Origin: Caenorhabditis elegans
Taxonomy: Eukaryota; Nematoda; Chromadorea; Rhabditida; Rhabditidae
Direction of reading: 5' to 3'
Length of the DNA stretch: 64,000 bases
NCBI RefSeq assembly: GCF_000002985.6
Contig: NC_003279.8
Span: 11,408,001 to 11,472,000, forward strand
Shown: in pieces, positions 1 to 64,000 of the stretch
How positions within the stretch are numbered: position 1 is the stretch's first letter
How the letters are laid out: every line of letters begins with the position of its first letter
Made by a program: the position numbers and the translations under genes
Notes under the pieces: generated by a model
Database searches by the model: none
What the model was told of the DNA's origin: nothing
Seen by the model: the letters and a program-made list of their open reading frames with translations, nothing else

Positions 1-163
1 TTTGATACGGAAAAATGCAAAAAATCATAAATTTGAGCTTTTTGAAGCTGAAACTCAGTAAAAATTGTGATTTTCTTGAATTTTTACGCAAAAATTGTAA
101 ATTTTCGCATTTTTTACTTCATTCTTGTTAAGCCAAAAATCCAAATTTTCCAGCTCTCCGTAC

Positions 164-3100
164 CCCGTTCATTGGTTCCCATAAGCTTATTGGAGATATT
201 ATCCGCTTTCAAATCGGCTTCAAATTGTTCGACGAGCTTTCGACGTTGCGCCTGCATTTCCATCACTTTTTCAATCATTTTTCGCACTTGGAGCTCTTCC
301 GGACTCGAGCCATCTGGAAAAAATTAAGGATTTTATTTAGTTTTTTAGGGGAATTTTTGCTTGAAAACACGAAAAAATATCACCGAAAAATCGAAAAAAT
401 TCACAATTTTCGCAGAAAAACCGACTCAAAATCACAAAATTTTGAATTTCCGCAAAAAATTCAAACTCCCCAGCGTTTCGCTCCGCCCACTTCACCTTAT
501 TGGCCAAAGAGTGGGCGGAGCAAATCGCTGATTGGTCGAGGAGTCAATTGGTCGAAATTTTGGCGGAAATTCAAGATTTCGAGTTTTTAAGTTGGATTTT
601 TCGTGTTTTCAAGTGAAATCCGAATTTTTCACGATAATTTTCTAGTTTTTTTCGTGATTTCTGATATTTTTCAGCTGAAAAATTGGCGTTTTTGGATGAA
701 TTTTCTGTATTTTTATCGATTTTTTCCACTAATAATTGCATTTTGAGACAAAAAACTGGCTCGAAAGGCAATTTTTATCAGGATTTAAGCAGTATTTTCA
801 GGATTATGTGATAAATATTGCGAAAATGCATATTTTTCAGCTGAAAATTGACGTTTAAGGTTGAAAAAACCGACTCAAAATCACAAAATTTTGAATTTCC
901 GCCAAAAATTCAAAATCCCCAGCGTTTCGCTCCGCCCACTTCACCCGATTGGTCGAAGAGTGGGCGGAGAAGCTCGCTGATTGGTCGGGGAGTCGATTGG
1001 TCGAAATTTTGGCGGAAATTCAAGATTTCGAGTTTTTGAGTCGGATTTTTCAGTATTTATCGATTTTTTGTTGGTTTTTCTGTGAAATTGTTCAGTTTTC
1101 GAAATATTTTTGGGAGTTTTTTCATAAAAATTCGATTTTGCACGATAATTATATAGTTTTTTCGTGATTCAAAATTACGGCTGAAATTGATATATTTTTT
1201 TTTCGTTTTTCAGTAATAAATTGACAGTTCAGGTTGAATTTTCAACATTTTTCGCACTTTTTCTTGCAAAATTCGAATTTCTCATCGATTTTTCGTGATT
1301 TTTCACAATTTGCTTCAAAATTTTAGCTACAAAAATTAAAGTAATTTTTGATATTTTTCCACTGAAAAAATGGGCGTCTTCGGGTTGAATTTTCCGCATT
1401 TTTATCTTTGATTTTTTCACAATAAATAAGCTAAAAATTTAAATTTTTTACTTCTCATCTCTCCCTGCTGCTCCGGCGGCACAATTTTCATCCACATCTC
1501 TCTACACGGAAGCGTGAGAAGTTGCAAATTCGCAGAGTGCTGTGCAATCGCCTTATTCAGTGAAACATTATGAGCTTTTGCCTGCTCCAGATGCTCGGCG
1601 AGCCGTTCGAGCTCCTTCTGAATGAGGATAAAGCCTTCATCCGACCGAATGCTGCTCTTCTGCAAATCAATAGCTCGAAGCTTTGAGAGCAACGTATTAA
1701 GCTTCGCTTCAGCAACTCTCGCTGTATCCGATGATTCTCCCATTTTATCGATTAAATTTGGTACACAATCCGGGTATGACGTCATGTCAGCATTCCTTTT
1801 CATCAAATCTTCAGAAATCTCGAACCAAGCTTCTCGGCTCCTCTTTCCCTCATTGAGCATAAATCGAAGTTTATCAAATTCGGCGAGTTGTAGTTGATAA
1901 TTGAGATGTTCATCATAGGATCTGACACATTCTTTGATTTCTCGAAGTGCTTGATCCTTGTCATCTGAATACTTTTTCACTGCATCCTGTACAAATGTGG
2001 GTAGAAGCTTCCCGAATAGATCACAACCACAAACTGATGGATCTAGAGGATCAAATGACAGAGTTTTCACTTTACACATTGCACCACCACCGTCTTTCTG
2101 TACAGCATCTATTGCATCTTCTTGTTTTGGAACTCTGTCGTGATAGATGAAATCGTTCTCTTTTTCCGCGTTTCTTTGCCTGCAAAAGTTGCAAAGTTTG
2201 AATTAAAAAAAAAAAAGATATTTTCCACATTTTTGGCGCCGATTTTCGGCAAATTTACACTGTTTTCTCGCAATTTTTTGTGGTAAATTGCATGAAAATG
2301 TTCAATTTTCCGCGTTTTTTTTGTCTGAAAATATGCAAAAATTAGGGAATTTTCAGCAAATATACATTGTTTTTCTTGTTTTTCCTCAAAAAAGCATTTT
2401 TTAAAAAACATTTAAAAAACAAATTGCTATATAAAAATATCCAATTTTCCGCGTTTTTTTTTGCCTGGAAAATTACAGAAAAAGTTTTTTTTTGTTTTAA
2501 TACATTTTTTTGGGCTAAAATGCAAAAAATCAAGATTAAATCGCATGAAAATATTCAATTTTCACGCGTTTTTTTGTCTGAAAAATGACAGAAATTAGGG
2601 ATGAAAGTGTGCTGCTACCTTCTGTGAGTTTTATTAAAATAATTATATTAAAACTTTTAGGCAAGTTTTTTTTTGACTCAATTCTCACAAAATTTGCTCC
2701 ATTTTACACGGATATCGAACAATTTTTTGAGTTTTCTGGTCAAAAAATTGACAAATTTGGCTCAATTTCGACAAAATTAGTACTAAAACGACCGAAAATA
2801 AAGTCAGATGCAGCATGATAAACCATTTTCCACAAAAATTGAACATTTCGGCTTAATTTCAACTAAATTTGCTCAATTTTCAACGAAAATGGAGCATTTT
2901 TGGCCAGTTTCGCTCCATTTTTGCCGAAAATTAATGAATTTTGGCTCAAATTTGATCAAAAACAACCTTTTTGAAAAGTTTTTTCGGTTAATTTGGAGCA
3001 AATTTCGCGCAGATTCTTAGCTAATTTTTGGGGGATTTTAGGGAAATTTTACACGTTTTTCGGTCAGTTTTTCTCGGTTTTTTGTCTGAAAAATCACGAT

Positions 3101-6100
3101 TTTTTTTGTGGTTTTTTGAAATTTGAGCCTAAGCTTACGCCTAAGCCTAAGCGGAAGCCTAAAAGCTTAAGCCTATGCCCAAGCCTATTTTAGGGCCATT
3201 TTTGTGAATTTTTCAAATTTTCAGGCTATTTTTTATCGATTTTTGTCCGATTTTTCGCAATTTTTCCTATTTTCAGGCAATTTTTACTGATTTTTACCAG
3301 TTTTTTTGCGATTTTTCCCCAATTTTCCCCACACTTACTTGGCACTAATCACATCAAAAAGGAAGCTTGAAGTGACGAAAAGCTCCGGATATCGTTCCCG
3401 CATTTTCGAATGATTCGATGAGAGTAATTCCATATATTTGTTGGCAATATTATAATATTGAAGCCTCCAACCCATTTTCTTGTCTTCTTTTTCCAAATTA
3501 TCACCAAATGACATATAGGCAATTACAGCATACATTGCACTTTTTAATGAGCATATCTTCGCATAATACTGTAATTTCTCGTGTGGAGTTGTGTTGGATA
3601 TTGAGGATATATTATATAGACAATATAACTGGAATTTTGAGAGGTTTCTGAGCGAAAAAATCGAGTTTTACGGCTAAAAATTGGTTAAAATTGGCTAAAA
3701 ATTGGAAATTTACATGGAAATCTATACAAAAATCAATTTTTTCAGAACTTTTCAGGCAATATAACTGGAATTTGGAGAGGTTTTGAGCTAAAAAATCGAG
3801 TTTTACGGCTAAAAATTGTCTAAAATTGATGAAAACCATGAAATTTACATGAAAATCGATATAAAAATCGTTTTTTTCATGTTTTCATTGACAATATAAC
3901 TGGAATTTGGAGAGGTTTTTGAGCGAAAAAATCGAGTTTTAGAGCTTGGAATTGTCTAAAATTGATAAAAACCTTGAAATTTGCAAGAAAATCTATAGAA
4001 AATCGATTTTTTCATGTTTTTGTTGACAATATAACTGGAATTTTAAAGGTTTCTGAGCGAAAAAATCGATTTTTATAGCTAAAAATTGATTACAAACTTG
4101 ATATTTCAGTACAAATCCGCCTAAAAGAGAAATTTTGAACCTAAAACATCTAATTTTAGAGCTTAAAATTGTCTAAAATAGGTTAAAAATTGAAAATTTA
4201 CATGGAAATCTATACAAAAATCGATTTTTTCAGAATTTTTCAGGCAATATAACTGGAATTTTAAACGTTTCTGAGCGTAAAAAATCGATTTTTATAGCTA
4301 AAAATTGTCTGAAATGTACTGAAAACCCAATTTTATAGACAATATAACTGGAATTTAGGCGATTTTTCAGCAGAAAAATTGAGTTTTAGAGCTAAAAATT
4401 GCATAAAACCGATGGAATTTTCACTAAAATACAAAAATTGATTAGAAACGTGAGTTTCTGAAAAAAAAAACGAGTTTTATAGCTAAAAAATTGTTTATTT
4501 CCAGCGATTTGGCCGATTTTGGGCAAAAATTCTAGTTTTAAAGCCTAAAAATTGCCTAAAATGTATGAAAAAATGGAAATTTACAAGAGAAATCTATAAA
4601 AATCTACTTTAAATCCAATTTTATAGCAATTGTTCGCTGAAAATTGAGGAAAAAGTGGAAAAAATCACACTTTTTCCGGGAATTTCAAACATTTTAGGCG
4701 GAAAAATGAAAAAAATTTCTCAAAATTTCAGCTCAAAATCTATAAATTTGGTCATTTTTCAGTCAAATTTTGAGCAATTTTGATATTTTTCTGTAGATTT
4801 TTCTGGTTTTTTGTCGATTTTCAGTCAATTCTTTCCGTTTTTCTTCAATTTTCCAAGGATTTTTAGTCAATTTCAGCCCTTTTTTAGCTATTTTCAGCAG
4901 TTTTTGGATTTTTTAAAGTCTAATTTCTTCGTTTTTCTTCAATTTTCATCCAATTTTCTCCGTTTTTCTTCAAATTTCCAGCTTCTTCTTACCCTCTGTA
5001 CAGATTCAGGTATATTAACACTCCATTCATCGACAATTTTCGCTGCTGAATCATAAGCTTCCTGTAACCAAAGTGATAATTTTGCAATTACAATTGCACT
5101 TCGATTGTCTAAAAGTGACTTTTGAACCAGACATTCTTGAGCTTGAGCCTGAAAAAAATGAGTTATTTTGAAATTTTCTGAGGAAAATAGTGAAAAAATT
5201 GAATTTTTAAGTAAAAAATGAGCATTTTTTCCCATTTTTCAGGCTTTTTCCAGCAAAAATAGCTTGAAAATGAAATTTTCAGTCAATTTTTGGCCAATTT
5301 TGAGCCATTTTCTGCCGAAAAGTGTGTAAAAAATTGAATTTTCAATGACATTTTAGATCCAAATTGACCAATTTTTCATTATTTTCAGGATTTTTTCACA
5401 AAAAAACGTCGATTTTTCATCGATTTTTCTGATAAAAATTGAATTTTTTCAGAAAAAAAAATCATAAAAATCCAGTTTTTTCCAATTTTTTGCCTGAAAA
5501 AGGCTCTAAAAACTCAATTTCTAACAAATTTTTCGATTTTTTCACAAAAAAATTATTTTTCACCGATTTTTTCAGTTTTTTTCCCTGAAAAATCACTGAA
5601 AAACTTACAATCATCACTTTATAATAAAACGAAATGACATTTGCATCCAAATCCACTGACGGATAAAAAATATCCGAATTTCTGAATGAATTGAGCTGTT
5701 CGAAGGCGTAGGCAGCATATTGAAAGTGCATAAATGCTGCTTTTATACACTGAAAAATGGCGATTTTTAGGGAAAATTCAGATTTTTAGTGAGAAAATTC
5801 AAGTTTTTATCAATTTTTTGACCCAAAAAGTTGGAAAATTCCTAAAAATTCAATTTTTTTTTACGAAAAAATGAACGAAAATGTCAAATTTTCAGCGTTT
5901 TTCATCAATTTTTGCTGAAATAAAGCCTTTTTGTGGCGTTTTTAACCGAAAAATTGTAGAATTTTGGTATTTTTCTCGAAAAAATTAGGAAAAACGTCAA
6001 ATTTTCAGAGTTTTCATCGGTTTTTTCCCGATTTTTGGGTGAAAAACCACGGGAAAATCGATTTTTCTGCAAAAATGAGCTAAAAAAATTTAAAATTTCC

Positions 6101-8420
6101 GCGTTTTCAGTGTTAAAATTCACAAATTTTCGATTTTTCCTCAATTTTTGAGTGAAAAATCATCGAAAAATCGATTTTTTTCATGAAAATTCAATTTTGA
6201 TCGCAAAAATGAGCTAAAAATCAAAATTTTCAGCGTATTCAGTGGAAAAAACCCACGAATTTTCGATTTTTTAGTCCAATTTTCCAAGTTTTTTCCCGAT
6301 TTCGGGATGAAAAATCATCGGAAAATCGGTTTTTCCTACAAAATTGAGCTAAAAATCAAAATTTTTCGCCTTTGCCAGTGTTGAAATCTTTAAATTTTCG
6401 ATTTTTCGTCTATTTTTCCAAGATTTTCCTCGATTTTTGAGTGGAAAATCATCGAAAAATCGATTTTTTTCATGAAAATTCAATTTTGATCGCAAAAATG
6501 AGCTAAAAAACCAATAATTTCCGCGTTTTTTGTGTTAAAATTCATAAATTTTCAGGCTTTTCGTACAATTTTCCACATTTTTTCCCGAATTTCGAGCGAA
6601 AAATCACCGGAAAATCGGATTTTTCTGCAAAAATAGGCTAAAAAATCAAATTTCTCCGCGTTTTCAGTGGTAAGATTCAAAAATTTTCCGGCTTTTCGTC
6701 CAATTTTCCAAGTTTTTTCCCAACTTTCGGGTGAAAAATCATCGGAAAATCGGTTTCTCCTGCAAAAATGAGCTAAAATATCATAATTTTCAGCGTTTCC
6801 ACTGTTAAAATCCATAAATTATCGATTTCTCATCCAATTTTCCACGTTTTTTCCCTTTTTTGAGTTAAAAATCGTCGAAAAATCGATTTTTCCACTAAAA
6901 ATTCGAATTTCCATACATCCTGTGTATCCCTTGTCTGCTCGGCAGCATATTGTGCATGACATGCTCCAATATTGAACATTACAGACGCTTTTTCGAATTC
7001 AATATCACAAATTGTCACTTCACTTTGAGCACTTCTGATGTCGATTAGACCGTCGTGCCTGCAACAAAAAAAAATCGATTTTTAGTGGGGAAAATTGGAG
7101 AAATTCGGGATTTTTTAGTGAAAAATCGAGAAAAAACCGGGAATTTTGAATAAAAATGGGCCAAAAATGATGAAAATTTGCAATTTTTCAGTGAAAATCC
7201 GAGAAAAATCGATTAAAATAAGCCAAAAAACGTAATTTTCGATGAAAAATCGATCAAAATTCTGGCTAAAATGGAGATTTTTTAGATAAAAATTGGGGAA
7301 AAATCGATAAAAAGCACAATTTTCAGCTGGAAAATCGGTTGAAAATCGCCTTTTTCGCGAATTTTAATCTTAAATATACGGATTTTCCAGTAATTTAGTG
7401 ATATTTCCGGGGAAAAATTGCTGAAATTCTGGGATTTTCGCTTCAAAATGGGAAAAAATCACTAAAAATCGTAATTTTTGGGAAAATTTCAATTTTTCAG
7501 GTTAAAATTGAGTTTTAAATCTTTTTTTACAGTAAAAATTGGAGAAAAATCGATGAAAATGTGAATTTTAACGTTTTTTCCAGTGTAAAACACCATCTTT
7601 TGACGTTTTTTTTGTAATTTTCCCAAGAAAATCGCCTTTTTGATCTGAAAATAGCGGATTTTTCGGGAAAAAATGGAATTATCACTGCAAAATGTGGAAA
7701 AAATCACTAAAAATCGTAATTTTTGGTGAAAAATTCAATTTTTTAGGTGAAAATTGAGTTTTTTATCGTTTTTTCGGACGAAACTCGAATTTTTGCCATT
7801 TTTTCATCGAAATTATGCATTTTTCAGTAGAAAATCGTCTTTTTCCGTAGTTTTTGCGAATTTTAACCTGCAAAATGCGGATTTTTCGGCAATTTGGCGA
7901 TTTTTCAGCGAAAAAATCAATTTTTAGCCAAAAATAGTCATTTTCCGGCCAATTTCCATCGAATTTTCACTCTAAAACATCGAATTTTTTCGATATTTTA
8001 CCATGCAAACGGTGTTTCAAGCTGTTCTCCGGCTCCCATTGGGAATCTTTTCTGCATCATACACAGCTGGCCGTAATATCTTTTTAATTTCAGAGTTTGC
8101 TCCACAGATGGCGTCGGAACGTTGGCTTCCTGCAAAATATTGATTTTTTAATGATTTCAGCAGGTTTTTTCGAGCTTTTTCAGTACAAATTTCATTTGTG
8201 TCAGCTCGTCGAACGCCGAATCGTAGTCGTGGGGGTCCGCGTTGAAAGTGAGCAGAATATACTGAAAAATTGGCGATTTTTGGTGAGAAAAAATCGATTT
8301 TTTCACAGTTTTTACCTCTTTCATGCGTAATCTAAAGTCAAAATTTGGGATATTATCGTAGGAAAGTGTTGAGGATCTCGATTGTGGAGCCAGCATAGGC
8401 ATTATTGGAAGAGCCTCCAT
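164..8420 (-). CDS. ego-2: BRO1-domain protein, EGO-2 / HD-PTP (PTPN23) orthologue, 5' part
   Basis: Multi-exon gene read on the minus strand; it continues past the left edge. Exons with matching phases: 8420-8316, 8261-8187, 8129-8002, 7058-6917, 5749-5609, 5148-4993, 3628-3339, 2179-1452, 313-164 (about 638 codons visible). Residues about 1-345 form a BRO1 domain; recognisable pieces are FEKASVMFNIGACHAQYAA and KLSLWLQEAYDSAAKIVDEW. The 728-base exon and the next one are helical, charged and V-domain-like. HD-PTP proteins are endosomal ESCRT-linked adaptors; C. elegans EGO-2 is known as a BRO1 protein acting in germline Notch (GLP-1) signalling. A TTTCAG 7 bases before the ATG looks like an SL1 trans-splice acceptor, supporting this start. 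Introns are unusually long and full of GAAAAATCGATTTTT-like sequence. The exact donor of exon 2 (TTT/GTACTG) is a phase-based choice. The proline-rich and phosphatase-like C-terminus would lie outside the window. The family call is firm; the symbol is inferred from memory of the worm orthologue. Confidence 0.85.
419..1043. repeat. Direct duplication of a 175-base palindromic segment inside an ego-2 intron
   Basis: Bases 419-600 and 868-1043 are about 90% alike. Each copy holds AAAATTTTGAATTTCCGCC, then GCTCCGCCCACTTCACC and GAGTGGGCGGAG, and ends GGCGGAAATTCAAGATTTCG, so each is partly self-complementary. Both lie in the intron between the exons at 1452 and 313. Probably two copies of an interspersed palindromic repeat. 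Confidence 0.7.
3128..3187 (-). repeat. Degenerate telomere-like GCCTAA array
   Basis: About eight imperfect GCCTAA/GCTTAC units (the TTAGGC nematode telomere hexamer on the minus strand), inside the ego-2 intron between the exons ending at 3339 and starting at 2179. Confidence 0.8.
3621..4350 (-). repeat. Tandem repeat carrying six copies of an ego-2 3' splice site
   Basis: CAATATAACTG recurs at 3621, 3757, 3892, 4027, 4245 and 4340, followed by GAATTT and then AAATCGA-rich sequence; the first spacings are 136, 135 and 135 bases. On the minus strand each copy reads AAATTCCAG/TTATATTG, which is the acceptor and first exon bases of the ego-2 exon starting at 3628. The tandem duplication therefore copied the intron-exon boundary into the intron. 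Confidence 0.8.
5760..6905. repeat. AT-rich intronic tandem array (AAAATCGATTTTT type)
   Basis: Roughly 125-140-base units, each with TGAAAAATCATCGGAAAATCG, a TGCAAAAATGAGCTAAAAA block and a TTTCAGCGTTTTCAGTG block, repeated about eight times. They fill the ego-2 introns between the exons at 5749 and 6917; similar sequence continues at 7060-8000. Open frames here are repeat translations, not exons. Confidence 0.65.
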
Positions 8421-9032
8421 TTTTGAGCTGAAATTTTGGTTTTTTTAAGGTTAAAATTCATTTTTCGATTTTAAAAGGTTTAAAAATCCATAATTCATAT
8501 AAAAATAACATTTTCCTTCAAGTTTTCACGATTTCGCAAGATTTTCACGAAAAAATGAATTAATGCTAAAATCAACGATTTTCCTTAGTTTTTCATGGAT
8601 TTTCGCTCATTTTTATTGATTTTCAGCTGTTTTTAATGATAAAACGTGAAATTTGTTGCAAAAAACGAGAAAAAACGGTTAATTTACGGGGTTTTTGGCT
8701 GACAAAGAACAAATGGCGGTAACAAAAACAGGTTGTTGACTGGATTTTAGCAGTGCATGCGCGCTCTATTGAGAATTTTCGTTGGAGGGAAGTTTGAATT
8801 TTGGTTTTTTGCAATTTTTCAGCGTTTTTGATGAAAAAACGGCCAAATTTAATGAAATTGATTGGAAAAGAGCAAGAAAAACATACAATTTAAAGTTTAA
8901 ATTAAAAAAAAAACACGTAAAATCAACAAAAAAAAAACGTTAACCAAAAATACCGTGAATTTTCGAATTTCCAACGCATTTTTCGATTTTCATATCGATT
9001 TTTCAACTTTCCTAGTGAAAAACAAAGAAGTT
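8421..9032. promoter_or_regulatory. Divergent intergenic region between ego-2 and the WSN gene
   Basis: The two genes start head to head 612 bases apart, so both promoters are likely here. AT-rich; a GC-richer stretch at 8690-8790 (AGCAGTGCATGCGCGC) stands out. No specific factor site could be assigned. Confidence 0.45.
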
Positions 9033-12000
9033 ATGCATAAAATGAGTGAGTTGCTGGTAATTTGCAAAGTTTTCTAACAGATTTTTGTTTCAGAGTTACT
9101 TCTTATCGAAATATTCACTATTTTATTATCAATGGGAGCTTTAAACGCTGAAAATGGTAGGAAATGTGTATTTTTTAGCAGAAAATTTGAGTTTCTTTGA
9201 GTTGTGATTTTTAACCTTTACAGCCTCTTTTCGGCCTGTAAACGACGTTATTTAGAATGCAGTGGGTACGGTAGCCTCAAAAGTACGCAAACACCGCACA
9301 CGCTACGACAAAATGCACAGAATTTCTAATTTATGCGAAAATAGTCTAGATAGGGGTAAAAAACTGCACTGAGCTCGAATTTGACAACGAAAATGGTTAA
9401 AAATAAACAATTTTGGGGAAAAATTTTGGTTTTCAGCAAATTCGCTCCCAAAACCTTAAGAAATGGCAGAAAAAAAGGATTTTAAGCAGCAACTTTGTTT
9501 TCCTCGCCGTTTTTCACGCCAACTGCTTTCCTTTTGCGCAGTTAAGCACAATTTCAGATGTTTCAGGGTACGGTGGGCCCAAAAGTACGCAAACACCGGA
9601 CACGCTACGACAAAATGCACAGAGTTTCTAATTTATGCGAAAATCGCCTAGATATGGGTAAAAAACTGCGCTGAGCTCGAATTTAATAGGGAAAATTGTT
9701 GAAAATATGAATTTTTGATAGGAAATTCGATTTTAACTGTTATTAGCATGACCAAAACCTCTGAAAAGTTGGGGAAAAATACAAATAAAAAACCTCTGAG
9801 CCCAAATTTTTTGGAGATACCACCTAAAAATGTCTAATTTTCAGCCATCTCACCCCTGAAAACCTCAATCAATCGGCTCAAAATGATATCCCAAATACTC
9901 AATGCGATGTCTATTCAAAAAGGATTGATCTCTGGCACACTTGACCCGGAAACCTTGATCTCCGAGCTTCTTGGCTCAGCCCTACCCAGTGAGCTTGCCT
10001 CAATTAACATGCTCCACGTTCAACAGGGCATTGAAATCGGGTTAAATATCCCTAAATTGCTCCGTGACGCTGCTGGCGATGAAAATGCAAAAGCTCGCAA
10101 AGCTTATGAAGGGTACAATGCAATATTGAAGGAGATTGATGGAATGATCGATGTGAAAAATTGGAGTGGAAAGGCAGATTTCGATAAAGGAATTGCAGAG
10201 CTTCGTAAGGATTATGTCAAGCCAAAAGTTCTAGAAAACCTGGAGAAGATCTGCCAGAATCTTACAAGTATTTTAAATTCTGCAACTTTGGAAGCTGACC
10301 AGTTATCCACAGCCCTAGAAGCTCTAACATCACTGTCTACTTCATTTAACGCGACCTCCGACATCTGGATGTTCCATGAATACACTTCAACTATCCAGGC
10401 AGTCGCTCCATTTTTGAAAACTGCTCGAGGCGTGGAGGAGCATTTGAAATACAAGGATAACTTGAATCTGACCAAAAAGGAAGAAGCCGCATTTAACAAG
10501 TATATATCCATTTACACCAATTCTGCAGTGCATATGTTTCTTGATCTAGGCCCACTTATTGGGAAGATCTTTGCCCCGGAAGGACATAACAAATCTCTCA
10601 GCCTCCCAGAATTTGATAAAGTGCTCAGTGACGCTTGGATCAGGAGTGTGGTAAATAGTGATTCTCTAGGAAAGGGGTTAAGTCGACTATCAGCTTTCCA
10701 AAGCTCTCTTCTTAGAGCACAGAGGCGGCTGAATTTCACCGACGTTGCTGGTGGCGTTCGAAGCATCATTGAGATGTTCAACTTCGACGTTTTTCCTGGA
10801 GATGATCACATGTCTGCTGCTGACCAAGAGTGTACTCCGTTAGAACTTAGATTTAGAGCTATTTCTGATCTCAAAATGTTTATTGATGAGATAGAAGTAG
10901 AATTCAATAACCTAACTATGCTGGCCATAAAATTGTCTTTTTTTCTCTCGGGGAACTCGGATGCTGGACAAGATTTTTTGAAAATCCACAGGGAACATGA
11001 AACGGTTGTGATTAAGAAACTTAACGAAACTGGACAGCTAAAAAGTTTAAAGGCACATTTATCAATGATAAATCAACAATTAGAGCTCATCAATACCTTT
11101 CCTATACATGACATTAATGTTTATGCCAGGTACGCTCAATTGGACATCGGTTGGATATATTCACAACACAAAGATGAATTAGAGAAGTACGCTGATTATT
11201 TCAACTGCCTTCAAAATAACGCCTACCTGAAATACAAAGCTTCTTTAAGCATTGCGACGAAAAGGATCAGCGATCATGTTTACAATTCAACGTATCAAAA
11301 TTCATTCAACAACCTCCTAGGTGTCTTTAAAAACTCTACATCCGCTGTAGATGATATGTTCGTGATGAAGCGACATATGAAAGCGATGAAGAATTTTCAC
11401 ACAGTGGAAACAGATGCTCTGGGAGAGTTTAAGGATGTAGAATCTTACGCTGAGAATCTTCGCCTAGCAGTTCAAGGACTCGAAAAACTATCCGATTTGG
11501 TGGAGAAGAAGGATCAGTTGAAGTATGTCATAGATAATATTAATGTTCTCATAGAATCTGTATCAGTTATGGATGACGTTCCTCATTTGTACAATCTCCA
11601 GAAAATAGTACTGTTGAAATCAGAATTCCGGATGCTTCACCTATCATTGGAAGGCTTCGAAGAACAGGCTACAGACTCTATAGAGTCTATTGTTCTCGAG
11701 GATTACGAACAACTTTTTGTGCAAGCTCGGAGCATTCCTAGCATCGAGGGAGACTTCGAAGCAATAGGGAATTCTGTTGGAGAGCTGGCACGACTTGTAA
11801 CAAATGTAACTGTCAAGGAGATTCTGAGAAATGTCAATGTATCACTGAACTCGTTGGATTTGGATTTCACTTCCTACCGTGTGCACTTTGCGAATGTGGC
11901 TTTGAGGGAGCTTGACGTATTCTTTGCGAATTTCTCGAAGAAGTTCGAAAAGCCGGAGGAGCTGGATGTTCGGGTGGAGCAGAAGGAAAGGAGAAAGGCA

Positions 12001-13236
12001 AAGAATCCAAATGAACGTGAGAGATTGGACAGGTTAGTGGCTTCTCACTCGGTGGACCTACAGAAATTGCACGTGGCCACGCGCAGTGTCAGAGTGTCTC
12101 ATTTCGGCTTGATCTACGTTGATCTACAAAAAATGCGGGAGAAGAGACTGATTTCGCATTGTTAAGAACGTGCTGACGTCACATTTTTGTGGGCAAAAAA
12201 TTACCGCATTTTTGTAGATCAAACCGTAATAGGGCAGCCTGGCACCAAATAGAACCTGTCTGACAGTACACAGAGTGAGTTGGGAGTTGGTGGGGATGAT
12301 GTCAAGGTACTGTAGTAGTACTGTAGGGGTACTGTAGGTATACGGTAGGATTACTGTAGTTTGAGAAAATTTGAATTTTCAGCTTTTGAACAGGTATTGG
12401 GTTGGGAGTTGGTGGGGGATAATGTCAAGGTACTGTAGTGGTACTGTAGGGGTACTGTAAGTATACGGTAGGGTTACTGTAGTTTGGGAAAATTTGAATT
12501 TTAGCTTTTGAACAGATATTGGGTCGGGAGTTGATGTGGGATAATATCAAGGTATTGTGGTGGTACTGTAGGCGTACTGTAGGTATACGGTAGGATTACT
12601 GTAGTTTAGGAAAATTTGAATCTTTAGCTTTTGAAGAGATAGTGGGTTGGGAGTTGGTGGGGGATAATGTCAAGGTACTGTAGGTGCACTGTAGGGGTAC
12701 TGTAGGTATACGGTAGGATTACTGTAGTTGGAGAAAATTTGAATTTTAGCTTTTGAACAGGTATTGGGTTGGGAGTTGGTGGGGATGATGTCAAGGTACT
12801 GTAGTAGTACTGTAGGGGTACTGTAGGTATACGGTAGGATTACTGTAGTTTGAGAAAATTTGAATTTTAGCTTTTGAACAGATATTGGGTCGGGAGTTGA
12901 TGTGGGATAATATCAAGGTATTGTGGTGGTACTGTAGGCGTACTGTAGGTATACGGTAGGATTACTGTAGTTTAGGAAAGTTTGAATCTTTAGCTTTTGA
13001 AGAGATAGTGGGTTGGGAGTTGGTGGGGGATAATGTCAAGGTACTGTAGGTGCACTGTAGGGGTACTGGAGGTATGAGGCCATGTAGCTAAAGCTGCTCA
13101 GTTACTTGTAGGCTACTAGGCGTGCCTACCTATATTAAAATCCTCAAATCCCTTCTTTAATTCCAGAATTCCTTGGTGGTTCGTGTTCGGATGTGTGACA
13201 AGTATTCTATTTGGTGCTCTATTCGCTTTGGCCTAG
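9033..13236 (+). CDS. WSN-domain protein with signal peptide and C-terminal membrane segment
   Basis: Four exons with consistent phases: 9033-9045, 9094-9156, 9845-12032, 13167-13236, giving 777 residues. Exons 1-2 encode a hydrophobic signal sequence (KLLLIEIFTILLSMGA). The start of exon 3 matches the nematode WSN domain, with a core near ISQILNAMSIQKGLISGTL and ISELL. The rest is a long helical ectodomain with several N-glycosylation sequons (NLT, NVT, NST). Exon 4 encodes a hydrophobic tail (WWFVFGCVTSILFGALFALA) ending in TAG. WSN proteins are a nematode family of unknown function, probably surface-exposed. Exon 3 also stays open through its GTTAGT donor to 12165, adding about 44 codons drawn partly from a palindromic repeat; I judge that to be readthrough rather than the real C-terminus, because splicing restores a membrane anchor in phase. 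The domain name is from memory of the motif. Confidence 0.8.
9247..9690. repeat. Two direct copies of a 120-base element in WSN intron 2
   Basis: 9250-9388 and 9568-9687 share AAAAGTACGCAAACACCG, CACGCTACGACAAAATGCAC and GTAAAAAACTGC..GAGCTCGAATTT. This looks like a dispersed C. elegans-type repeat present twice. Confidence 0.75.
12085..12250. mobile_element. Palindromic MITE-like element in WSN intron 3
   Basis: Inverted ends: GTGTCAGAGTGTCTCATTTC at the left and AATAGGGCAGCCTGGCACC at the right, with inner GATCTACAAAAAATGCGGGA facing CCGCATTTTTGTAGATCAA. Members of the same family occur at 13368, 14915, 26845, 40495 and 55962. Confidence 0.7.
12270..13080. repeat. Minisatellite with higher-order structure in WSN intron 3
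   Basis: About 122-base monomers containing GTACTGTAGGGGTACTGTAG, GTATACGGTAGGATTACTG and GGGTTGGGAGTTGGTGGGG, about 6.5 copies. A variant monomer (GGGTCGGGAGTTGATGTGGG) recurs 366 bases apart (12521 and 12887), so three monomers form a higher-order unit. Confidence 0.85.
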
Positions 13237-14189
13237 TGAACTCGAATTTTTATTTCAATAAATTATTTTTCTACGAACTTTTCCTTAACATATGGATTTT
13301 TAATAAATTTGGAATTAATTTTTTTAATACAAAAAAACTATATAAATTTTGGCAGTTTCTTTCCAGCCACGTGGTGCCAGGTTGTCCAATCACGGTTTGA
13401 TCTACAATAAATGCGGGAATTCTCGCCTAGAAAAGTGTGGCGTCAGCACGTTTTAACCGTTCGACTCTGCGTCTCGTTTCCCGCGTTTTTTGTAGATCAC
13501 CGATTTTCGGATTGAATGAATTTTTTAAAATCTGTCCTGGACGACGGCGGTGCCGTCGTACAGAGCACTTAAATTTTTTTTTTCTGAATTTAAATTTATT
13601 TAAATCCTGATTTACACTTTCTCATCAAGAACAACGGAAAAATACGAGAAAAAAAAAATGAATTTTTCGGCAGAAATGTTTTCAAAATTCCATATCCTTC
13701 GGGTTTTTAAACAGTTTTGTCCATTTAAAATCGCTGGGAAAGTGGGAAAGTTTATCTAAAATTCTAGATATATTATCTAATCCTATATATTCCCCATTTC
13801 CCCTTAACCTCCACCCCAGCACTTACATTCCCACACGCACCTTCTCATCTTATCTACCAAGTTACACCCGACGCCTGTAAGGAGGCAAAAGAGCAGGGTG
13901 GCCGTGTAGGTTCACACTTATTTCTATTTTTTTATTCCCTTATTACCCCTTTTTTTATTGTCCCGAGAATTCAGAAAACCTAGGTTTAACCCATCAAAAA
14001 CTATTAAAATTTGGCAATTTATTGTAAAAATTTACAATTTTGAAACTCCTCTAAATTGGTTCAACGTCTTTTAATTGAGCATTTTTCAGTAAAATAAACA
14101 TTATTGTTCTTGTATCAAGCTTTTTTGTTTTCTGAATCTTTTTTTTTACTGTTCTAAAAATTTAAATTTCAGCTTCTCCACCGCCAAAA
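13237..14189. other. Intergenic region with one MITE copy
   Basis: No gene seen. Holds a MITE-like palindrome at 13368-13502 (GGTGCCAGGTTGTCCAATCA, GATCTACAATAAATGCGGGA .. CCGCGTTTTTTGTAGATCA). Sequence at 13800-14170 may hold the promoter of the next gene. The TTTCAG at 14167-14172, 17 bases before the ATG, is a likely trans-splice acceptor. Confidence 0.5.
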
Positions 14190-15600
14190 ATGAGCACAAT
14201 AAACTACAAAATGCACGTTTTGGCGAAAATCATAGCGTCGGAAAATGATGAGATGGTAAGTTAAATGAATTTAAATACCAGAAACCCCCTAAATTTCCAA
14301 TTTATTCCAGATCTCTCCAGCAATCAAAGACTTAAATAACTATAAAGTATCTATGGAAACTCTCGAAAAACACAATATCCCTCTTCTCATAACCCAAAAC
14401 TGCCCTTACAACCCATTTGCCATGAATCTCAAGTCAATGATTCTTCAGTGGAAAAATGAGCAACTTCAAGCGGAGCAGCCAAGACTTCTCACAAAACTCG
14501 CGGAGCATCTCGGATCAAATCGGCATTGCTCTCAACTTGTGCTCCAACTCCTCATAGGTCTTATGAATCTGGAAAACATGGAACTTGTTAGATCCTCCTG
14601 TCGAATTCTGAGCAAGTTAGAATTTAAGTTAGAGGAAATTGAGCGACTTGAAATTCTGGAAAGAGCAATGAAAGTTCAGGAGCAAGTAGAAGAAGCCAGT
14701 GAGTTGGTGATGAAGATTTTGGAGCAGCTTGAGCAAGAAGATTCCGGAATTTTTGTGGAAGATGAGGAGGATGAGGGGGGTGAAAATCCAATTGTGATGG
14801 AAATTTGCATGCTTTATCTGGCAGAATGTCTGAAAACGGAAGACAATTTAAAGGTAAGTAATACATATTAGTTGCTCCAGCCTGGCAGGCAGGCACATGC
14901 CTGCCTACAGCACGTGTTGTCAGACTGTCCCATTACGGTTTGATCTACAGAAAATGCGGGAATTTTTTCTCCCGCATTTTTCGCAGATCAAACCAAAATG
15001 GGACACTTTGACACCTGTACCAGGCAAGAAGGCATTATTCAACCTAGAATGGTCAGGCAAGCTTCCCAAGTGTGGTACGCCTATTCTGTGCCTACTCTAA
15101 CTGGAAAACTTTTCAGATCACCAGCGCAATCACCTTGCTCGGCACCCTTGCTCCATCATTAGCTTTATACCGAAAATACAATATTCAATATTTGATCTAC
15201 CAGCATGGCATCAAATGTGCTCTCGAGCTATGGGATATGCTCGAACACACGGAGCATCTGGAAATGGCTCAGGAGAAGCTGGAGGCCTTCAAAAAATTTA
15301 TAACGGAAAGTTATAACCAGTCACCGGTGACAGGTACTACGGTAGCTGTGCTCACGGAGCATTTGAAGGAAGACGAGGAGTTTGTGGTGAGCAGAGAGTG
15401 AGCTCGAAGGCTTTTAAAATGAATATTTTCAGGTTCGGAGCACACTGGAGTTCTTCCTGAAAATGCCGATTTCGTTGGAGCAATTTGAGCAAAACCGGTC
15501 AGAATTTGTCATTCGCGAGCTTGAAGAATCTGATCTCGCAGTTCTAGTTATCAGGAAAATTGAAGAATTAAGAAACAGTAAAAAATTTGATTTCAAATAA
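14190..15600 (+). CDS. Unrecognised acidic, helical protein
   Basis: Four exons, all phase 0: 14190-14255, 14311-14853, 15117-15386, 15433-15600; 348 residues. The product is almost all helical and leucine-rich, with blocks such as LTKLAEHLGSNRHCSQLVLQ and SLALYRKYNIQYLIYQHGI that would suit an armadillo/HEAT-like solenoid, and an acidic loop (VEDEEDEGGE). No signal peptide or membrane segment, so probably intracellular. The stop codon overlaps an AATAAA poly(A) signal (15597-15602). Intron 2 contains a palindromic MITE. I do not recognise the family; the solenoid idea is inference from helix and leucine pattern only. The gene structure itself is well supported by phases and splice sites. Confidence 0.8.
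14915..15025. mobile_element. Palindromic MITE in intron 2 of the helical-protein gene
   Basis: GTGTTGTCAGACTGTCCCAT and ATGGGACACTTTGACACC are inverted ends; the centre is GATCTACAGAAAATGCGGGA facing CCCGCATTTTTCGCAGATC. Same family as the element at 12085. Confidence 0.75.
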
Positions 15601-15703
15601 AGCCGTTATTGATTTTTAATTTTTAAATTAACAGCAACTAGAAAGTAACAAAAAACAGGAAAATTAATTGACTTGTTTTTTGGCGATTTTACACGGATTT
15701 CTG

Positions 15704-15915
15704 GCTTCCCTCATAAATTGAAATGGAAGAGTTCTGGCCGAACTAGGCCATTTTGGTGGTATCTGGGGTAGATTTACGGTGCGTTGCGTGTCGCGTCGCG
15801 ACTCGATTTTAGTGGTAAAACTAAATGCATTTGTCCGTGTGGAGTACACGACTTTCCCACGCGTTGTCCGGTGGGCGATTGTCAATAGAGCGCGGCGAAA
15901 AATTCAATGAGGAAG
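15704..15915. repeat. Interspersed repeat (GGCCGAACTAGGCC family), copy 1
   Basis: Shares about 190 bases with 19794-19990, including AGTTCTGGCCGAACTAGGCC, GGCGCGTTGCGTGTCGCGTC-like sequence and CACGACTTTCCCACGCGTTG. Much more GC-rich than its surroundings. A dispersed repeat, with no coding evidence; the rest of 15601-16031 shows nothing. Confidence 0.75.
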
Positions 15916-16031
15916 GCCAGAACCCCGTGATTTTGTTCCAAATCAGTCTGGATCTGTAGGTAATTGTCGTATTTTTAAATCAGAAAACAATATAATCAGA
16001 TGATTTTATTATAAGAAAATCTTTCTAAATC

Positions 16032-18054
16032 TCATCCCAAAATCTCCAATGAATCCACGTACACTGCCACCTGAACCCACAACTTCACATAGTCTTCAGC
16101 AGGATTCGGAGTTCTATGTCTATAATCAGCAAACCATACTTGATTAATGTACATTTGTAGATCACTGATGCTATTGGTAATTGTCAAATTGAATTGTTGC
16201 CCAGCTGTAAATGGATATCCTCCACTACTCTCATACATTTCCCAAACTCCGTTTCGATGAGTTGACCGGACAACCTGGAAGAAGAAGCATGCCTGCATGC
16301 CTGCCGCCTAGGGCTGCGAGGGGCGCAATGCGATAAGGTAGTTGTTCGGCAGTGGCCGACACTTTCGGGGTTTCGCTGGCCACACGCCACCAGCCACCAT
16401 GGATCTTTATTTAGTGCGGAACCCCGAAAGTGTCGGCCGCTGCCGAACAACTACCTATCGCACTGGGTGCTCGCCTACCGCCTACCGCCTACCTCATTGA
16501 CTTCTGGTCTCGGGTTGAAATGAAACAGGACTTCTCCAATTGATGATTCTATATTGAGGAACCACCTCTGTTCTGATGGATAACCAATTAACACAATACT
16601 CTGTTTCAGTTTAAAATGCCCGTCGGGAAATATAATAGTGTACGGTAGGGCGTAGTTGCTCCCAGCCTGCGTAACTTTATCTGAAATTTGAGATTTTTGA
16701 GAATTTTTATATTGTGGGGAAGTCACCTTGATAAGAAAACTTCCATAGATCACCGGTAAAAGTGATGTTATAATTTGAATTGGTGAAAGTTTCCCACATG
16801 CTCCGCATTTTCGATGGAAAAGAGCCTGAAATACTTGTAGGGCAGGTAGTATCTGCCGTGGAATTGTTAATCTGAAAGTTTGCTTAATATTATGAGTTAT
16901 ACCCTTCAGGGTTAGCCATAACTGCATATTTTGCCATTCGGCAAATCGGAAAATTGCTGGTTTGCTAATTTGCCGGAAATTTTGATTCGACGATTTGCCG
17001 AACATCCAGAAGTTTTTAGAGGGATTTTTTTACAAGACGGAAACACTTAAAATTGTGCCTTTTTTTTGGCAATTGCCGTTTTCCGGCAAATTCGGCGATT
17101 CCGGCAATTTGCCGGTCTGCCGATTTGCCGGAAATTTTTAATTCCGGCAATTTGCTAAATGTTTTCAATTCCGGCAATTTGTCGATTTAACGAAAATTTA
17201 CATTTCCGGAAATTTGCCATTTTCCAGAAATTTTCAATTCCGGCAATTTGCCGATTTTCCAGAAATTTTCAATTCCGGCAATTTGCTGATTTTCCAAAAA
17301 TTTACAATTCCGGCAATTTGCCGATTTTCCAGAAATTTTCAATTCCGGCAATTTGCTGATTTTCCAAAAATTTACAATTCCGGCAATTTGCCGATTTTCC
17401 AGAAATTTTCAATTCCGGCCATTTGCCGATTTGCCGGAAATTTTCCATTCCGGCAATTTAAATGTTCCTCCCTTTAAACTCATGAAAAAGTGAAAAATAA
17501 CATATAGAAATTATCATTTTAATTACAAATTTTCGTGAAAAAAACCTAGTAAAATTTCAATTTCAATACATTTTTAATTTCCAAATTTTATACTCGAAAA
17601 GTGAACGTTTTTTTTTAAATAAAAAATTTATAATTTAAAGGAAAATTACAATTTTCTTTTCGAATGAAATTTAGGGATTGATTTTTTTTTTGGATTTTTG
17701 GATTAAAAAAAATCCAAACTTTATGCCAAGAAAAATGGCACAAACCTTCATTGCGACTTTCAAATTCTCCTCTGGGTCCAACTTTTCTACTGTTGAAACA
17801 TCACCAAAATCGAATAAAGTACACGAACTGTCATTTCCGTATGCCAAAACACAATACATAGAATTGTAACAATACTTGACGCAAGTATCCCACAACACCT
17901 GATCTACTGTGCTCCCGGGGCTCATTTCTGTTGGACGACCCCAGGACACTATCATAGTGTAAGTGTACACCTGGAATTAAAAACTATAGATATAGAAAAT
18001 TGGGGTTAAAATTACCATATTGACTAGACTAACTAGAAATATCAAAGCCTTCAT
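16032..18054 (-). CDS. Secreted CW (PAN-like) plus galectin-domain protein
   Basis: Five exons on the minus strand with matching phases: 18054-18016, 17970-17746, 16871-16727, 16680-16493, 16274-16032; 279 residues. Exon 1 encodes a signal peptide (MKALIFLVSLVNM). Exon 2 has the nematode CW/PAN_3 pattern: W..C.KYCYNSMYCVLAY..SSC.LF, followed in exon 3 by the TTCPTSI motif. The last 140 residues resemble a galactoside-binding lectin fold (GYPSEQRWFLNIESSIGEV, HFNPRPEVNE, then FTAGQQFNLTI). The canonical galectin residues H-N-R..N..W-E-R are only partly visible (HFNPR, GVWEM), so sugar specificity is uncertain. Likely an extracellular lectin of a nematode-expanded type, possibly immune-related (inference). 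Introns 2 and 4 contain a CCGGCAA minisatellite and a palindromic element. Confidence 0.75.
16290..16470. mobile_element. Palindromic element in intron 4 of the CW-galectin gene
   Basis: Inverted arms about 60 bases long: GTAGTTGTTCGGCAGTGGCC and GACACTTTCGGGGTTTCGC on the left face CGAAAGTGTCGGCCGCTGCC and GAACAACTACCTATCGCA on the right. MITE-like, non-coding. Confidence 0.7.
17085..17460. repeat. CCGGCAATTTGCC minisatellite
   Basis: About 35-base monomers (AATTCCGGCAATTTGCCGA, TTTTCCAGAAATTTTC), which alternate with a CTGATTTTCCAAAAATTTAC variant to give a 70-base dimer period. Lies in intron 2 of the CW-galectin gene. The same motif family recurs at 18240-18600, 29720-29790, 50680-50820, 52360-52910, 53520-53880 and 54030-54300. 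Confidence 0.85.
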
Positions 18055-18601
18055 TGCAAATAAATCGGAAATTCAAAAAAAAATAACTAGCGGAGAGATT
18101 GAAAAATGTTTCAATGGACTATGCAAGAATTGTCATAGAGATGAGACAAATAATATCCATGTTTTGTCGGCAATTCATATGAGCTGGCGGGTACAAAAAA
18201 AATTGAATATTTCATCCCGGAAGCTATAAGGGGTTGGATTAGGGTTAGCCGTAATTTCCCGCAATTCGGCAAGTGCCGAAAATTTTGAAATATGCAAAAC
18301 TCGGCAAATTTAACAAATCGACTTTTTTAAAAATATTAGCCGAGCACCGCAAATTCGACAATTTTTTTCTTTTTTCGAGCTCGGCAAATCCGGAAAATTT
18401 GGAAAATTTGCCGTGGTCATTTTACTCGGTAAATCGCAATATTTTTTGCAGCTCAAAAAGTGCCAAAATTAATGGAAAAAACTAAGTTCACTGGGGTTCG
18501 GGCTGTTTTTTGGACCAAATTTTCATTGAAAATTTTTCATGTGTGCGGCGAATTTGCAAAATTTGCCGAGCCCGGCGTTTCCGGCAAATCCGGCAAATTG
18601 T

Positions 18602-19492
18602 TTTTTGGTTTAATTAATTAATTAATTTATTTACGCTCGCGAGGAGACGTGGAAAAAGTTGAAGAAAAAAGAAAAATGTACACATACAATAGATCGTAAA
18701 TACAATACACTGAATAAGAGGGATAGAAACAAGAAGAAAAAATAGGAACGAAAGTTTGTTAACAGGACAGTTGGGAGGAAATAATGTTATCTGGGTAGTT
18801 CATGTTGCAATCATCAGTTGTCAGACATCTCGTTATTCAAGATCTGATATATGTTTTAGAAACTTGGGGTTACTCAGCGTACGGTTTACAATAAAATGCT
18901 TTCTAGTTTTAGTTTTACATCTGCTCCATGAGACTTTCTTTTTGGAACGAGTTCGTGTGTTTTCAGAATATGTAAAAAATTGAGGTACGTTGAGATCTAG
19001 TTTACCATTAATCATCTTCATAATAGTTTTTCTGTCATAGATTTGGCGCCGCGTTTGTAGTGTTGTGAGCTCAAAAAGTTCATTGCGTTCGGATGCAGAT
19101 TTATACTCCGGGTCAGTTGACGAGATGTATTTGCCTTGTGTTCTACTGTATAATCGTCTAGTAAATGCGTTTTGAACTGACTCAATGGCTCTTGTTTCAG
19201 AGTTTCTAATTGGGCTAGTAATTACCGTTCCATACTCAAGAAGAGGTCTAACAAAAGTCTTGTAAAGCAAGGTCATCAATCTTGGGTTTCTACTGTTATA
19301 CATATTAAATATTTGACTAAGTTGATATTTGGATGCATTTATGGCTTTTTTCCAGTGCTCCGTGAATTTTAGATTTGGAGCGATGAGAAAACCTAAATCT
19401 CTAGCAACATCTTCTTTTCTGATAGTTTGCCCGTTTATCGAGTACGTAAAGTCCTTTTTGTTGGTACCTAACAAAAAACTTTTAGGTTATAT
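18602..19492 (-). pseudogene. LINE reverse-transcriptase C-terminal remnant
   Basis: A 213-codon open frame (19474-18833) has the thumb/connection signature of non-LTR reverse transcriptases: DLGFLIAPNLKFTEHWKKAI, LLYKTFVRPLLEYG, IESVQNAFTRRLY. It has no upstream polymerase core (no YADD box), and an in-frame stop lies just upstream. Typical of a 5'-truncated LINE; the low end at about 18602-18620 is a TAAT-rich tail, as expected at a 3' end. Clade looks CR1/L2-like (inference). Nothing else was recognised in 18055-18601 apart from CCGGCAAAT repeats. Confidence 0.8.
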
Positions 19493-19793
19493 GTTGCAAG
19501 GATTTAAATTTTCTTATCAGATTTTTAAATCTCCTCTTGCCGCAGACACACATGGTTCTGACCTATTTGTGTGCAGCGAATGTGATGATTTTATCCAGGG
19601 GCAAACAAAATACAAAACACTATTTTGAATAAGAATTTTGGACCATAAAAAGCCGATTTGTATACGCGAATTTTTTTTTTAATTAAAAAAAAATCTTCGA
19701 AAAGTAGCGACTTTCTCAAAAAACCTTGTTTTTTTTTTTAAATTTCCTAAAAACGAATTTACAACAATTTTTCATTGTGAAAAACCAAACCTG

Positions 19794-19990
19794 GCTTCCC
19801 TCATAAATTGAAATGGAAGAGTTCTGGCCGAACTAGGCCATTTTGGCTCGGCCATATCTGGGGTAGATTTACGGCGCGTTGCGTGTCGCGTCGCGGCTCG
19901 ATTTTAGTTGTAAAACTAGATGTATTTGTCCGTGTGGAGTACACGACTTTCCCACGCGTTGTCCGGCAGGCGATTGTCAATGGAGCTCAA
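19794..19990. repeat. Interspersed repeat (GGCCGAACTAGGCC family), copy 2
   Basis: Close copy of 15704-15915: AGTTCTGGCCGAACTAGGCC, GCGCGTTGCGTGTCGCGTCG, CACGACTTTCCCACGCGTTG. 19991-20640 holds no recognisable feature. Confidence 0.75.
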
Positions 19991-20640
19991 AAAAAAGTTT
20001 AATTAATTAAATTTAATTTAAGTCTAAAAACAGTTTAATTCATGCTCTAAAATATTTTCTGTGACCAAAAAATTTGGTGAAAAAATTAGAATTTTTAAAA
20101 TGTCTTTTTTTAATTTTCAATTACAAAAGAACGGTACTTGATACTCTTAAATACCAGAAGTTCATAACACAAAATACTCTTCAGACACCCCCGTGCAGAC
20201 AGCAATCTCCGCCCGCCATCTCTATGTACTCCGAATTATTCCGAAATTCCGAAAGGACACGTGAAGTGTCGGGCAAAAATGCAATTTTTAAGTGCATATT
20301 TATGCCATAAAGTTTCATTGGAGTCGTGGAGAAAAATTATATGAAATTGAAAAAAAAACTAACTCAAAATTGGAAGAAAAAATCGTGAAAAAAGTTTTCA
20401 ATTTTCAAAAAAAAATCAACAGTTGAAGTTCGCGTCTAATTGTAAATTGAAAAGAAGGTTCTAGAAAAACTGAAAACTTTGGAAATTGCTACCAAAAATG
20501 TCAACAAAAAAATTAAAATTTGAATTTGAAGATGATTTGAAATATTTCCAAAATTTCAAGAACAACTAACATTTAAATTTCCCGCCAAAAGCTTTTCTCA
20601 AAAAAAAAAAAGGTAATGTTTTCTCATTTTGAAAGCTACC

Positions 20641-20782
20641 GTAATCTTAGACCAAAGCCTAAGCCTACGCCTAAGCCGAAGCCTGAGCTTAAACCTAGGC
20701 CTAAAAATTAGCCTAGGCCTAAGACTTAGCCTAAGCCTAAGCCTAAACCTAAACCTAAACCTAAGCTTACGCCTAAGCCTCG
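20641..20782 (-). repeat. Telomere-like GCCTAA array
   Basis: About 20 imperfect GCCTAA units upstream of NHR1. It faces a TTAGGC array at 21332, so the two form a loose inverted pair around NHR1 exon 1. Confidence 0.85.
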
Positions 20783-21331
20783 CCAAATTGTTCTGAAAAA
20801 AATATTGAAATTTTGAATTTCCTGGCTGTCTCCAAAATTGTCTCTCCAACAACACAATGCAGAATTTCCATCAAATTTCTCAGATATCTTTGGCAAGTCA
20901 GAAAATGTCCGAAGCGGACGAATGTCCGTAGAATCTAGGTGCATCGTGACTCCGCCCATTTCTGGGTACATATTCTGAGACGATGAGATAACGGGCTGTC
21001 TATATAATATTTCACAGAGGGGAAGGGGGATAATTTTCAATTTTGCATTTTTCGTCTCGGTTTGTGCTGTCATGGAGAGATCGTATACGGAAAAAGGTAC
21101 GTTTTTAGGCTCCGCCCCTTTCTTGGCTTTAACCACAAAATTTTCTATGTTGCTGTAGTTTTTTTACGAAATTGTTGAAAAAATTGCATTTTGAATTATA
21201 GTTTACTTTATCCTAAAAAAATTGAACATTGTCTGGAAATCGGCCTTCGTCCTACTTTTTGGGTCCTACCACGAATAGGTTACTGTACTTTAAAAAAAAA
21301 TTCTTATCCAAAAATAAAGGCCAGTCGGCAG

Positions 21332-21630
21332 CTGAAGCTTAGGCGTAGGTTTAGGCATAGGCTTAGGCTTAGGCATACGCTTAGGCTTAGGCATAGGCTT
21401 AGGCTTAGGCTTAGGCTCAGTCTCAGGCTTAGGCTAAGGCTTAGGCTTAAGCTTAGGCTCACACTTAGGCTTATTCTTAGGCTTAGGCTTAGGCATAGGT
21501 TAAGGTTTATGCTTTGTCCGAGGCTTCGAATCAATCTTATGCTTAAACTCAGGCTTAGGCTTAGGCGTAGGCGTTAGGCGTTAGTCATTGGCTTAGGATG
21601 AAGCTTAGGCTTAAACTTAGGCCTAGGGAT
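21332..21630 (+). repeat. Telomere-like TTAGGC array in NHR1 intron 1
   Basis: About 40 imperfect TTAGGC units. The arginine/leucine and serine/leucine open frames here are translations of the hexamer. Confidence 0.9.
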
Positions 21631-22374
21631 ATGTTAGCTTTCAAAATGGGAAAAAAATCCGTTTTTTTCTATTTTTTGTGGGCCTGACACGAAAACTCAA
21701 TTAATTTTTTTTTTGTCAAATTGGGTCCCACCACGAATAAAATTTTCAGCGGCGTGCCAAGTCTGCCAGAGCACTGAGCGAACCCGTCTCTACTTTGGCA
21801 TTACCTCCTGTGCGGCGTGTGCAGCTTTCTTCAGAAGATCCGATGGAATTCAGTACATGTGTACCGCTAATAATAGCTGTACTATTGCATATGGTAGGTC
21901 TTTGCCTGCCTGCCTACCTTCATGCCTACCTACCTACCAAATTTTACTTTCAGACATCAAGTTTTTCTGCCGAGCATGCAGATATGAGAGCTGTGTCCGA
22001 GCCGGGATGCGGAGGGATAGTGAGTTTTTAGTGTGAAATTTGAAATTTTGGTTTCAAAATTTTTTCAGATGTCCGGAAACATAGAACCCATCAAAATCAA
22101 GCTGCTACACCGGGAGCTGTCATCCCAGGTGAGCTTCAACTTTGAAATTCAGCAAACTTCAACCTTTTCCAGAACTTCACCTACGCCTAACTCCTACAGA
22201 CAGCCTGGGCTCCAGCTCCTCATCCAGAAGCACATCCCCAGACGATTCCGAGGAGTTCAGTGATATTCTGGATGTTAGTCAAGATGATTTGTTACAGTAC
22301 TACACGAAAGAAGTCACCGATATGATGTCTCAGCAGAGATTTGGGATTCATAAAATGAGTTGTATCTTGGAATG

Positions 22375-23215
22375 TTATCCAAGATTAGCTGAAATTTCGC
22401 TGAAAATCCACCGGACTTTTATTGAAAATCCGCCAAAACTTTATTGAAAATTTGCCCAAAGTTTGCCGAAAGCTTGCCAGAAATTTACCAAAAATTCGCA
22501 GAAAGTTCGGCCACAATTAAATGAAATTCAGATGAAAATATGCTGAAAATTATACAAAAATTTTCTGAAAACATGTCAAAAGTTTGCCAAAGATCATCAA
22601 AATTTTGGCAAAAATTAGAAAACATTAAGTTGAAAGTTTGCCGAAAATTCGCAGATTTTTTGTTGAAAATGGCTGATAATATGATGAAAGTTTGGCAAAA
22701 ACTTACCAAAAATATTCTGAAAGTGCACCATAATTTTACCAAAAAATGCCTGAATTTGCCAAAAACAGCCTAAACTAATTTAAATCGGGCTAAATTCGCT
22801 GAAAATTTGAAAATTTACAAAAAATGTTCCAAAAAATTGCAGAAATCATGTTGCCGAGAGTCAACTGATTTGCCCGAATTTGCCAAAAATTTTGCTGAAA
22901 ATTTCCTGAAAGTTTGCCGAAATATCGCTGAAATGTAGCAAAAACTTGCCAAAGTTTACCTTAATTTTAGCAAAAATATGCCGAACATCCGATAAAATTT
23001 TGTCAAAAATTCACTGAAAATTGGGTTAAAATTAGAAAAATAACGTTGAAAATTTGCCGAAAGTTTGCCGAAGCTTTGCAGAAATTTCCCTAAAAAATTC
23101 CAAAAATTCAGCAAAATTTATCAAAAATTCATCAAAATTTTGCGGATAATTTTGCTGAAAATTCGCCGAAATTTGGACTAAAATTCTCCGATTTGGCTAA
23201 ACAAGTGCTTCAAAA
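22375..23215. repeat. Degenerate GCCGAAA / TTTGCCAAAAATT repeat in NHR1 intron 5
   Basis: AAAGTTTGCCGAAA, AAATTCGCAGAAA and TTGCCAAAAATT variants recur about every 20-35 bases across the intron following the broken donor. Confidence 0.7.
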
Positions 23216-24124
23216 TTTTTGTTAAAAAAAAAATTCACTTCTTACTTTGAACTTGAGGCCTTGTTTCATTGTGTTGGATAACATCCCCGCACGTCACTTT
23301 CCGAATAACCCTCTCCAAAACTAGGTCAACATTCTCCGAAGTTGATCCAAAAATTTTCAGAACACCCTCCACGTGAGTTCTATCACCGACCTAATGATTG
23401 TCTCCGCTCATCACGAGGGATCTTCCACAGAATCCTGCCTTAACTGCCCTGGAGTTGATATGCTAGACAAGGAAGATGTGGAGGTTCTGCTGAAGTACTT
23501 CAAGTTCTCCAATACCTGGATTGATTCGATATTTGCTAGCTTGATATCTCCCAATCAAGTGGAGCTTATCCAGTGCGATCATGAGTAAGTAATTGCTGTG
23601 ACTACTGCCAAATTTACCGTATAACTTTATAGGGACATTGCCAAATTCATCAATCATTCCAAATCAACCTTAGGATTCAGCCTAAGCCATCTTAATCTGA
23701 ACATCATCGAGTACTCAGTCTTCAAGTCCTTCTGTATCTGGAAGCTTGTGTATCATGAGACAAGCATCGCAATGAAGATTATGGCTCAAGAGCATTTTGA
23801 GGGTGTTACCAGTGCTCTCCGGAAGTATTACAGGGTAAGGGGAACCTATTATTTTCTGCTGAAGTCCTGTTGTGCCTGTTTTCAGAAGGAATCCAAAATG
23901 AACGACTTGGAAGTGGCAACCCGAATCGGGGATATCACATTGCAAATTATCACTGTCTCGGTATAAAAAAGGCTAATGATTAATTAATTAGTTAAATATA
24001 TTGCTTCCAGAACCTCTACAACGACATGATCCGGCTATATCATCAAATTGGAGTTGAATTTTAATATACTAATTTAATATAATGTATTGGGAGTGGTTTT
24101 TCTAAATTCTGATTATTTATATTT

Positions 24125-24502
24125 TCAACTATTCATATAAACTTTATTATTTCGAATCGTGTTGCAAATTGCAAGTAGACACGTCCTTAAAGTGTCCTCA
24201 ACGCCAACAGATCTCTTTCCGATAGGCAGCGCCGGTGCAATCTCTGACCTGACTGAGGTCTTTTGTCTCAATATTCTATTACATTGCATTGGAAACGTAT
24301 TAAACTGAACGGGGTTTTTATACATATATCGGTACACAAATTGCCAGATGCAGTAGGTCGAGTTAAATTGAGGAAGGTTTTTTCCTTCAACTTTGACAGC
24401 TAATTCCACATCTTGCTTTGATTTGTCAAAGAAATTTCCATAAACATAATATAAGTCATAACTTTTCCTAGCGTTTTGTAGTAGTACACAATTTTGATAT
24501 CT
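24125..24502 (-). other. Unassigned open frame in the direct repeat
   Basis: 126 codons open after a TGA at 24503-24505, preceded by a possible acceptor (CATATCTCAG, G at about 24513). The translation is not low-complexity: SYDLYYVYGNFFDKSKQDVE, FNSTYCIWQFVYRYMYKNP. No start codon or downstream exon could be fixed; an alternate frame at the 5' end (HSEDIKIVYYYKTLGK) is also protein-like, so an old frameshift is possible. An identical frame sits at 47511-47888. It could be an exon remnant of an unknown secreted protein. Confidence 0.35.
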
Positions 24503-24639
24503 TCAGAATGAGCTGAGATATGGGTTATTAAAGTTATGTGGGCAGTTTTTGGTTGATGCACCATGTTTGGCTCACTCTCAATAGTTTTAAAATGGTTTGA
24601 TAAATTTAGGAGGAACCAATGTATAAGATGTTAAAATTA

Positions 24640-24840
24640 TTCGGGGTCATATCAATGCACCATGCCAAAAAATATATCCAAAACCCCGATGCACCGTGTC
24701 CAAAAGTATATATAAAAGTGCGATGCACCATGTTCAAAAATATATTCAAAAATATGATGCTCCATGTTCAAAAATACGATGCACCATGTCAAAAAGTATA
24801 TCTTGAAGTATGATGCACCATGTCTAAAAATATATTATGA
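24640..24840. repeat. GATGCACCATGTCCAAAAATATAT minisatellite
   Basis: Five to six units of about 35-45 bases, each with ATGCACCATGT followed by AAAAATATAT. Repeated again at 48026-48226 as part of direct-repeat copy 2. Confidence 0.85.
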
Positions 24841-25120
24841 AGACTACTGTAGAATTACCGTAATTGAAAACTTGCAAACTTTGTGCTTTGCCCTACCCGA
24901 TACCATCTTTAGACTCAGTGTCTAGAAGTACCTGCCGCAGAAGATCCGAAACTAGAGATAGTTTTGTACTGGAAAATATGTATGTACTTCCTTTTTGGGA
25001 TGACAAATGCGTAATCATCTAAGCGGATCTACAACGTCTAGGACAGGACAGTTTTCGGGTTGTTTTTGAAACAAACTAGAAATAGAAACTAATTTATTTT
25101 TGAATTCAAAGGGGCTTTAG

Positions 25121-25581
25121 TTATTCACCAGTTATAAATAATCCCTGAGTCTTATCGTAAACCCAACTAGTGACATTATCCATTTCAGCTTTGCACAGGT
25201 TACCGGTACTATGACACACATTTGGTCTGGAAAAAAAGACATTTAATGAAGTTCCTGGTAGTTCAAAAAAAGTTACGTTGCTTTTGCTATGCATAAGTTC
25301 ATGGTTAGAATGGGAGTGTAGGAAAATATTGGCGGGGTGGCTCCGAAGATTTTGTGCATCTGAAAAACTGGCTAAACATGAAAAAAAAGGAAGTTCCAGA
25401 CAGTCCGAACCGTATCATGCATATTCCAAATGTGACCTTCTGTGCTGTTCGGGAAAAATCTATATGGTTTTTCCACAACGTTAGCTTTAATTTCCTTAAT
25501 ATTAAATCGAAAATGTAGTACTGTTCCATTGGAAAACAGTGTAGTTGTTGAGTTGTGCAGGAATTTTCCGGGTGAGTGAGT
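25121..25581 (-). pseudogene. Truncated 3' end of a GT92 gene (copy of GT92-A)
   Basis: Contains GT92-A exon 4 cut at the repeat edge (25581-25411), exon 5 (25359-25277) and exon 6 (25226-25121), identical to 48507-48967. It lacks the catalytic exons and any start, so cannot encode an enzyme. It lies tail to tail with NHR1. Confidence 0.9.
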
Positions 25582-25634
25582 AGTTATTCACCAGTTATAA
25601 ATACTCCCTGAGTCTTATCGTAAACCCAACTAGT
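25581..25634. repeat. 54-bp copied scrap of GT92 exon 6 at the repeat junction
   Basis: Reproduces 25118-25171 (TAGTTATTCACCAGTTATAA .. CCCAACTAGT) with one mismatch at 25604, placed exactly where direct-repeat copy 1 ends. 25635-26086 shows nothing recognisable. Confidence 0.9.
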
Positions 25635-26086
25635 CATGTGGCTGTTGCTTTTTCTTGAAATTTTCAATGTGAAGTTTTATAGTAAAAATGGTCCAGAACT
25701 ATCAAGGAAGCTTACTTGTTCAGAATTGTGCTTTAAAGATTTAAGATAAGCTCTAACTAAATGGGTTGACTTTTTCAAATTCACAATTGTGTTAATTAGA
25801 TAATTAACATGATTTCAAGTACTCACAAAATTCACTGTAAACATGAAGCATGCTCCAAAAAAGTCTGCTAGCTGAAAATCAGGTTAATAAAATTTTCTGA
25901 AACTATACAGATTTTTAATACAGAGTTTTAACTACTTGTTATGCACAATTTAAAAGAAAAATTCAGCAATGATAACAATTTCAGGATTCATTAAATATTT
26001 GTATTATTAAAACCACGTGAATAAGGTTTCACTTTCGACAGCTTCACTTTTCATTGGGGATTGAGAAGTTTTTTTCAATCATAGCA

Positions 26087-27873
26087 TCATAGTTGAAGCC
26101 CAGTTTGATGATACATCCGAGCCATGTCATTGTAGAGATTCTGAATAACGTAACGTCGAAATTGCTCCTAGATTCGGAAAGACTAACCGATACAGTGATG
26201 ATTTGCAGTGTGATATCCCCGATTCTTGTGGCCATTTCCAATTCACTCATTTTAATGTTCTTCTAAAAATTTCAAATTAAATGTAGTATGAACTGTAGAT
26301 CCCATACCCTATAATACTTCCTAAGAGCACTTGTAACTCCTTCATAATGCTCCTGAGCCACAATCTTCATTGAAATGCTTGTTTTGTGATACACAAGCTT
26401 CCAGATGCAAAATGACTTGAAGGCTGCGTATTCAATGATGTTCAGGTTAAGCTGGGCAAGTGTGCTCCCCAGAGTTGACTTGAGTAGATGGATGAACTCA
26501 GAGATTCTTCTGAAAATTTATATTAAATTTTTAAAAGAAAATAAAGATTATCCAGCTCACTCGTTACAGCTAGGATCCAGTGGGGAAGTAGGTGCAAGGA
26601 GTGAATCAATCCAGGTGTTCGAGAACTTGAAGTACTTGTGCACAACCTCAACGTCTTCATTATACAGTATATCTACTCCAGGGCAGTTGAAGCACGATTC
26701 CAGGGATGTTCCTTCTTGGTAGGCGGTGACAATCATAAGATCGTTCACTGACTTCACTTGGAGAGCGTTCTGAAATTATAGTCAGATGGTTAGCCTTGCT
26801 AAGCTTCATAAAAACAATTCAACGGTTTTGTCAAAAACCCATGTGATGTCAGGTTGTCCCATCGCTCTACTGTACACGAAATGACGAAATGCTCTGTGAC
26901 GTCACAAATATTACATTTTCCCGCCATTTCGTGTGCAGTAGAGTAATGGGGCATCCTGACACCAGGTGAGATCCGACTGAAACGGCCGTAGACCCATTTA
27001 ACTGTGCCAGGTATCCTCACCTTTTGCTCCCCATATCTCTGCTGAGCCATTATGCTCTCCACTTCTTTCACATAATACTTGAGCAAATCCCCGTTGGAAA
27101 TGTTCAGGATCTTGCTGAACCCGTCTACTTCCTCAAGTGACGGCACGCTTCTTGGTGTGGGCTCCCGTGGTATTATGTTGTTCGGTGCTTTTCTAGCAGT
27201 AGCTAAAGCATTACGGCTCATGACCATCCCGGCTCGAATACAACTGGTGTATCTGCATGCTCTGCAGAAGAACTTCATATCTGAAATTTAATTGAGTAAG
27301 GATTTTCTCAAGAAGCTAAAACTACCATGAGAAATAGTGCAGCTGTTAGTTGCAGTGCACATGTAGCGAATCCCATCGGATCTTCGGAAGAATGCAGCAC
27401 AAGCTGCGCAGGAGGTGATGCCAAAGTACAGGCGGGTTCGTTCGGTGCTGTGACAAACTTGGCAGGAAGCTGGAAGTTGTGAGAATTGGCTTGAACTAAA
27501 GCTAAAAGCCGTTGGAGCAACCTTTTTTACTGTAGGTAAAGTTTCTTAGAAAAATTTGGCGGGAGCTCAAATTTCCTGAAAAATGTTGGCAGGACATAAA
27601 TTTTCTGAGAAAAACTTTTTGGCGGAAAATTCAAACTTTTCGTGAAAAATTTGGCGAGTATTCAAAACTTTTGATTGGGAGTAAATTTTTATGGCGGGAA
27701 TTCAAATTTTCTGAAAAAAAACATTTTTGGCGAGAATTCAAAGTGTCTGAGAAAACAATTTTTGGCGGGAATTCGCATTTTTGAGAAAAAATTGGCGGGA
27801 ATTCAAAAGTTCTGAGAAAAATTTCACTTCACTAACCTATTTCATTACTCGGTCTCCCTACTGTTGTCGACAT
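26087..27873 (-). CDS. Nuclear hormone receptor NHR2 (intact)
   Basis: Seven exons on the minus strand, all phases consistent: 27873-27837, 27469-27326, 27280-27021, 26769-26561, 26509-26308, 26262-26188, 26140-26087; 326 residues. The DNA-binding domain has CQVCHSTERTRLYFGITSC, AACAAFFRRSDGIRYMC and FFCRACRYTSCIRAGM. The ligand-binding domain has GDLLKYYVKEVESIMAQQRY, NCPGVDILYNEDVEVVHKYF and ends NLYNDMARMYHQTGLQL. A nuclear transcription factor of the expanded nematode NHR group; ligand unknown. Exon lengths 144, 202, 75 and 54 equal those of NHR1, showing recent paralogy, while the linker is one fused exon. Transcribed away from NHR3, with starts under 200 bases apart, so the two may share a promoter region. 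Intron 3 holds a MITE. Confidence 0.9.
26845..26965. mobile_element. Palindromic MITE in NHR2 intron 3
   Basis: GATGTCAGGTTGTCCCATCG and GGGGCATCCTGACACCAGG are inverted ends; inner arms are CGAAATGACGAAATG and CCGCCATTTCGTGTGCAGTA. Same family as the elements at 40495 and 55962. Confidence 0.75.
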
Positions 27874-28041
27874 TTTTCTTCAAACTTGCCAGGAGACAAA
27901 ATAAATAATTTCGATCCAAAATTCTCGTTCGGAGAAACAGAATCCAAGTGACGCTATTCTCATCCTTTCCTGATCTTTTCTGCTGATACTTGTGCTGTTT
28001 CGGAATTTCTGTCCGAAGTCTTGCGGAGTCTCAAGAGATGC

Positions 28042-29407
28042 TATCGAACGATACTATCAAGAAGTCAAATTTTTAGTATATCAGGAGAATAAAAATTATG
28101 AATTTTGGAAACATTTTTGTGGAAATTTCAGTAGAAAGGCTCTAGAATTTACATCAGCTAGCGGTAGAAGCAAATTGGAAAACCATCACAGACTTCTGTA
28201 CCGAAATTCCAGAAAAAAAAATCAACTAGGTCTGAGGTAGAGCTGGGGTTTCTCAACAGATTCTCACTCATATGAGCAAAATTTTCAAGAAAAAGTCCCC
28301 AGTTAGGTTTCCATCTGAAAATCTGAAGTTGGTTGTTTGGATGGGCAGACTTTTTGATGTCCTCAAAAGATACGCCACGGGCCCCTGTGGAACCACAAAA
28401 CACACTTTCTCGTTTTAGATCAAAAGGTTGGTAGTCGTCGGGAAATATATAAGGTCTCGGAGAGAATTAGAGACACTTCATCTTAGGTACGTCTTAGGTA
28501 CGTCTTAGGTACGTCTTAAGTAGGCTTTGGTACGTCTTAGGTAGGATTAGGTGGCACGTTTAAGGTAAGTTTTATTAGGCATGTCTCAGGTAAGCATATA
28601 TAGGCTTAAGAAGGCTTAGGTACGATTCAGGTATGTCTTAGGTACGTCTTAGGTAGGCTGAATTTGTCGACAAATCAATTTGCCGCCCTCCCCTGATCTG
28701 AAACCCCAAAATTATGGGGTTACTTACAGCAGGTCCCATAACAAAGCTAGTTGATTCCAGAACATTCTCCATGCTAAATCAATGAATGAGCTCATGGTAA
28801 TCACTGCTCATCAAAGTGGATCAGCAATGGAAGCATGCATTAACTGCCCTGGAGTTTCTAAGTTACATCAAAAAGATATCAGGGTACTACATAAGTACTT
28901 CCAATTTTTGAATGTTTGGTTGGATTCTGTCAGGGAATATTCCATGTCAGATGGGGCTCACTATGAAATTGGAGTTGACAGGTGAAATGTTTCTTTTATT
29001 TATTGCTACAATTTAAACTAATTTTTCAGAAAACTCTCTGAATTCATTCACCAGGTCAGGACAACATTGGGATCTTCCCTGGCAAATTTGAAATTGAACA
29101 TGTATGAATACTCTGCTTTCAAGTTGTTTTGCATCTGGAATCTGAAATTCCACAAAACCTCCACTGCTCTGAAAATTGTTGCTCAAGAGCACTATGAAGG
29201 AGTTTGCTCCGCGCTGAGAAACTATTATGAGACACAGACAAAAATGGACGATTTTGAAATTGCAATTAGGATAGGGGATATTACTTTGCAAATTGTTACT
29301 GTATCGGTAATTTTAAGTTGGAATTTTGTGGATAAAGACAATTTTTGTTTCAGGATATCTATCACGACTTCATCAAGCTATTGCTCAATTCTGGAATATC
29401 TATTTGA
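28042..29407 (+). pseudogene. Nuclear hormone receptor NHR3, ligand-binding half only
   Basis: The ligand-binding exons are clean: 28761-28981, 29030-29306, 29354-29407 (ending in TGA), with NCPGVSKLHQKDIRVLHKYF, AQEHYEGVCSALRNYYE and DIYHDFIKLLLNSG. The 277-base middle exon equals the 202 + 75 bases of NHR1/NHR2, so one intron has been lost exactly. Upstream, 28042-28090 has a possible helix-1 remnant (DAIERYYQEVKFLVYQ), but no zinc-finger exon and no good donor were found. It is either a DNA-binding-domain-less receptor, as known in some nuclear receptors, or a decayed paralogue. Confidence 0.65.
28486..28660. repeat. CTTAGGTACGT short tandem repeat
   Basis: Twelve-base units (TTAGGTACGTC) repeated with drift between the helix-1 remnant and the first ligand-binding exon of NHR3. 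Confidence 0.8.
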
Positions 29408-29849
29408 CGTTGTGACATTTGTTTTATATTAAAAGACGTTAAAGTTCCAAATAAACATTTGTTTCGTAGACTTTCCGTCGCCTTTTGTGTCCCCCAAATG
29501 CATTTAAATGTGTCAGACGGGAATAGATTGTGATCCATTGGAGAATGCCCTTGTTTCGACGGAATAGATTTTCAAATATTGATTTCTATTTTAGAGGAAA
29601 ATATACGAAAACTGAAATATTTTGTGTCATCTTTCCGAAATTCACGTTTTCAGACTCAAATGAACAAGTTCGGCGACACGGAAAAAGGTTTTTTCCGACA
29701 AACTGCAAGAATTGAAAATTTCCGGCAAATCGGCAAACCGGCAAGTTACTGATTTACCGAATTTGCCGGAAAAAACGGCAATTTCCGTACATGAATTATC
29801 TTGCGTTTTCAAAAAAAAGTGATTTGAAAGACATTAATTTCCAGCCGCT
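29408..29849. other. Intergenic; 3' flank of NHR3
   Basis: AATAAA at 29449-29454 is a probable NHR3 poly(A) signal. A short CCGGCAAATCGG repeat lies at 29720-29790. No gene seen. Confidence 0.5.
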
Positions 29850-29854
29850 GCGAC

Positions 29855-30358
29855 TGTTGTATAAATGATATAGGCGCTTGGTCAGGTTCACCCACGAACC
29901 CACAATCACCATCCGCATGAGTCGCTCACTCTCTGTTCCATTCGTTCACTCAGAAACATTTCATTCTTTAATTAATTAAATATTATTATTTGAATTAGCG
30001 CCATTTGCGTATTTCCTAATGCAAGTGCGCCCCCCCCGCACACTTTCGTTATTGCGGAGCGTCGTACTCCCGTAAATCCACACAAATATTTAGATGCCTT
30101 TTTAGGCCAATTCTATTTAGTCTTCACACGTTTCACCACGGATGCCACCCGTCCCCACGTCATCCGTCAGTTTCCCGTTGATATTTCCATTTATTTATTC
30201 ATAATAAACTTGGATTTATCTAAAATGTGTACTGTTATTCCCTCTGCACCGCTCATCGTCATCCGCCGCTCGTCCAAGCTCCGTGCCCTCCGCGCGAACA
30301 CACATTTCGCCGTTCTCACCCGTTGGGTCTGACTCCCCAGCGACTGCGGGTGTCAACA
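29855..30358 (+). repeat. 5' LTR
   Basis: 504 bases, TGTTGT..GTCAACA. About 99% identical to the 3' LTR from GATATAGGCGC onward, apart from a C-run length change and single substitutions. Near its start it has ATAAAT where the 3' LTR has about 38 other bases. Confidence 0.9.
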
Positions 30359-30380
30359 TTGGTGCATCGACCTAACCGGC
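30359..30380 (+). promoter_or_regulatory. Putative primer-binding site
   Basis: TGGTGCATCGACC directly follows the 5' LTR; the leading TGG complements a tRNA CCA end. The tRNA species was not identified. Confidence 0.55.
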
Positions 30381-31310
30381 TCGTGAATCACTAAGTTCCG
30401 AGCCGGAAACGGATCCAGAGTCAGGGAGGCACGTGGCGCGGATTCCAGCGGTCAGAGGTAAGTCGATTTCTTTCAATTATCGTCTTTCCTAGGTTCATTT
30501 TCGACTATCCCATTCGAAAATGGATCTTTACAGTCATAAAAAGCTAAATTTGACTCTATCATGCTCAAAATCTGGTTTTGTTTGTCAATTTTCGAAAAAA
30601 TTCGACCCGCCCGCTCGAATTTCGAATATTTTTCGTCTCTGAATTCATTTTCGTTTTCACACACGAATCTGGATTTTCTACGTGTATTTTGATCCTATTT
30701 CGATTATCACACTCGCAACTGGTCTCATTAGCCTTTTTATCGCTCTCAATCACGAGTTTTCCGCGTTAAAATAGCTAAAATTGGTCAAAAAACCTTACGT
30801 AATCTTGCGTAAACTCGATTCTGAAAAGAATCTACCCCCCCCCCCCCCCCCCATCCTCGTCGATTTATCTCTCTTCAGCAGAGATTTCCTCCAAAATCTT
30901 CGTTTTTGCACAAAATGTCGATAAAAATGATCTGAAAATTCAATTTTCCCTCGATATCTCCGCAAATTTATCTTTTTTCCAACGATTCCATCACAAAATC
31001 CACTGAATCACCTCTCAAAACCTTCAACAGTTGGAATTAAGATTCTTCGAGGAGTACGGTACGCAACGGTGTATGCACAGATTCTGTGTACACCGCGACG
31101 CGCAACCGCACACTCGCAATTTCGAAGCCGAATCCCAAAATCTTTCGTCATGATTTTCGTCGATTTTCGAATTTTTTTTGCATTTCTTTTTTGCATTTTA
31201 ATGATTTTTTATTAAATCTAAACATTTTCCGTCAATTATTTACGTCTCCCCCTCCTGAGACTCGTAATTAATTCGTTTTTTCTTTCAGAAAATCACTCTC
31301 TCGGCGGAAA
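30359..31310. other. Untranslated leader of the retrotransposon
   Basis: No coding signal. Contains a 19-base C run at 30834-30852 and a CTTTCAG acceptor (G at 31288) 22 bases before the accessory-gene ATG. Confidence 0.5.
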
Positions 31311-32442
31311 ATGTCTTCAAGACCCCCCTTCGGCATTGTCAAGCCGTCCAAACCAACAGGCAACCCTTCAAGCGGCTCCTCCGAGTTGGTAAGAACTTAA
31401 TTATTTATTTCGTTATTGTCAAAAAAACGTAAAGAAAAACCTTGGTCGCAGGGGAACCCCTGGCCAATTTTTGTCCGGAATAATTAATTTCTTTTACAGG
31501 ATTCGACCGCCCAGCCACCACAAGAGCGCGGAACGGATCTTCAAAGAGCATCGTCGGGCTCTGACGTCCATGGCCACCCTTCTCCCGGATCACAGAGCCA
31601 TGTAAGGATTTTATTTTCAAATCTCGTATCTCAAAAACACGTAAAAGAAAACCTTGGTCGCAGGGAAACCTCTCGCCAATTTTTTCCTGAAAATAATAAA
31701 ACTCCTTTGCAGAACTTAACTTCTGCTCAGTCCGGAGGCCGCAATGCTCATAAGGATCTTCACGAGCGCCATGTCCATCCTTCACAAGGATATCAACGTC
31801 ATGGATCCAAGGCTCCAGCTCATGGCCACCCTTCAAGCCAAGGAGCACGAAGGTCCCAACTCAAGTTGTCAAACTTCCCGAAACTTCTGGCCAACCTTAT
31901 GCAGGATACAAAAGCCACGCAAGATTTTAATTCAAAATACCACAGCGATTTCAAAAAATCAAAAAATTCGCTGATCACAGGGGAATCTATCTTCAAATTT
32001 TCCCATGGAATAATTAATTTCTTCTTCGGGAGGTTTCAGCGTAAAACAAATCCTCTCCAACAGAGCCTTTAATTGCAGGACATCTGCCAGTTGTGCATCC
32101 AATCAGGACACGCTACAACCGACTGCTTCCACTATGTCGGACGGAGAGCCCGAAGAGGACAAGGTGAAGCTCTGTGGAAACCGCCTGGAAGTCGGAGTCA
32201 CCGACAATCTGGCCGGCACTCAGCGCCGCAAGGTGAGATATAGCGAACATCCTAATGAAATTCCACCCTCATTTCTTTAGGAACAACAACAGCTGCAAGG
32301 CGCTCAAGCCAAGAAGCAGCAGGCCCCACAGCGCGTTGTCAACCGCAAGGCCAACCATCAAAAATTATCCAGGAAGCGTCGCTATGCTCCGTACAAGGAT
32401 GATGTCATTGGAGCGCATGGATTCTTCAATAATATGCGGTGA
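31311..32442 (+). CDS. Accessory spliced gene inside the LTR retrotransposon
   Basis: Five exons: 31311-31388, 31500-31601, 31713-31918, 32079-32232, 32281-32442, with phases agreeing throughout; 233 residues. Exons 1-3 encode a low-complexity Ser/Gly/His/Pro region with repeated GHPS motifs (VHGHPSPGSQSH, AHGHPSSQGARRS). Exons 4-5 encode an acidic stretch (MSDGEPEEDK) and then a basic tail (NRKANHQKLSRKRRYAPYKD, ending GFFNNMR) that looks nuclear or nucleic-acid binding. Intron 3 uses a GC-AG boundary (GCAAGA), fixed by alignment with introns 1 and 2, to which it is homologous. Poly(A) signal AATAAA at 32690. A second frame of exon 4 contains a CCHC zinc knuckle, CQLCIQSGHATTDC. The function is unknown to me; it could be an accessory protein of the element or a captured host sequence. 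Confidence 0.6.
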
Positions 32443-34180
32443 TCACCTCCACTCATATCTGTTGTCAAATTGTAACCATTTATTGTTGTTGTTATTCGGC
32501 CATCCTTAACCCCTTTTAAGTGATGAACTTGTTGTTATCTCCCCTCAGGCCATCCTTAACTGTATGTTATCGAGTTCCCATCCTTTCGTTTCTACTTGTC
32601 TCACTCAACTTTCCTTTCATTGCCCTCAATTGCCCTCAAAACCTGTTGGATTGTACACTCACTCCCACCCTGGGTGCAGTTGTATCAAAAATAAAAGTGT
32701 TTACACTTTATTACCGTGACAATGTTGTTAACTCAACGCTAATCATAAGCTCCCTTCTCTGAGCTTATCAAGAACAACTGGATCTATTCATACCTAGATA
32801 TAACAGTTGGCATCATAGGCTTAATAGTCTCTCGGCTTCACCATCAAAACTAGAGACTCCTAGGTCATCAAAATCATATTGCTATTTCGAACTTTCAACT
32901 CGAAATCGTATCTCATCGCAACATTCACTAGCGACAGTCATAGAGATTCCAAACTGTTCTAATGATCTCTAAGCTCGCGGTCACCCTTCAGAACAACCGT
33001 GGGAAATTCATTAGTCTTAGGTTTCACCACCTACATCAAATATTATGACTTCACACGATCTACATATCATGAGGTTCCCACCCAAAGGGCTTCTAACTAC
33101 GTAGTAAGTCACGTAAATTTCAAAGAAGGTTCGTCTCCCAAAGAAATAATCTTCCCAAAAAACGATTGTGATTTGTCAAACGAATCACTCAAACGATCGT
33201 TTACGATTGCGATTCTGTCGGAGCTTCCCCAAAAGCGTCCGACAGATTCGAAGACGTTCTTGTTGCTCCGAATCAGAACAGAAGCAATTGGAAACTCTTG
33301 CTTTTTCATAGTGAAGTACTATACCACACGAAAGTACTAAGCCTATCGAGCAGTTAGGGGTTCTTCTTAATTGATGAACGTGATGAAAGAATAGGTCTTG
33401 AATTCACCCCTAGTATTTAGTCATGAAGAATGTACTAAAGTTCTGATGCACAGGCCGTTTCAAGGGTGTTCAAGGTGGCAGCTTCCCCATTCTTGCCACG
33501 ACTTGTACTAGATTCTCCGAAGTCGACGGGCCTAGGAGCTTCTAGCAATCGGATGTCTGGCAGACGTTCAGAGTGTCTTGTCGAATTTAATCCTCGGATT
33601 GACTCCACACATTGCCGGAGATTCAGAGGTGTCTACTAGCCGTAAGATGGCAAAGTGCTTTCACAAGTCCTCGATAGTAATTCCACATGTAACTGGAAAT
33701 AAGTCAACTAATACGAATAGATCAATGTAAGGTGCTGCATCACTCAGCAATTCAGACCTTAGCATTGATAATAGACTACGAGAATCCCCTCTCGCAAAGT
33801 CCAATTAAAAAATCAAAACAAGCTTCGCCACGTGTCACAAAGTGGGTGAAGCCTCTGTAATATTTCATAAAAGTCAAAACAAGCTTGACAACGTGTCACA
33901 AAGCGGATAAAGCCTCTGTATTCATTCACAAAATCAAACAAAGTTCAAAACGTCGTCTCACGTTCTTGACCTTTTCAAAACACGTCTCCTACGTGTCGCC
34001 TACCTGATTTCAAAACACAAGGCTTCAAATCAAATATCTCTGCGGCTCAACTACCCAATTGAACCTACAGTAAAACAGCTCAATAACCTTAAAAGCATCA
34101 TTCAGCTTCCAAAGCTTCACAGCTTAACTAGCTTATTGCTCATTTGTCTGAAACAAGTTCACACCCCTTCCTTTTCAGAC
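32443..34180. other. Retrotransposon interior with no clear gene
   Basis: After the AATAAA at 32690 no convincing coding was found. 33820-33950 holds two to three copies of a unit with AAGCTTCGCCACGTGTCACAA and AAGCCTCTGTA. Confidence 0.5.
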
Positions 34181-34387
34181 ATGTGGAGAGCACCACGCCA
34201 TCCCAATACACGTGGTAGTGCTCCGAGATTTCCTCTCCCTGTGCGTCAACGTAGAGAACCACCTACATTTGTAGACCTGGCCACCCTTTTCTACATACCT
34301 GTCAGTTCAGCTGGTTCTTCCCCCATGACCCTAAGATCTGAAAAAGATCGGACAATTGAAACCCGCACGTGGCTGCCATGGATTTGA
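34181..34387 (+). CDS. Possible small accessory ORF in the retrotransposon
   Basis: 68 codons starting two bases after a CTTTTCAG acceptor: MWRAPRHPNTRG .. FVDLATLFYIPVSSAGSS, ending TGA. AATAAA follows at 34584-34589. Arg/Pro-rich N-terminus, no recognised domain. The acceptor, ATG and poly(A) order suggests a transcribed unit, but an upstream exon is not known. Confidence 0.35.
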   Translation: MWRAPRHPNTRGSAPRFPLPVRQRREPPTFVDLATLFYIPVSSAGSSPMTLRSEKDRTIETRTWLPWI

Positions 34388-34589
34388 AACAGTACAAAAT
34401 CCAGAAGTGAGTTATTCTCAAGAAGTTCTTTCCCCAACTTCTTATGATTCATAGCCAGTTCCACCACTCAACCAGGAACAATGGGAGCTTGAGCAAATTA
34501 CAAAAAGACTGAGACACTGTTAATTACTCGATCCACACATATCGTATTGTAATTTTCGTTTGCTTTTGGGTAATTTCCCGTCAAATAAA

Positions 34590-35451
34590 GTTCTCCTGAT
34601 GAACTAAACTGTCTCAGTCCGTAAATATCAAACATCAAATATAAAATTTCAATCCAAAAATTCTATCACACTTGGTGCACAACATTGGCAAAAATATGTC
34701 AAAATTATTCAAAACCACATAAATCAAAAGTTATTCGTTCAGTTGACGTCCAGGTCTGTTCTGATAAACACAATGTCACTTGATATTAGACAGAGTTTAA
34801 TATTACTCTCACGAGCAATAAAAACTCGGTTCAGAAAAGTAAACTATGTTCGAAATTGACCGGTCATCCAGATCCGAACTTGGTTTTACGGCTCCGCTAC
34901 TCTCTTTGAGACATTGTTAGGAGACTTCTCGAGCCACATGTCACATTTCCACTCAAAAAAAAAAGCCAACAGGTCGGTTCAACCAGTTGGTAGGTGCCAT
35001 GGTCAGATTGCATCTCTGAATGGTTCGAGAAGGGATTTTCATTAAGTCATTCCCACGAAGAAATCCAACAAACCACAAAAACTCTAGCGACGTAATGTCA
35101 TTCGCCGCAGAGTATACATTATCCAAAAAACATAATGTCAAACGACGTAGAGTTTACATTATTCGGAAAGCATAATGTCCACTTGAACCATGCGTCCCTG
35201 GATCCACTCATTCCCATCTGATCCCACCGTGATCATACCGGCGGGAGCTACAGCACTCGGTTCAGATGCAAGGAATCATTTTGTTAGATGATCAAAGAAT
35301 GAGGGGGGAAAGGTTTTCAAAAATACACACATCATCTCCACCTCGGAGATTGAAGTGTACACTCCAACAGTATTGAGTATTCAAAACAACTCAATCAAAA
35401 TTCACTCATTTCAGTTAACTGGATTTATTGTCTTTGACAATCACCCTGGAA
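34590..35451. other. Region upstream of gag
   Basis: No gene. 35088-35180 has a twice-repeated block with GACGTAATGTCA, GAGTATACATTAT and CATAATGTC, giving hairpin potential. A CATTTCAG acceptor (about 35407-35414) lies 37 bases before the gag ATG at 35452. Confidence 0.45.
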
Positions 35452-36957
35452 ATGAGTGCATTCTCCAAATCTTCAAAAGGTCTCCCGGAAGTCGACACCC
35501 CGCGTGTTGATAACCCGGAGGCACCCGAGGCCACCCTTCAAGGTGACTTATCGGCTACCGCTCAAGGTAACCCCTCAGGCAGGCAATCAAACCGACGCTC
35601 GAGACGTGGTCGCCCACACCACTTGAGATCGCCAGCCGCCACTATCAAGGGTACCATCACCCGCATCGTCAATATGACGCGACAGTTCCATCAGGAAGCG
35701 TCTAGAATGATGCTGGAACATCTTGGTGGCAACCCGAACGTTTCTCCTCCCATCGAGAACGCTATCCTCCGCAATGCGAATCAAGTTCTCAACAAACTTC
35801 GGCATTACGCGGTTTAGTTGGAGAACCTACGCCAATTCGTGAACGACAAGTTCCAAGAACCGGCACTGCGAGATTCCCCCAATAGGGACACCTATCACAA
35901 AGAGGTGGAAGCTCATCTTGCAGGACTCCAACCTCAAGCCCTCCTCAACGAGGCAAAACGTGACATCGTCATGTTGGAAAGAGAGTTGTCATCTCTCGGC
36001 TTTCCAGTGACCCCCCATGTTCGTCAGGACAACGTACTCACTCCGTACGTGACATCCGACGCCGACTCATCACAATCCGAGTCGGACGATCTGAGCAGCA
36101 TCAATCACGCGTTCGAAGATCTCAATACAAACATGGGCTCAGATCACAATGTCATATCAGGGAACGAGCACATCAAAGTTCCTGAGCCCAGAGTGACGAT
36201 CACATCAGCGATCCTCTCACATCCAACACGGGATTCCCCGATTAACATGTATCGGACAGCGTCGCCATTCAGCACAAATCCGAGATTCTGATGTCGACAG
36301 GTGGTCTCATCAATCCACCTTAGCCGACGAACTTGCTGAAGAACAGCACCAACGCAAGTTAGACCAAATCAGAATCAGATCCTTAGAGCGGAAAGTGAGA
36401 TCGAGCTCGATCAGGGTGATACTTCACCTCCTCTTCCAGTCTCTAGCCGAGTCCTTGGAGTCGTCAACTTCGAAAGCAACGCCAAACACTTGCAAAAGTT
36501 TGACGGCACTGGCAACTTCCGTGCCTTCAAGAACGGATTCAATGCAGTCGTTCTTGCCAATCCTCGACTTCCAGCAGTGACAAAGTTCAACATGTTACGC
36601 AGTCACCTGCTCGGAAAAGCCTTGCCATGCATCTCAAATCACGATGATTCCATGGTAGCTTACAAAACAACTTTGGACATGTTAGAGTCTGTATTTGGTA
36701 AAGGAGACACTCAAAGAGGTTTACTCGAGCAATTCAGAACGCTCAAGTTCAATCATTCCAATCCGGAACAAATGAAACTAGATCTCATCTCCCGCCAGCT
36801 CTTGGTGCAAAGACTGACCGCATCGGGTCTCTCAGCCTCCGACGAGCGGATCACCTTGGGTCTCATCGGAAAACTCCCTCTCTCCCTCAGAGATAAAGCC
36901 ACGGAGTTTTACACTGATTTGGAAACCCCTTCCGCAAATATTCTTTATGAGTGAATT
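35452..36957 (+). pseudogene. BEL/Pao-type gag, interrupted
   Basis: Starts at ATG 35452. An N-terminal basic stretch (RQSNRRSRRGRPHH) and helical sequence are followed by an in-frame TAG at 35815-35817. The frame continues to 36291, shifts by one near 36290, and shifts back near 36400. A DUF1759-like domain (FDGTGNFRAFKNGFNAVV, FNMLRSHLLGKA) then runs until a TGA at 36955-36957. One stop, two compensating frameshifts and a terminal stop before IRKHINSF show decay. DUF1759 is the capsid-like region of BEL/Pao gag. No zinc knuckle is left at its end. Confidence 0.75.
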
Positions 36958-37084
36958 CGCAAGCACATTAACAGCTTCGAAAATGGCCTGATCGCGGCGT
37001 CCATGCACACCACACCCTGGTCATCAGTCTCCGAACAAGCTTCTGATTCACCAATACACGAGGATCCGGCTAGTCGGTTATTTC

Positions 37085-38592
37085 GTGATCTCCCTCTCCA
37101 CAGAGAGAGGGGAACTCGCAACACCTCCCACTAATTCATTGTGGGCGGGCACGGGGCCAACCGCACAGAGCCCCCTGTCAAAAGCTGATTCGCAATCAGC
37201 AAGTTGCGTCAACGTTCCCTCTCTCCAAATATTTAATTTCATGGTCTCTCATAACGACCTTCATGGCCAACCTTTCCCAACACTACGGAATGTGTCGCCA
37301 TTAGATACAAGTCATTTCACTGTCTCAAAACGCGTTACGGTTGTTTTTTTTTTGTCCCTAATGGACTCCTTTTTTCAACATGTCATACCCAAAGCGATCG
37401 GTCTCTTCCCGACCAGCTTTTTCAAGCCAGTGTCACAAGGCTTCCACGATGCGTCGACCGCTGTATCTCAAATTCCATCACTAAATTTAAAATCTCAAAA
37501 CTATCATAAGGTGATCATTTACCAAGAATCGATAATCCACTGTCGTTACTGGTCCACCAGAATCCCGCTTAAAGTGCCAAGCTCAACACTACCATTAAGC
37601 GCTGTCATCAGAGACAATCTCTACATTGACGAACATCTGCTCGACGCAAATGATTTTCACAAAATCAGGCCTACAGTCATGCCAGCCAAGTTCTCTTTCA
37701 AAGACAAGAACATGAAGCTGAGCGAGTTTGTTACAAATATAAGCTCTATCATGGCTCACCTCCTTCGCGAAGATAGAGCAGAGTCCAGAAATATCAAACT
37801 CTTGGGCTACGTCTGGGATTCTAGCGACATCATCTATACGCTGTCTACAGATAATTCCGTCTTGGACATTGATCACCAACCCAAGAGAGAAATAGCCTTC
37901 ACACACTCTCTCTTAAATATATCAAAAATCGTAAACAGAATGATACCAATCAGGTGTTCAATGTTTCCGGGCAAGTCTTGGAAGGACCCCAATAACCTCA
38001 AGAGGCCTTCCATTGCGAAAGTTCATAGAACCAATCACGCGAACGAACTTCGCACCGCTAGGTTCAAAACAAACGAAAAGTGCTACCTACTCTCCGTATG
38101 CCAGCTTATCTCACTTAAAAATCCTACTTTCCAAGGATTATCCCACTCTCTCAACTCACCAGGAGACAAAAAAGTGGCCGCAGAAAAGCACACCTGCGAA
38201 GATCGCACACGACGGCCAACATTCCCGCTCGATGCGTTCTGCAGTACCCCGAACGTACAATACGAGACAATGCTACTCATCGCAAAATCACGTACTCTAT
38301 CAGCCCGTATGAACATCAAGATGCTCCACTTATCCCTTGGACTTCTTGCTTTGGAATTTGACGGCATCGACTCCGACATGCCTAATCCAGACTTCCATGA
38401 CAATGTACTTGGATACAGAGATCCTCACACGACGACTCCTGATTCATCATCAGATCACGCCGCGGCCAACCTTCCACCAGGTAGAACCCGAGATTACATT
38501 CCTCGAAAGGCCAAGGCGCCCTATATCAATTATGCACACAGTCTGTCAGTCATAGTCGAGCCTCTGCCCTCCCCCCCCCCCCCCCCCCGGAG
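37085..38592 (+). pseudogene. Degraded pol region of the retrotransposon
   Basis: One long open frame runs into the 3' LTR (to 38644). Residues encoded at about 37600-37900 (DNLYIDEHLLDANDF, KLLGYVWDSSDIIYTLS) resemble the part of Pao reverse transcriptases after the catalytic YVDD motif; the catalytic box itself, RNase H, protease and integrase were not found. At about 1.5 kb it is far shorter than a full pol, so large deletions occurred although the frame was left open. It ends beside a C-run at about 38571-38588. Confidence 0.6.
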
Positions 38593-39127
38593 TGTTGTCA
38601 CTTGGGCTCCGCAGAGCCCGTCCGTCCCAACTTTGCGGATATAGGCGCTTGGTCAGGTTCACCCACGAACCCACAATCACCATCCGCATGAGTCGCTCAC
38701 TCTCTGTTCCATTCGTTCACTCAGAAACATTTCATTCTTTAATTAATAAAATATTATTATTTGAATTAGCGCCATTTGCGTATTTCCTAATGCAAGTGCG
38801 CCCCCCGCACACTTTCGTTATTGCGGAGCGTCGTACTCCCGTAAATCCACACAAATATTCAGATGCCTTTTTAGGCCAATTCTATTTAGTCTTCACACGT
38901 TTCACCACGGATGCCACCCGTCCCCACGTCATCCGTCAGTTTCCCGTTGATATTTCCATTTATTTATTCATAATAAACTTGGATTTATCTAAAATGTGTA
39001 CTGTTATTCCCTCTGCACCGCTCATCGTCATCCGCCGCTCGTCCAAGCTCCGTGCCCTCCGCGCGAACACACATTTCGCCGTTCTCACCCGTTGGGTCTG
39101 ACTCCCCAGCGACTGCGGGTGTCAACA
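38593..39127 (+). repeat. 3' LTR
   Basis: 535 bases, TGTTGT..GTCAACA, followed by the GCGAC target duplication. The sequence just upstream is a C run plus GGAG rather than an ordinary polypurine tract. Confidence 0.9.
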
Positions 39128-39132
39128 GCGAC

Positions 39133-41102
39133 ATCAACAAATCGGTCAAATTTCTAATTTTAATCATTTTTAGGTTATTTTTAGAGCTGCGATACCTTTT
39201 TTTTGAGCAGTTTCCAAGAAATTTCATTATGAAATTCGTTGTTTTCAGACAATTTTGAGTCTAATAAAGCAATCGAAAAATTCGACTACACCACTTTTTA
39301 ATTACATTTATTCGTGTATTTTGAAGGTAATTTATTTCAAATTACTAAATTACAGGTTTGTTAATATTCTGGTGCATTTTCAAACGATTTCAACAATTTT
39401 TAGTAACTTTAAAGCCAAATTTCAACAAGGCTTTTAGCTCCACGCGGCGTTTGGGCGCATATCTAAGGACAAAAAACTCCACGCTAATAGCAAGTATATA
39501 TATTTTTTAAACTGGAAAGTATTGCTAGTAGAGAAATTATGTAAACCGCTTAGAAAACGGTAACATACATCTATTCCAACAAAAATATTGTTATCAGTGT
39601 CCTAAAGAATTGCCGATTTTTTAGGACAGTGTAGGAAATGAATGTAGTTTGATGGAGTATGGAATAGCCTGAACAGGACTATACAAAGGCCTAAAAGGGA
39701 CTAAAAAGCAGTTGTGATAGAACAGATCGAGATACATAGTTTGAAGTATCATCATCATACTGTTTACAATCGCTAATGGGTACCTCTGGCCAAAACTGAC
39801 GTAACTTTGAAACCTGATTAACTACAGGAATTTTAAACATATTTTTGAAATTAAAATTTATGAACAAGTTTTTGGTATTTTTTCAACAAAATGGTATGGC
39901 TTGTCTTTGAGATATAACACTTTGCATATGTAACACTACTGTTTTCAACTGAAAAAGGCAAAGTTTACTTCAATCTTTTGAAATTCTCAGTAACAATCAT
40001 AGATTTTAATTAAGTTTTTAAAATGAAAAACATGCCAATTAATTGAATTCACAAAGTTTCATCAAAATTGAATTTGAATTTTTTTTTTCAAAATTTTATT
40101 TTTAAAGAAAATTGACCAAAAAAATATTTTCCGTCTGAATTTGTTCAAATGTGCCAAATTAATATATTTAACGTAATGGTTATAAATTACTCACAGAAAT
40201 TGCGCTAAAGTTGTGCTAGATGATTTGAAAAACCAAAAAGAAAATAGGTTTTCCACTATGTTTCTTCAGTAAATTACCTAAAAAAAATATTTTTTCCGGC
40301 GAAAAAAATCTCTGATTCAAAATTTTAGTCAGACATTGCATTTCTAATATTTTGTGTTTCTCCTGTCGACTGTCGACTTTATTTCTTGAAATATATTCAA
40401 AAAATCGAACGATTCTCCCGAGTTACTGTAGAAATCGGCGATCGCAATATCCCAGCGGAATCCTCACCGTCCTATCCAATTTGCGTTTTGCTACATATTT
40501 TTCCCGCCATTTTAGTGTGCATTGGAACGATGGGACAACCTGGCACCACGTATCAATCCTGAGCTGTTCGAAAAAAAAATAGTAATTTCAAAAATCGATA
40601 CCCGTAAATCGACACAAGCGCTGCAGGAGTCCATCAGGATATTTTGCACGTCAAATATGTTCTGCAATACACCATTTTCAGATTTTTACGGTCCCGTAAT
40701 ATGGTAACATTTGAGCTAACTTGTATGTTTTACCGTATTCCACGAGTTCTAATTTTGTGGCTTATCTGTCGTGCTATTTAGGGCATCATGTAGGTACCCA
40801 GACGAATGTTATCTCAATCTCCGCGGAATTGTTTCTTGTGAGATAGTTACTCAAATTTGTTTTGGAATTAGACTACATTCAAGGCAAGGCTTGTAGAACT
40901 TCTTACATTCAAACTTGTAGGATCGGCAGCTTCTTGCTCAAGTCTTGTTGAAGCTGCAGGTAAATGCCGGAAAGCTTTCCCAGAATCCACGAGCAAAGGT
41001 CATGGAGCTAAAAAGTTTGATTCAATATTCTATATAAAAACATTTTCCAAATGAAACTTTAGCCAAGAAAAATGAGACTTTTCAGAATTCGTCAAAAAGC
41101 AC
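39133..41102. other. Intergenic, AT-rich
   Basis: No gene model found. A half MITE lies at 40495-40560 (CCCGCCATTTTAGTGTGCAT, GGGACAACCTGGCACCACG). The rest is low-complexity AT-rich DNA. Confidence 0.5.
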
Positions 41103-41175
41103 CTGAATTTCGCGTAGACCTCGTGATAAGAAGTGATCGGAAAAGCTGAGCAGAGTGGGGAAAGGGGAGTGGTGA
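41103..41175 (-). pseudogene. Isolated GT92 exon-1 fragment
   Basis: On the minus strand the sequence reads AFPITSYHEVYAKFR then AG/GTGC, parallel to the end of exon 1 in GT92-A (SFPITFYHKVYVDYR) and GT92-B (SFPITFYHKAYIDYR), with the same phase-2 donor. No following GT92 exon was found at lower coordinates, so it is probably the relic of a third gene. Confidence 0.45.
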
Positions 41176-41855
41176 AAGATGAGAGATTTTCTGAAAAAAA
41201 AACTTCAATTTTGAAGAAACTTTGTAAAATAAATTAATTTTAATGTTTTCCATTTAAAAAATAACATAAAAATCTACGATTGCTACTGAGAATTTCAAAA
41301 AATTTGAGTAAAATTTGCGTTTTTCAGTTAAAACAGTACTTTTACACATGCAAACTGTTAGCCAAAAATTATATCATTTTGTTGAAAAAATATCAAAACC
41401 CTTTTCCAAGCTTCACAAGATATAGTAATGTATTTTGAAAGCTTCATTATATGTGTTTCTTCATTTCTTTTTGTATCGATGCCCGTCTGATCTTTTTGAA
41501 ATAGAAAAAATAAAAATTGAAAATTTTCTGAAACGATATCTCTCCATATTCCATATGAGTAATAATGCCTGCCTGCCTGCCTACAAGATACGGTGTTCAA
41601 ATCAAAGTTAGAAACAACACACATCGGAGGTCAAAAAGCCACCTTTTTTTCTAAAATTTCCCAGACAATTTGTCCTAAATTTTCGGGTAATCTTCAATTT
41701 TAATCTCTCCCGAAAAGTTGCTCGCACACATTTCTCTTTTTATCGCCACTCAATCAATGTATTTTGTAGCTAAATTTTAAAATTTTGAATTAAAAAGCCT
41801 GACGGAGAATTAGATTCCAGAAAAATTATCACAAAAAGGTTCAAAGTTACAAGGT

Positions 41856-43987
41856 TCATTTGGAGAATTTTTTCAAATAAGAAATTGAGTTAATATCCCG
41901 ATATTCCGGGTCTAAAACGCTTCTGTCAAACGGGAAAAGAAGATAATCGTAGAGGTAGATTTTGTGCAGGTATTCACGAACAATCGGATCTTCTCGAACT
42001 TGCTTTTCAGCTTCCAGACGTTTGGTCCATTTGTGAGTAGAGTGAGCAGTCTCGGTAGCTGCAAAATTTTTAGAAAATTTTTTAAAAAATTATTAGAATA
42101 AATTATTAGAATAAAGTATTAGAATAAAAAAGAACCTACTCAAAATGTCTTTATAAATTTGCTCAACTAAAGTGTCACGGACGCCTTGCTTTCTTAAGAT
42201 ATCTGCTAATTTAGCAGCCGACGAAATCCGATCTTTGAGGTCCGAGTCCATAGGCAGCAGCTCCCAGTTCTCAACTCCCTCGTTGAATTTACAGTTCCTA
42301 GAAAAAATAAAATCTTAAAATAGTGCTCAATCCAAAACTCATTATTTGGTTTTTCTGAATTTAAGACTTAGCCTAAGCTTGTGGCTGAACACAAACCTTA
42401 GACTTAGCCCAAGCCTAAACCTTGGCCTAAGCCTAAGCCTAAGCCTAAGCCTAAGCCTAAGCCTAAGCCTAAGCCTAAGCCTAAGCCTAAGCCTAAGCCT
42501 AAGCCAAAGCCTAAGCCGTAAACATCGCCGGAGTATTGGATTGAGTACTTTTTAAAGAAACTTTACAGAACAATAATCTGGTCGAAAAATTTCTACTGAT
42601 ATACTTAGCCGTGCCACAATAAGATCTCACTCACCAAGTCGTTGGAGCAGCATGTGCCTCAACATACTCAATTCCCGCAGCTTTAGTCTCATTATTCTGA
42701 ATCTCGACGAATGACTCGTAGGTTTTCTTCGCGATACACCGCATATCGGTTTCACAGTCGAAACACCGTTTTTCACTTAAAATTATCAGTTTGAACTTTG
42801 ACTATTTCAGAATTTGCAACTAACACGACACATTTGTTCAAGTACATCGACACAAAACGGCGAAACGGATCCCGCACGAACACAAATCGCACTGCGTCCT
42901 TATCGTTCTTCAATGAATCGGATGGAGTCACAAAGTTTGTCTCACTAGTGCATTTCCTGGAAAAAAAAGGTGAGGCATTGAGTTCCTGCACACTACCTAC
43001 CTAGTACTTGTCTCCCAAGTATTCGTGAAATTGTTTTTATCCTGTAGGTACTGCGTTTCGTTGTACAAGAGGCACATCATGTTGAGCGTCAGCTGAGACA
43101 TAGACTTCCGGATTTCGCAGGCAATAAGCTTGTTGTCCGGAGCCGTCTGAATTATAGTTTAAGCAAGATTGCGTGCCTGGCCCCTGCTTAAGGTTAAGTT
43201 AAGGCTTAGGCTTTGGCTTGGGCTTAGGCTTACGCTTAGGCTTAGGCTTAGGTTTAGGCTTAGGCACATGCTTAGGTTTAGGCTTAGGCTTAGGCTTTGG
43301 CTTGGGTTTAGGCTTAGGCTTAGGCTTAGGCTGAATCTTAAGCTGAGGCTTAAACATGGGCATTGGGATTTCCGTGGGATTTCCAAAAAGCTTCCACATT
43401 GTTTGTTAGACCCTAAAAACCCCAAAAAACTATTTCTAATCTCTCAGAACCCCTTTTCAGGCCATTTACTTGACATAGAAATCAGCGAAAAAATTCACTG
43501 GAGCACTTTCAAATGGCGATTTCAAGGGTTCAGAGTTGAGTTCCGCCGCTGAAATTTTTGTGGTGATCTAGTCTAAACATAAGCTTTCAAATGAAATACG
43601 TATCGATTTAAAGTCCGGGACTAGATTGACCTCCTTTCCTTGTTAGGCTTAAGCTTAAGCTTAGAAAAACCAAATAAATAACACAGGTCTTATGCGAAAT
43701 TTGAAAACTTTCCTAAATTGATTTGAAACGATTTTCATTTTGGCTCTCAAGCTTTAACGGAATGCTCAAAAAGTAGGCAGTAGGCAGGCTGAACAACAAC
43801 TCACGAAAAAACTGGGTGCATAGCTGATAAACGGCTTTATGAAACCATCGGGGTTGAACCCTAAAACTTTTAGTATTTGGTTGAAAATAATCAATAACAA
43901 ACCTTTTAGGCTTTTAGGCTTTAAGACAAAATATAAAATTATCAGAACAGAAACTATCATCAATATTTTCATTGTTGATTTTTGCAT
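41856..43987 (-). CDS. Sulfotransfer_2 family carbohydrate sulfotransferase, left-arm copy
   Basis: Exact mirror of the right-arm gene. Exons: 43987-43903, 43860-43805, 43146-43001, 42956-42825, 42775-42635, 42297-42140, 42058-41856; 306 residues. Type II membrane topology: [20 protein letters not shown] is the signal anchor. The PAPS-binding motifs are a 5'-phosphosulfate loop ([14 protein letters not shown]) and a 3'-phosphate motif ([13 protein letters not shown]). Such enzymes sulfate glycans in the Golgi using PAPS. The copies are identical in coding sequence as far as compared, so both may be functional and dosage doubled. Introns carry TTAGGC-type arrays in opposite orientations (42362-42513 and 43191-43340). 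Confidence 0.88.
42362..42513 (-). repeat. Near-perfect GCCTAA telomere-like array, left arm
   Basis: A run of consecutive perfect GCCTAA units (about 42420-42500) in sulfotransferase intron 5. The right-arm copy (62913-63079) is one hexamer longer. Confidence 0.95.
43191..43340 (+). repeat. TTAGGC telomere-like array, left arm
   Basis: Imperfect TTAGGC units in sulfotransferase intron 2, mirrored at 62094-62243. Long Lys/Pro and Ser/Leu open frames here are repeat translations. Confidence 0.9.
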
Positions 43988-44540
43988 TTTCTTCCGGAAA
44001 AAAAGAAGCAAATGATCTTGGAAACCTTTGTTTATAAGGGCACAGAATATCCCAAACCGGATTTTCGAGCGACAGGACTTGAATTTGATTTTAATCTGGA
44101 CACCTTTTTGAAAGAAGAGAAACGGAGATCTAAAATGAATTTGAACGTTTTCCTTGTCTGTAGAGAAACTTTAGAGTGACTTCACAGCTGAGCTTTAAAA
44201 GTAGAGAGCTTTAATGGGAATTATTGGCCTCACTGACATGCTTCTTTGTTTTAGAAACAATCAAGATAAAGATGATTTCATCTCAAAATAAGTATGAACA
44301 AATAAATCCGTTGAAGATCCTTTATTCTACGATAGAAAGTGTTTTCATTCAGGTAATTGTTTTCTAGAAAGAAAGCCTGGCGAGATTTATACCTATTTTC
44401 AGAGAAACTATAATTTTGCTGGAATATGAAATTTCGGATTTTCAAAAATTTGGGGCAAACTCATTTGCCTGCTAGGTAGGCACAAAGTGCCTTAACTTAT
44501 CAAAACATGGTGCATTGACTTTTCTCCTTTAGATAGGGAG

Positions 44541-44897
44541 CAGGGCTGTGCGGCAACCGACATCCGAGTTGCCGGTTGCCGAAATTTTTTCGGAATCGTC
44601 AGCTTCGGCAATTGCCGGTTGCCGGAAATTTTGGGTTCGGCAACTTCGACAATTGCCGAACTTTTTTCCGCAACTTCGGCATGCTAATATTTCGCCGTAA
44701 ACGAGAAAACGACCATTATTTTTTGCCAAAACGCTCAAAAATATAATTTTAAAAAAACAACTTTAAAACTTGGTTGCCGGTTGCCGAAAAGTTGCCGAAA
44801 TTTCGGCAATCGAAAGTTGCCGGTTGCCGAAAATTTCTGGGTTCGGCAAATTCGGCAATTGCCGGTTGCCGAAAATCCCGGTTGCCGCACAGCCCTG
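44541..44897. mobile_element. hAT-like MITE, left arm (CAGGGCTGTGCGGCAACC ends)
   Basis: Inverted ends CAGGGCTGTGCGGCAACC and GGTTGCCGCACAGCCCTG; the flanking 8-mers ATAGGGAG (44533-44540) and TTAGGGAG (44898-44905) match 7 of 8, as for a hAT target duplication. Interior rich in GGCAACCGGCAA. Non-coding; mirrored at 60537-60893. Confidence 0.88.
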
Positions 44898-45496
44898 TTA
44901 GGGAGTAGAGTTTTTGGCGCTTTTTTTTCGCTGTAATACAAAACTGATTCCAAAAAAAAGAATTTCATAGAAAAAGTTCTCGAATAATTTTATTTTTTTC
45001 TTGGCGGGTAAAAAATTTCAACAAAAGCTTATCTTGCGCAAGAAAAATACACACGAGTTCCGAATTCCCATCCCTTTCAGCTAAATTATCAATTTTTCAA
45101 ACTAGGATACGAACCCACACAAAGAAGTGCCTTTGAGATATTTCACCTAAGAAACGGAGATCATTTCCGCGATTAAAGTAAATTCCGACACGAAGTCCGT
45201 CGGATTGAATCGAAAACGTGGTTGTTCGCCAAATTGAAACTTTGATAAAACTATTTGAATAATTCCGAACCATCACTATTTACAGACAAAAAACTTCAAA
45301 CCTCTAGAAATCAAGTTCCGGAAGGAATTTATCAATATTTTTTAGGTACATATGTTTTTACTTTATTCAAACAATACAAGTTATTCAAAACCGCTGTGTG
45401 TGCGCAACGTAGTGCAAAAGGTAGTTTTTTGGAAGCGGCCGACACGTTCGGGGTTCCGCGTTTGGGGTGACGCCGTTGCGGCGACTTCATTGGAAC

Positions 45497-45739
45497 TAGG
45501 GCTAAACAACCGGACGTCCGGTCGTCCGAACCGGACGCACATGCTTCCGGTTGGGGGTAGCTATCCACGACGGCCGACAATTTCCGAGTTTCGCCACTCA
45601 CTATAAAATTGCTGATTAAGTATAGTGGGTGGCGAAACTCGGAAATTGTCGGCCGCCGTGGAAACCTACCCCAAAACCGGACGCAGTGCGTCCGGTGGTG
45701 TCAAAATCGGACGACCGGACGCCGATTTGTACAGCCCTA
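45497..45739. mobile_element. hAT-like palindromic MITE, left arm (TAGGGCT ends)
   Basis: Perfect 8-bp target duplication ATTGGAAC (45489-45496, 45740-45747). Ends are TAGGGCT and AGCCCTA; long inverted arms hold CCGGACGTCCGGTCGTCC and GACGGCCGACAATTTCCGAG. Mirrored at 59695-59937. Confidence 0.92.
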
Positions 45740-45899
45740 ATTGGAACCCTACTTCTCAACTCAATTCATTCAAATTAGCTGGAAAAACTTTACACTCCTG
45801 AAAATAAAGACTAACAATAAATTGACAAATGTGAATTTTTATTTTTATTTCAAAAACAAAACTAAAATACTTCTCTAGCAAAAATATGAGATACATAGA

Positions 45900-46604
45900 T
45901 TAGACGATGAGACGTGTACCCGTTGTGAACAATCCTTCAGTCGTGTTGTATACCCAATTGGTGACATTATCCATCGCAGCTTTGCAGATTCCACCAGTGC
46001 TATGGCATACGTCGGATCTGAAAACTTTGCCGAGCTTGTACAAATTTATGACCTAACTATTTCATTCGATAGCCCATGGTTTGAAACGATTTTTCATGAA
46101 TTTTAAGCTGCGAGGCTCTAAAACTAAGCTCACGGCGAACTTTCAGAAAATACTTCAGCGCTTCTATTTTCCGCAACTTTAGAGTTTGGTAGATCAAAAC
46201 CTATTAGAAACTATTTCCACTCCTGTGACCGTGAATTTTTTATTAACAAATCCTTACTTGACTTTGGCTATGCACTTATTCAAAGTCTCAATTGGCTTGT
46301 ACGAAAATGCAGGTGGTGAATTTTCGAAAATCTTGTTCATCTGAAAATCTCTTTTTTTTTTCTATTGATATTTTTTCCTCTGACTCCCAACGCCTACCGT
46401 ATCATGCATATTCCTAATATGCCCAGCTGTGTCATTTGGGAAAAATCGATAAGACTTTCGAACAATTTTCGCTCGGATTTGCTTCACATTGAACCGAAAG
46501 TGTAGAACAGTGCCATTTGCCATTTTTGTGTAGGTGGACTTATGAAGGAACTTTCCTGGGGAATGGGTTTCACAGATATCAATAAGAGAGGTGTTGAAGA
46601 TGTA
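45900..46604 (-). pseudogene. Duplicated 3' end of GT92-B
   Basis: Exons 4-6 of GT92-B in reverse (46604-46398, 46340-46258, 46017-45900), ending at the inverted-repeat edge with only the last 10 bases of exon 3 (46742-46733). No catalytic DFDE exon, so not functional. It directly abuts direct-repeat copy 2. Confidence 0.92.
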
Positions 46605-46753
46605 CTGAAATGTGTAGGATTGAAGTTTTAAATTTTCCTAGACCTAGGCCTAAGCCTCAGCTTAAGCCTAAACCTAAGCCTAAGCTTTAGCCTGAACTTA
46701 TGCCTAAGCCTAAACCCCGCAGCAAATATTACCTTGGGCGGTTTTTTATATTT

Positions 46754-47450
46754 TCCACGTGAGTTCTATCACCGACCTAATGATTGTCTCCGCTCATCAC
46801 GAGGGATCTTCCACAGAATCCTGCCTTAACTGCCCTGGAGTTGATATGCTAGACAAGGAAGATGTGGAGGTTCTGATGAAGTACTTCAAGTTCTCCAATA
46901 CCTGGATTGATTCGATATTTGCTAGCTTGATATCTCCCAATCAAGTGGAGCTTATCCAGTGCGATCATGAGTAAGTAATTGCTGTGACTACTGCCAAATT
47001 TACCGTATAACTTTATAGGGACATTGCCAAATTCATCAATCATTCCAAATCAACCTTAGGATTCAGCCTAAGCCATCTTAATCTGAACATCATCGAGTAC
47101 TCAGTCTTCAAGTCCTTCTGTATCTGGAAGCTTGTGTATCATGAGACAAGCATCGCAATGAAGATTATGGCTCAAGAGCATTTTGAGGGTGTTACCAGTG
47201 CTCTCCGGAAGTATTACAGGGTAAGGGGAACCTATTATTTTCTGCTGAAGTCCTGTTGTGCCTGTTTTCAGAAGGAATCCAAAATGAACGACTTGGAAGT
47301 GGCAACCCGAATCGGGGATATCACATTGCAAATTATCACTGTCTCGGTATAAAAAAGGCTAATGATTAATTAATTAGTTAAATATATTGCTTCCAGAACC
47401 TCTACAACGACATGATCCGGCTATATCATCAAATTGGAGTTGAATTTTAA
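46754..47450 (+). pseudogene. Duplicated 3' half of NHR1
   Basis: Partial exon 6 (46754-46970), exon 7 (47019-47220), exon 8 (47272-47346) and exon 9 (47397-47450) of NHR1, starting mid-exon with no splice acceptor, DNA-binding domain or promoter. Open frames remain intact because the copy is recent. The unassigned frame at 24125-24502 is also repeated here at 47511-47888 (minus). Confidence 0.92.
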
Positions 47451-48967
47451 TATACTAATTTAATATAATGTATTGGGAGTGGTTTTTCTAAATTCTGATT
47501 ATTTATATTTTCAACTATTCATATAAACTTTATTATTTCGAATCGTGTTGCAAATTGCAAGTAGACACGTCCTTAAAGTGTCCTCAACGCCAACAGATCT
47601 CTTTCCGATAGGCAGCGCCGGTGCAATCTCTGACCTGACTGAGGTCTTTTGTCTCAATATTCTATTACATTGCATTGGAAACGTATTAAACTGAACGGGG
47701 TTTTTATACATATATCGGTACACAAATTGCCAGATGCAGTAGGTCGAGTTAAATTGAGGAAGGTTTTTTCCTTCAACTTTGACAGCTAATTCCACATCTT
47801 GCTTTGATTTGTCAAAGAAATTTCCATAAACATAATATAAGTCATAACTTTTCCTAGCGTTTTGTAGTAGTACACAATTTTGATATCTTCAGAATGAGCT
47901 GAGATATGGGTTATTAAAGTTATGTGGGCAGTTTTTGGTTGATGCACCATGTTTGGCTCACTCTCAATAGTTTTAAAATGGTTTGATAAATTTAGGAGGA
48001 ACCAATGTATAAGATGTTAAAATTATTCGGGGTCATATCAATGCACCATGCCAAAAAATATATCCAAAACCCCGATGCACCGTGTCCAAAAGTATATATA
48101 AAAGTGCGATGCACCATGTTCAAAAATATATTCAAAAATATGATGCTCCATGTTCAAAAATACGATGCACCATGTCAAAAAGTATATCTTGAAGTATGAT
48201 GCACCATGTCTAAAAATATATTATGAAGACTACTGTAGAATTACCGTAATTGAAAACTTGCAAACTTTGTGCTTTGCCCTACCCGATACCATCTTTAGAC
48301 TCAGTGTCTAGAAGTACCTGCCGCAGAAGATCCGAAACTAGAGATAGTTTTGTACTGGAAAATATGTATGTACTTCCTTTTTGGGATGACAAATGCGTAA
48401 TCATCTAAGCGGATCTACAACGTCTAGGACAGGACAGTTTTCGGGTTGTTTTTGAAACAAACTAGAAATAGAAACTAATTTATTTTTGAATTCAAAGGGG
48501 CTTTAGTTATTCACCAGTTATAAATAATCCCTGAGTCTTATCGTAAACCCAACTAGTGACATTATCCATTTCAGCTTTGCACAGGTTACCGGTACTATGA
48601 CACACATTTGGTCTGGAAAAAAAGACATTTAATGAAGTTCCTGGTAGTTCAAAAAAAGTTACGTTGCTTTTGCTATGCATAAGTTCATGGTTAGAATGGG
48701 AGTGTAGGAAAATATTGGCGGGGTGGCTCCGAAGATTTTGTGCATCTGAAAAACTGGCTAAACATGAAAAAAAAGGAAGTTCCAGACAGTCCGAACCGTA
48801 TCATGCATATTCCAAATGTGACCTTCTGTGCTGTTCGGGAAAAATCTATATGGTTTTTCCACAACGTTAGCTTTAATTTCCTTAATATTAAATCGAAAAT
48901 GTAGTACTGTTCCATTGGAAAACAGTGTAGTTGTTGAGTTGTGCAGGAATTTTCCGGGTGAGTGAGT
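46754..48967. repeat. 2,214-bp direct repeat, copy 2
   Basis: Same sequence as 23368-25581. It lies between the inverted-repeat edge (46742) and the intact part of GT92-A. The 11 bases at 46743-46753 (GTTTTTTATAT) belong to neither repeat. Confidence 0.95.
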
Positions 48968-51946
48968 TTCGCAGATATCTATGAGAGATGTGTTGAAGAT
49001 GTACTGGAAGTAGGATTTTATCTGTTTCAGAAATGCCAAAAGTCTGCAAAAGCTTTAAACTTAAGCTTGGCGTCAGAGGCGAGCGTTAGCTCGCCACTGA
49101 CGCTATTTAGGATTAGGCTTAGGTTCAGTCTTTGGATTAGGATTAAGCCTAGGCTTACGCTTAGATCCAGGATTTGGCTTAGGTTTAGGCTTAAGCTTAG
49201 GCTTAGGCTTAGGCTTAGGCTTAGACTTAAGCTTGGCGTCAGTGGCAAGCGTAAGCTCGCTACTGACGCTATTTAGGCTTATTATGCTTAGGCTTAGGCT
49301 TAGGCTGAGGCTTAGGTTTAGGCTTGGGCTTAGGCTTATGCTTGGGATAAGGCTTAGACTTAGGCTTAAGCTAGGCTTAGGCTTAGGTTTTATGCTCATT
49401 CTTAGGCTTAGGCTTGGACATAGGCTTAGGCTTAGGCTTAGGCTTAGGCTCCTTTTCTTACAGTCAAAATTAAGTTTCAACAAAAATACCAAAATTTTCG
49501 TGGTGGGACCCTAACAATTCGAAATTTCGTAAATCTTCCAGTTATGCAGAGCTGTTCAACCGTGAAGTAATGAAAAAGGCATACATTTTAAGAAAAATTG
49601 CAAAAAAAAATTGCAATTTGAAAAAAAACAACTTATAGGACTTCGTGTTGGGACTCTATAATTTACGAAATTCCGTCAAATTATAAGCTTATGGACTGGG
49701 TTTTGCCTTGTAAGTAGATTTATTACACCAAAAAATGATACTATAAAATACAATTTGAATTAAAATTCTGGATCCAGAAAATTGTTTTTTTTTTCAATTT
49801 TTAAAAAATAATTTCAAATATTGTTGGCTAAGAATTAGGCTTAGGCTTAGACTTAAGCTTAGGTTTAGGCTAGGTACTATTACTTAGGGGTGGCTATAGG
49901 TCGACATAGGTCGATCTGCGACCTAGCGACCTAGGTCGCATTGCGACCTGAATTACCGACATTTTGTTCTCTTTCGGTTTTGATTCACTTGAGTTGTTAA
50001 AATCCGTATAACTCGAAAACTAAAGATTGCAGAATATGTATATTCCACTAACATTTTCTCTATTAAGATTTTACAAGTTTATGCGTTGTTTCTAAAATTT
50101 AATTTTTCACTTTTCGAATTAAAAACGTAGAAAAAAGCACAGAACAAAGCTGTTGTGGACGGAACGTAAACCTGAGCTTTATACAGACGTGACCTTTGGG
50201 TCATCATGAACTTATCGCGTAAGCGACCTCTCTTTATTATTCATTACTTCTTACACCTATTGTAATAAACGACTTCTCTCCTTGTCTCTCGCTCAATACA
50301 CAACAAAAGCATTGATTTCTACAAATTCTACAATTCTACAAAAAAAAAATTGAAATTTAGAAAGTTAAAACATGACGGGGGGAACGAAACCCATAAGTAC
50401 CATATTTTTCAAGTTGAAACAATTTTAGTCAGCAGCAAAACCGGCGGATGTCGGCTGTTCTAACTTTTTTCGACAAGGTGTCTTATGGATAAGAAATCGA
50501 AAACAATGTAAAATAAATGATTTGTAGCAATTTGTTAGTATACATATTCTGCAATCTTATGTAGTTTTCGAGTTATACAGATTTTAACAACTCAAGTGAA
50601 GGTCACAAAGCGACCCAGGTCGCTAGGTCGCAGGTCGCTAGGTCGCACTCTTGCCACCCCTACAACTACTTAAAATTTCCGGCATGTCGGATTAATGCCG
50701 AAAGAAATTTTCCGCCAGATCGGCAAATTTGCCGGAATTGAAAATTTTCGGTGACTGGGCAAACCGGCAATATGATGGAATTAAAAATTTCGACAAACCG
50801 GCAAACCGGCAAATTGTCGGAAATAAAAAAAATGCTTACCTTGGGTGGCGCAAAAATATTAATGAACGTTAGAGTCTTCATTCCAGAAAAGTCATTCGTA
50901 TAAATATTTGGCTCCAATCCGACATGAGTGTTCTCAAATAACAATGCTCCAATATTCTTCCCAGCCATCACCAGCTCCGCATATTCCAGCACACTACCAT
51001 CCCCTGGAACCATGACCTCATCGAAATCGGCGACAATGCCCAGCTCCGTCCGAATTTCTAGAGAGCAAACTTGCAGAGCAATATGGGATGCGATAATGAA
51101 TACACTGTCATCTATCTTCGGGTGATAAGGTGCAATATATGAAGAGAGGGCTCCTACATTTGGCCAAGGTCGTAGCTCAATGAGCCCAAGCTTTTCATAG
51201 TAGTCCAGAACTTTTTTGGTGTCTTGTGTGGCTGAATGAAAGTAGACTATAAATCGAGTTGCTCCCTGAGCCCGCCAAGCTTCGATGTATAAGATTACGT
51301 TTTGCCATTGAGAATAGTAATAGACGATTTGTAGGCATACAGTGAGGCCTTTTTCATATGATTTTCCAATTTCAACGATTTCGGAGAGGAAAGCTTCTCG
51401 GTGGCCCAACTGGATGGATACCTGAAAATTAAGTATAAAAAATGGTTGGGGTCTGGGGTCTGGCGTCTCGGATCTGGGATATGGGCTCTGACCTGGGATC
51501 TGGTCTCGGGGATTACCTTCTGAACTACTCCATTTTCTGGAAGCACCCCATAAAAATGGTGCGGAACATAGAAGCAATTCCTTGCGGGACCATATACCGG
51601 TGGGCAATTTCCTTCGTAAAATCCAAAGGAATATCCGTTAAGCTTCAATTTTGTAATCGTTCCGTTATAATATACATGTACTAGTAAGTAGTTACTTGCC
51701 TTGATACAAGGGTTCAAGCTAAATATTCTTAGACGGGGTGGACTGGTTCTGGAATTAAGTTACCAAAAAATTGTCAGAAAATTTTTTTTAAAAAAACCTG
51801 TAATCCACATAAACCTTGTGATAAAATGTGATGGGAAATGATGCATTTATTTGGTTTTTTAATAAGCTCTGATTCTGAAACCTTGGGTAAACGTAGAATA
51901 TAGTGAAATACAAGCAAACAGGCAAGAAATCGAAGGAAAACTTCAT
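48507..51946 (-). CDS. GT92 (DUF23) glycosyltransferase, GT92-A
   Basis: Six exons on the minus strand with matching phases: 51946-51798, 51748-51517, 51421-50840, 49003-48797, 48745-48663, 48612-48507; 452 residues. The N-terminal hydrophobic anchor (FLPVCLYFTIFYVY) suggests a Golgi type II protein. The GT92 core contains LTVCLQIVYYYSQWQNVILY, EAWRAQGATRFIVYFHSAT and the DXD-like metal/nucleotide-sugar motif VADFDEVMVP; FENTHV and the C-terminal cysteines (DICETHSPGKF, VCHSTGNLC) follow. The C. elegans GT92 member GALT-1 adds galactose to fucose on N-glycans; this paralogue's substrate is unknown. Its last exons lie in direct-repeat copy 2. Intron 3 (50839-49004) contains a TTAGGC array and a foldback element. 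Likely functional. Confidence 0.9.
49098..49460 (+). repeat. TTAGGC array with two embedded hairpins, GT92-A intron 3
   Basis: About 45 imperfect TTAGGC units. Hairpin blocks near 49067-49106 (GGCGTCAGAGGCGAGC / GCTCGCCACTGACGC) and 49230-49270 (GGCGTCAGTGGCAAGC / GCTCGCTACTGACGC) sit in the array, both flanked by TTAAGCTT and ATTTAGG. A smaller array lies at 49835-49875. Confidence 0.88.
49885..50662. mobile_element. Foldback element, hAT-like ends, in GT92-A intron 3
   Basis: TAGGGGTGGC and GCCACCCCTA terminal inverted repeats; flanking 8-mers CTATTACT and CAACTACT match 6 of 8. Inner arms are long: ACTTGAGTTGTTAAAATCCG and AACTCGAAAAC face GTTTTCGAGTTAT and GATTTTAACAACTCAAGT. TAGGTCGC-rich subterminal repeats. 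No transposase. Confidence 0.8.
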
Positions 51947-53063
51947 TTTTCATGCTTCTTGTTTCATTGAAAGCCGTATTTCTGCGTTCTTATCTGATCT
52001 TTATTCGTAGGGAGAAACGGATGTTCCGATAATTAGAACAAGCATTTTTGAATTTGTATTGTTCATAGAAAAAAAATGTTTCAAGCAGAATCTTCAATTG
52101 AAAATTAAAGTTCGGTGATTACATAAGATGGCCCCTAAAACCGAATTTCGTGGTTTAAAATTTTTCAAAAAATTTCAAAGTTCTGGAAAAAAGAACAAAT
52201 TTTGAGCGGAACTCATCTCAAATTTCACGGACGCTTTTTTGCCGATTTAGGTACATATTTCCAAATTTATTGAGCCGAGTTTCTGTATATTTTCAAAGTC
52301 TTTTCTGTATATTTTCAGAGACTTGCACCAGGCGTGGGCGGAAACAAATTTTACCAGCAAATCGGCCAATCGGCAAATTGCCGGAATTGAAATTTCCTAC
52401 AAGCCGGAAAGTTGCCGGAATTAAATTTTCCGGCAAATCGGGAAACCGGCAAGTTGCCGGAATTGAAAAATTCTGGCATTCCGGAATAATGCCGAAATAA
52501 ATTTTTCCGGCAGATCGGCAAAATTGCCGGAATTGAAAATTTCGACAAACCGGCAAATCGGCAAACTGCCGGAATTGAAAATTTCCGGCAAATTGGCAAA
52601 TTGCCAGAATTGGAAATTTCCCTGCAAATCGGCAAATTGCCGGAATTGAAATTTTCGGCAAATCGGCAAGTTGCCGGAAATGGGAATTTCCGGAAATTCG
52701 ACAAATTGCAGGAATTGAAATTTTCGACAAACAGGCAAGTTGCCAGAATTATAATTTCCGGCATGTCGGAATAACGCCGAAAAAAAAATTTCCGGTAGAT
52801 CGGCACGATTGCCGGAATTGAAAATTTTCGGTGAATGGGCAAACCGGCAATATGCTGCAATTAAAAATTTCGACAAACCGGCAAACCGGCAAATTGCCGG
52901 AAATGAAAAATTCCGGTTGAAAAATCTGAAAATTATCTGAAAATTTAAAATGTACTGCGAGAAATATCATAATTTAAAAAAATGTATTTTGAGAAAAAAA
53001 AGAAAAATGCCATTATACAGAATTCAACAGCTACCCAGAAAATAATTATTAACAAAAACTAAA
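51947..53063. other. Intergenic with CCGGCAAATTGCC array
   Basis: 52360-52910 is a degenerate array of GGCAAATTGCCGGAATTGAA units (about 33-40 bases); its several 140-170-codon open frames are repeat translations. 51960-52350 holds no recognised feature apart from the upstream region of GT92-A. Confidence 0.65.
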
Positions 53064-55052
53064 TCACTCTAACAATGGATTCCTACACTCCTCATCTCCA
53101 ACATTAATCATAAAAGTTCGAATAAATGGATCAGCATAGTAAGACCTCAACATAATATATCTTCTATCTTCAAGAACTCTCCACACAAAATCATGAAACA
53201 TCTGCTTTTCGCCAATTGGTTGCTCGAATACTCCACTGTGAACTTCAATATTCATCTGACAAATTGTGACACCTGCATTGTCAATTGCTCCATTTCTATG
53301 AAGTTGCTCCATTATCGGAAACTCATTCTGCTCGACATCAATCCATAGAATATCGATCAGACTTTTGTTGAGGATGTACTTGAAGAAGTAGTCAACTGCG
53401 ATGTGCTCGGTGGTCTCGGTTCTGTAAGCCAGCTCTTCTTTTTGCTCTGAAAAAAGCTAGATAAATATTTTATTTTTTTGATATTTTGGTTTTCTATTTT
53501 TGTCTAGTTATAACGATTTTTTTCCGGCAATTCGGCGAATTGCCGGAATTGAAAATTTTCGGCAAATTGGTAAACCGGCAAAGTGCTGATATGTAGAATT
53601 TGCCGAGAAACGGTAAATCGGCAAATTGCCGGAATTTAAATTACCGGAAATTCGGCAAATCGCCGGAATTGAACATTTTCGGCAAGTTGGAAAATTGCCG
53701 GAATTGAAATTTCCGGAAATCAGCAAATTGCCGGAATTGAAAATTTCCGGAAATTCGGCAAATCGCCGGAATTGAAAATTTCCGGCAAATTGGAAAATTG
53801 CCGGAATTCAAATTTTCCGGCAAATTGGAAAATTGTCGGAATTGAAAATTTCCGGCAAATCGGCAAACCGAGAAAGTGCAAATTTGCGAATTTGCGGAAA
53901 AACGGCAGATTGCCGTACATTTTCGGCAAATTGTGGTTTTTCACTTTTTTTTGGAAATTTAAGAATTTCAATTTTTTCAAAAGGTCACAGTTTTAAGTCC
54001 TTCTGTCTTGTAAGAAATCCCTCTAAAAAATTCCGGCAAAATGATATCCGGCAAATCGGTAAACCGGCAACTTGGCAAATCGGCAAATTGCCAAATTTGC
54101 AGAAAAAAACGGCAATTGGTGAAAATTTTCCGTCAATTGTGGTTTTGCACATTTTTTTTTGGAAAATTCAGAATTTCAATTTTAGTCGGCAAAATTGTAC
54201 GCATCCTATGAATGTTTCTACAGACAAATCGGCAAACCCGAAAATTGCCGGAATTGAAATTTCCGGCAAATCGGCAAAAGTTTTTTTGCCGGAAATTGCT
54301 AGTACTCAAGCTAATTTACAGGTGCTCAAGCTAATTAACAAAAAAGCACACAAAAAATACCTGTATAAATACTTGATTTCTGCACTCCGGTCTCTCCACT
54401 AACTGCGTATCGGTAGTACTTTCCTCCCAGCTTATCTTCATAGAGGATCTTATTCACTTCGGGAGATGGATCGGCTCCATAGAATTGAGTATTCGGATGA
54501 AGCTCCTTCAAACTGATCTCTCCCATAATATCGTGTCCGATACCAAGTGTGACCATTGTGAGAAGTTGGCTCTGATTCCGAGGAAGAGCTATGTACTTTG
54601 TCTCGTCTTTGTTGTACACGTGACGGATGTCCAGCGCATTGTAGGCTTTGAGATTGTCGCATTCCTCAGTTAGACTGGAGAACTCGTCGAAGAACTGAAA
54701 TTTTTGAAGGTTTTTGGACGATTCTAACCTAGTTTTCTTGAAAGGAACTTACCTCAACATATTTCCCTTTGAGCGGTCTCAACTTCGGGTAGACGCAGTT
54801 ATAATAAGCATCAAAAAGCGGAGAGGACTTGTACGACGTTAAATTTCTCGCAGTGTCATGTCTAACCGGCGGTGGAGCCCATTTGAACACATTAAGTTCA
54901 TTTTCCTCCTTTAGCGGCTTCTTGTCATTATAGTTGGAATAGAGCATAAATACCACAAATACCAAAGCGCCGAACAAAATCAATCGGGGTAGACTACGCA
55001 TTGGAAGTCGTTCGGTTAGCCGAAGCTTATCAAATCGGGAGTACGGAAGCAT
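53064..55052 (-). CDS. FkbM-type (Methyltransf_21) methyltransferase-like membrane protein
   Basis: Three exons on the minus strand: 55052-54753, 54694-54361, 53446-53064; 338 residues from the ATG at 55052, or 321 from an in-frame ATG at 55001. The segment LPRLILFGALVFVVFMLYSN is a type II signal anchor. The SAM-binding core looks like VTLGIGHDIMGEISLK (glycine loop), YGADPSPEVN (acidic end of strand 2) and LIDILWIDVEQNEFPIM (the IDxEG-like motif of FkbM methyltransferases, here IDVEQ). Nematodes have an expanded family of such proteins with unknown substrates. It lies between the two GT92 genes. Intron 2 (54360-53447) is full of CCGGCAAATTGCC repeats. Either start is possible; both keep the anchor. 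Confidence 0.78.
53520..54300. repeat. CCGGCAAATTGCCGGAATTG arrays in methyltransferase intron 2
   Basis: Two blocks (53520-53880 and 54030-54300) of palindromic GGCAAATTGCCGGAATTGAA units with AATTTCCGG spacers. Confidence 0.85.
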
Positions 55053-55356
55053 GACAGCGGAGTGATGTAAAATTTCGGTCCAGAAAGCGCTTTTAAGCCA
55101 GCAAGGTGCAGAGATATCATCGGTACATAGATCTACGGATAGAGAATCCGAGGCGAGGGGAAACCGGAATCCAGTGGATTTTTGGTGTTCCGATGGATAG
55201 CTTTGTCTTTTCACCATATTTTCAGAAATACGAATGCTATGATTCAAGAAAGCACCCGCTCGGAAGCTCCTGAAATGCCGTGTCCTTTGTAAAAAACCCA
55301 AAAAGTTTAGTTAAACCGTTGTACACGAATTGACGAACCTTAACTGGGGAGTACAG

Positions 55357-55490
55357 AGCCTAAGCTTAAGCCCAAGCCTGAGCCTAAGCCTACACCTAAG
55401 TCTAAGCCTAAGCCTAATACTAAGCCAAAGCCAACGCCAAAGCCAAAGCCAAATCCAAAGCCTAAGCCTAATCCTAAGCCGGCCTAAGCC
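55357..55490 (-). repeat. GCCTAA telomere-like array
   Basis: Imperfect GCCTAA units, the middle portion having drifted to GCCAAA, upstream of the methyltransferase gene. Confidence 0.88.
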
Positions 55491-56057
55491 TGAGCTTCAA
55501 GGATCGGACTATTGGTTACAGTCCTCTTTTCAGACAAGATCCATATGATTTGAAAGTTGGTCAGTGCTCTGAATTTTTTGTAGTGGCCTATACTGCCACA
55601 GGCCTAAATAATAACCTGCCACATTCCTTTCCCAAAATTCATTTCCCCATTTCCAGAATCAGAATACATTTCCCACCGAATCCACACAAAATGCTGCCAC
55701 GCACCTCGATTGTGTCGGCAGATATCTACAAAAGCCGGTCGTAAAGCTGAGTCTTCTTGTGCTAGATCAGAAGCTGGATATGGGGGGAATAATTCGGGAA
55801 AGTGAGATGAAAATCAAAAAGACTTGAATTTGCAAATCTCCACGGTGGAACAAAGGGAATTAATGTCTTCAGCTCTACAAATAAATCTGTGTAATCTGTC
55901 CTGTATTAATCTAGAATAGAGCATGAGGAGCGATTTTCAAAATTTCCTGCAATCGGCATGCGGTGTCAGGTTGTCCCATAGCTTCATTGCACACAAAAAT
56001 GGGGAAAAAATATATTTGAGTTTTTGTGACGTCACAGCTGTGAACTTTTCAATTATT

Positions 56058-56877
56058 CTCGCCAGTGGGGAAATTGTTAAAAACCACACCCTTGGTCCAA
56101 AAATGATCAAACATCATGATAAAACTTTTTAAAAATTTTTTGAAAATTTTTTATTTACTGGCAAAAAGTGACAGTTACTCACTATCAGTTTTTGCCACTC
56201 ATAATTTTGGAAGTATTTTGGAACCAAAAAAAAAAACTTTCGCCTTTTTTCGTTTTAATTTTGTTTAAAATATTTGTATTAAAGGTGGAGTAGCGCAATT
56301 GGGGAAATGATTTTTCCATATTTTCTGATTGAGACGTGAACTTTTTTTCATTCTCAGGCTTAGGGAAATGATTTTCTAAGCCTTGTAAAAATGAAAACAG
56401 TATTAAAATAAACATTCACGTGTGGATTAAAATTAAAAAGGTAGTGTTAAATAATTAAAAATCATTTTGGGGGAACGAAACCCATAAGTACCTGGGGATT
56501 TTGTCTAAATCTTTATAATGATCCAAAACAACCGAATATCATAATAAAACACTCCAAAAAGTTTTAGATTTTTCATAATTTCCGGTCAAAGTTTTGGAAA
56601 ATTGCCAAAATTTTGAAAAATACAAGCTTTTGAATAAATTTAAAGAAATGTCGCATGTTTCGACCCCTACAATGTTTTAATACAAATAATTTTAACAAAA
56701 TTAAAACATAAAAAATGTCGAAAAAATTTTTTTGGTCGGCTTCCAAATTTATGAGTGGCAAAAACTGAGTAATTGCCACTTTTTGACAGTAAATAAAAAG
56801 TTTTCAAAAAAGTTTTTTCATTTTGGGACCATTAGTTTTTAAAAATTTTCCCACTGGCGCTACTCCATCTTTAACAA
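56058..56877. mobile_element. Foldback (inverted-repeat) element
   Basis: About 140-base inverted arms: GCCAGTGGGGAAATTGTTAA .. TTTTTGCCACTCATAATTTT (56063-56210) faces CCAAATTTATGAGTGGCAAA .. AATTTTCCCACTGGCGCTAC (56743-56865). The middle repeats part of the terminal motif (GGTGGAGTAGCGCAATTGGGG at 56284), suggesting a nested or rearranged copy. A block at about 56470-56490 (GGGGAACGAAACCCATAAGT) also occurs in the foldback at 49885, at about 50380. No transposase. Confidence 0.75.
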
Positions 56878-57172
56878 AATTTCTTGTTTACACGCAAATG
56901 TAGTTTGATGTTTAAATCTGAATATAGCAATACTTTATGACCCAGTACATAAAAACTCGTTCTAAGTAATTTCAGCCCAATTGAAAGTGGCAGAATCAAA
57001 AAATTGACTTTCTCACTCAGAAACTCGATTACACCGATGCCATCGCACCCGACAAAATTCGGATTATCCGTTCTTCGGAGACTTCACGGTAAAAGATGAG
57101 ATAAGAATGCCTATATTTGAATGTCTGAATATAAAAGCATTCTCGCGAGCGGCTTGCTGTTTCAATTTCGAA

Positions 57173-59534
57173 ATGACTCGATTCAAATACAAATACCTTT
57201 TCTATTCTCTAATTCCTATATTTTTGTACTTACTGGTTTTTCATCCAGTGATAACATTTCTAAGTTCGAGAGGCCAACCAATCAACTCTTCGTTTCCAAT
57301 AACCTTCTACCACAAGGCATATATTGATTACAGGTAGGTTAACATTAATATCATTTTCCAAATGTTTGTGAAAAAATCAATAAACTTCCAGAACCAACCC
57401 TCCCCGTCTCCGGCTGTTCAGTCTAAACCCATGCGTTAAACCGAATACCTATCTACTAATTGATGTGTACAACAGAGGAAGTCCCATTCCGAATGAAGTA
57501 AAACTCTTGGGAGATCCTTTTGGGTTCTTCAATGAAAATTGTCCACCGGTTTATGGTCCTGCCACGCATTGTTTCTACGTTCCACACACTTTTTATGGGG
57601 TGCTTCCAGACAATGGAATAATTGAGAAGGTATGTAATTAATTGAGCAACTCCCACTAATTTTGTGCCGGTGCCGGCAGCCGAAAAATCGATGAAGTAGT
57701 TCATGTGCATGGCCAAAATTATTCCTTATTGGGCTGTATTTTGTTTTAAAAAAACGTTGAAATTATCTTTTATTGCCATCAATAATGGGACTCTTTCTAT
57801 ATACATAATTCCAATTTCCAGTTCCTCAAATTTGTCTAAAATTTCTCAAAAGTTATGTCATTTTAGCTGCTCTAATTTTTTCCGGAATATAGTTATATTA
57901 TATTGACACTGATGAAAATGTAGAAAATGCAATGGACAACATTTTGTTTGTTGAAAATATTTTTCTAGCTATCATAGTTTTTGAGTTAAACGTGTTTGGA
58001 AACCTTAAACAAATGGCCTTACTATTAGGCTTAGGCTCAGGCTTAGGCTTAGGCTTAGGCAAAGGTTAGGGATAAGGATAAAGCCTATGACCCTCAGATA
58101 GTTGACCTATTTATTTTTTCAGGCTACCATACGATGGGAAGACCGAGAAATAGAATTTGCCATTGAGGAAATCGGGAAAAAATACGAGCGAGGCCTCACT
58201 GTATGCCTACAAATCGTCTATTACTATTCTCAATGGCAAAACGTAATCTTATACATTGAAGCCTGGCGGGCTCAGGGAGCAACTCGTTTTATAGTTTTTT
58301 ATCATTCATCCACAGAAGACACCAAAAAAGTTCTGGACTACTATGAAAAACTGGGGCTTATTGAGCTACGACCCTGGCCCAACATTGGCGAGCTCTCTTC
58401 AAATATTTCCCCGATGTACCCAAAAGTTGATGAAAGTGTGTTTATTATTGCAACTCATATGGCTCTTCAAATATGTTCTCTGGAAATTAAGACGTCTTTG
58501 GGTATTGTTGCGGATTTCGATGAGGTTATGGTACCCGATAAGGGTACTGTACTTGATCATGCGATGAAGGAAATGACCGGGAAGGATATTGGAGCATTGT
58601 TGTTTGAAAATACACATGTTGCACTGACGCCTAATATTTATACGAATAACTACTCAGGAGTGAGGTCACTGACGTTCACCGATATTTTCGCACCGCCCAA
58701 GGTAATATTTGCTGCGGGGTTTAGGCTTAGGCATAAGTTCAGGCTAAAGCTTAGGCTTAGGTTTAGGCTTAAGCTGAGGCTTAGGCCTAGGTCTAGGAAA
58801 ATTTAAAACTTCAATCCTACACATTTCAGTACATCTTCAACACCTCTCTTATTGATATCTGTGAAACCCATTCCCCAGGAAAGTTCCTTCATAAGTCCAC
58901 CTACACAAAAATGGCAAATGGCACTGTTCTACACTTTCGGTTCAATGTGAAGCAAATCCGAGCGAAAATTGTTCGAAAGTCTTATCGATTTTTCCCAAAT
59001 GACACAGCTGGGCATATTAGGAATATGCATGATACGGTAGGCGTTGGGAGTCAGAGGAAAAAATATCAATAGAAAAAAAAAAGAGATTTTCAGATGAACA
59101 AGATTTTCGAAAATTCACCACCTGCATTTTCGTACAAGCCAATTGAGACTTTGAATAAGTGCATAGCCAAAGTCAAGTAAGGATTTGTTAATAAAAAATT
59201 CACGGTCACAGGAGTGGAAATAGTTTCTAATAGGTTTTGATCTACCAAACTCTAAAGTTGCGGAAAATAGAAGCGCTGAAGTATTTTCTGAAAGTTCGCC
59301 GTGAGCTTAGTTTTAGAGCCTCGCAGCTTAAAATTCATGAAAAATCGTTTCAAACCATGGGCTATCGAATGAAATAGTTAGGTCATAAATTTGTACAAGC
59401 TCGGCAAAGTTTTCAGATCCGACGTATGCCATAGCACTGGTGGAATCTGCAAAGCTGCGATGGATAATGTCACCAATTGGGTATACAACACGACTGAAGG
59501 ATTGTTCACAACGGGTACACGTATCATCGTCTAA
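57173..59534 (+). CDS. GT92 (DUF23) glycosyltransferase, GT92-B
   Basis: Six exons with matching phases: 57173-57333, 57392-57629, 58123-58701, 58830-59036, 59094-59176, 59417-59534; 461 residues. Exons 3-6 match GT92-A in length within three codons (exons 4 and 5 are exactly 207 and 83), so the genes are recent paralogues. Type II anchor: LFYSLIPIFLYLLVF. Core: VCLQIVYYYSQWQNVILYIE, EAWRAQGATRFIVFYHSST, and VADFDEVMVP at about residues 255-264 as the putative DXD site; then FENTHV and VCHSTGGIC. An ATG at 57107 would add 22 residues, but starting at 57173 puts the anchor at the N-terminus as in GT92-A. Exons 4-6 lie in the right arm of the inverted duplication. Introns 2 and 3 hold TTAGGC arrays (58028-58070, 58720-58790). 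Glycan substrate unknown. Confidence 0.9.
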
Positions 59535-59694
59535 TCTATGTATCTCATATTTTTGCTAGAGAAGTATTTTAGTTTTGTTTTTGAAATAAAAATAAAAATT
59601 CACATTTGTCAATTTATTGTTAGTCTTTATTTTCAGGAGTGTAAAGTTTTTCCAGCTAATTTGAATGAATTGAGTTGAGAAGTAGGGTTCCAAT

Positions 59695-59937
59695 TAGGGC
59701 TGTACAAATCGGCGTCCGGTCGTCCGATTTTGACACCACCGGACGCACTGCGTCCGGTTTTGGGGTAGGTTTCCACGGCGGCCGACAATTTCCGAGTTTC
59801 GCCACCCACTATACTTAATCAGCAATTTTATAGTGAGAGGCGAAACTCGGAAATTGTCGGCCGTCGTGGATAGCTACCCCCAACCGGAAGCATGTGCGTC
59901 CGGTTCGGACGACCGGACGTCCGGTTGTTTAGCCCTA
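59695..59937. mobile_element. hAT-like palindromic MITE, right arm (TAGGGCT ends)
   Basis: Mirror of 45497-45739, with the same 8-bp target duplication (GTTCCAAT on this strand). Its presence in both arms shows it predates the duplication. Confidence 0.92.
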
Positions 59938-60536
59938 GTTCCAATGAAGTCGCCGCAACGGCGTCACCCCAAACGCGGAACCCCGAACGTGTCGGCCGCT
60001 TCCAAAAAACTACCTTTTGCACTACGTTGCGCACACACAGCGGTTTTGAATAACTTGTATTGTTTGAATAAAGTAAAAACATATGTACCTAAAAAATATT
60101 GATAAATTCCTTCCGGAACTTGATTTCTAGAGGTTTGAAGTTTTTTGTCTGTAAATAGTGATGGTTCGGAATTATTCAAATAGTTTTATCAAAGTTTCAA
60201 TTTGGCGAACAACCACGTTTTCGATTCAATCCGACGGACTTCGTGTCGGAATTTACTTTAATCGCGGAAATGATCTCCGTTTCTTAGGTGAAATATCTCA
60301 AAGGCACTTCTTTGTGTGGGTTCGTATCCTAGTTTGAAAAATTGATAATTTAGCTGAAAGGGATGGGAATTCGGAACTCGTGTGTATTTTTCTTGCGCAA
60401 GATAAGCTTTTGTTGAAATTTTTTACCCGCCAAGAAAAAAATAAAATTATTCGAGAACTTTTTCTATGAAATTCTTTTTTTTGGAATCAGTTTTGTATTA
60501 CAGCGAAAAAAAAGCGCCAAAAACTCTACTCCCTAA

Positions 60537-60893
60537 CAGGGCTGTGCGGCAACCGGGATTTTCGGCAACCGGCAATTGCCGAATTTGCCGAACCCAGAAA
60601 TTTTCGGCAACCGGCAACTTTCGATTGCCGAAATTTCGGCAACTTTTCGGCAACCGGCAACCAAGTTTTAAAGTTGTTTTTTTAAAATTATATTTTTGAG
60701 CGTTTTGGCAAAAAATAATGGTCGTTTTCTCGTTTACGGCGAAATATTAGCATGCCGAAGTTGCGGAAAAAAGTTCGGCAATTGTCGAAGTTGCCGAACC
60801 CAAAATTTCCGGCAACCGGCAATTGCCGAAGCTGACGATTCCGAAAAAATTTCGGCAACCGGCAACTCGGATGTCGGTTGCCGCACAGCCCTG
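60537..60893. mobile_element. hAT-like MITE, right arm (CAGGGCTGTG ends)
   Basis: Mirror of 44541-44897. Confidence 0.88.
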
Positions 60894-61446
60894 CTCCCTA
60901 TCTAAAGGAGAAAAGTCAATGCACCATGTTTTGATAAGTTAAGGCACTTTGTGCCTACCTAGCAGGCAAATGAGTTTGCCCCAAATTTTTGAAAATCCGA
61001 AATTTCATATTCCAGCAAAATTATAGTTTCTCTGAAAATAGGTATAAATCTCGCCAGGCTTTCTTTCTAGAAAACAATTACCTGAATGAAAATACTTTCT
61101 ATCGTAGAATAAAGGATCTTCAACGGATTTATTTGTTCATACTTATTTTGAGATGAAATCATCTTTATCTTGATTGTTTCTAAAACAAAGAAGCATGTCA
61201 GTGAGGCCAATAATTCCCATTAAAGCTCTCTACTTTTAAAGCTCAGCTGTGAAGTCACTCTAAAGTTTCTCTACAGACAAGGAAAACGTTCAAATTCATT
61301 TTAGATCTCCGTTTCTCTTCTTTCAAAAAGGTGTCCAGATTAAAATCAAATTCAAGTCCTGTCGCTCGAAAATCCGGTTTGGGATATTCTGTGCCCTTAT
61401 AAACAAAGGTTTCCAAGATCATTTGCTTCTTTTTTTCCGGAAGAAA

Positions 61447-63584
61447 ATGCAAAAATCAACAATGAAAATATTGATGATAGTTTCTGTTCTGATAATTTTA
61501 TATTTTGTCTTAAAGCCTAAAAGCCTAAAAGGTTTGTTATTGATTATTTTCAACCAAATACTAAAAGTTTTAGGGTTCAACCCCGATGGTTTCATAAAGC
61601 CGTTTATCAGCTATGCACCCAGTTTTTTCGTGAGTTGTTGTTCAGCCTGCCTACTGCCTACTTTTTGAGCATTCCGTTAAAGCTTGAGAGCCAAAATGAA
61701 AATCGTTTCAAATCAATTTAGGAAAGTTTTCAAATTTCGCATAAGACCTGTGTTATTTATTTGGTTTTTCTAAGCTTAAGCTTAAGCCTAACAAGGAAAG
61801 GAGGTCAATCTAGTCCCGGACTTTAAATCGATACGTATTTCATTTGAAAGCTTATGTTTAGACTAGATCACCACAAAAATTTCAGCGGCGGAACTCAACT
61901 CTGAACCCTTGAAATCGCCATTTGAAAGTGCTCCAGTGAATTTTTTCGCTGATTTCTATGTCAAGTAAATGGCCTGAAAAGGGGTTCTGAGAGATTAGAA
62001 ATAGTTTTTTGGGGTTTTTAGGGTCTAACAAACAATGTGGAAGCTTTTTGGAAATCCCACGGAAATCCCAATGCCCATGTTTAAGCCTCAGCTTAAGATT
62101 CAGCCTAAGCCTAAGCCTAAGCCTAAACCCAAGCCAAAGCCTAAGCCTAAGCCTAAACCTAAGCATGTGCCTAAGCCTAAACCTAAGCCTAAGCCTAAGC
62201 GTAAGCCTAAGCCCAAGCCAAAGCCTAAGCCTTAACTTAACCTTAAGCAGGGGCCAGGCACGCAATCTTGCTTAAACTATAATTCAGACGGCTCCGGACA
62301 ACAAGCTTATTGCCTGCGAAATCCGGAAGTCTATGTCTCAGCTGACGCTCAACATGATGTGCCTCTTGTACAACGAAACGCAGTACCTACAGGATAAAAA
62401 CAATTTCACGAATACTTGGGAGACAAGTACTAGGTAGGTAGTGTGCAGGAACTCAATGCCTCACCTTTTTTTTCCAGGAAATGCACTAGTGAGACAAACT
62501 TTGTGACTCCATCCGATTCATTGAAGAACGATAAGGACGCAGTGCGATTTGTGTTCGTGCGGGATCCGTTTCGCCGTTTTGTGTCGATGTACTTGAACAA
62601 ATGTGTCGTGTTAGTTGCAAATTCTGAAATAGTCAAAGTTCAAACTGATAATTTTAAGTGAAAAACGGTGTTTCGACTGTGAAACCGATATGCGGTGTAT
62701 CGCGAAGAAAACCTACGAGTCATTCGTCGAGATTCAGAATAATGAGACTAAAGCTGCGGGAATTGAGTATGTTGAGGCACATGCTGCTCCAACGACTTGG
62801 TGAGTGAGATCTTATTGTGGCACGGCTAAGTATATCAGTAGAAATTTTTCGACCAGATTATTGTTCTGTAAAGTTTCTTTAAAAAGTACTCAATCCAATA
62901 CTCCGGCGATGTTTACGGCTTAGGCTTTGGCTTAGGCTTAGGCTTAGGCTTAGGCTTAGGCTTAGGCTTAGGCTTAGGCTTAGGCTTAGGCTTAGGCTTA
63001 GGCTTAGGCTTAGGCCAAGGTTTAGGCTTGGGCTAAGTCTAAGGTTTGTGTTCAGCCACAAGCTTAGGCTAAGTCTTAAATTCAGAAAAACCAAATAATG
63101 AGTTTTGGATTGAGCACTATTTTAAGATTTTATTTTTTCTAGGAACTGTAAATTCAACGAGGGAGTTGAGAACTGGGAGCTGCTGCCTATGGACTCGGAC
63201 CTCAAAGATCGGATTTCGTCGGCTGCTAAATTAGCAGATATCTTAAGAAAGCAAGGCGTCCGTGACACTTTAGTTGAGCAAATTTATAAAGACATTTTGA
63301 GTAGGTTCTTTTTTATTCTAATACTTTATTCTAATAATTTATTCTAATAATTTTTTAAAAAATTTTCTAAAAATTTTGCAGCTACCGAGACTGCTCACTC
63401 TACTCACAAATGGACCAAACGTCTGGAAGCTGAAAAGCAAGTTCGAGAAGATCCGATTGTTCGTGAATACCTGCACAAAATCTACCTCTACGATTATCTT
63501 CTTTTCCCGTTTGACAGAAGCGTTTTAGACCCGGAATATCGGGATATTAACTCAATTTCTTATTTGAAAAAATTCTCCAAATGA
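61447..63584 (+). CDS. Sulfotransfer_2 family carbohydrate sulfotransferase, right-arm copy
   Basis: Seven exons with consistent phases: 61447-61531, 61574-61629, 62288-62433, 62478-62609, 62659-62799, 63143-63300, 63382-63584; 306 residues ending TGA. Anchor at residues about 6-21 ([16 protein letters not shown]); PAPS 5'-phosphosulfate loop at about residues 50-63 ([15 protein letters not shown]); 3'-phosphate motif at about residues 123-135 ([14 protein letters not shown]), including the conserved RDP and Ser. Paired cysteines follow ([12 protein letters not shown]). Golgi glycan sulfation with PAPS is the family role; the acceptor is unknown. The exon-5 acceptor TTTTAAG is off-consensus in both copies. 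Lies downstream of GT92-B on the same strand, about 1.9 kb away, which is too far for a typical worm operon. Confidence 0.9.
62094..62243 (-). repeat. GCCTAA telomere-like array, right arm
   Basis: Mirror of 43191-43340, in sulfotransferase intron 2. Confidence 0.9.
62913..63079 (+). repeat. TTAGGC telomere-like array, right arm, one unit longer
   Basis: Mirror of 42362-42513 with one extra TTAGGC, the only length difference found between the arms. Confidence 0.95.
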
Positions 63585-64000
63585 ACCTTGTAACTTTGAA
63601 CCTTTTTGTGATAATTTTTCTGGAATCTAATTCTCCGTCAGGCTTTTTAATTCAAAATTTTAAAATTTAGCTACAAAATACATTGATTGAGTGGCGATAA
63701 AAAGAGAAATGTGTGCGAGCAACTTTTCGGGAGAGATTAAAATTGAAGATTACCCGAAAATTTAGGACAAATTGTCTGGGAAATTTTAGAAAAAAAGGTG
63801 GCTTTTTGACCTCCGATGTGTGTTGTTTCTAACTTTGATTTGAACACCGTATCTTGTAGGCAGGCAGGCAGGCATTATTACTCATATGGAATATGGAGAG
63901 ATATCGTTTCAGAAAATTTTCAATTTTTATTTTTTCTATTTCAAAAAGATCAGACGGGCATCGATACAAAAAGAAATGAAGAAACACATATAATGAAGCT
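63585..64000. other. 3' flank of the right-arm sulfotransferase
   Basis: No gene seen. Identical in reverse to 41440-41855; includes a short GGCAGGCAGGCAGGC run near 63858. Confidence 0.5.

Follow-up and report, generated by a model that had tools for sequence, protein, structure and literature searches.

A compound direct and inverted segmental duplication around bah-1 in Caenorhabditis elegans, probably formed by template switching

A 64-kb stretch of the Caenorhabditis elegans genome (hereafter the window; positions 11408001–11472000 of the chromosome contig) carries, and at its right edge runs on into, a complex segmental duplication in which a proximal segment, A, is repeated directly, a distal segment, R, is repeated in inverted orientation, and an interval between them, S, is single. 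Read from left to right, the segments now run A, inverted R, A, S, R, with A and R twice and S once in a 94-kb neighbourhood composed of the window, 20 kb rightward and 10 kb leftward. Order and orientation, local copy numbers, base-level junctions and three ancestral boundaries can be read directly from the DNA. The layout is that termed DUP-NML-INV/DUP, and it was probably produced when a single repair or replication event switched template twice.

Extent and layout of the repeats

An earlier note on this DNA had described a near-perfect inverted duplication of at least 5.3 kb with a 12-kb spacer. Alignment bears this out: positions 58692–64000 pair with 46742–41440 over 5309 columns at 99.83% identity, with 3 mismatches and one 6-bp gap, and the spacer measures 11.95 kb. 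Of the differences that the note gave between the arms, the single 6-bp unit stands, telomere-like and found in the right copy only (near 63015, missing at 42424 in the left), but the single base does not, three having been found (left 44341/right 61093, left 45596/right 59838 and left 45911/right 59523). Pairing does run on beyond the window edge, as had been suspected, unbroken to 64554/40886 (40886–46742 with 58692–64554; 5857 aligned bases with the same 3 mismatches and 6-bp unit) and with interruptions to 74343/25634, where 74343 is contig position 11482343. The pairing map of the extended contig (94 kb) thus contains the inverted repeat at about three times the 5.3 kb first seen, as 25634–46742 with 58692–74343. 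The outward pieces pair 64561–64834 with 39400–39128, 64830–66028 with 29854–28657, 69100–70173 with 28661–27586, 70217–72039 with 27816–25995 and 73982–74343 with 25995–25634. A genome search with the arm gave only two full-length matches among the best 40 of 1489 candidates, all other matches among those 40 being shorter than 400 bases.

The inverted duplication is real but not simple, and the event that produced it was compound, also duplicating a second segment directly. This 2214-bp direct repeat, absent from the earlier note, places 23368–25581 against 46754–48967 with one mismatch (23490/46876), and it has two full-length copies genome-wide (11/11 candidates scored). Copy 1 runs up to the outer end of the left arm and copy 2 starts 11 bases from that arm's inner end; since the A copies abut both ends of the left arm, the direct and inverted repeats are parts of one structure. 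Its components are as follows.

23368..25581, plus strand: A copy 1, the proximal duplicated segment (2214 bp), direct; left boundary ancestral, inside an NHR-like gene
25581..25634, plus strand: junction 1, A distal end to R distal end, with a 54-bp insert from A
25634..46742, minus strand: inverted (derived) copy of R, the distal duplicated segment, in collinear inverted pairing with 58692–74343
29855..39127, plus strand: LTR retroelement of 9.27 kb in the left copy, LTRs at 29855–30358 and 38638–39127
39407..40885, no strand assigned: left-only stretch of 1479 bp, adjoining a divergent patch and holding dispersed repeats
40886..46742, minus strand: inner left arm, unbroken pairing with 58692–64554
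46743..46753, plus strand: junction 2, R proximal end to A proximal end, with an 11–12-bp filler
46754..48967, plus strand: A copy 2; right boundary ancestral, GT92-A reading through 48967/48968
48968..58691, plus strand: S (9.7 kb), no second copy in the 94-kb neighbourhood
58692..64000 in the window and on to 74343, plus strand: ancestral copy of R, with the 3' part of bah-1 and a sulfotransferase gene
66029–69099: right-only stretch of 3071 bp, holding dispersed repeats
72040–73981: putative Helitron-like element of 1942 bp, right copy only, sitting between A and T and ending in CTGG after a hairpin

The inverted R now spans 21.1 kb because of the retroelement, ancestral R being 15.7 kb at present. 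For S, a genome-wide check of 1692 of its 9724 bases (57000–58691) gave no other full copy among the best 40 of 331 candidates, the other matches among them being pieces of GT92-A (80% and 68%) and short ones.

Three primers published for bah-1 (PMC2727005) match the window exactly, at 55334 (plus), 57332 (minus) and 59531 (minus), and the gene previously called GT92-B is therefore bah-1 (ZK1025.7). One of the three arm differences falls within the reverse primer, whose single exact match in the 94 kb lies in the right copy. Within S are the bulk of GT92-A, a gene with a methyltransferase domain and the 5' portion of bah-1. In the inverted R lie NHR-like genes, together with a sulfotransferase and the truncated tail of bah-1. 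The doubling of the bah-1 tail and of the sulfotransferase had both been noted; PF03567 falls on two exons of the latter, and these together with a third right-arm piece (61264–61665) have exact left-arm copies. The methyltransferase domain, of FkbM type (PF05050), lies at 54338–54748 in the spacer between both GT92 genes. Elsewhere in the window, a tandem array at 12274–13075 is built of about 6.5 copies of a 123-bp unit with higher-order periods.

Ancestral boundaries and junction scars

Three segment boundaries are crossed by genes. An exon of GT92-A on the minus strand crosses the A/S boundary at 48967/8, its translation being identical to that of the bah-1 paralogue at 59/78 positions through the join, and PF01697 matches 48761–49054, which spans the same boundary. 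At S/R (58691/2) it is bah-1 that reads through, with rescue primers at 55334 (plus) and 59531 (minus) on either side, and GT92-A has an exon homologous to that of bah-1 at this point (144/195 identical up to query end 58692). The left boundary of A, at 23367/8, is crossed by an NHR-like gene (31/59 identical to a paralogue at 28755); the label derives from paralogy, the zf-C4 match being only on the neighbouring piece 27291–27545, and two pieces of the gene at 23346 gave no accepted Pfam match. Because genes read through all three boundaries, the second A, S and the second R stand in ancestral order and the block 25582–46753 is the insertion, made up of R in inverted form and, after it, a second beginning of A. 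No gene crosses 74343/4, and this boundary is taken as ancestral only on the ground that the insert sits at the opposite end of R; the sequence beyond it occurs once, short repeats aside (7/7 candidates scored). The interval 23346–29429 as a whole holds three NHR-like paralogues in alternating orientation, with zf-C4 on one piece, which suggests that they come from older local duplications.

The opposite polarity was considered and rejected, namely a tandem duplication of 23368–46742 and a later inversion that broke the DNA at 48967/8 and 74343/4. That model predicts a tail of GT92-A from 74344 on, and none was found by tblastx of 57500–60800 against 73900–80000, in which matches were mostly to simple repeats, with a few short weak ones. 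With GT92-A continuous across 48967/8 and no GT92 tail at 74344, the model has its polarity reversed.

The two derived junctions carry different scars. At junction 1, the 54 bp were copied with 1 mismatch from 25118–25171 inside A, a template that ends about 410 bp from the break, and the insert shares a 1-bp overlap with each neighbour. At junction 2, no second exact copy of the filler 12-mer exists within the 94 kb. TTAGGC hexamers, considered as possible drivers of the breaks, number within 800 bp 6 at 46742, 20 at 48967, 11 at 58692, 2 at 23368, and 0 at both 25581 and 74343, with 220 in the 94 kb overall. Interstitial TTAGGC arrays are numerous and occur in many places, for instance at 49107–49450.

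A template-switching account of these features would begin with an ancestor in which A (2.2 kb), S (9.7 kb) and R (15.7 kb at present) each occurred once. Synthesis during repair of a break or failed fork would have passed through A and gone over 54 bp of it a second time, then jumped to the distal end of R and run back along R until it reached a point within bah-1. A second switch, to the start of A, would have allowed synthesis onward through A, S and R, giving A, inverted R, A, S, R; the LTR retroelement would later have entered the left copy and the Helitron-like element the right. We infer that both switches belong to one event, with which the similar divergence of A and R is consistent, and the enzyme may have been polymerase theta or part of a microhomology-mediated replicative process. 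In C. elegans, polymerase theta is reported to leave scars with single-base homology and templated inserts that contain errors (PMC5068794), and junction 1 resembles these in its single-base overlaps and in a templated insert with one mismatch. The scars described there are deletions, however, whereas the present event gained about 21 kb (present length). Moreover, among the insert-bearing deletions of that paper, 37–44% had inserts mapped within 20 bp, in about half the insert was too short to place and in about 3% it came from a distant site, and a template some 410 bp away sits poorly with mapped inserts that derive mostly from within 20 bp.

Three further observations tell against template switching. 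Divergence between the copies is not uniform (28/558 in a patch beside the 1479-bp left-only stretch, and 22/266 in a tandem array), and four large indels, with at least two mobile-element insertions among them, are many for some 0.1–0.2 million generations. An inversion that duplicated its ends, with recombination between the arms afterwards, would account for both junctions too. In such a history, A–S–R would have inverted with ends duplicated by staggered breaks, giving A, inverted (A S R), R, after which recombination between the R arms flipped the inside back. Only the same two junctions are needed, the discussion of human cases in PMC6902434 notes that three structures satisfy junctions of this kind, and the inner arms, 5.9 kb long with 3 mismatches over 5857 bases, offer good substrates for recombination. 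Nevertheless, the breaks would have to be staggered by as much as 15.7 kb at one end, a further event is required and nothing in the sequence demands a flip, and we regard this history as unlikely.

Divergence, later insertions and age

Over the arms and A the copies differ at 11 of 11,726 sites, a count that leaves out one tandem array and one divergent patch as well as a few aligned bases beside indels (such as a mismatch at 28659). Within the array (27549–27821), 22/266 differ. The patch, comprising 29567–29854 and 39133–39404 against about 64557–65118, differs at 28/558 (about 5%, versus about 0.1% elsewhere). Ectopic conversion from another locus was tried as its source and discarded: among the best 40 candidates of each search, no donor is closer to the patch than the partner copy. 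Replacement from a divergent natural haplotype is possible.

The interruptions of the pairing give an internal order of events. The retroelement is bordered by the target-site duplication GCGAC, with the uninterrupted site at 64830–64834 in the right copy, and it entered the left copy after the duplication. Across 492 aligned columns its LTRs show 2 substitutions and a single 2-bp gap. The 5' LTR is matched at at least 93% by seven other loci, and in both these and its own 3' LTR the match starts only at position 13. Among the eight open pieces scanned (one pair overlapping), DUF1759 was matched on one; no reverse transcriptase match was obtained on these pieces, taken as single unmended frames. 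In the right copy, 72040–73981 is presumably Helitron-like, as we judge from its flanking A and T and its CTGG end after a hairpin. It holds inner tandem units of about 35 bp and is one of many related sequences in the genome; among the best 40 of 1080 candidates, one matches over the full length at 89%. For the right-only stretch at 66029–69099, a 2-bp overlap at the left join points to either loss of sequence from the left copy or an insertion into the right one.

The mutation rate is 2.1–2.7e-9 per site per generation. At this rate, 11/11,726 gives the duplication an age of about 0.17–0.22 million generations, and the inner arm with A alone an age of about 0.09–0.12 million. The earlier note's description of a large and young inverted duplication holds up. 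Its further claim, that gene conversion keeps the arms similar, was not demonstrated: with only 11/11,726 sites different, youth accounts for the identity, and the arms are alike mainly because the event is recent.

The rival that this claim implies, an old inverted duplication with arms kept similar by conversion, does find some purchase in the data. The inner arm with A is less diverged than the outer part (4/8071 vs 7/3655, P = 0.043), although the tests are marginal and the boundaries were chosen post hoc. An earlier hand count with one extra edge mismatch beside an indel (outer 8/3685) gave P = 0.013, and the inner arm alone against the outer part gave P = 0.052. The LTR pair, at 2/490, is more diverged than the inner arm, at 3/5857 (P = 0.051), though the LTR element postdates the duplication, and gene conversion has been reported between C. 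elegans paralogues in inverted orientation (PMC3966223). There is thus a hint, marginal and post hoc, of homogenisation of the inner arm. Yet 1553 aligned bases of outer R, at 25996–27548, hold no mismatch, and the two A copies, which are direct and separated by 23 kb, are as alike as the inner arms (1/2214). Maintenance of an old duplication by conversion is therefore an improbable account, a little more so than inversion followed by a flip.

Also unlikely, if a little less so, is a combined picture in which a natural single-event template switch left arms that are still recombining, so that both spacer orientations would be expected among wild isolates, and in which conversion homogenised the inner 5.9 kb after the retroelement arrived. 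In this picture the truncated inverted tail of bah-1 could also give rise to small RNAs against bah-1 itself. With a 12-kb spacer, arm-to-arm recombination that flips the spacer seems likelier than the hairpin formation to which the earlier note had thought such repeats prone.

Two independent duplications, of A once and of R in inverted orientation at another time, would suit the separateness of the segments and the single S in the neighbourhood, but each derived junction joins A to R, both border the same inserted block, and the divergences of A and R are similar, and this history is very unlikely. Near-identical repeats can be misplaced in assemblies, but an artefact is scarcely credible where the copies differ by base changes, by the 6-bp unit and by insertions present in one copy only, with a target-site duplication and the corresponding empty site, and where the published bah-1 reverse primer lies on an arm difference and matches the right copy only.

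Relation to known rearrangements and consequences

In DUP-NML-INV/DUP rearrangements, one junction joins distal ends and the other proximal ends (PMC6902434). The worm duplication resembles the human PLP1 cases of that paper in that two duplicated segments flank a copy-neutral interval and in that a distal–distal join (25581/25634) is paired with a proximal–proximal one (46742/46754), with insertions at some of the joins. In the worm variant it is the distal segment that lies inverted, flanked on each side by a direct copy of the proximal segment. Unlike the PLP1 cases, it spans tens of kilobases, lies in a nematode reference and is old enough for later mobile-element insertions, and its layout was read from sequence, whereas the PLP1 layout was inferred from arrays. 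Two PLP1 cases with this layout are described there with opposite-oriented LINE/Alu pairs at a join, which are not seen in the worm.

Within C. elegans, Vergara et al. (2009; PMC2728738) described young intrachromosomal duplications, many of them inverted and holding one to few genes, and the present case is likewise young, intrachromosomal and inverted. Their Table 2 of adjacent tandem pairs, which uses older-release coordinates, has no row at I:11.43–11.48 Mb, probably because genes lie between these copies; adjacent tandem inverted pairs have a gene-free spacer, whereas two GT92 genes and a methyltransferase domain intervene here. Human Y palindromes, which undergo gene conversion, are also large inverted repeats, with arm identity above 99.9% (PMC3723533), but for the worm there is no good evidence of conversion over youth. 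In titles and abstract openings, with supplements and most subscription papers outside the search, no published description of the duplication was found, and in the accessible text of the bah-1 paper (PMC2727005) the words "duplication" and "inverted" are both absent.

The duplication is a cleanly resolved case of a known rearrangement class, and ties a worm duplication to one known from human disease. This would make a sizeable inverted repeat in a widely used reference genome the product of a repair or replication accident with readable scars, and the mobile-element insertions, each in one copy, give its internal order of events. The event yielded second copies of a sulfotransferase and of NHR-like genes, together with truncated tail copies of three genes (bah-1, GT92-A and an NHR-like gene). 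RNAi, CRISPR and PCR near bah-1 or these sulfotransferases call for caution, as there are two near-identical copies.
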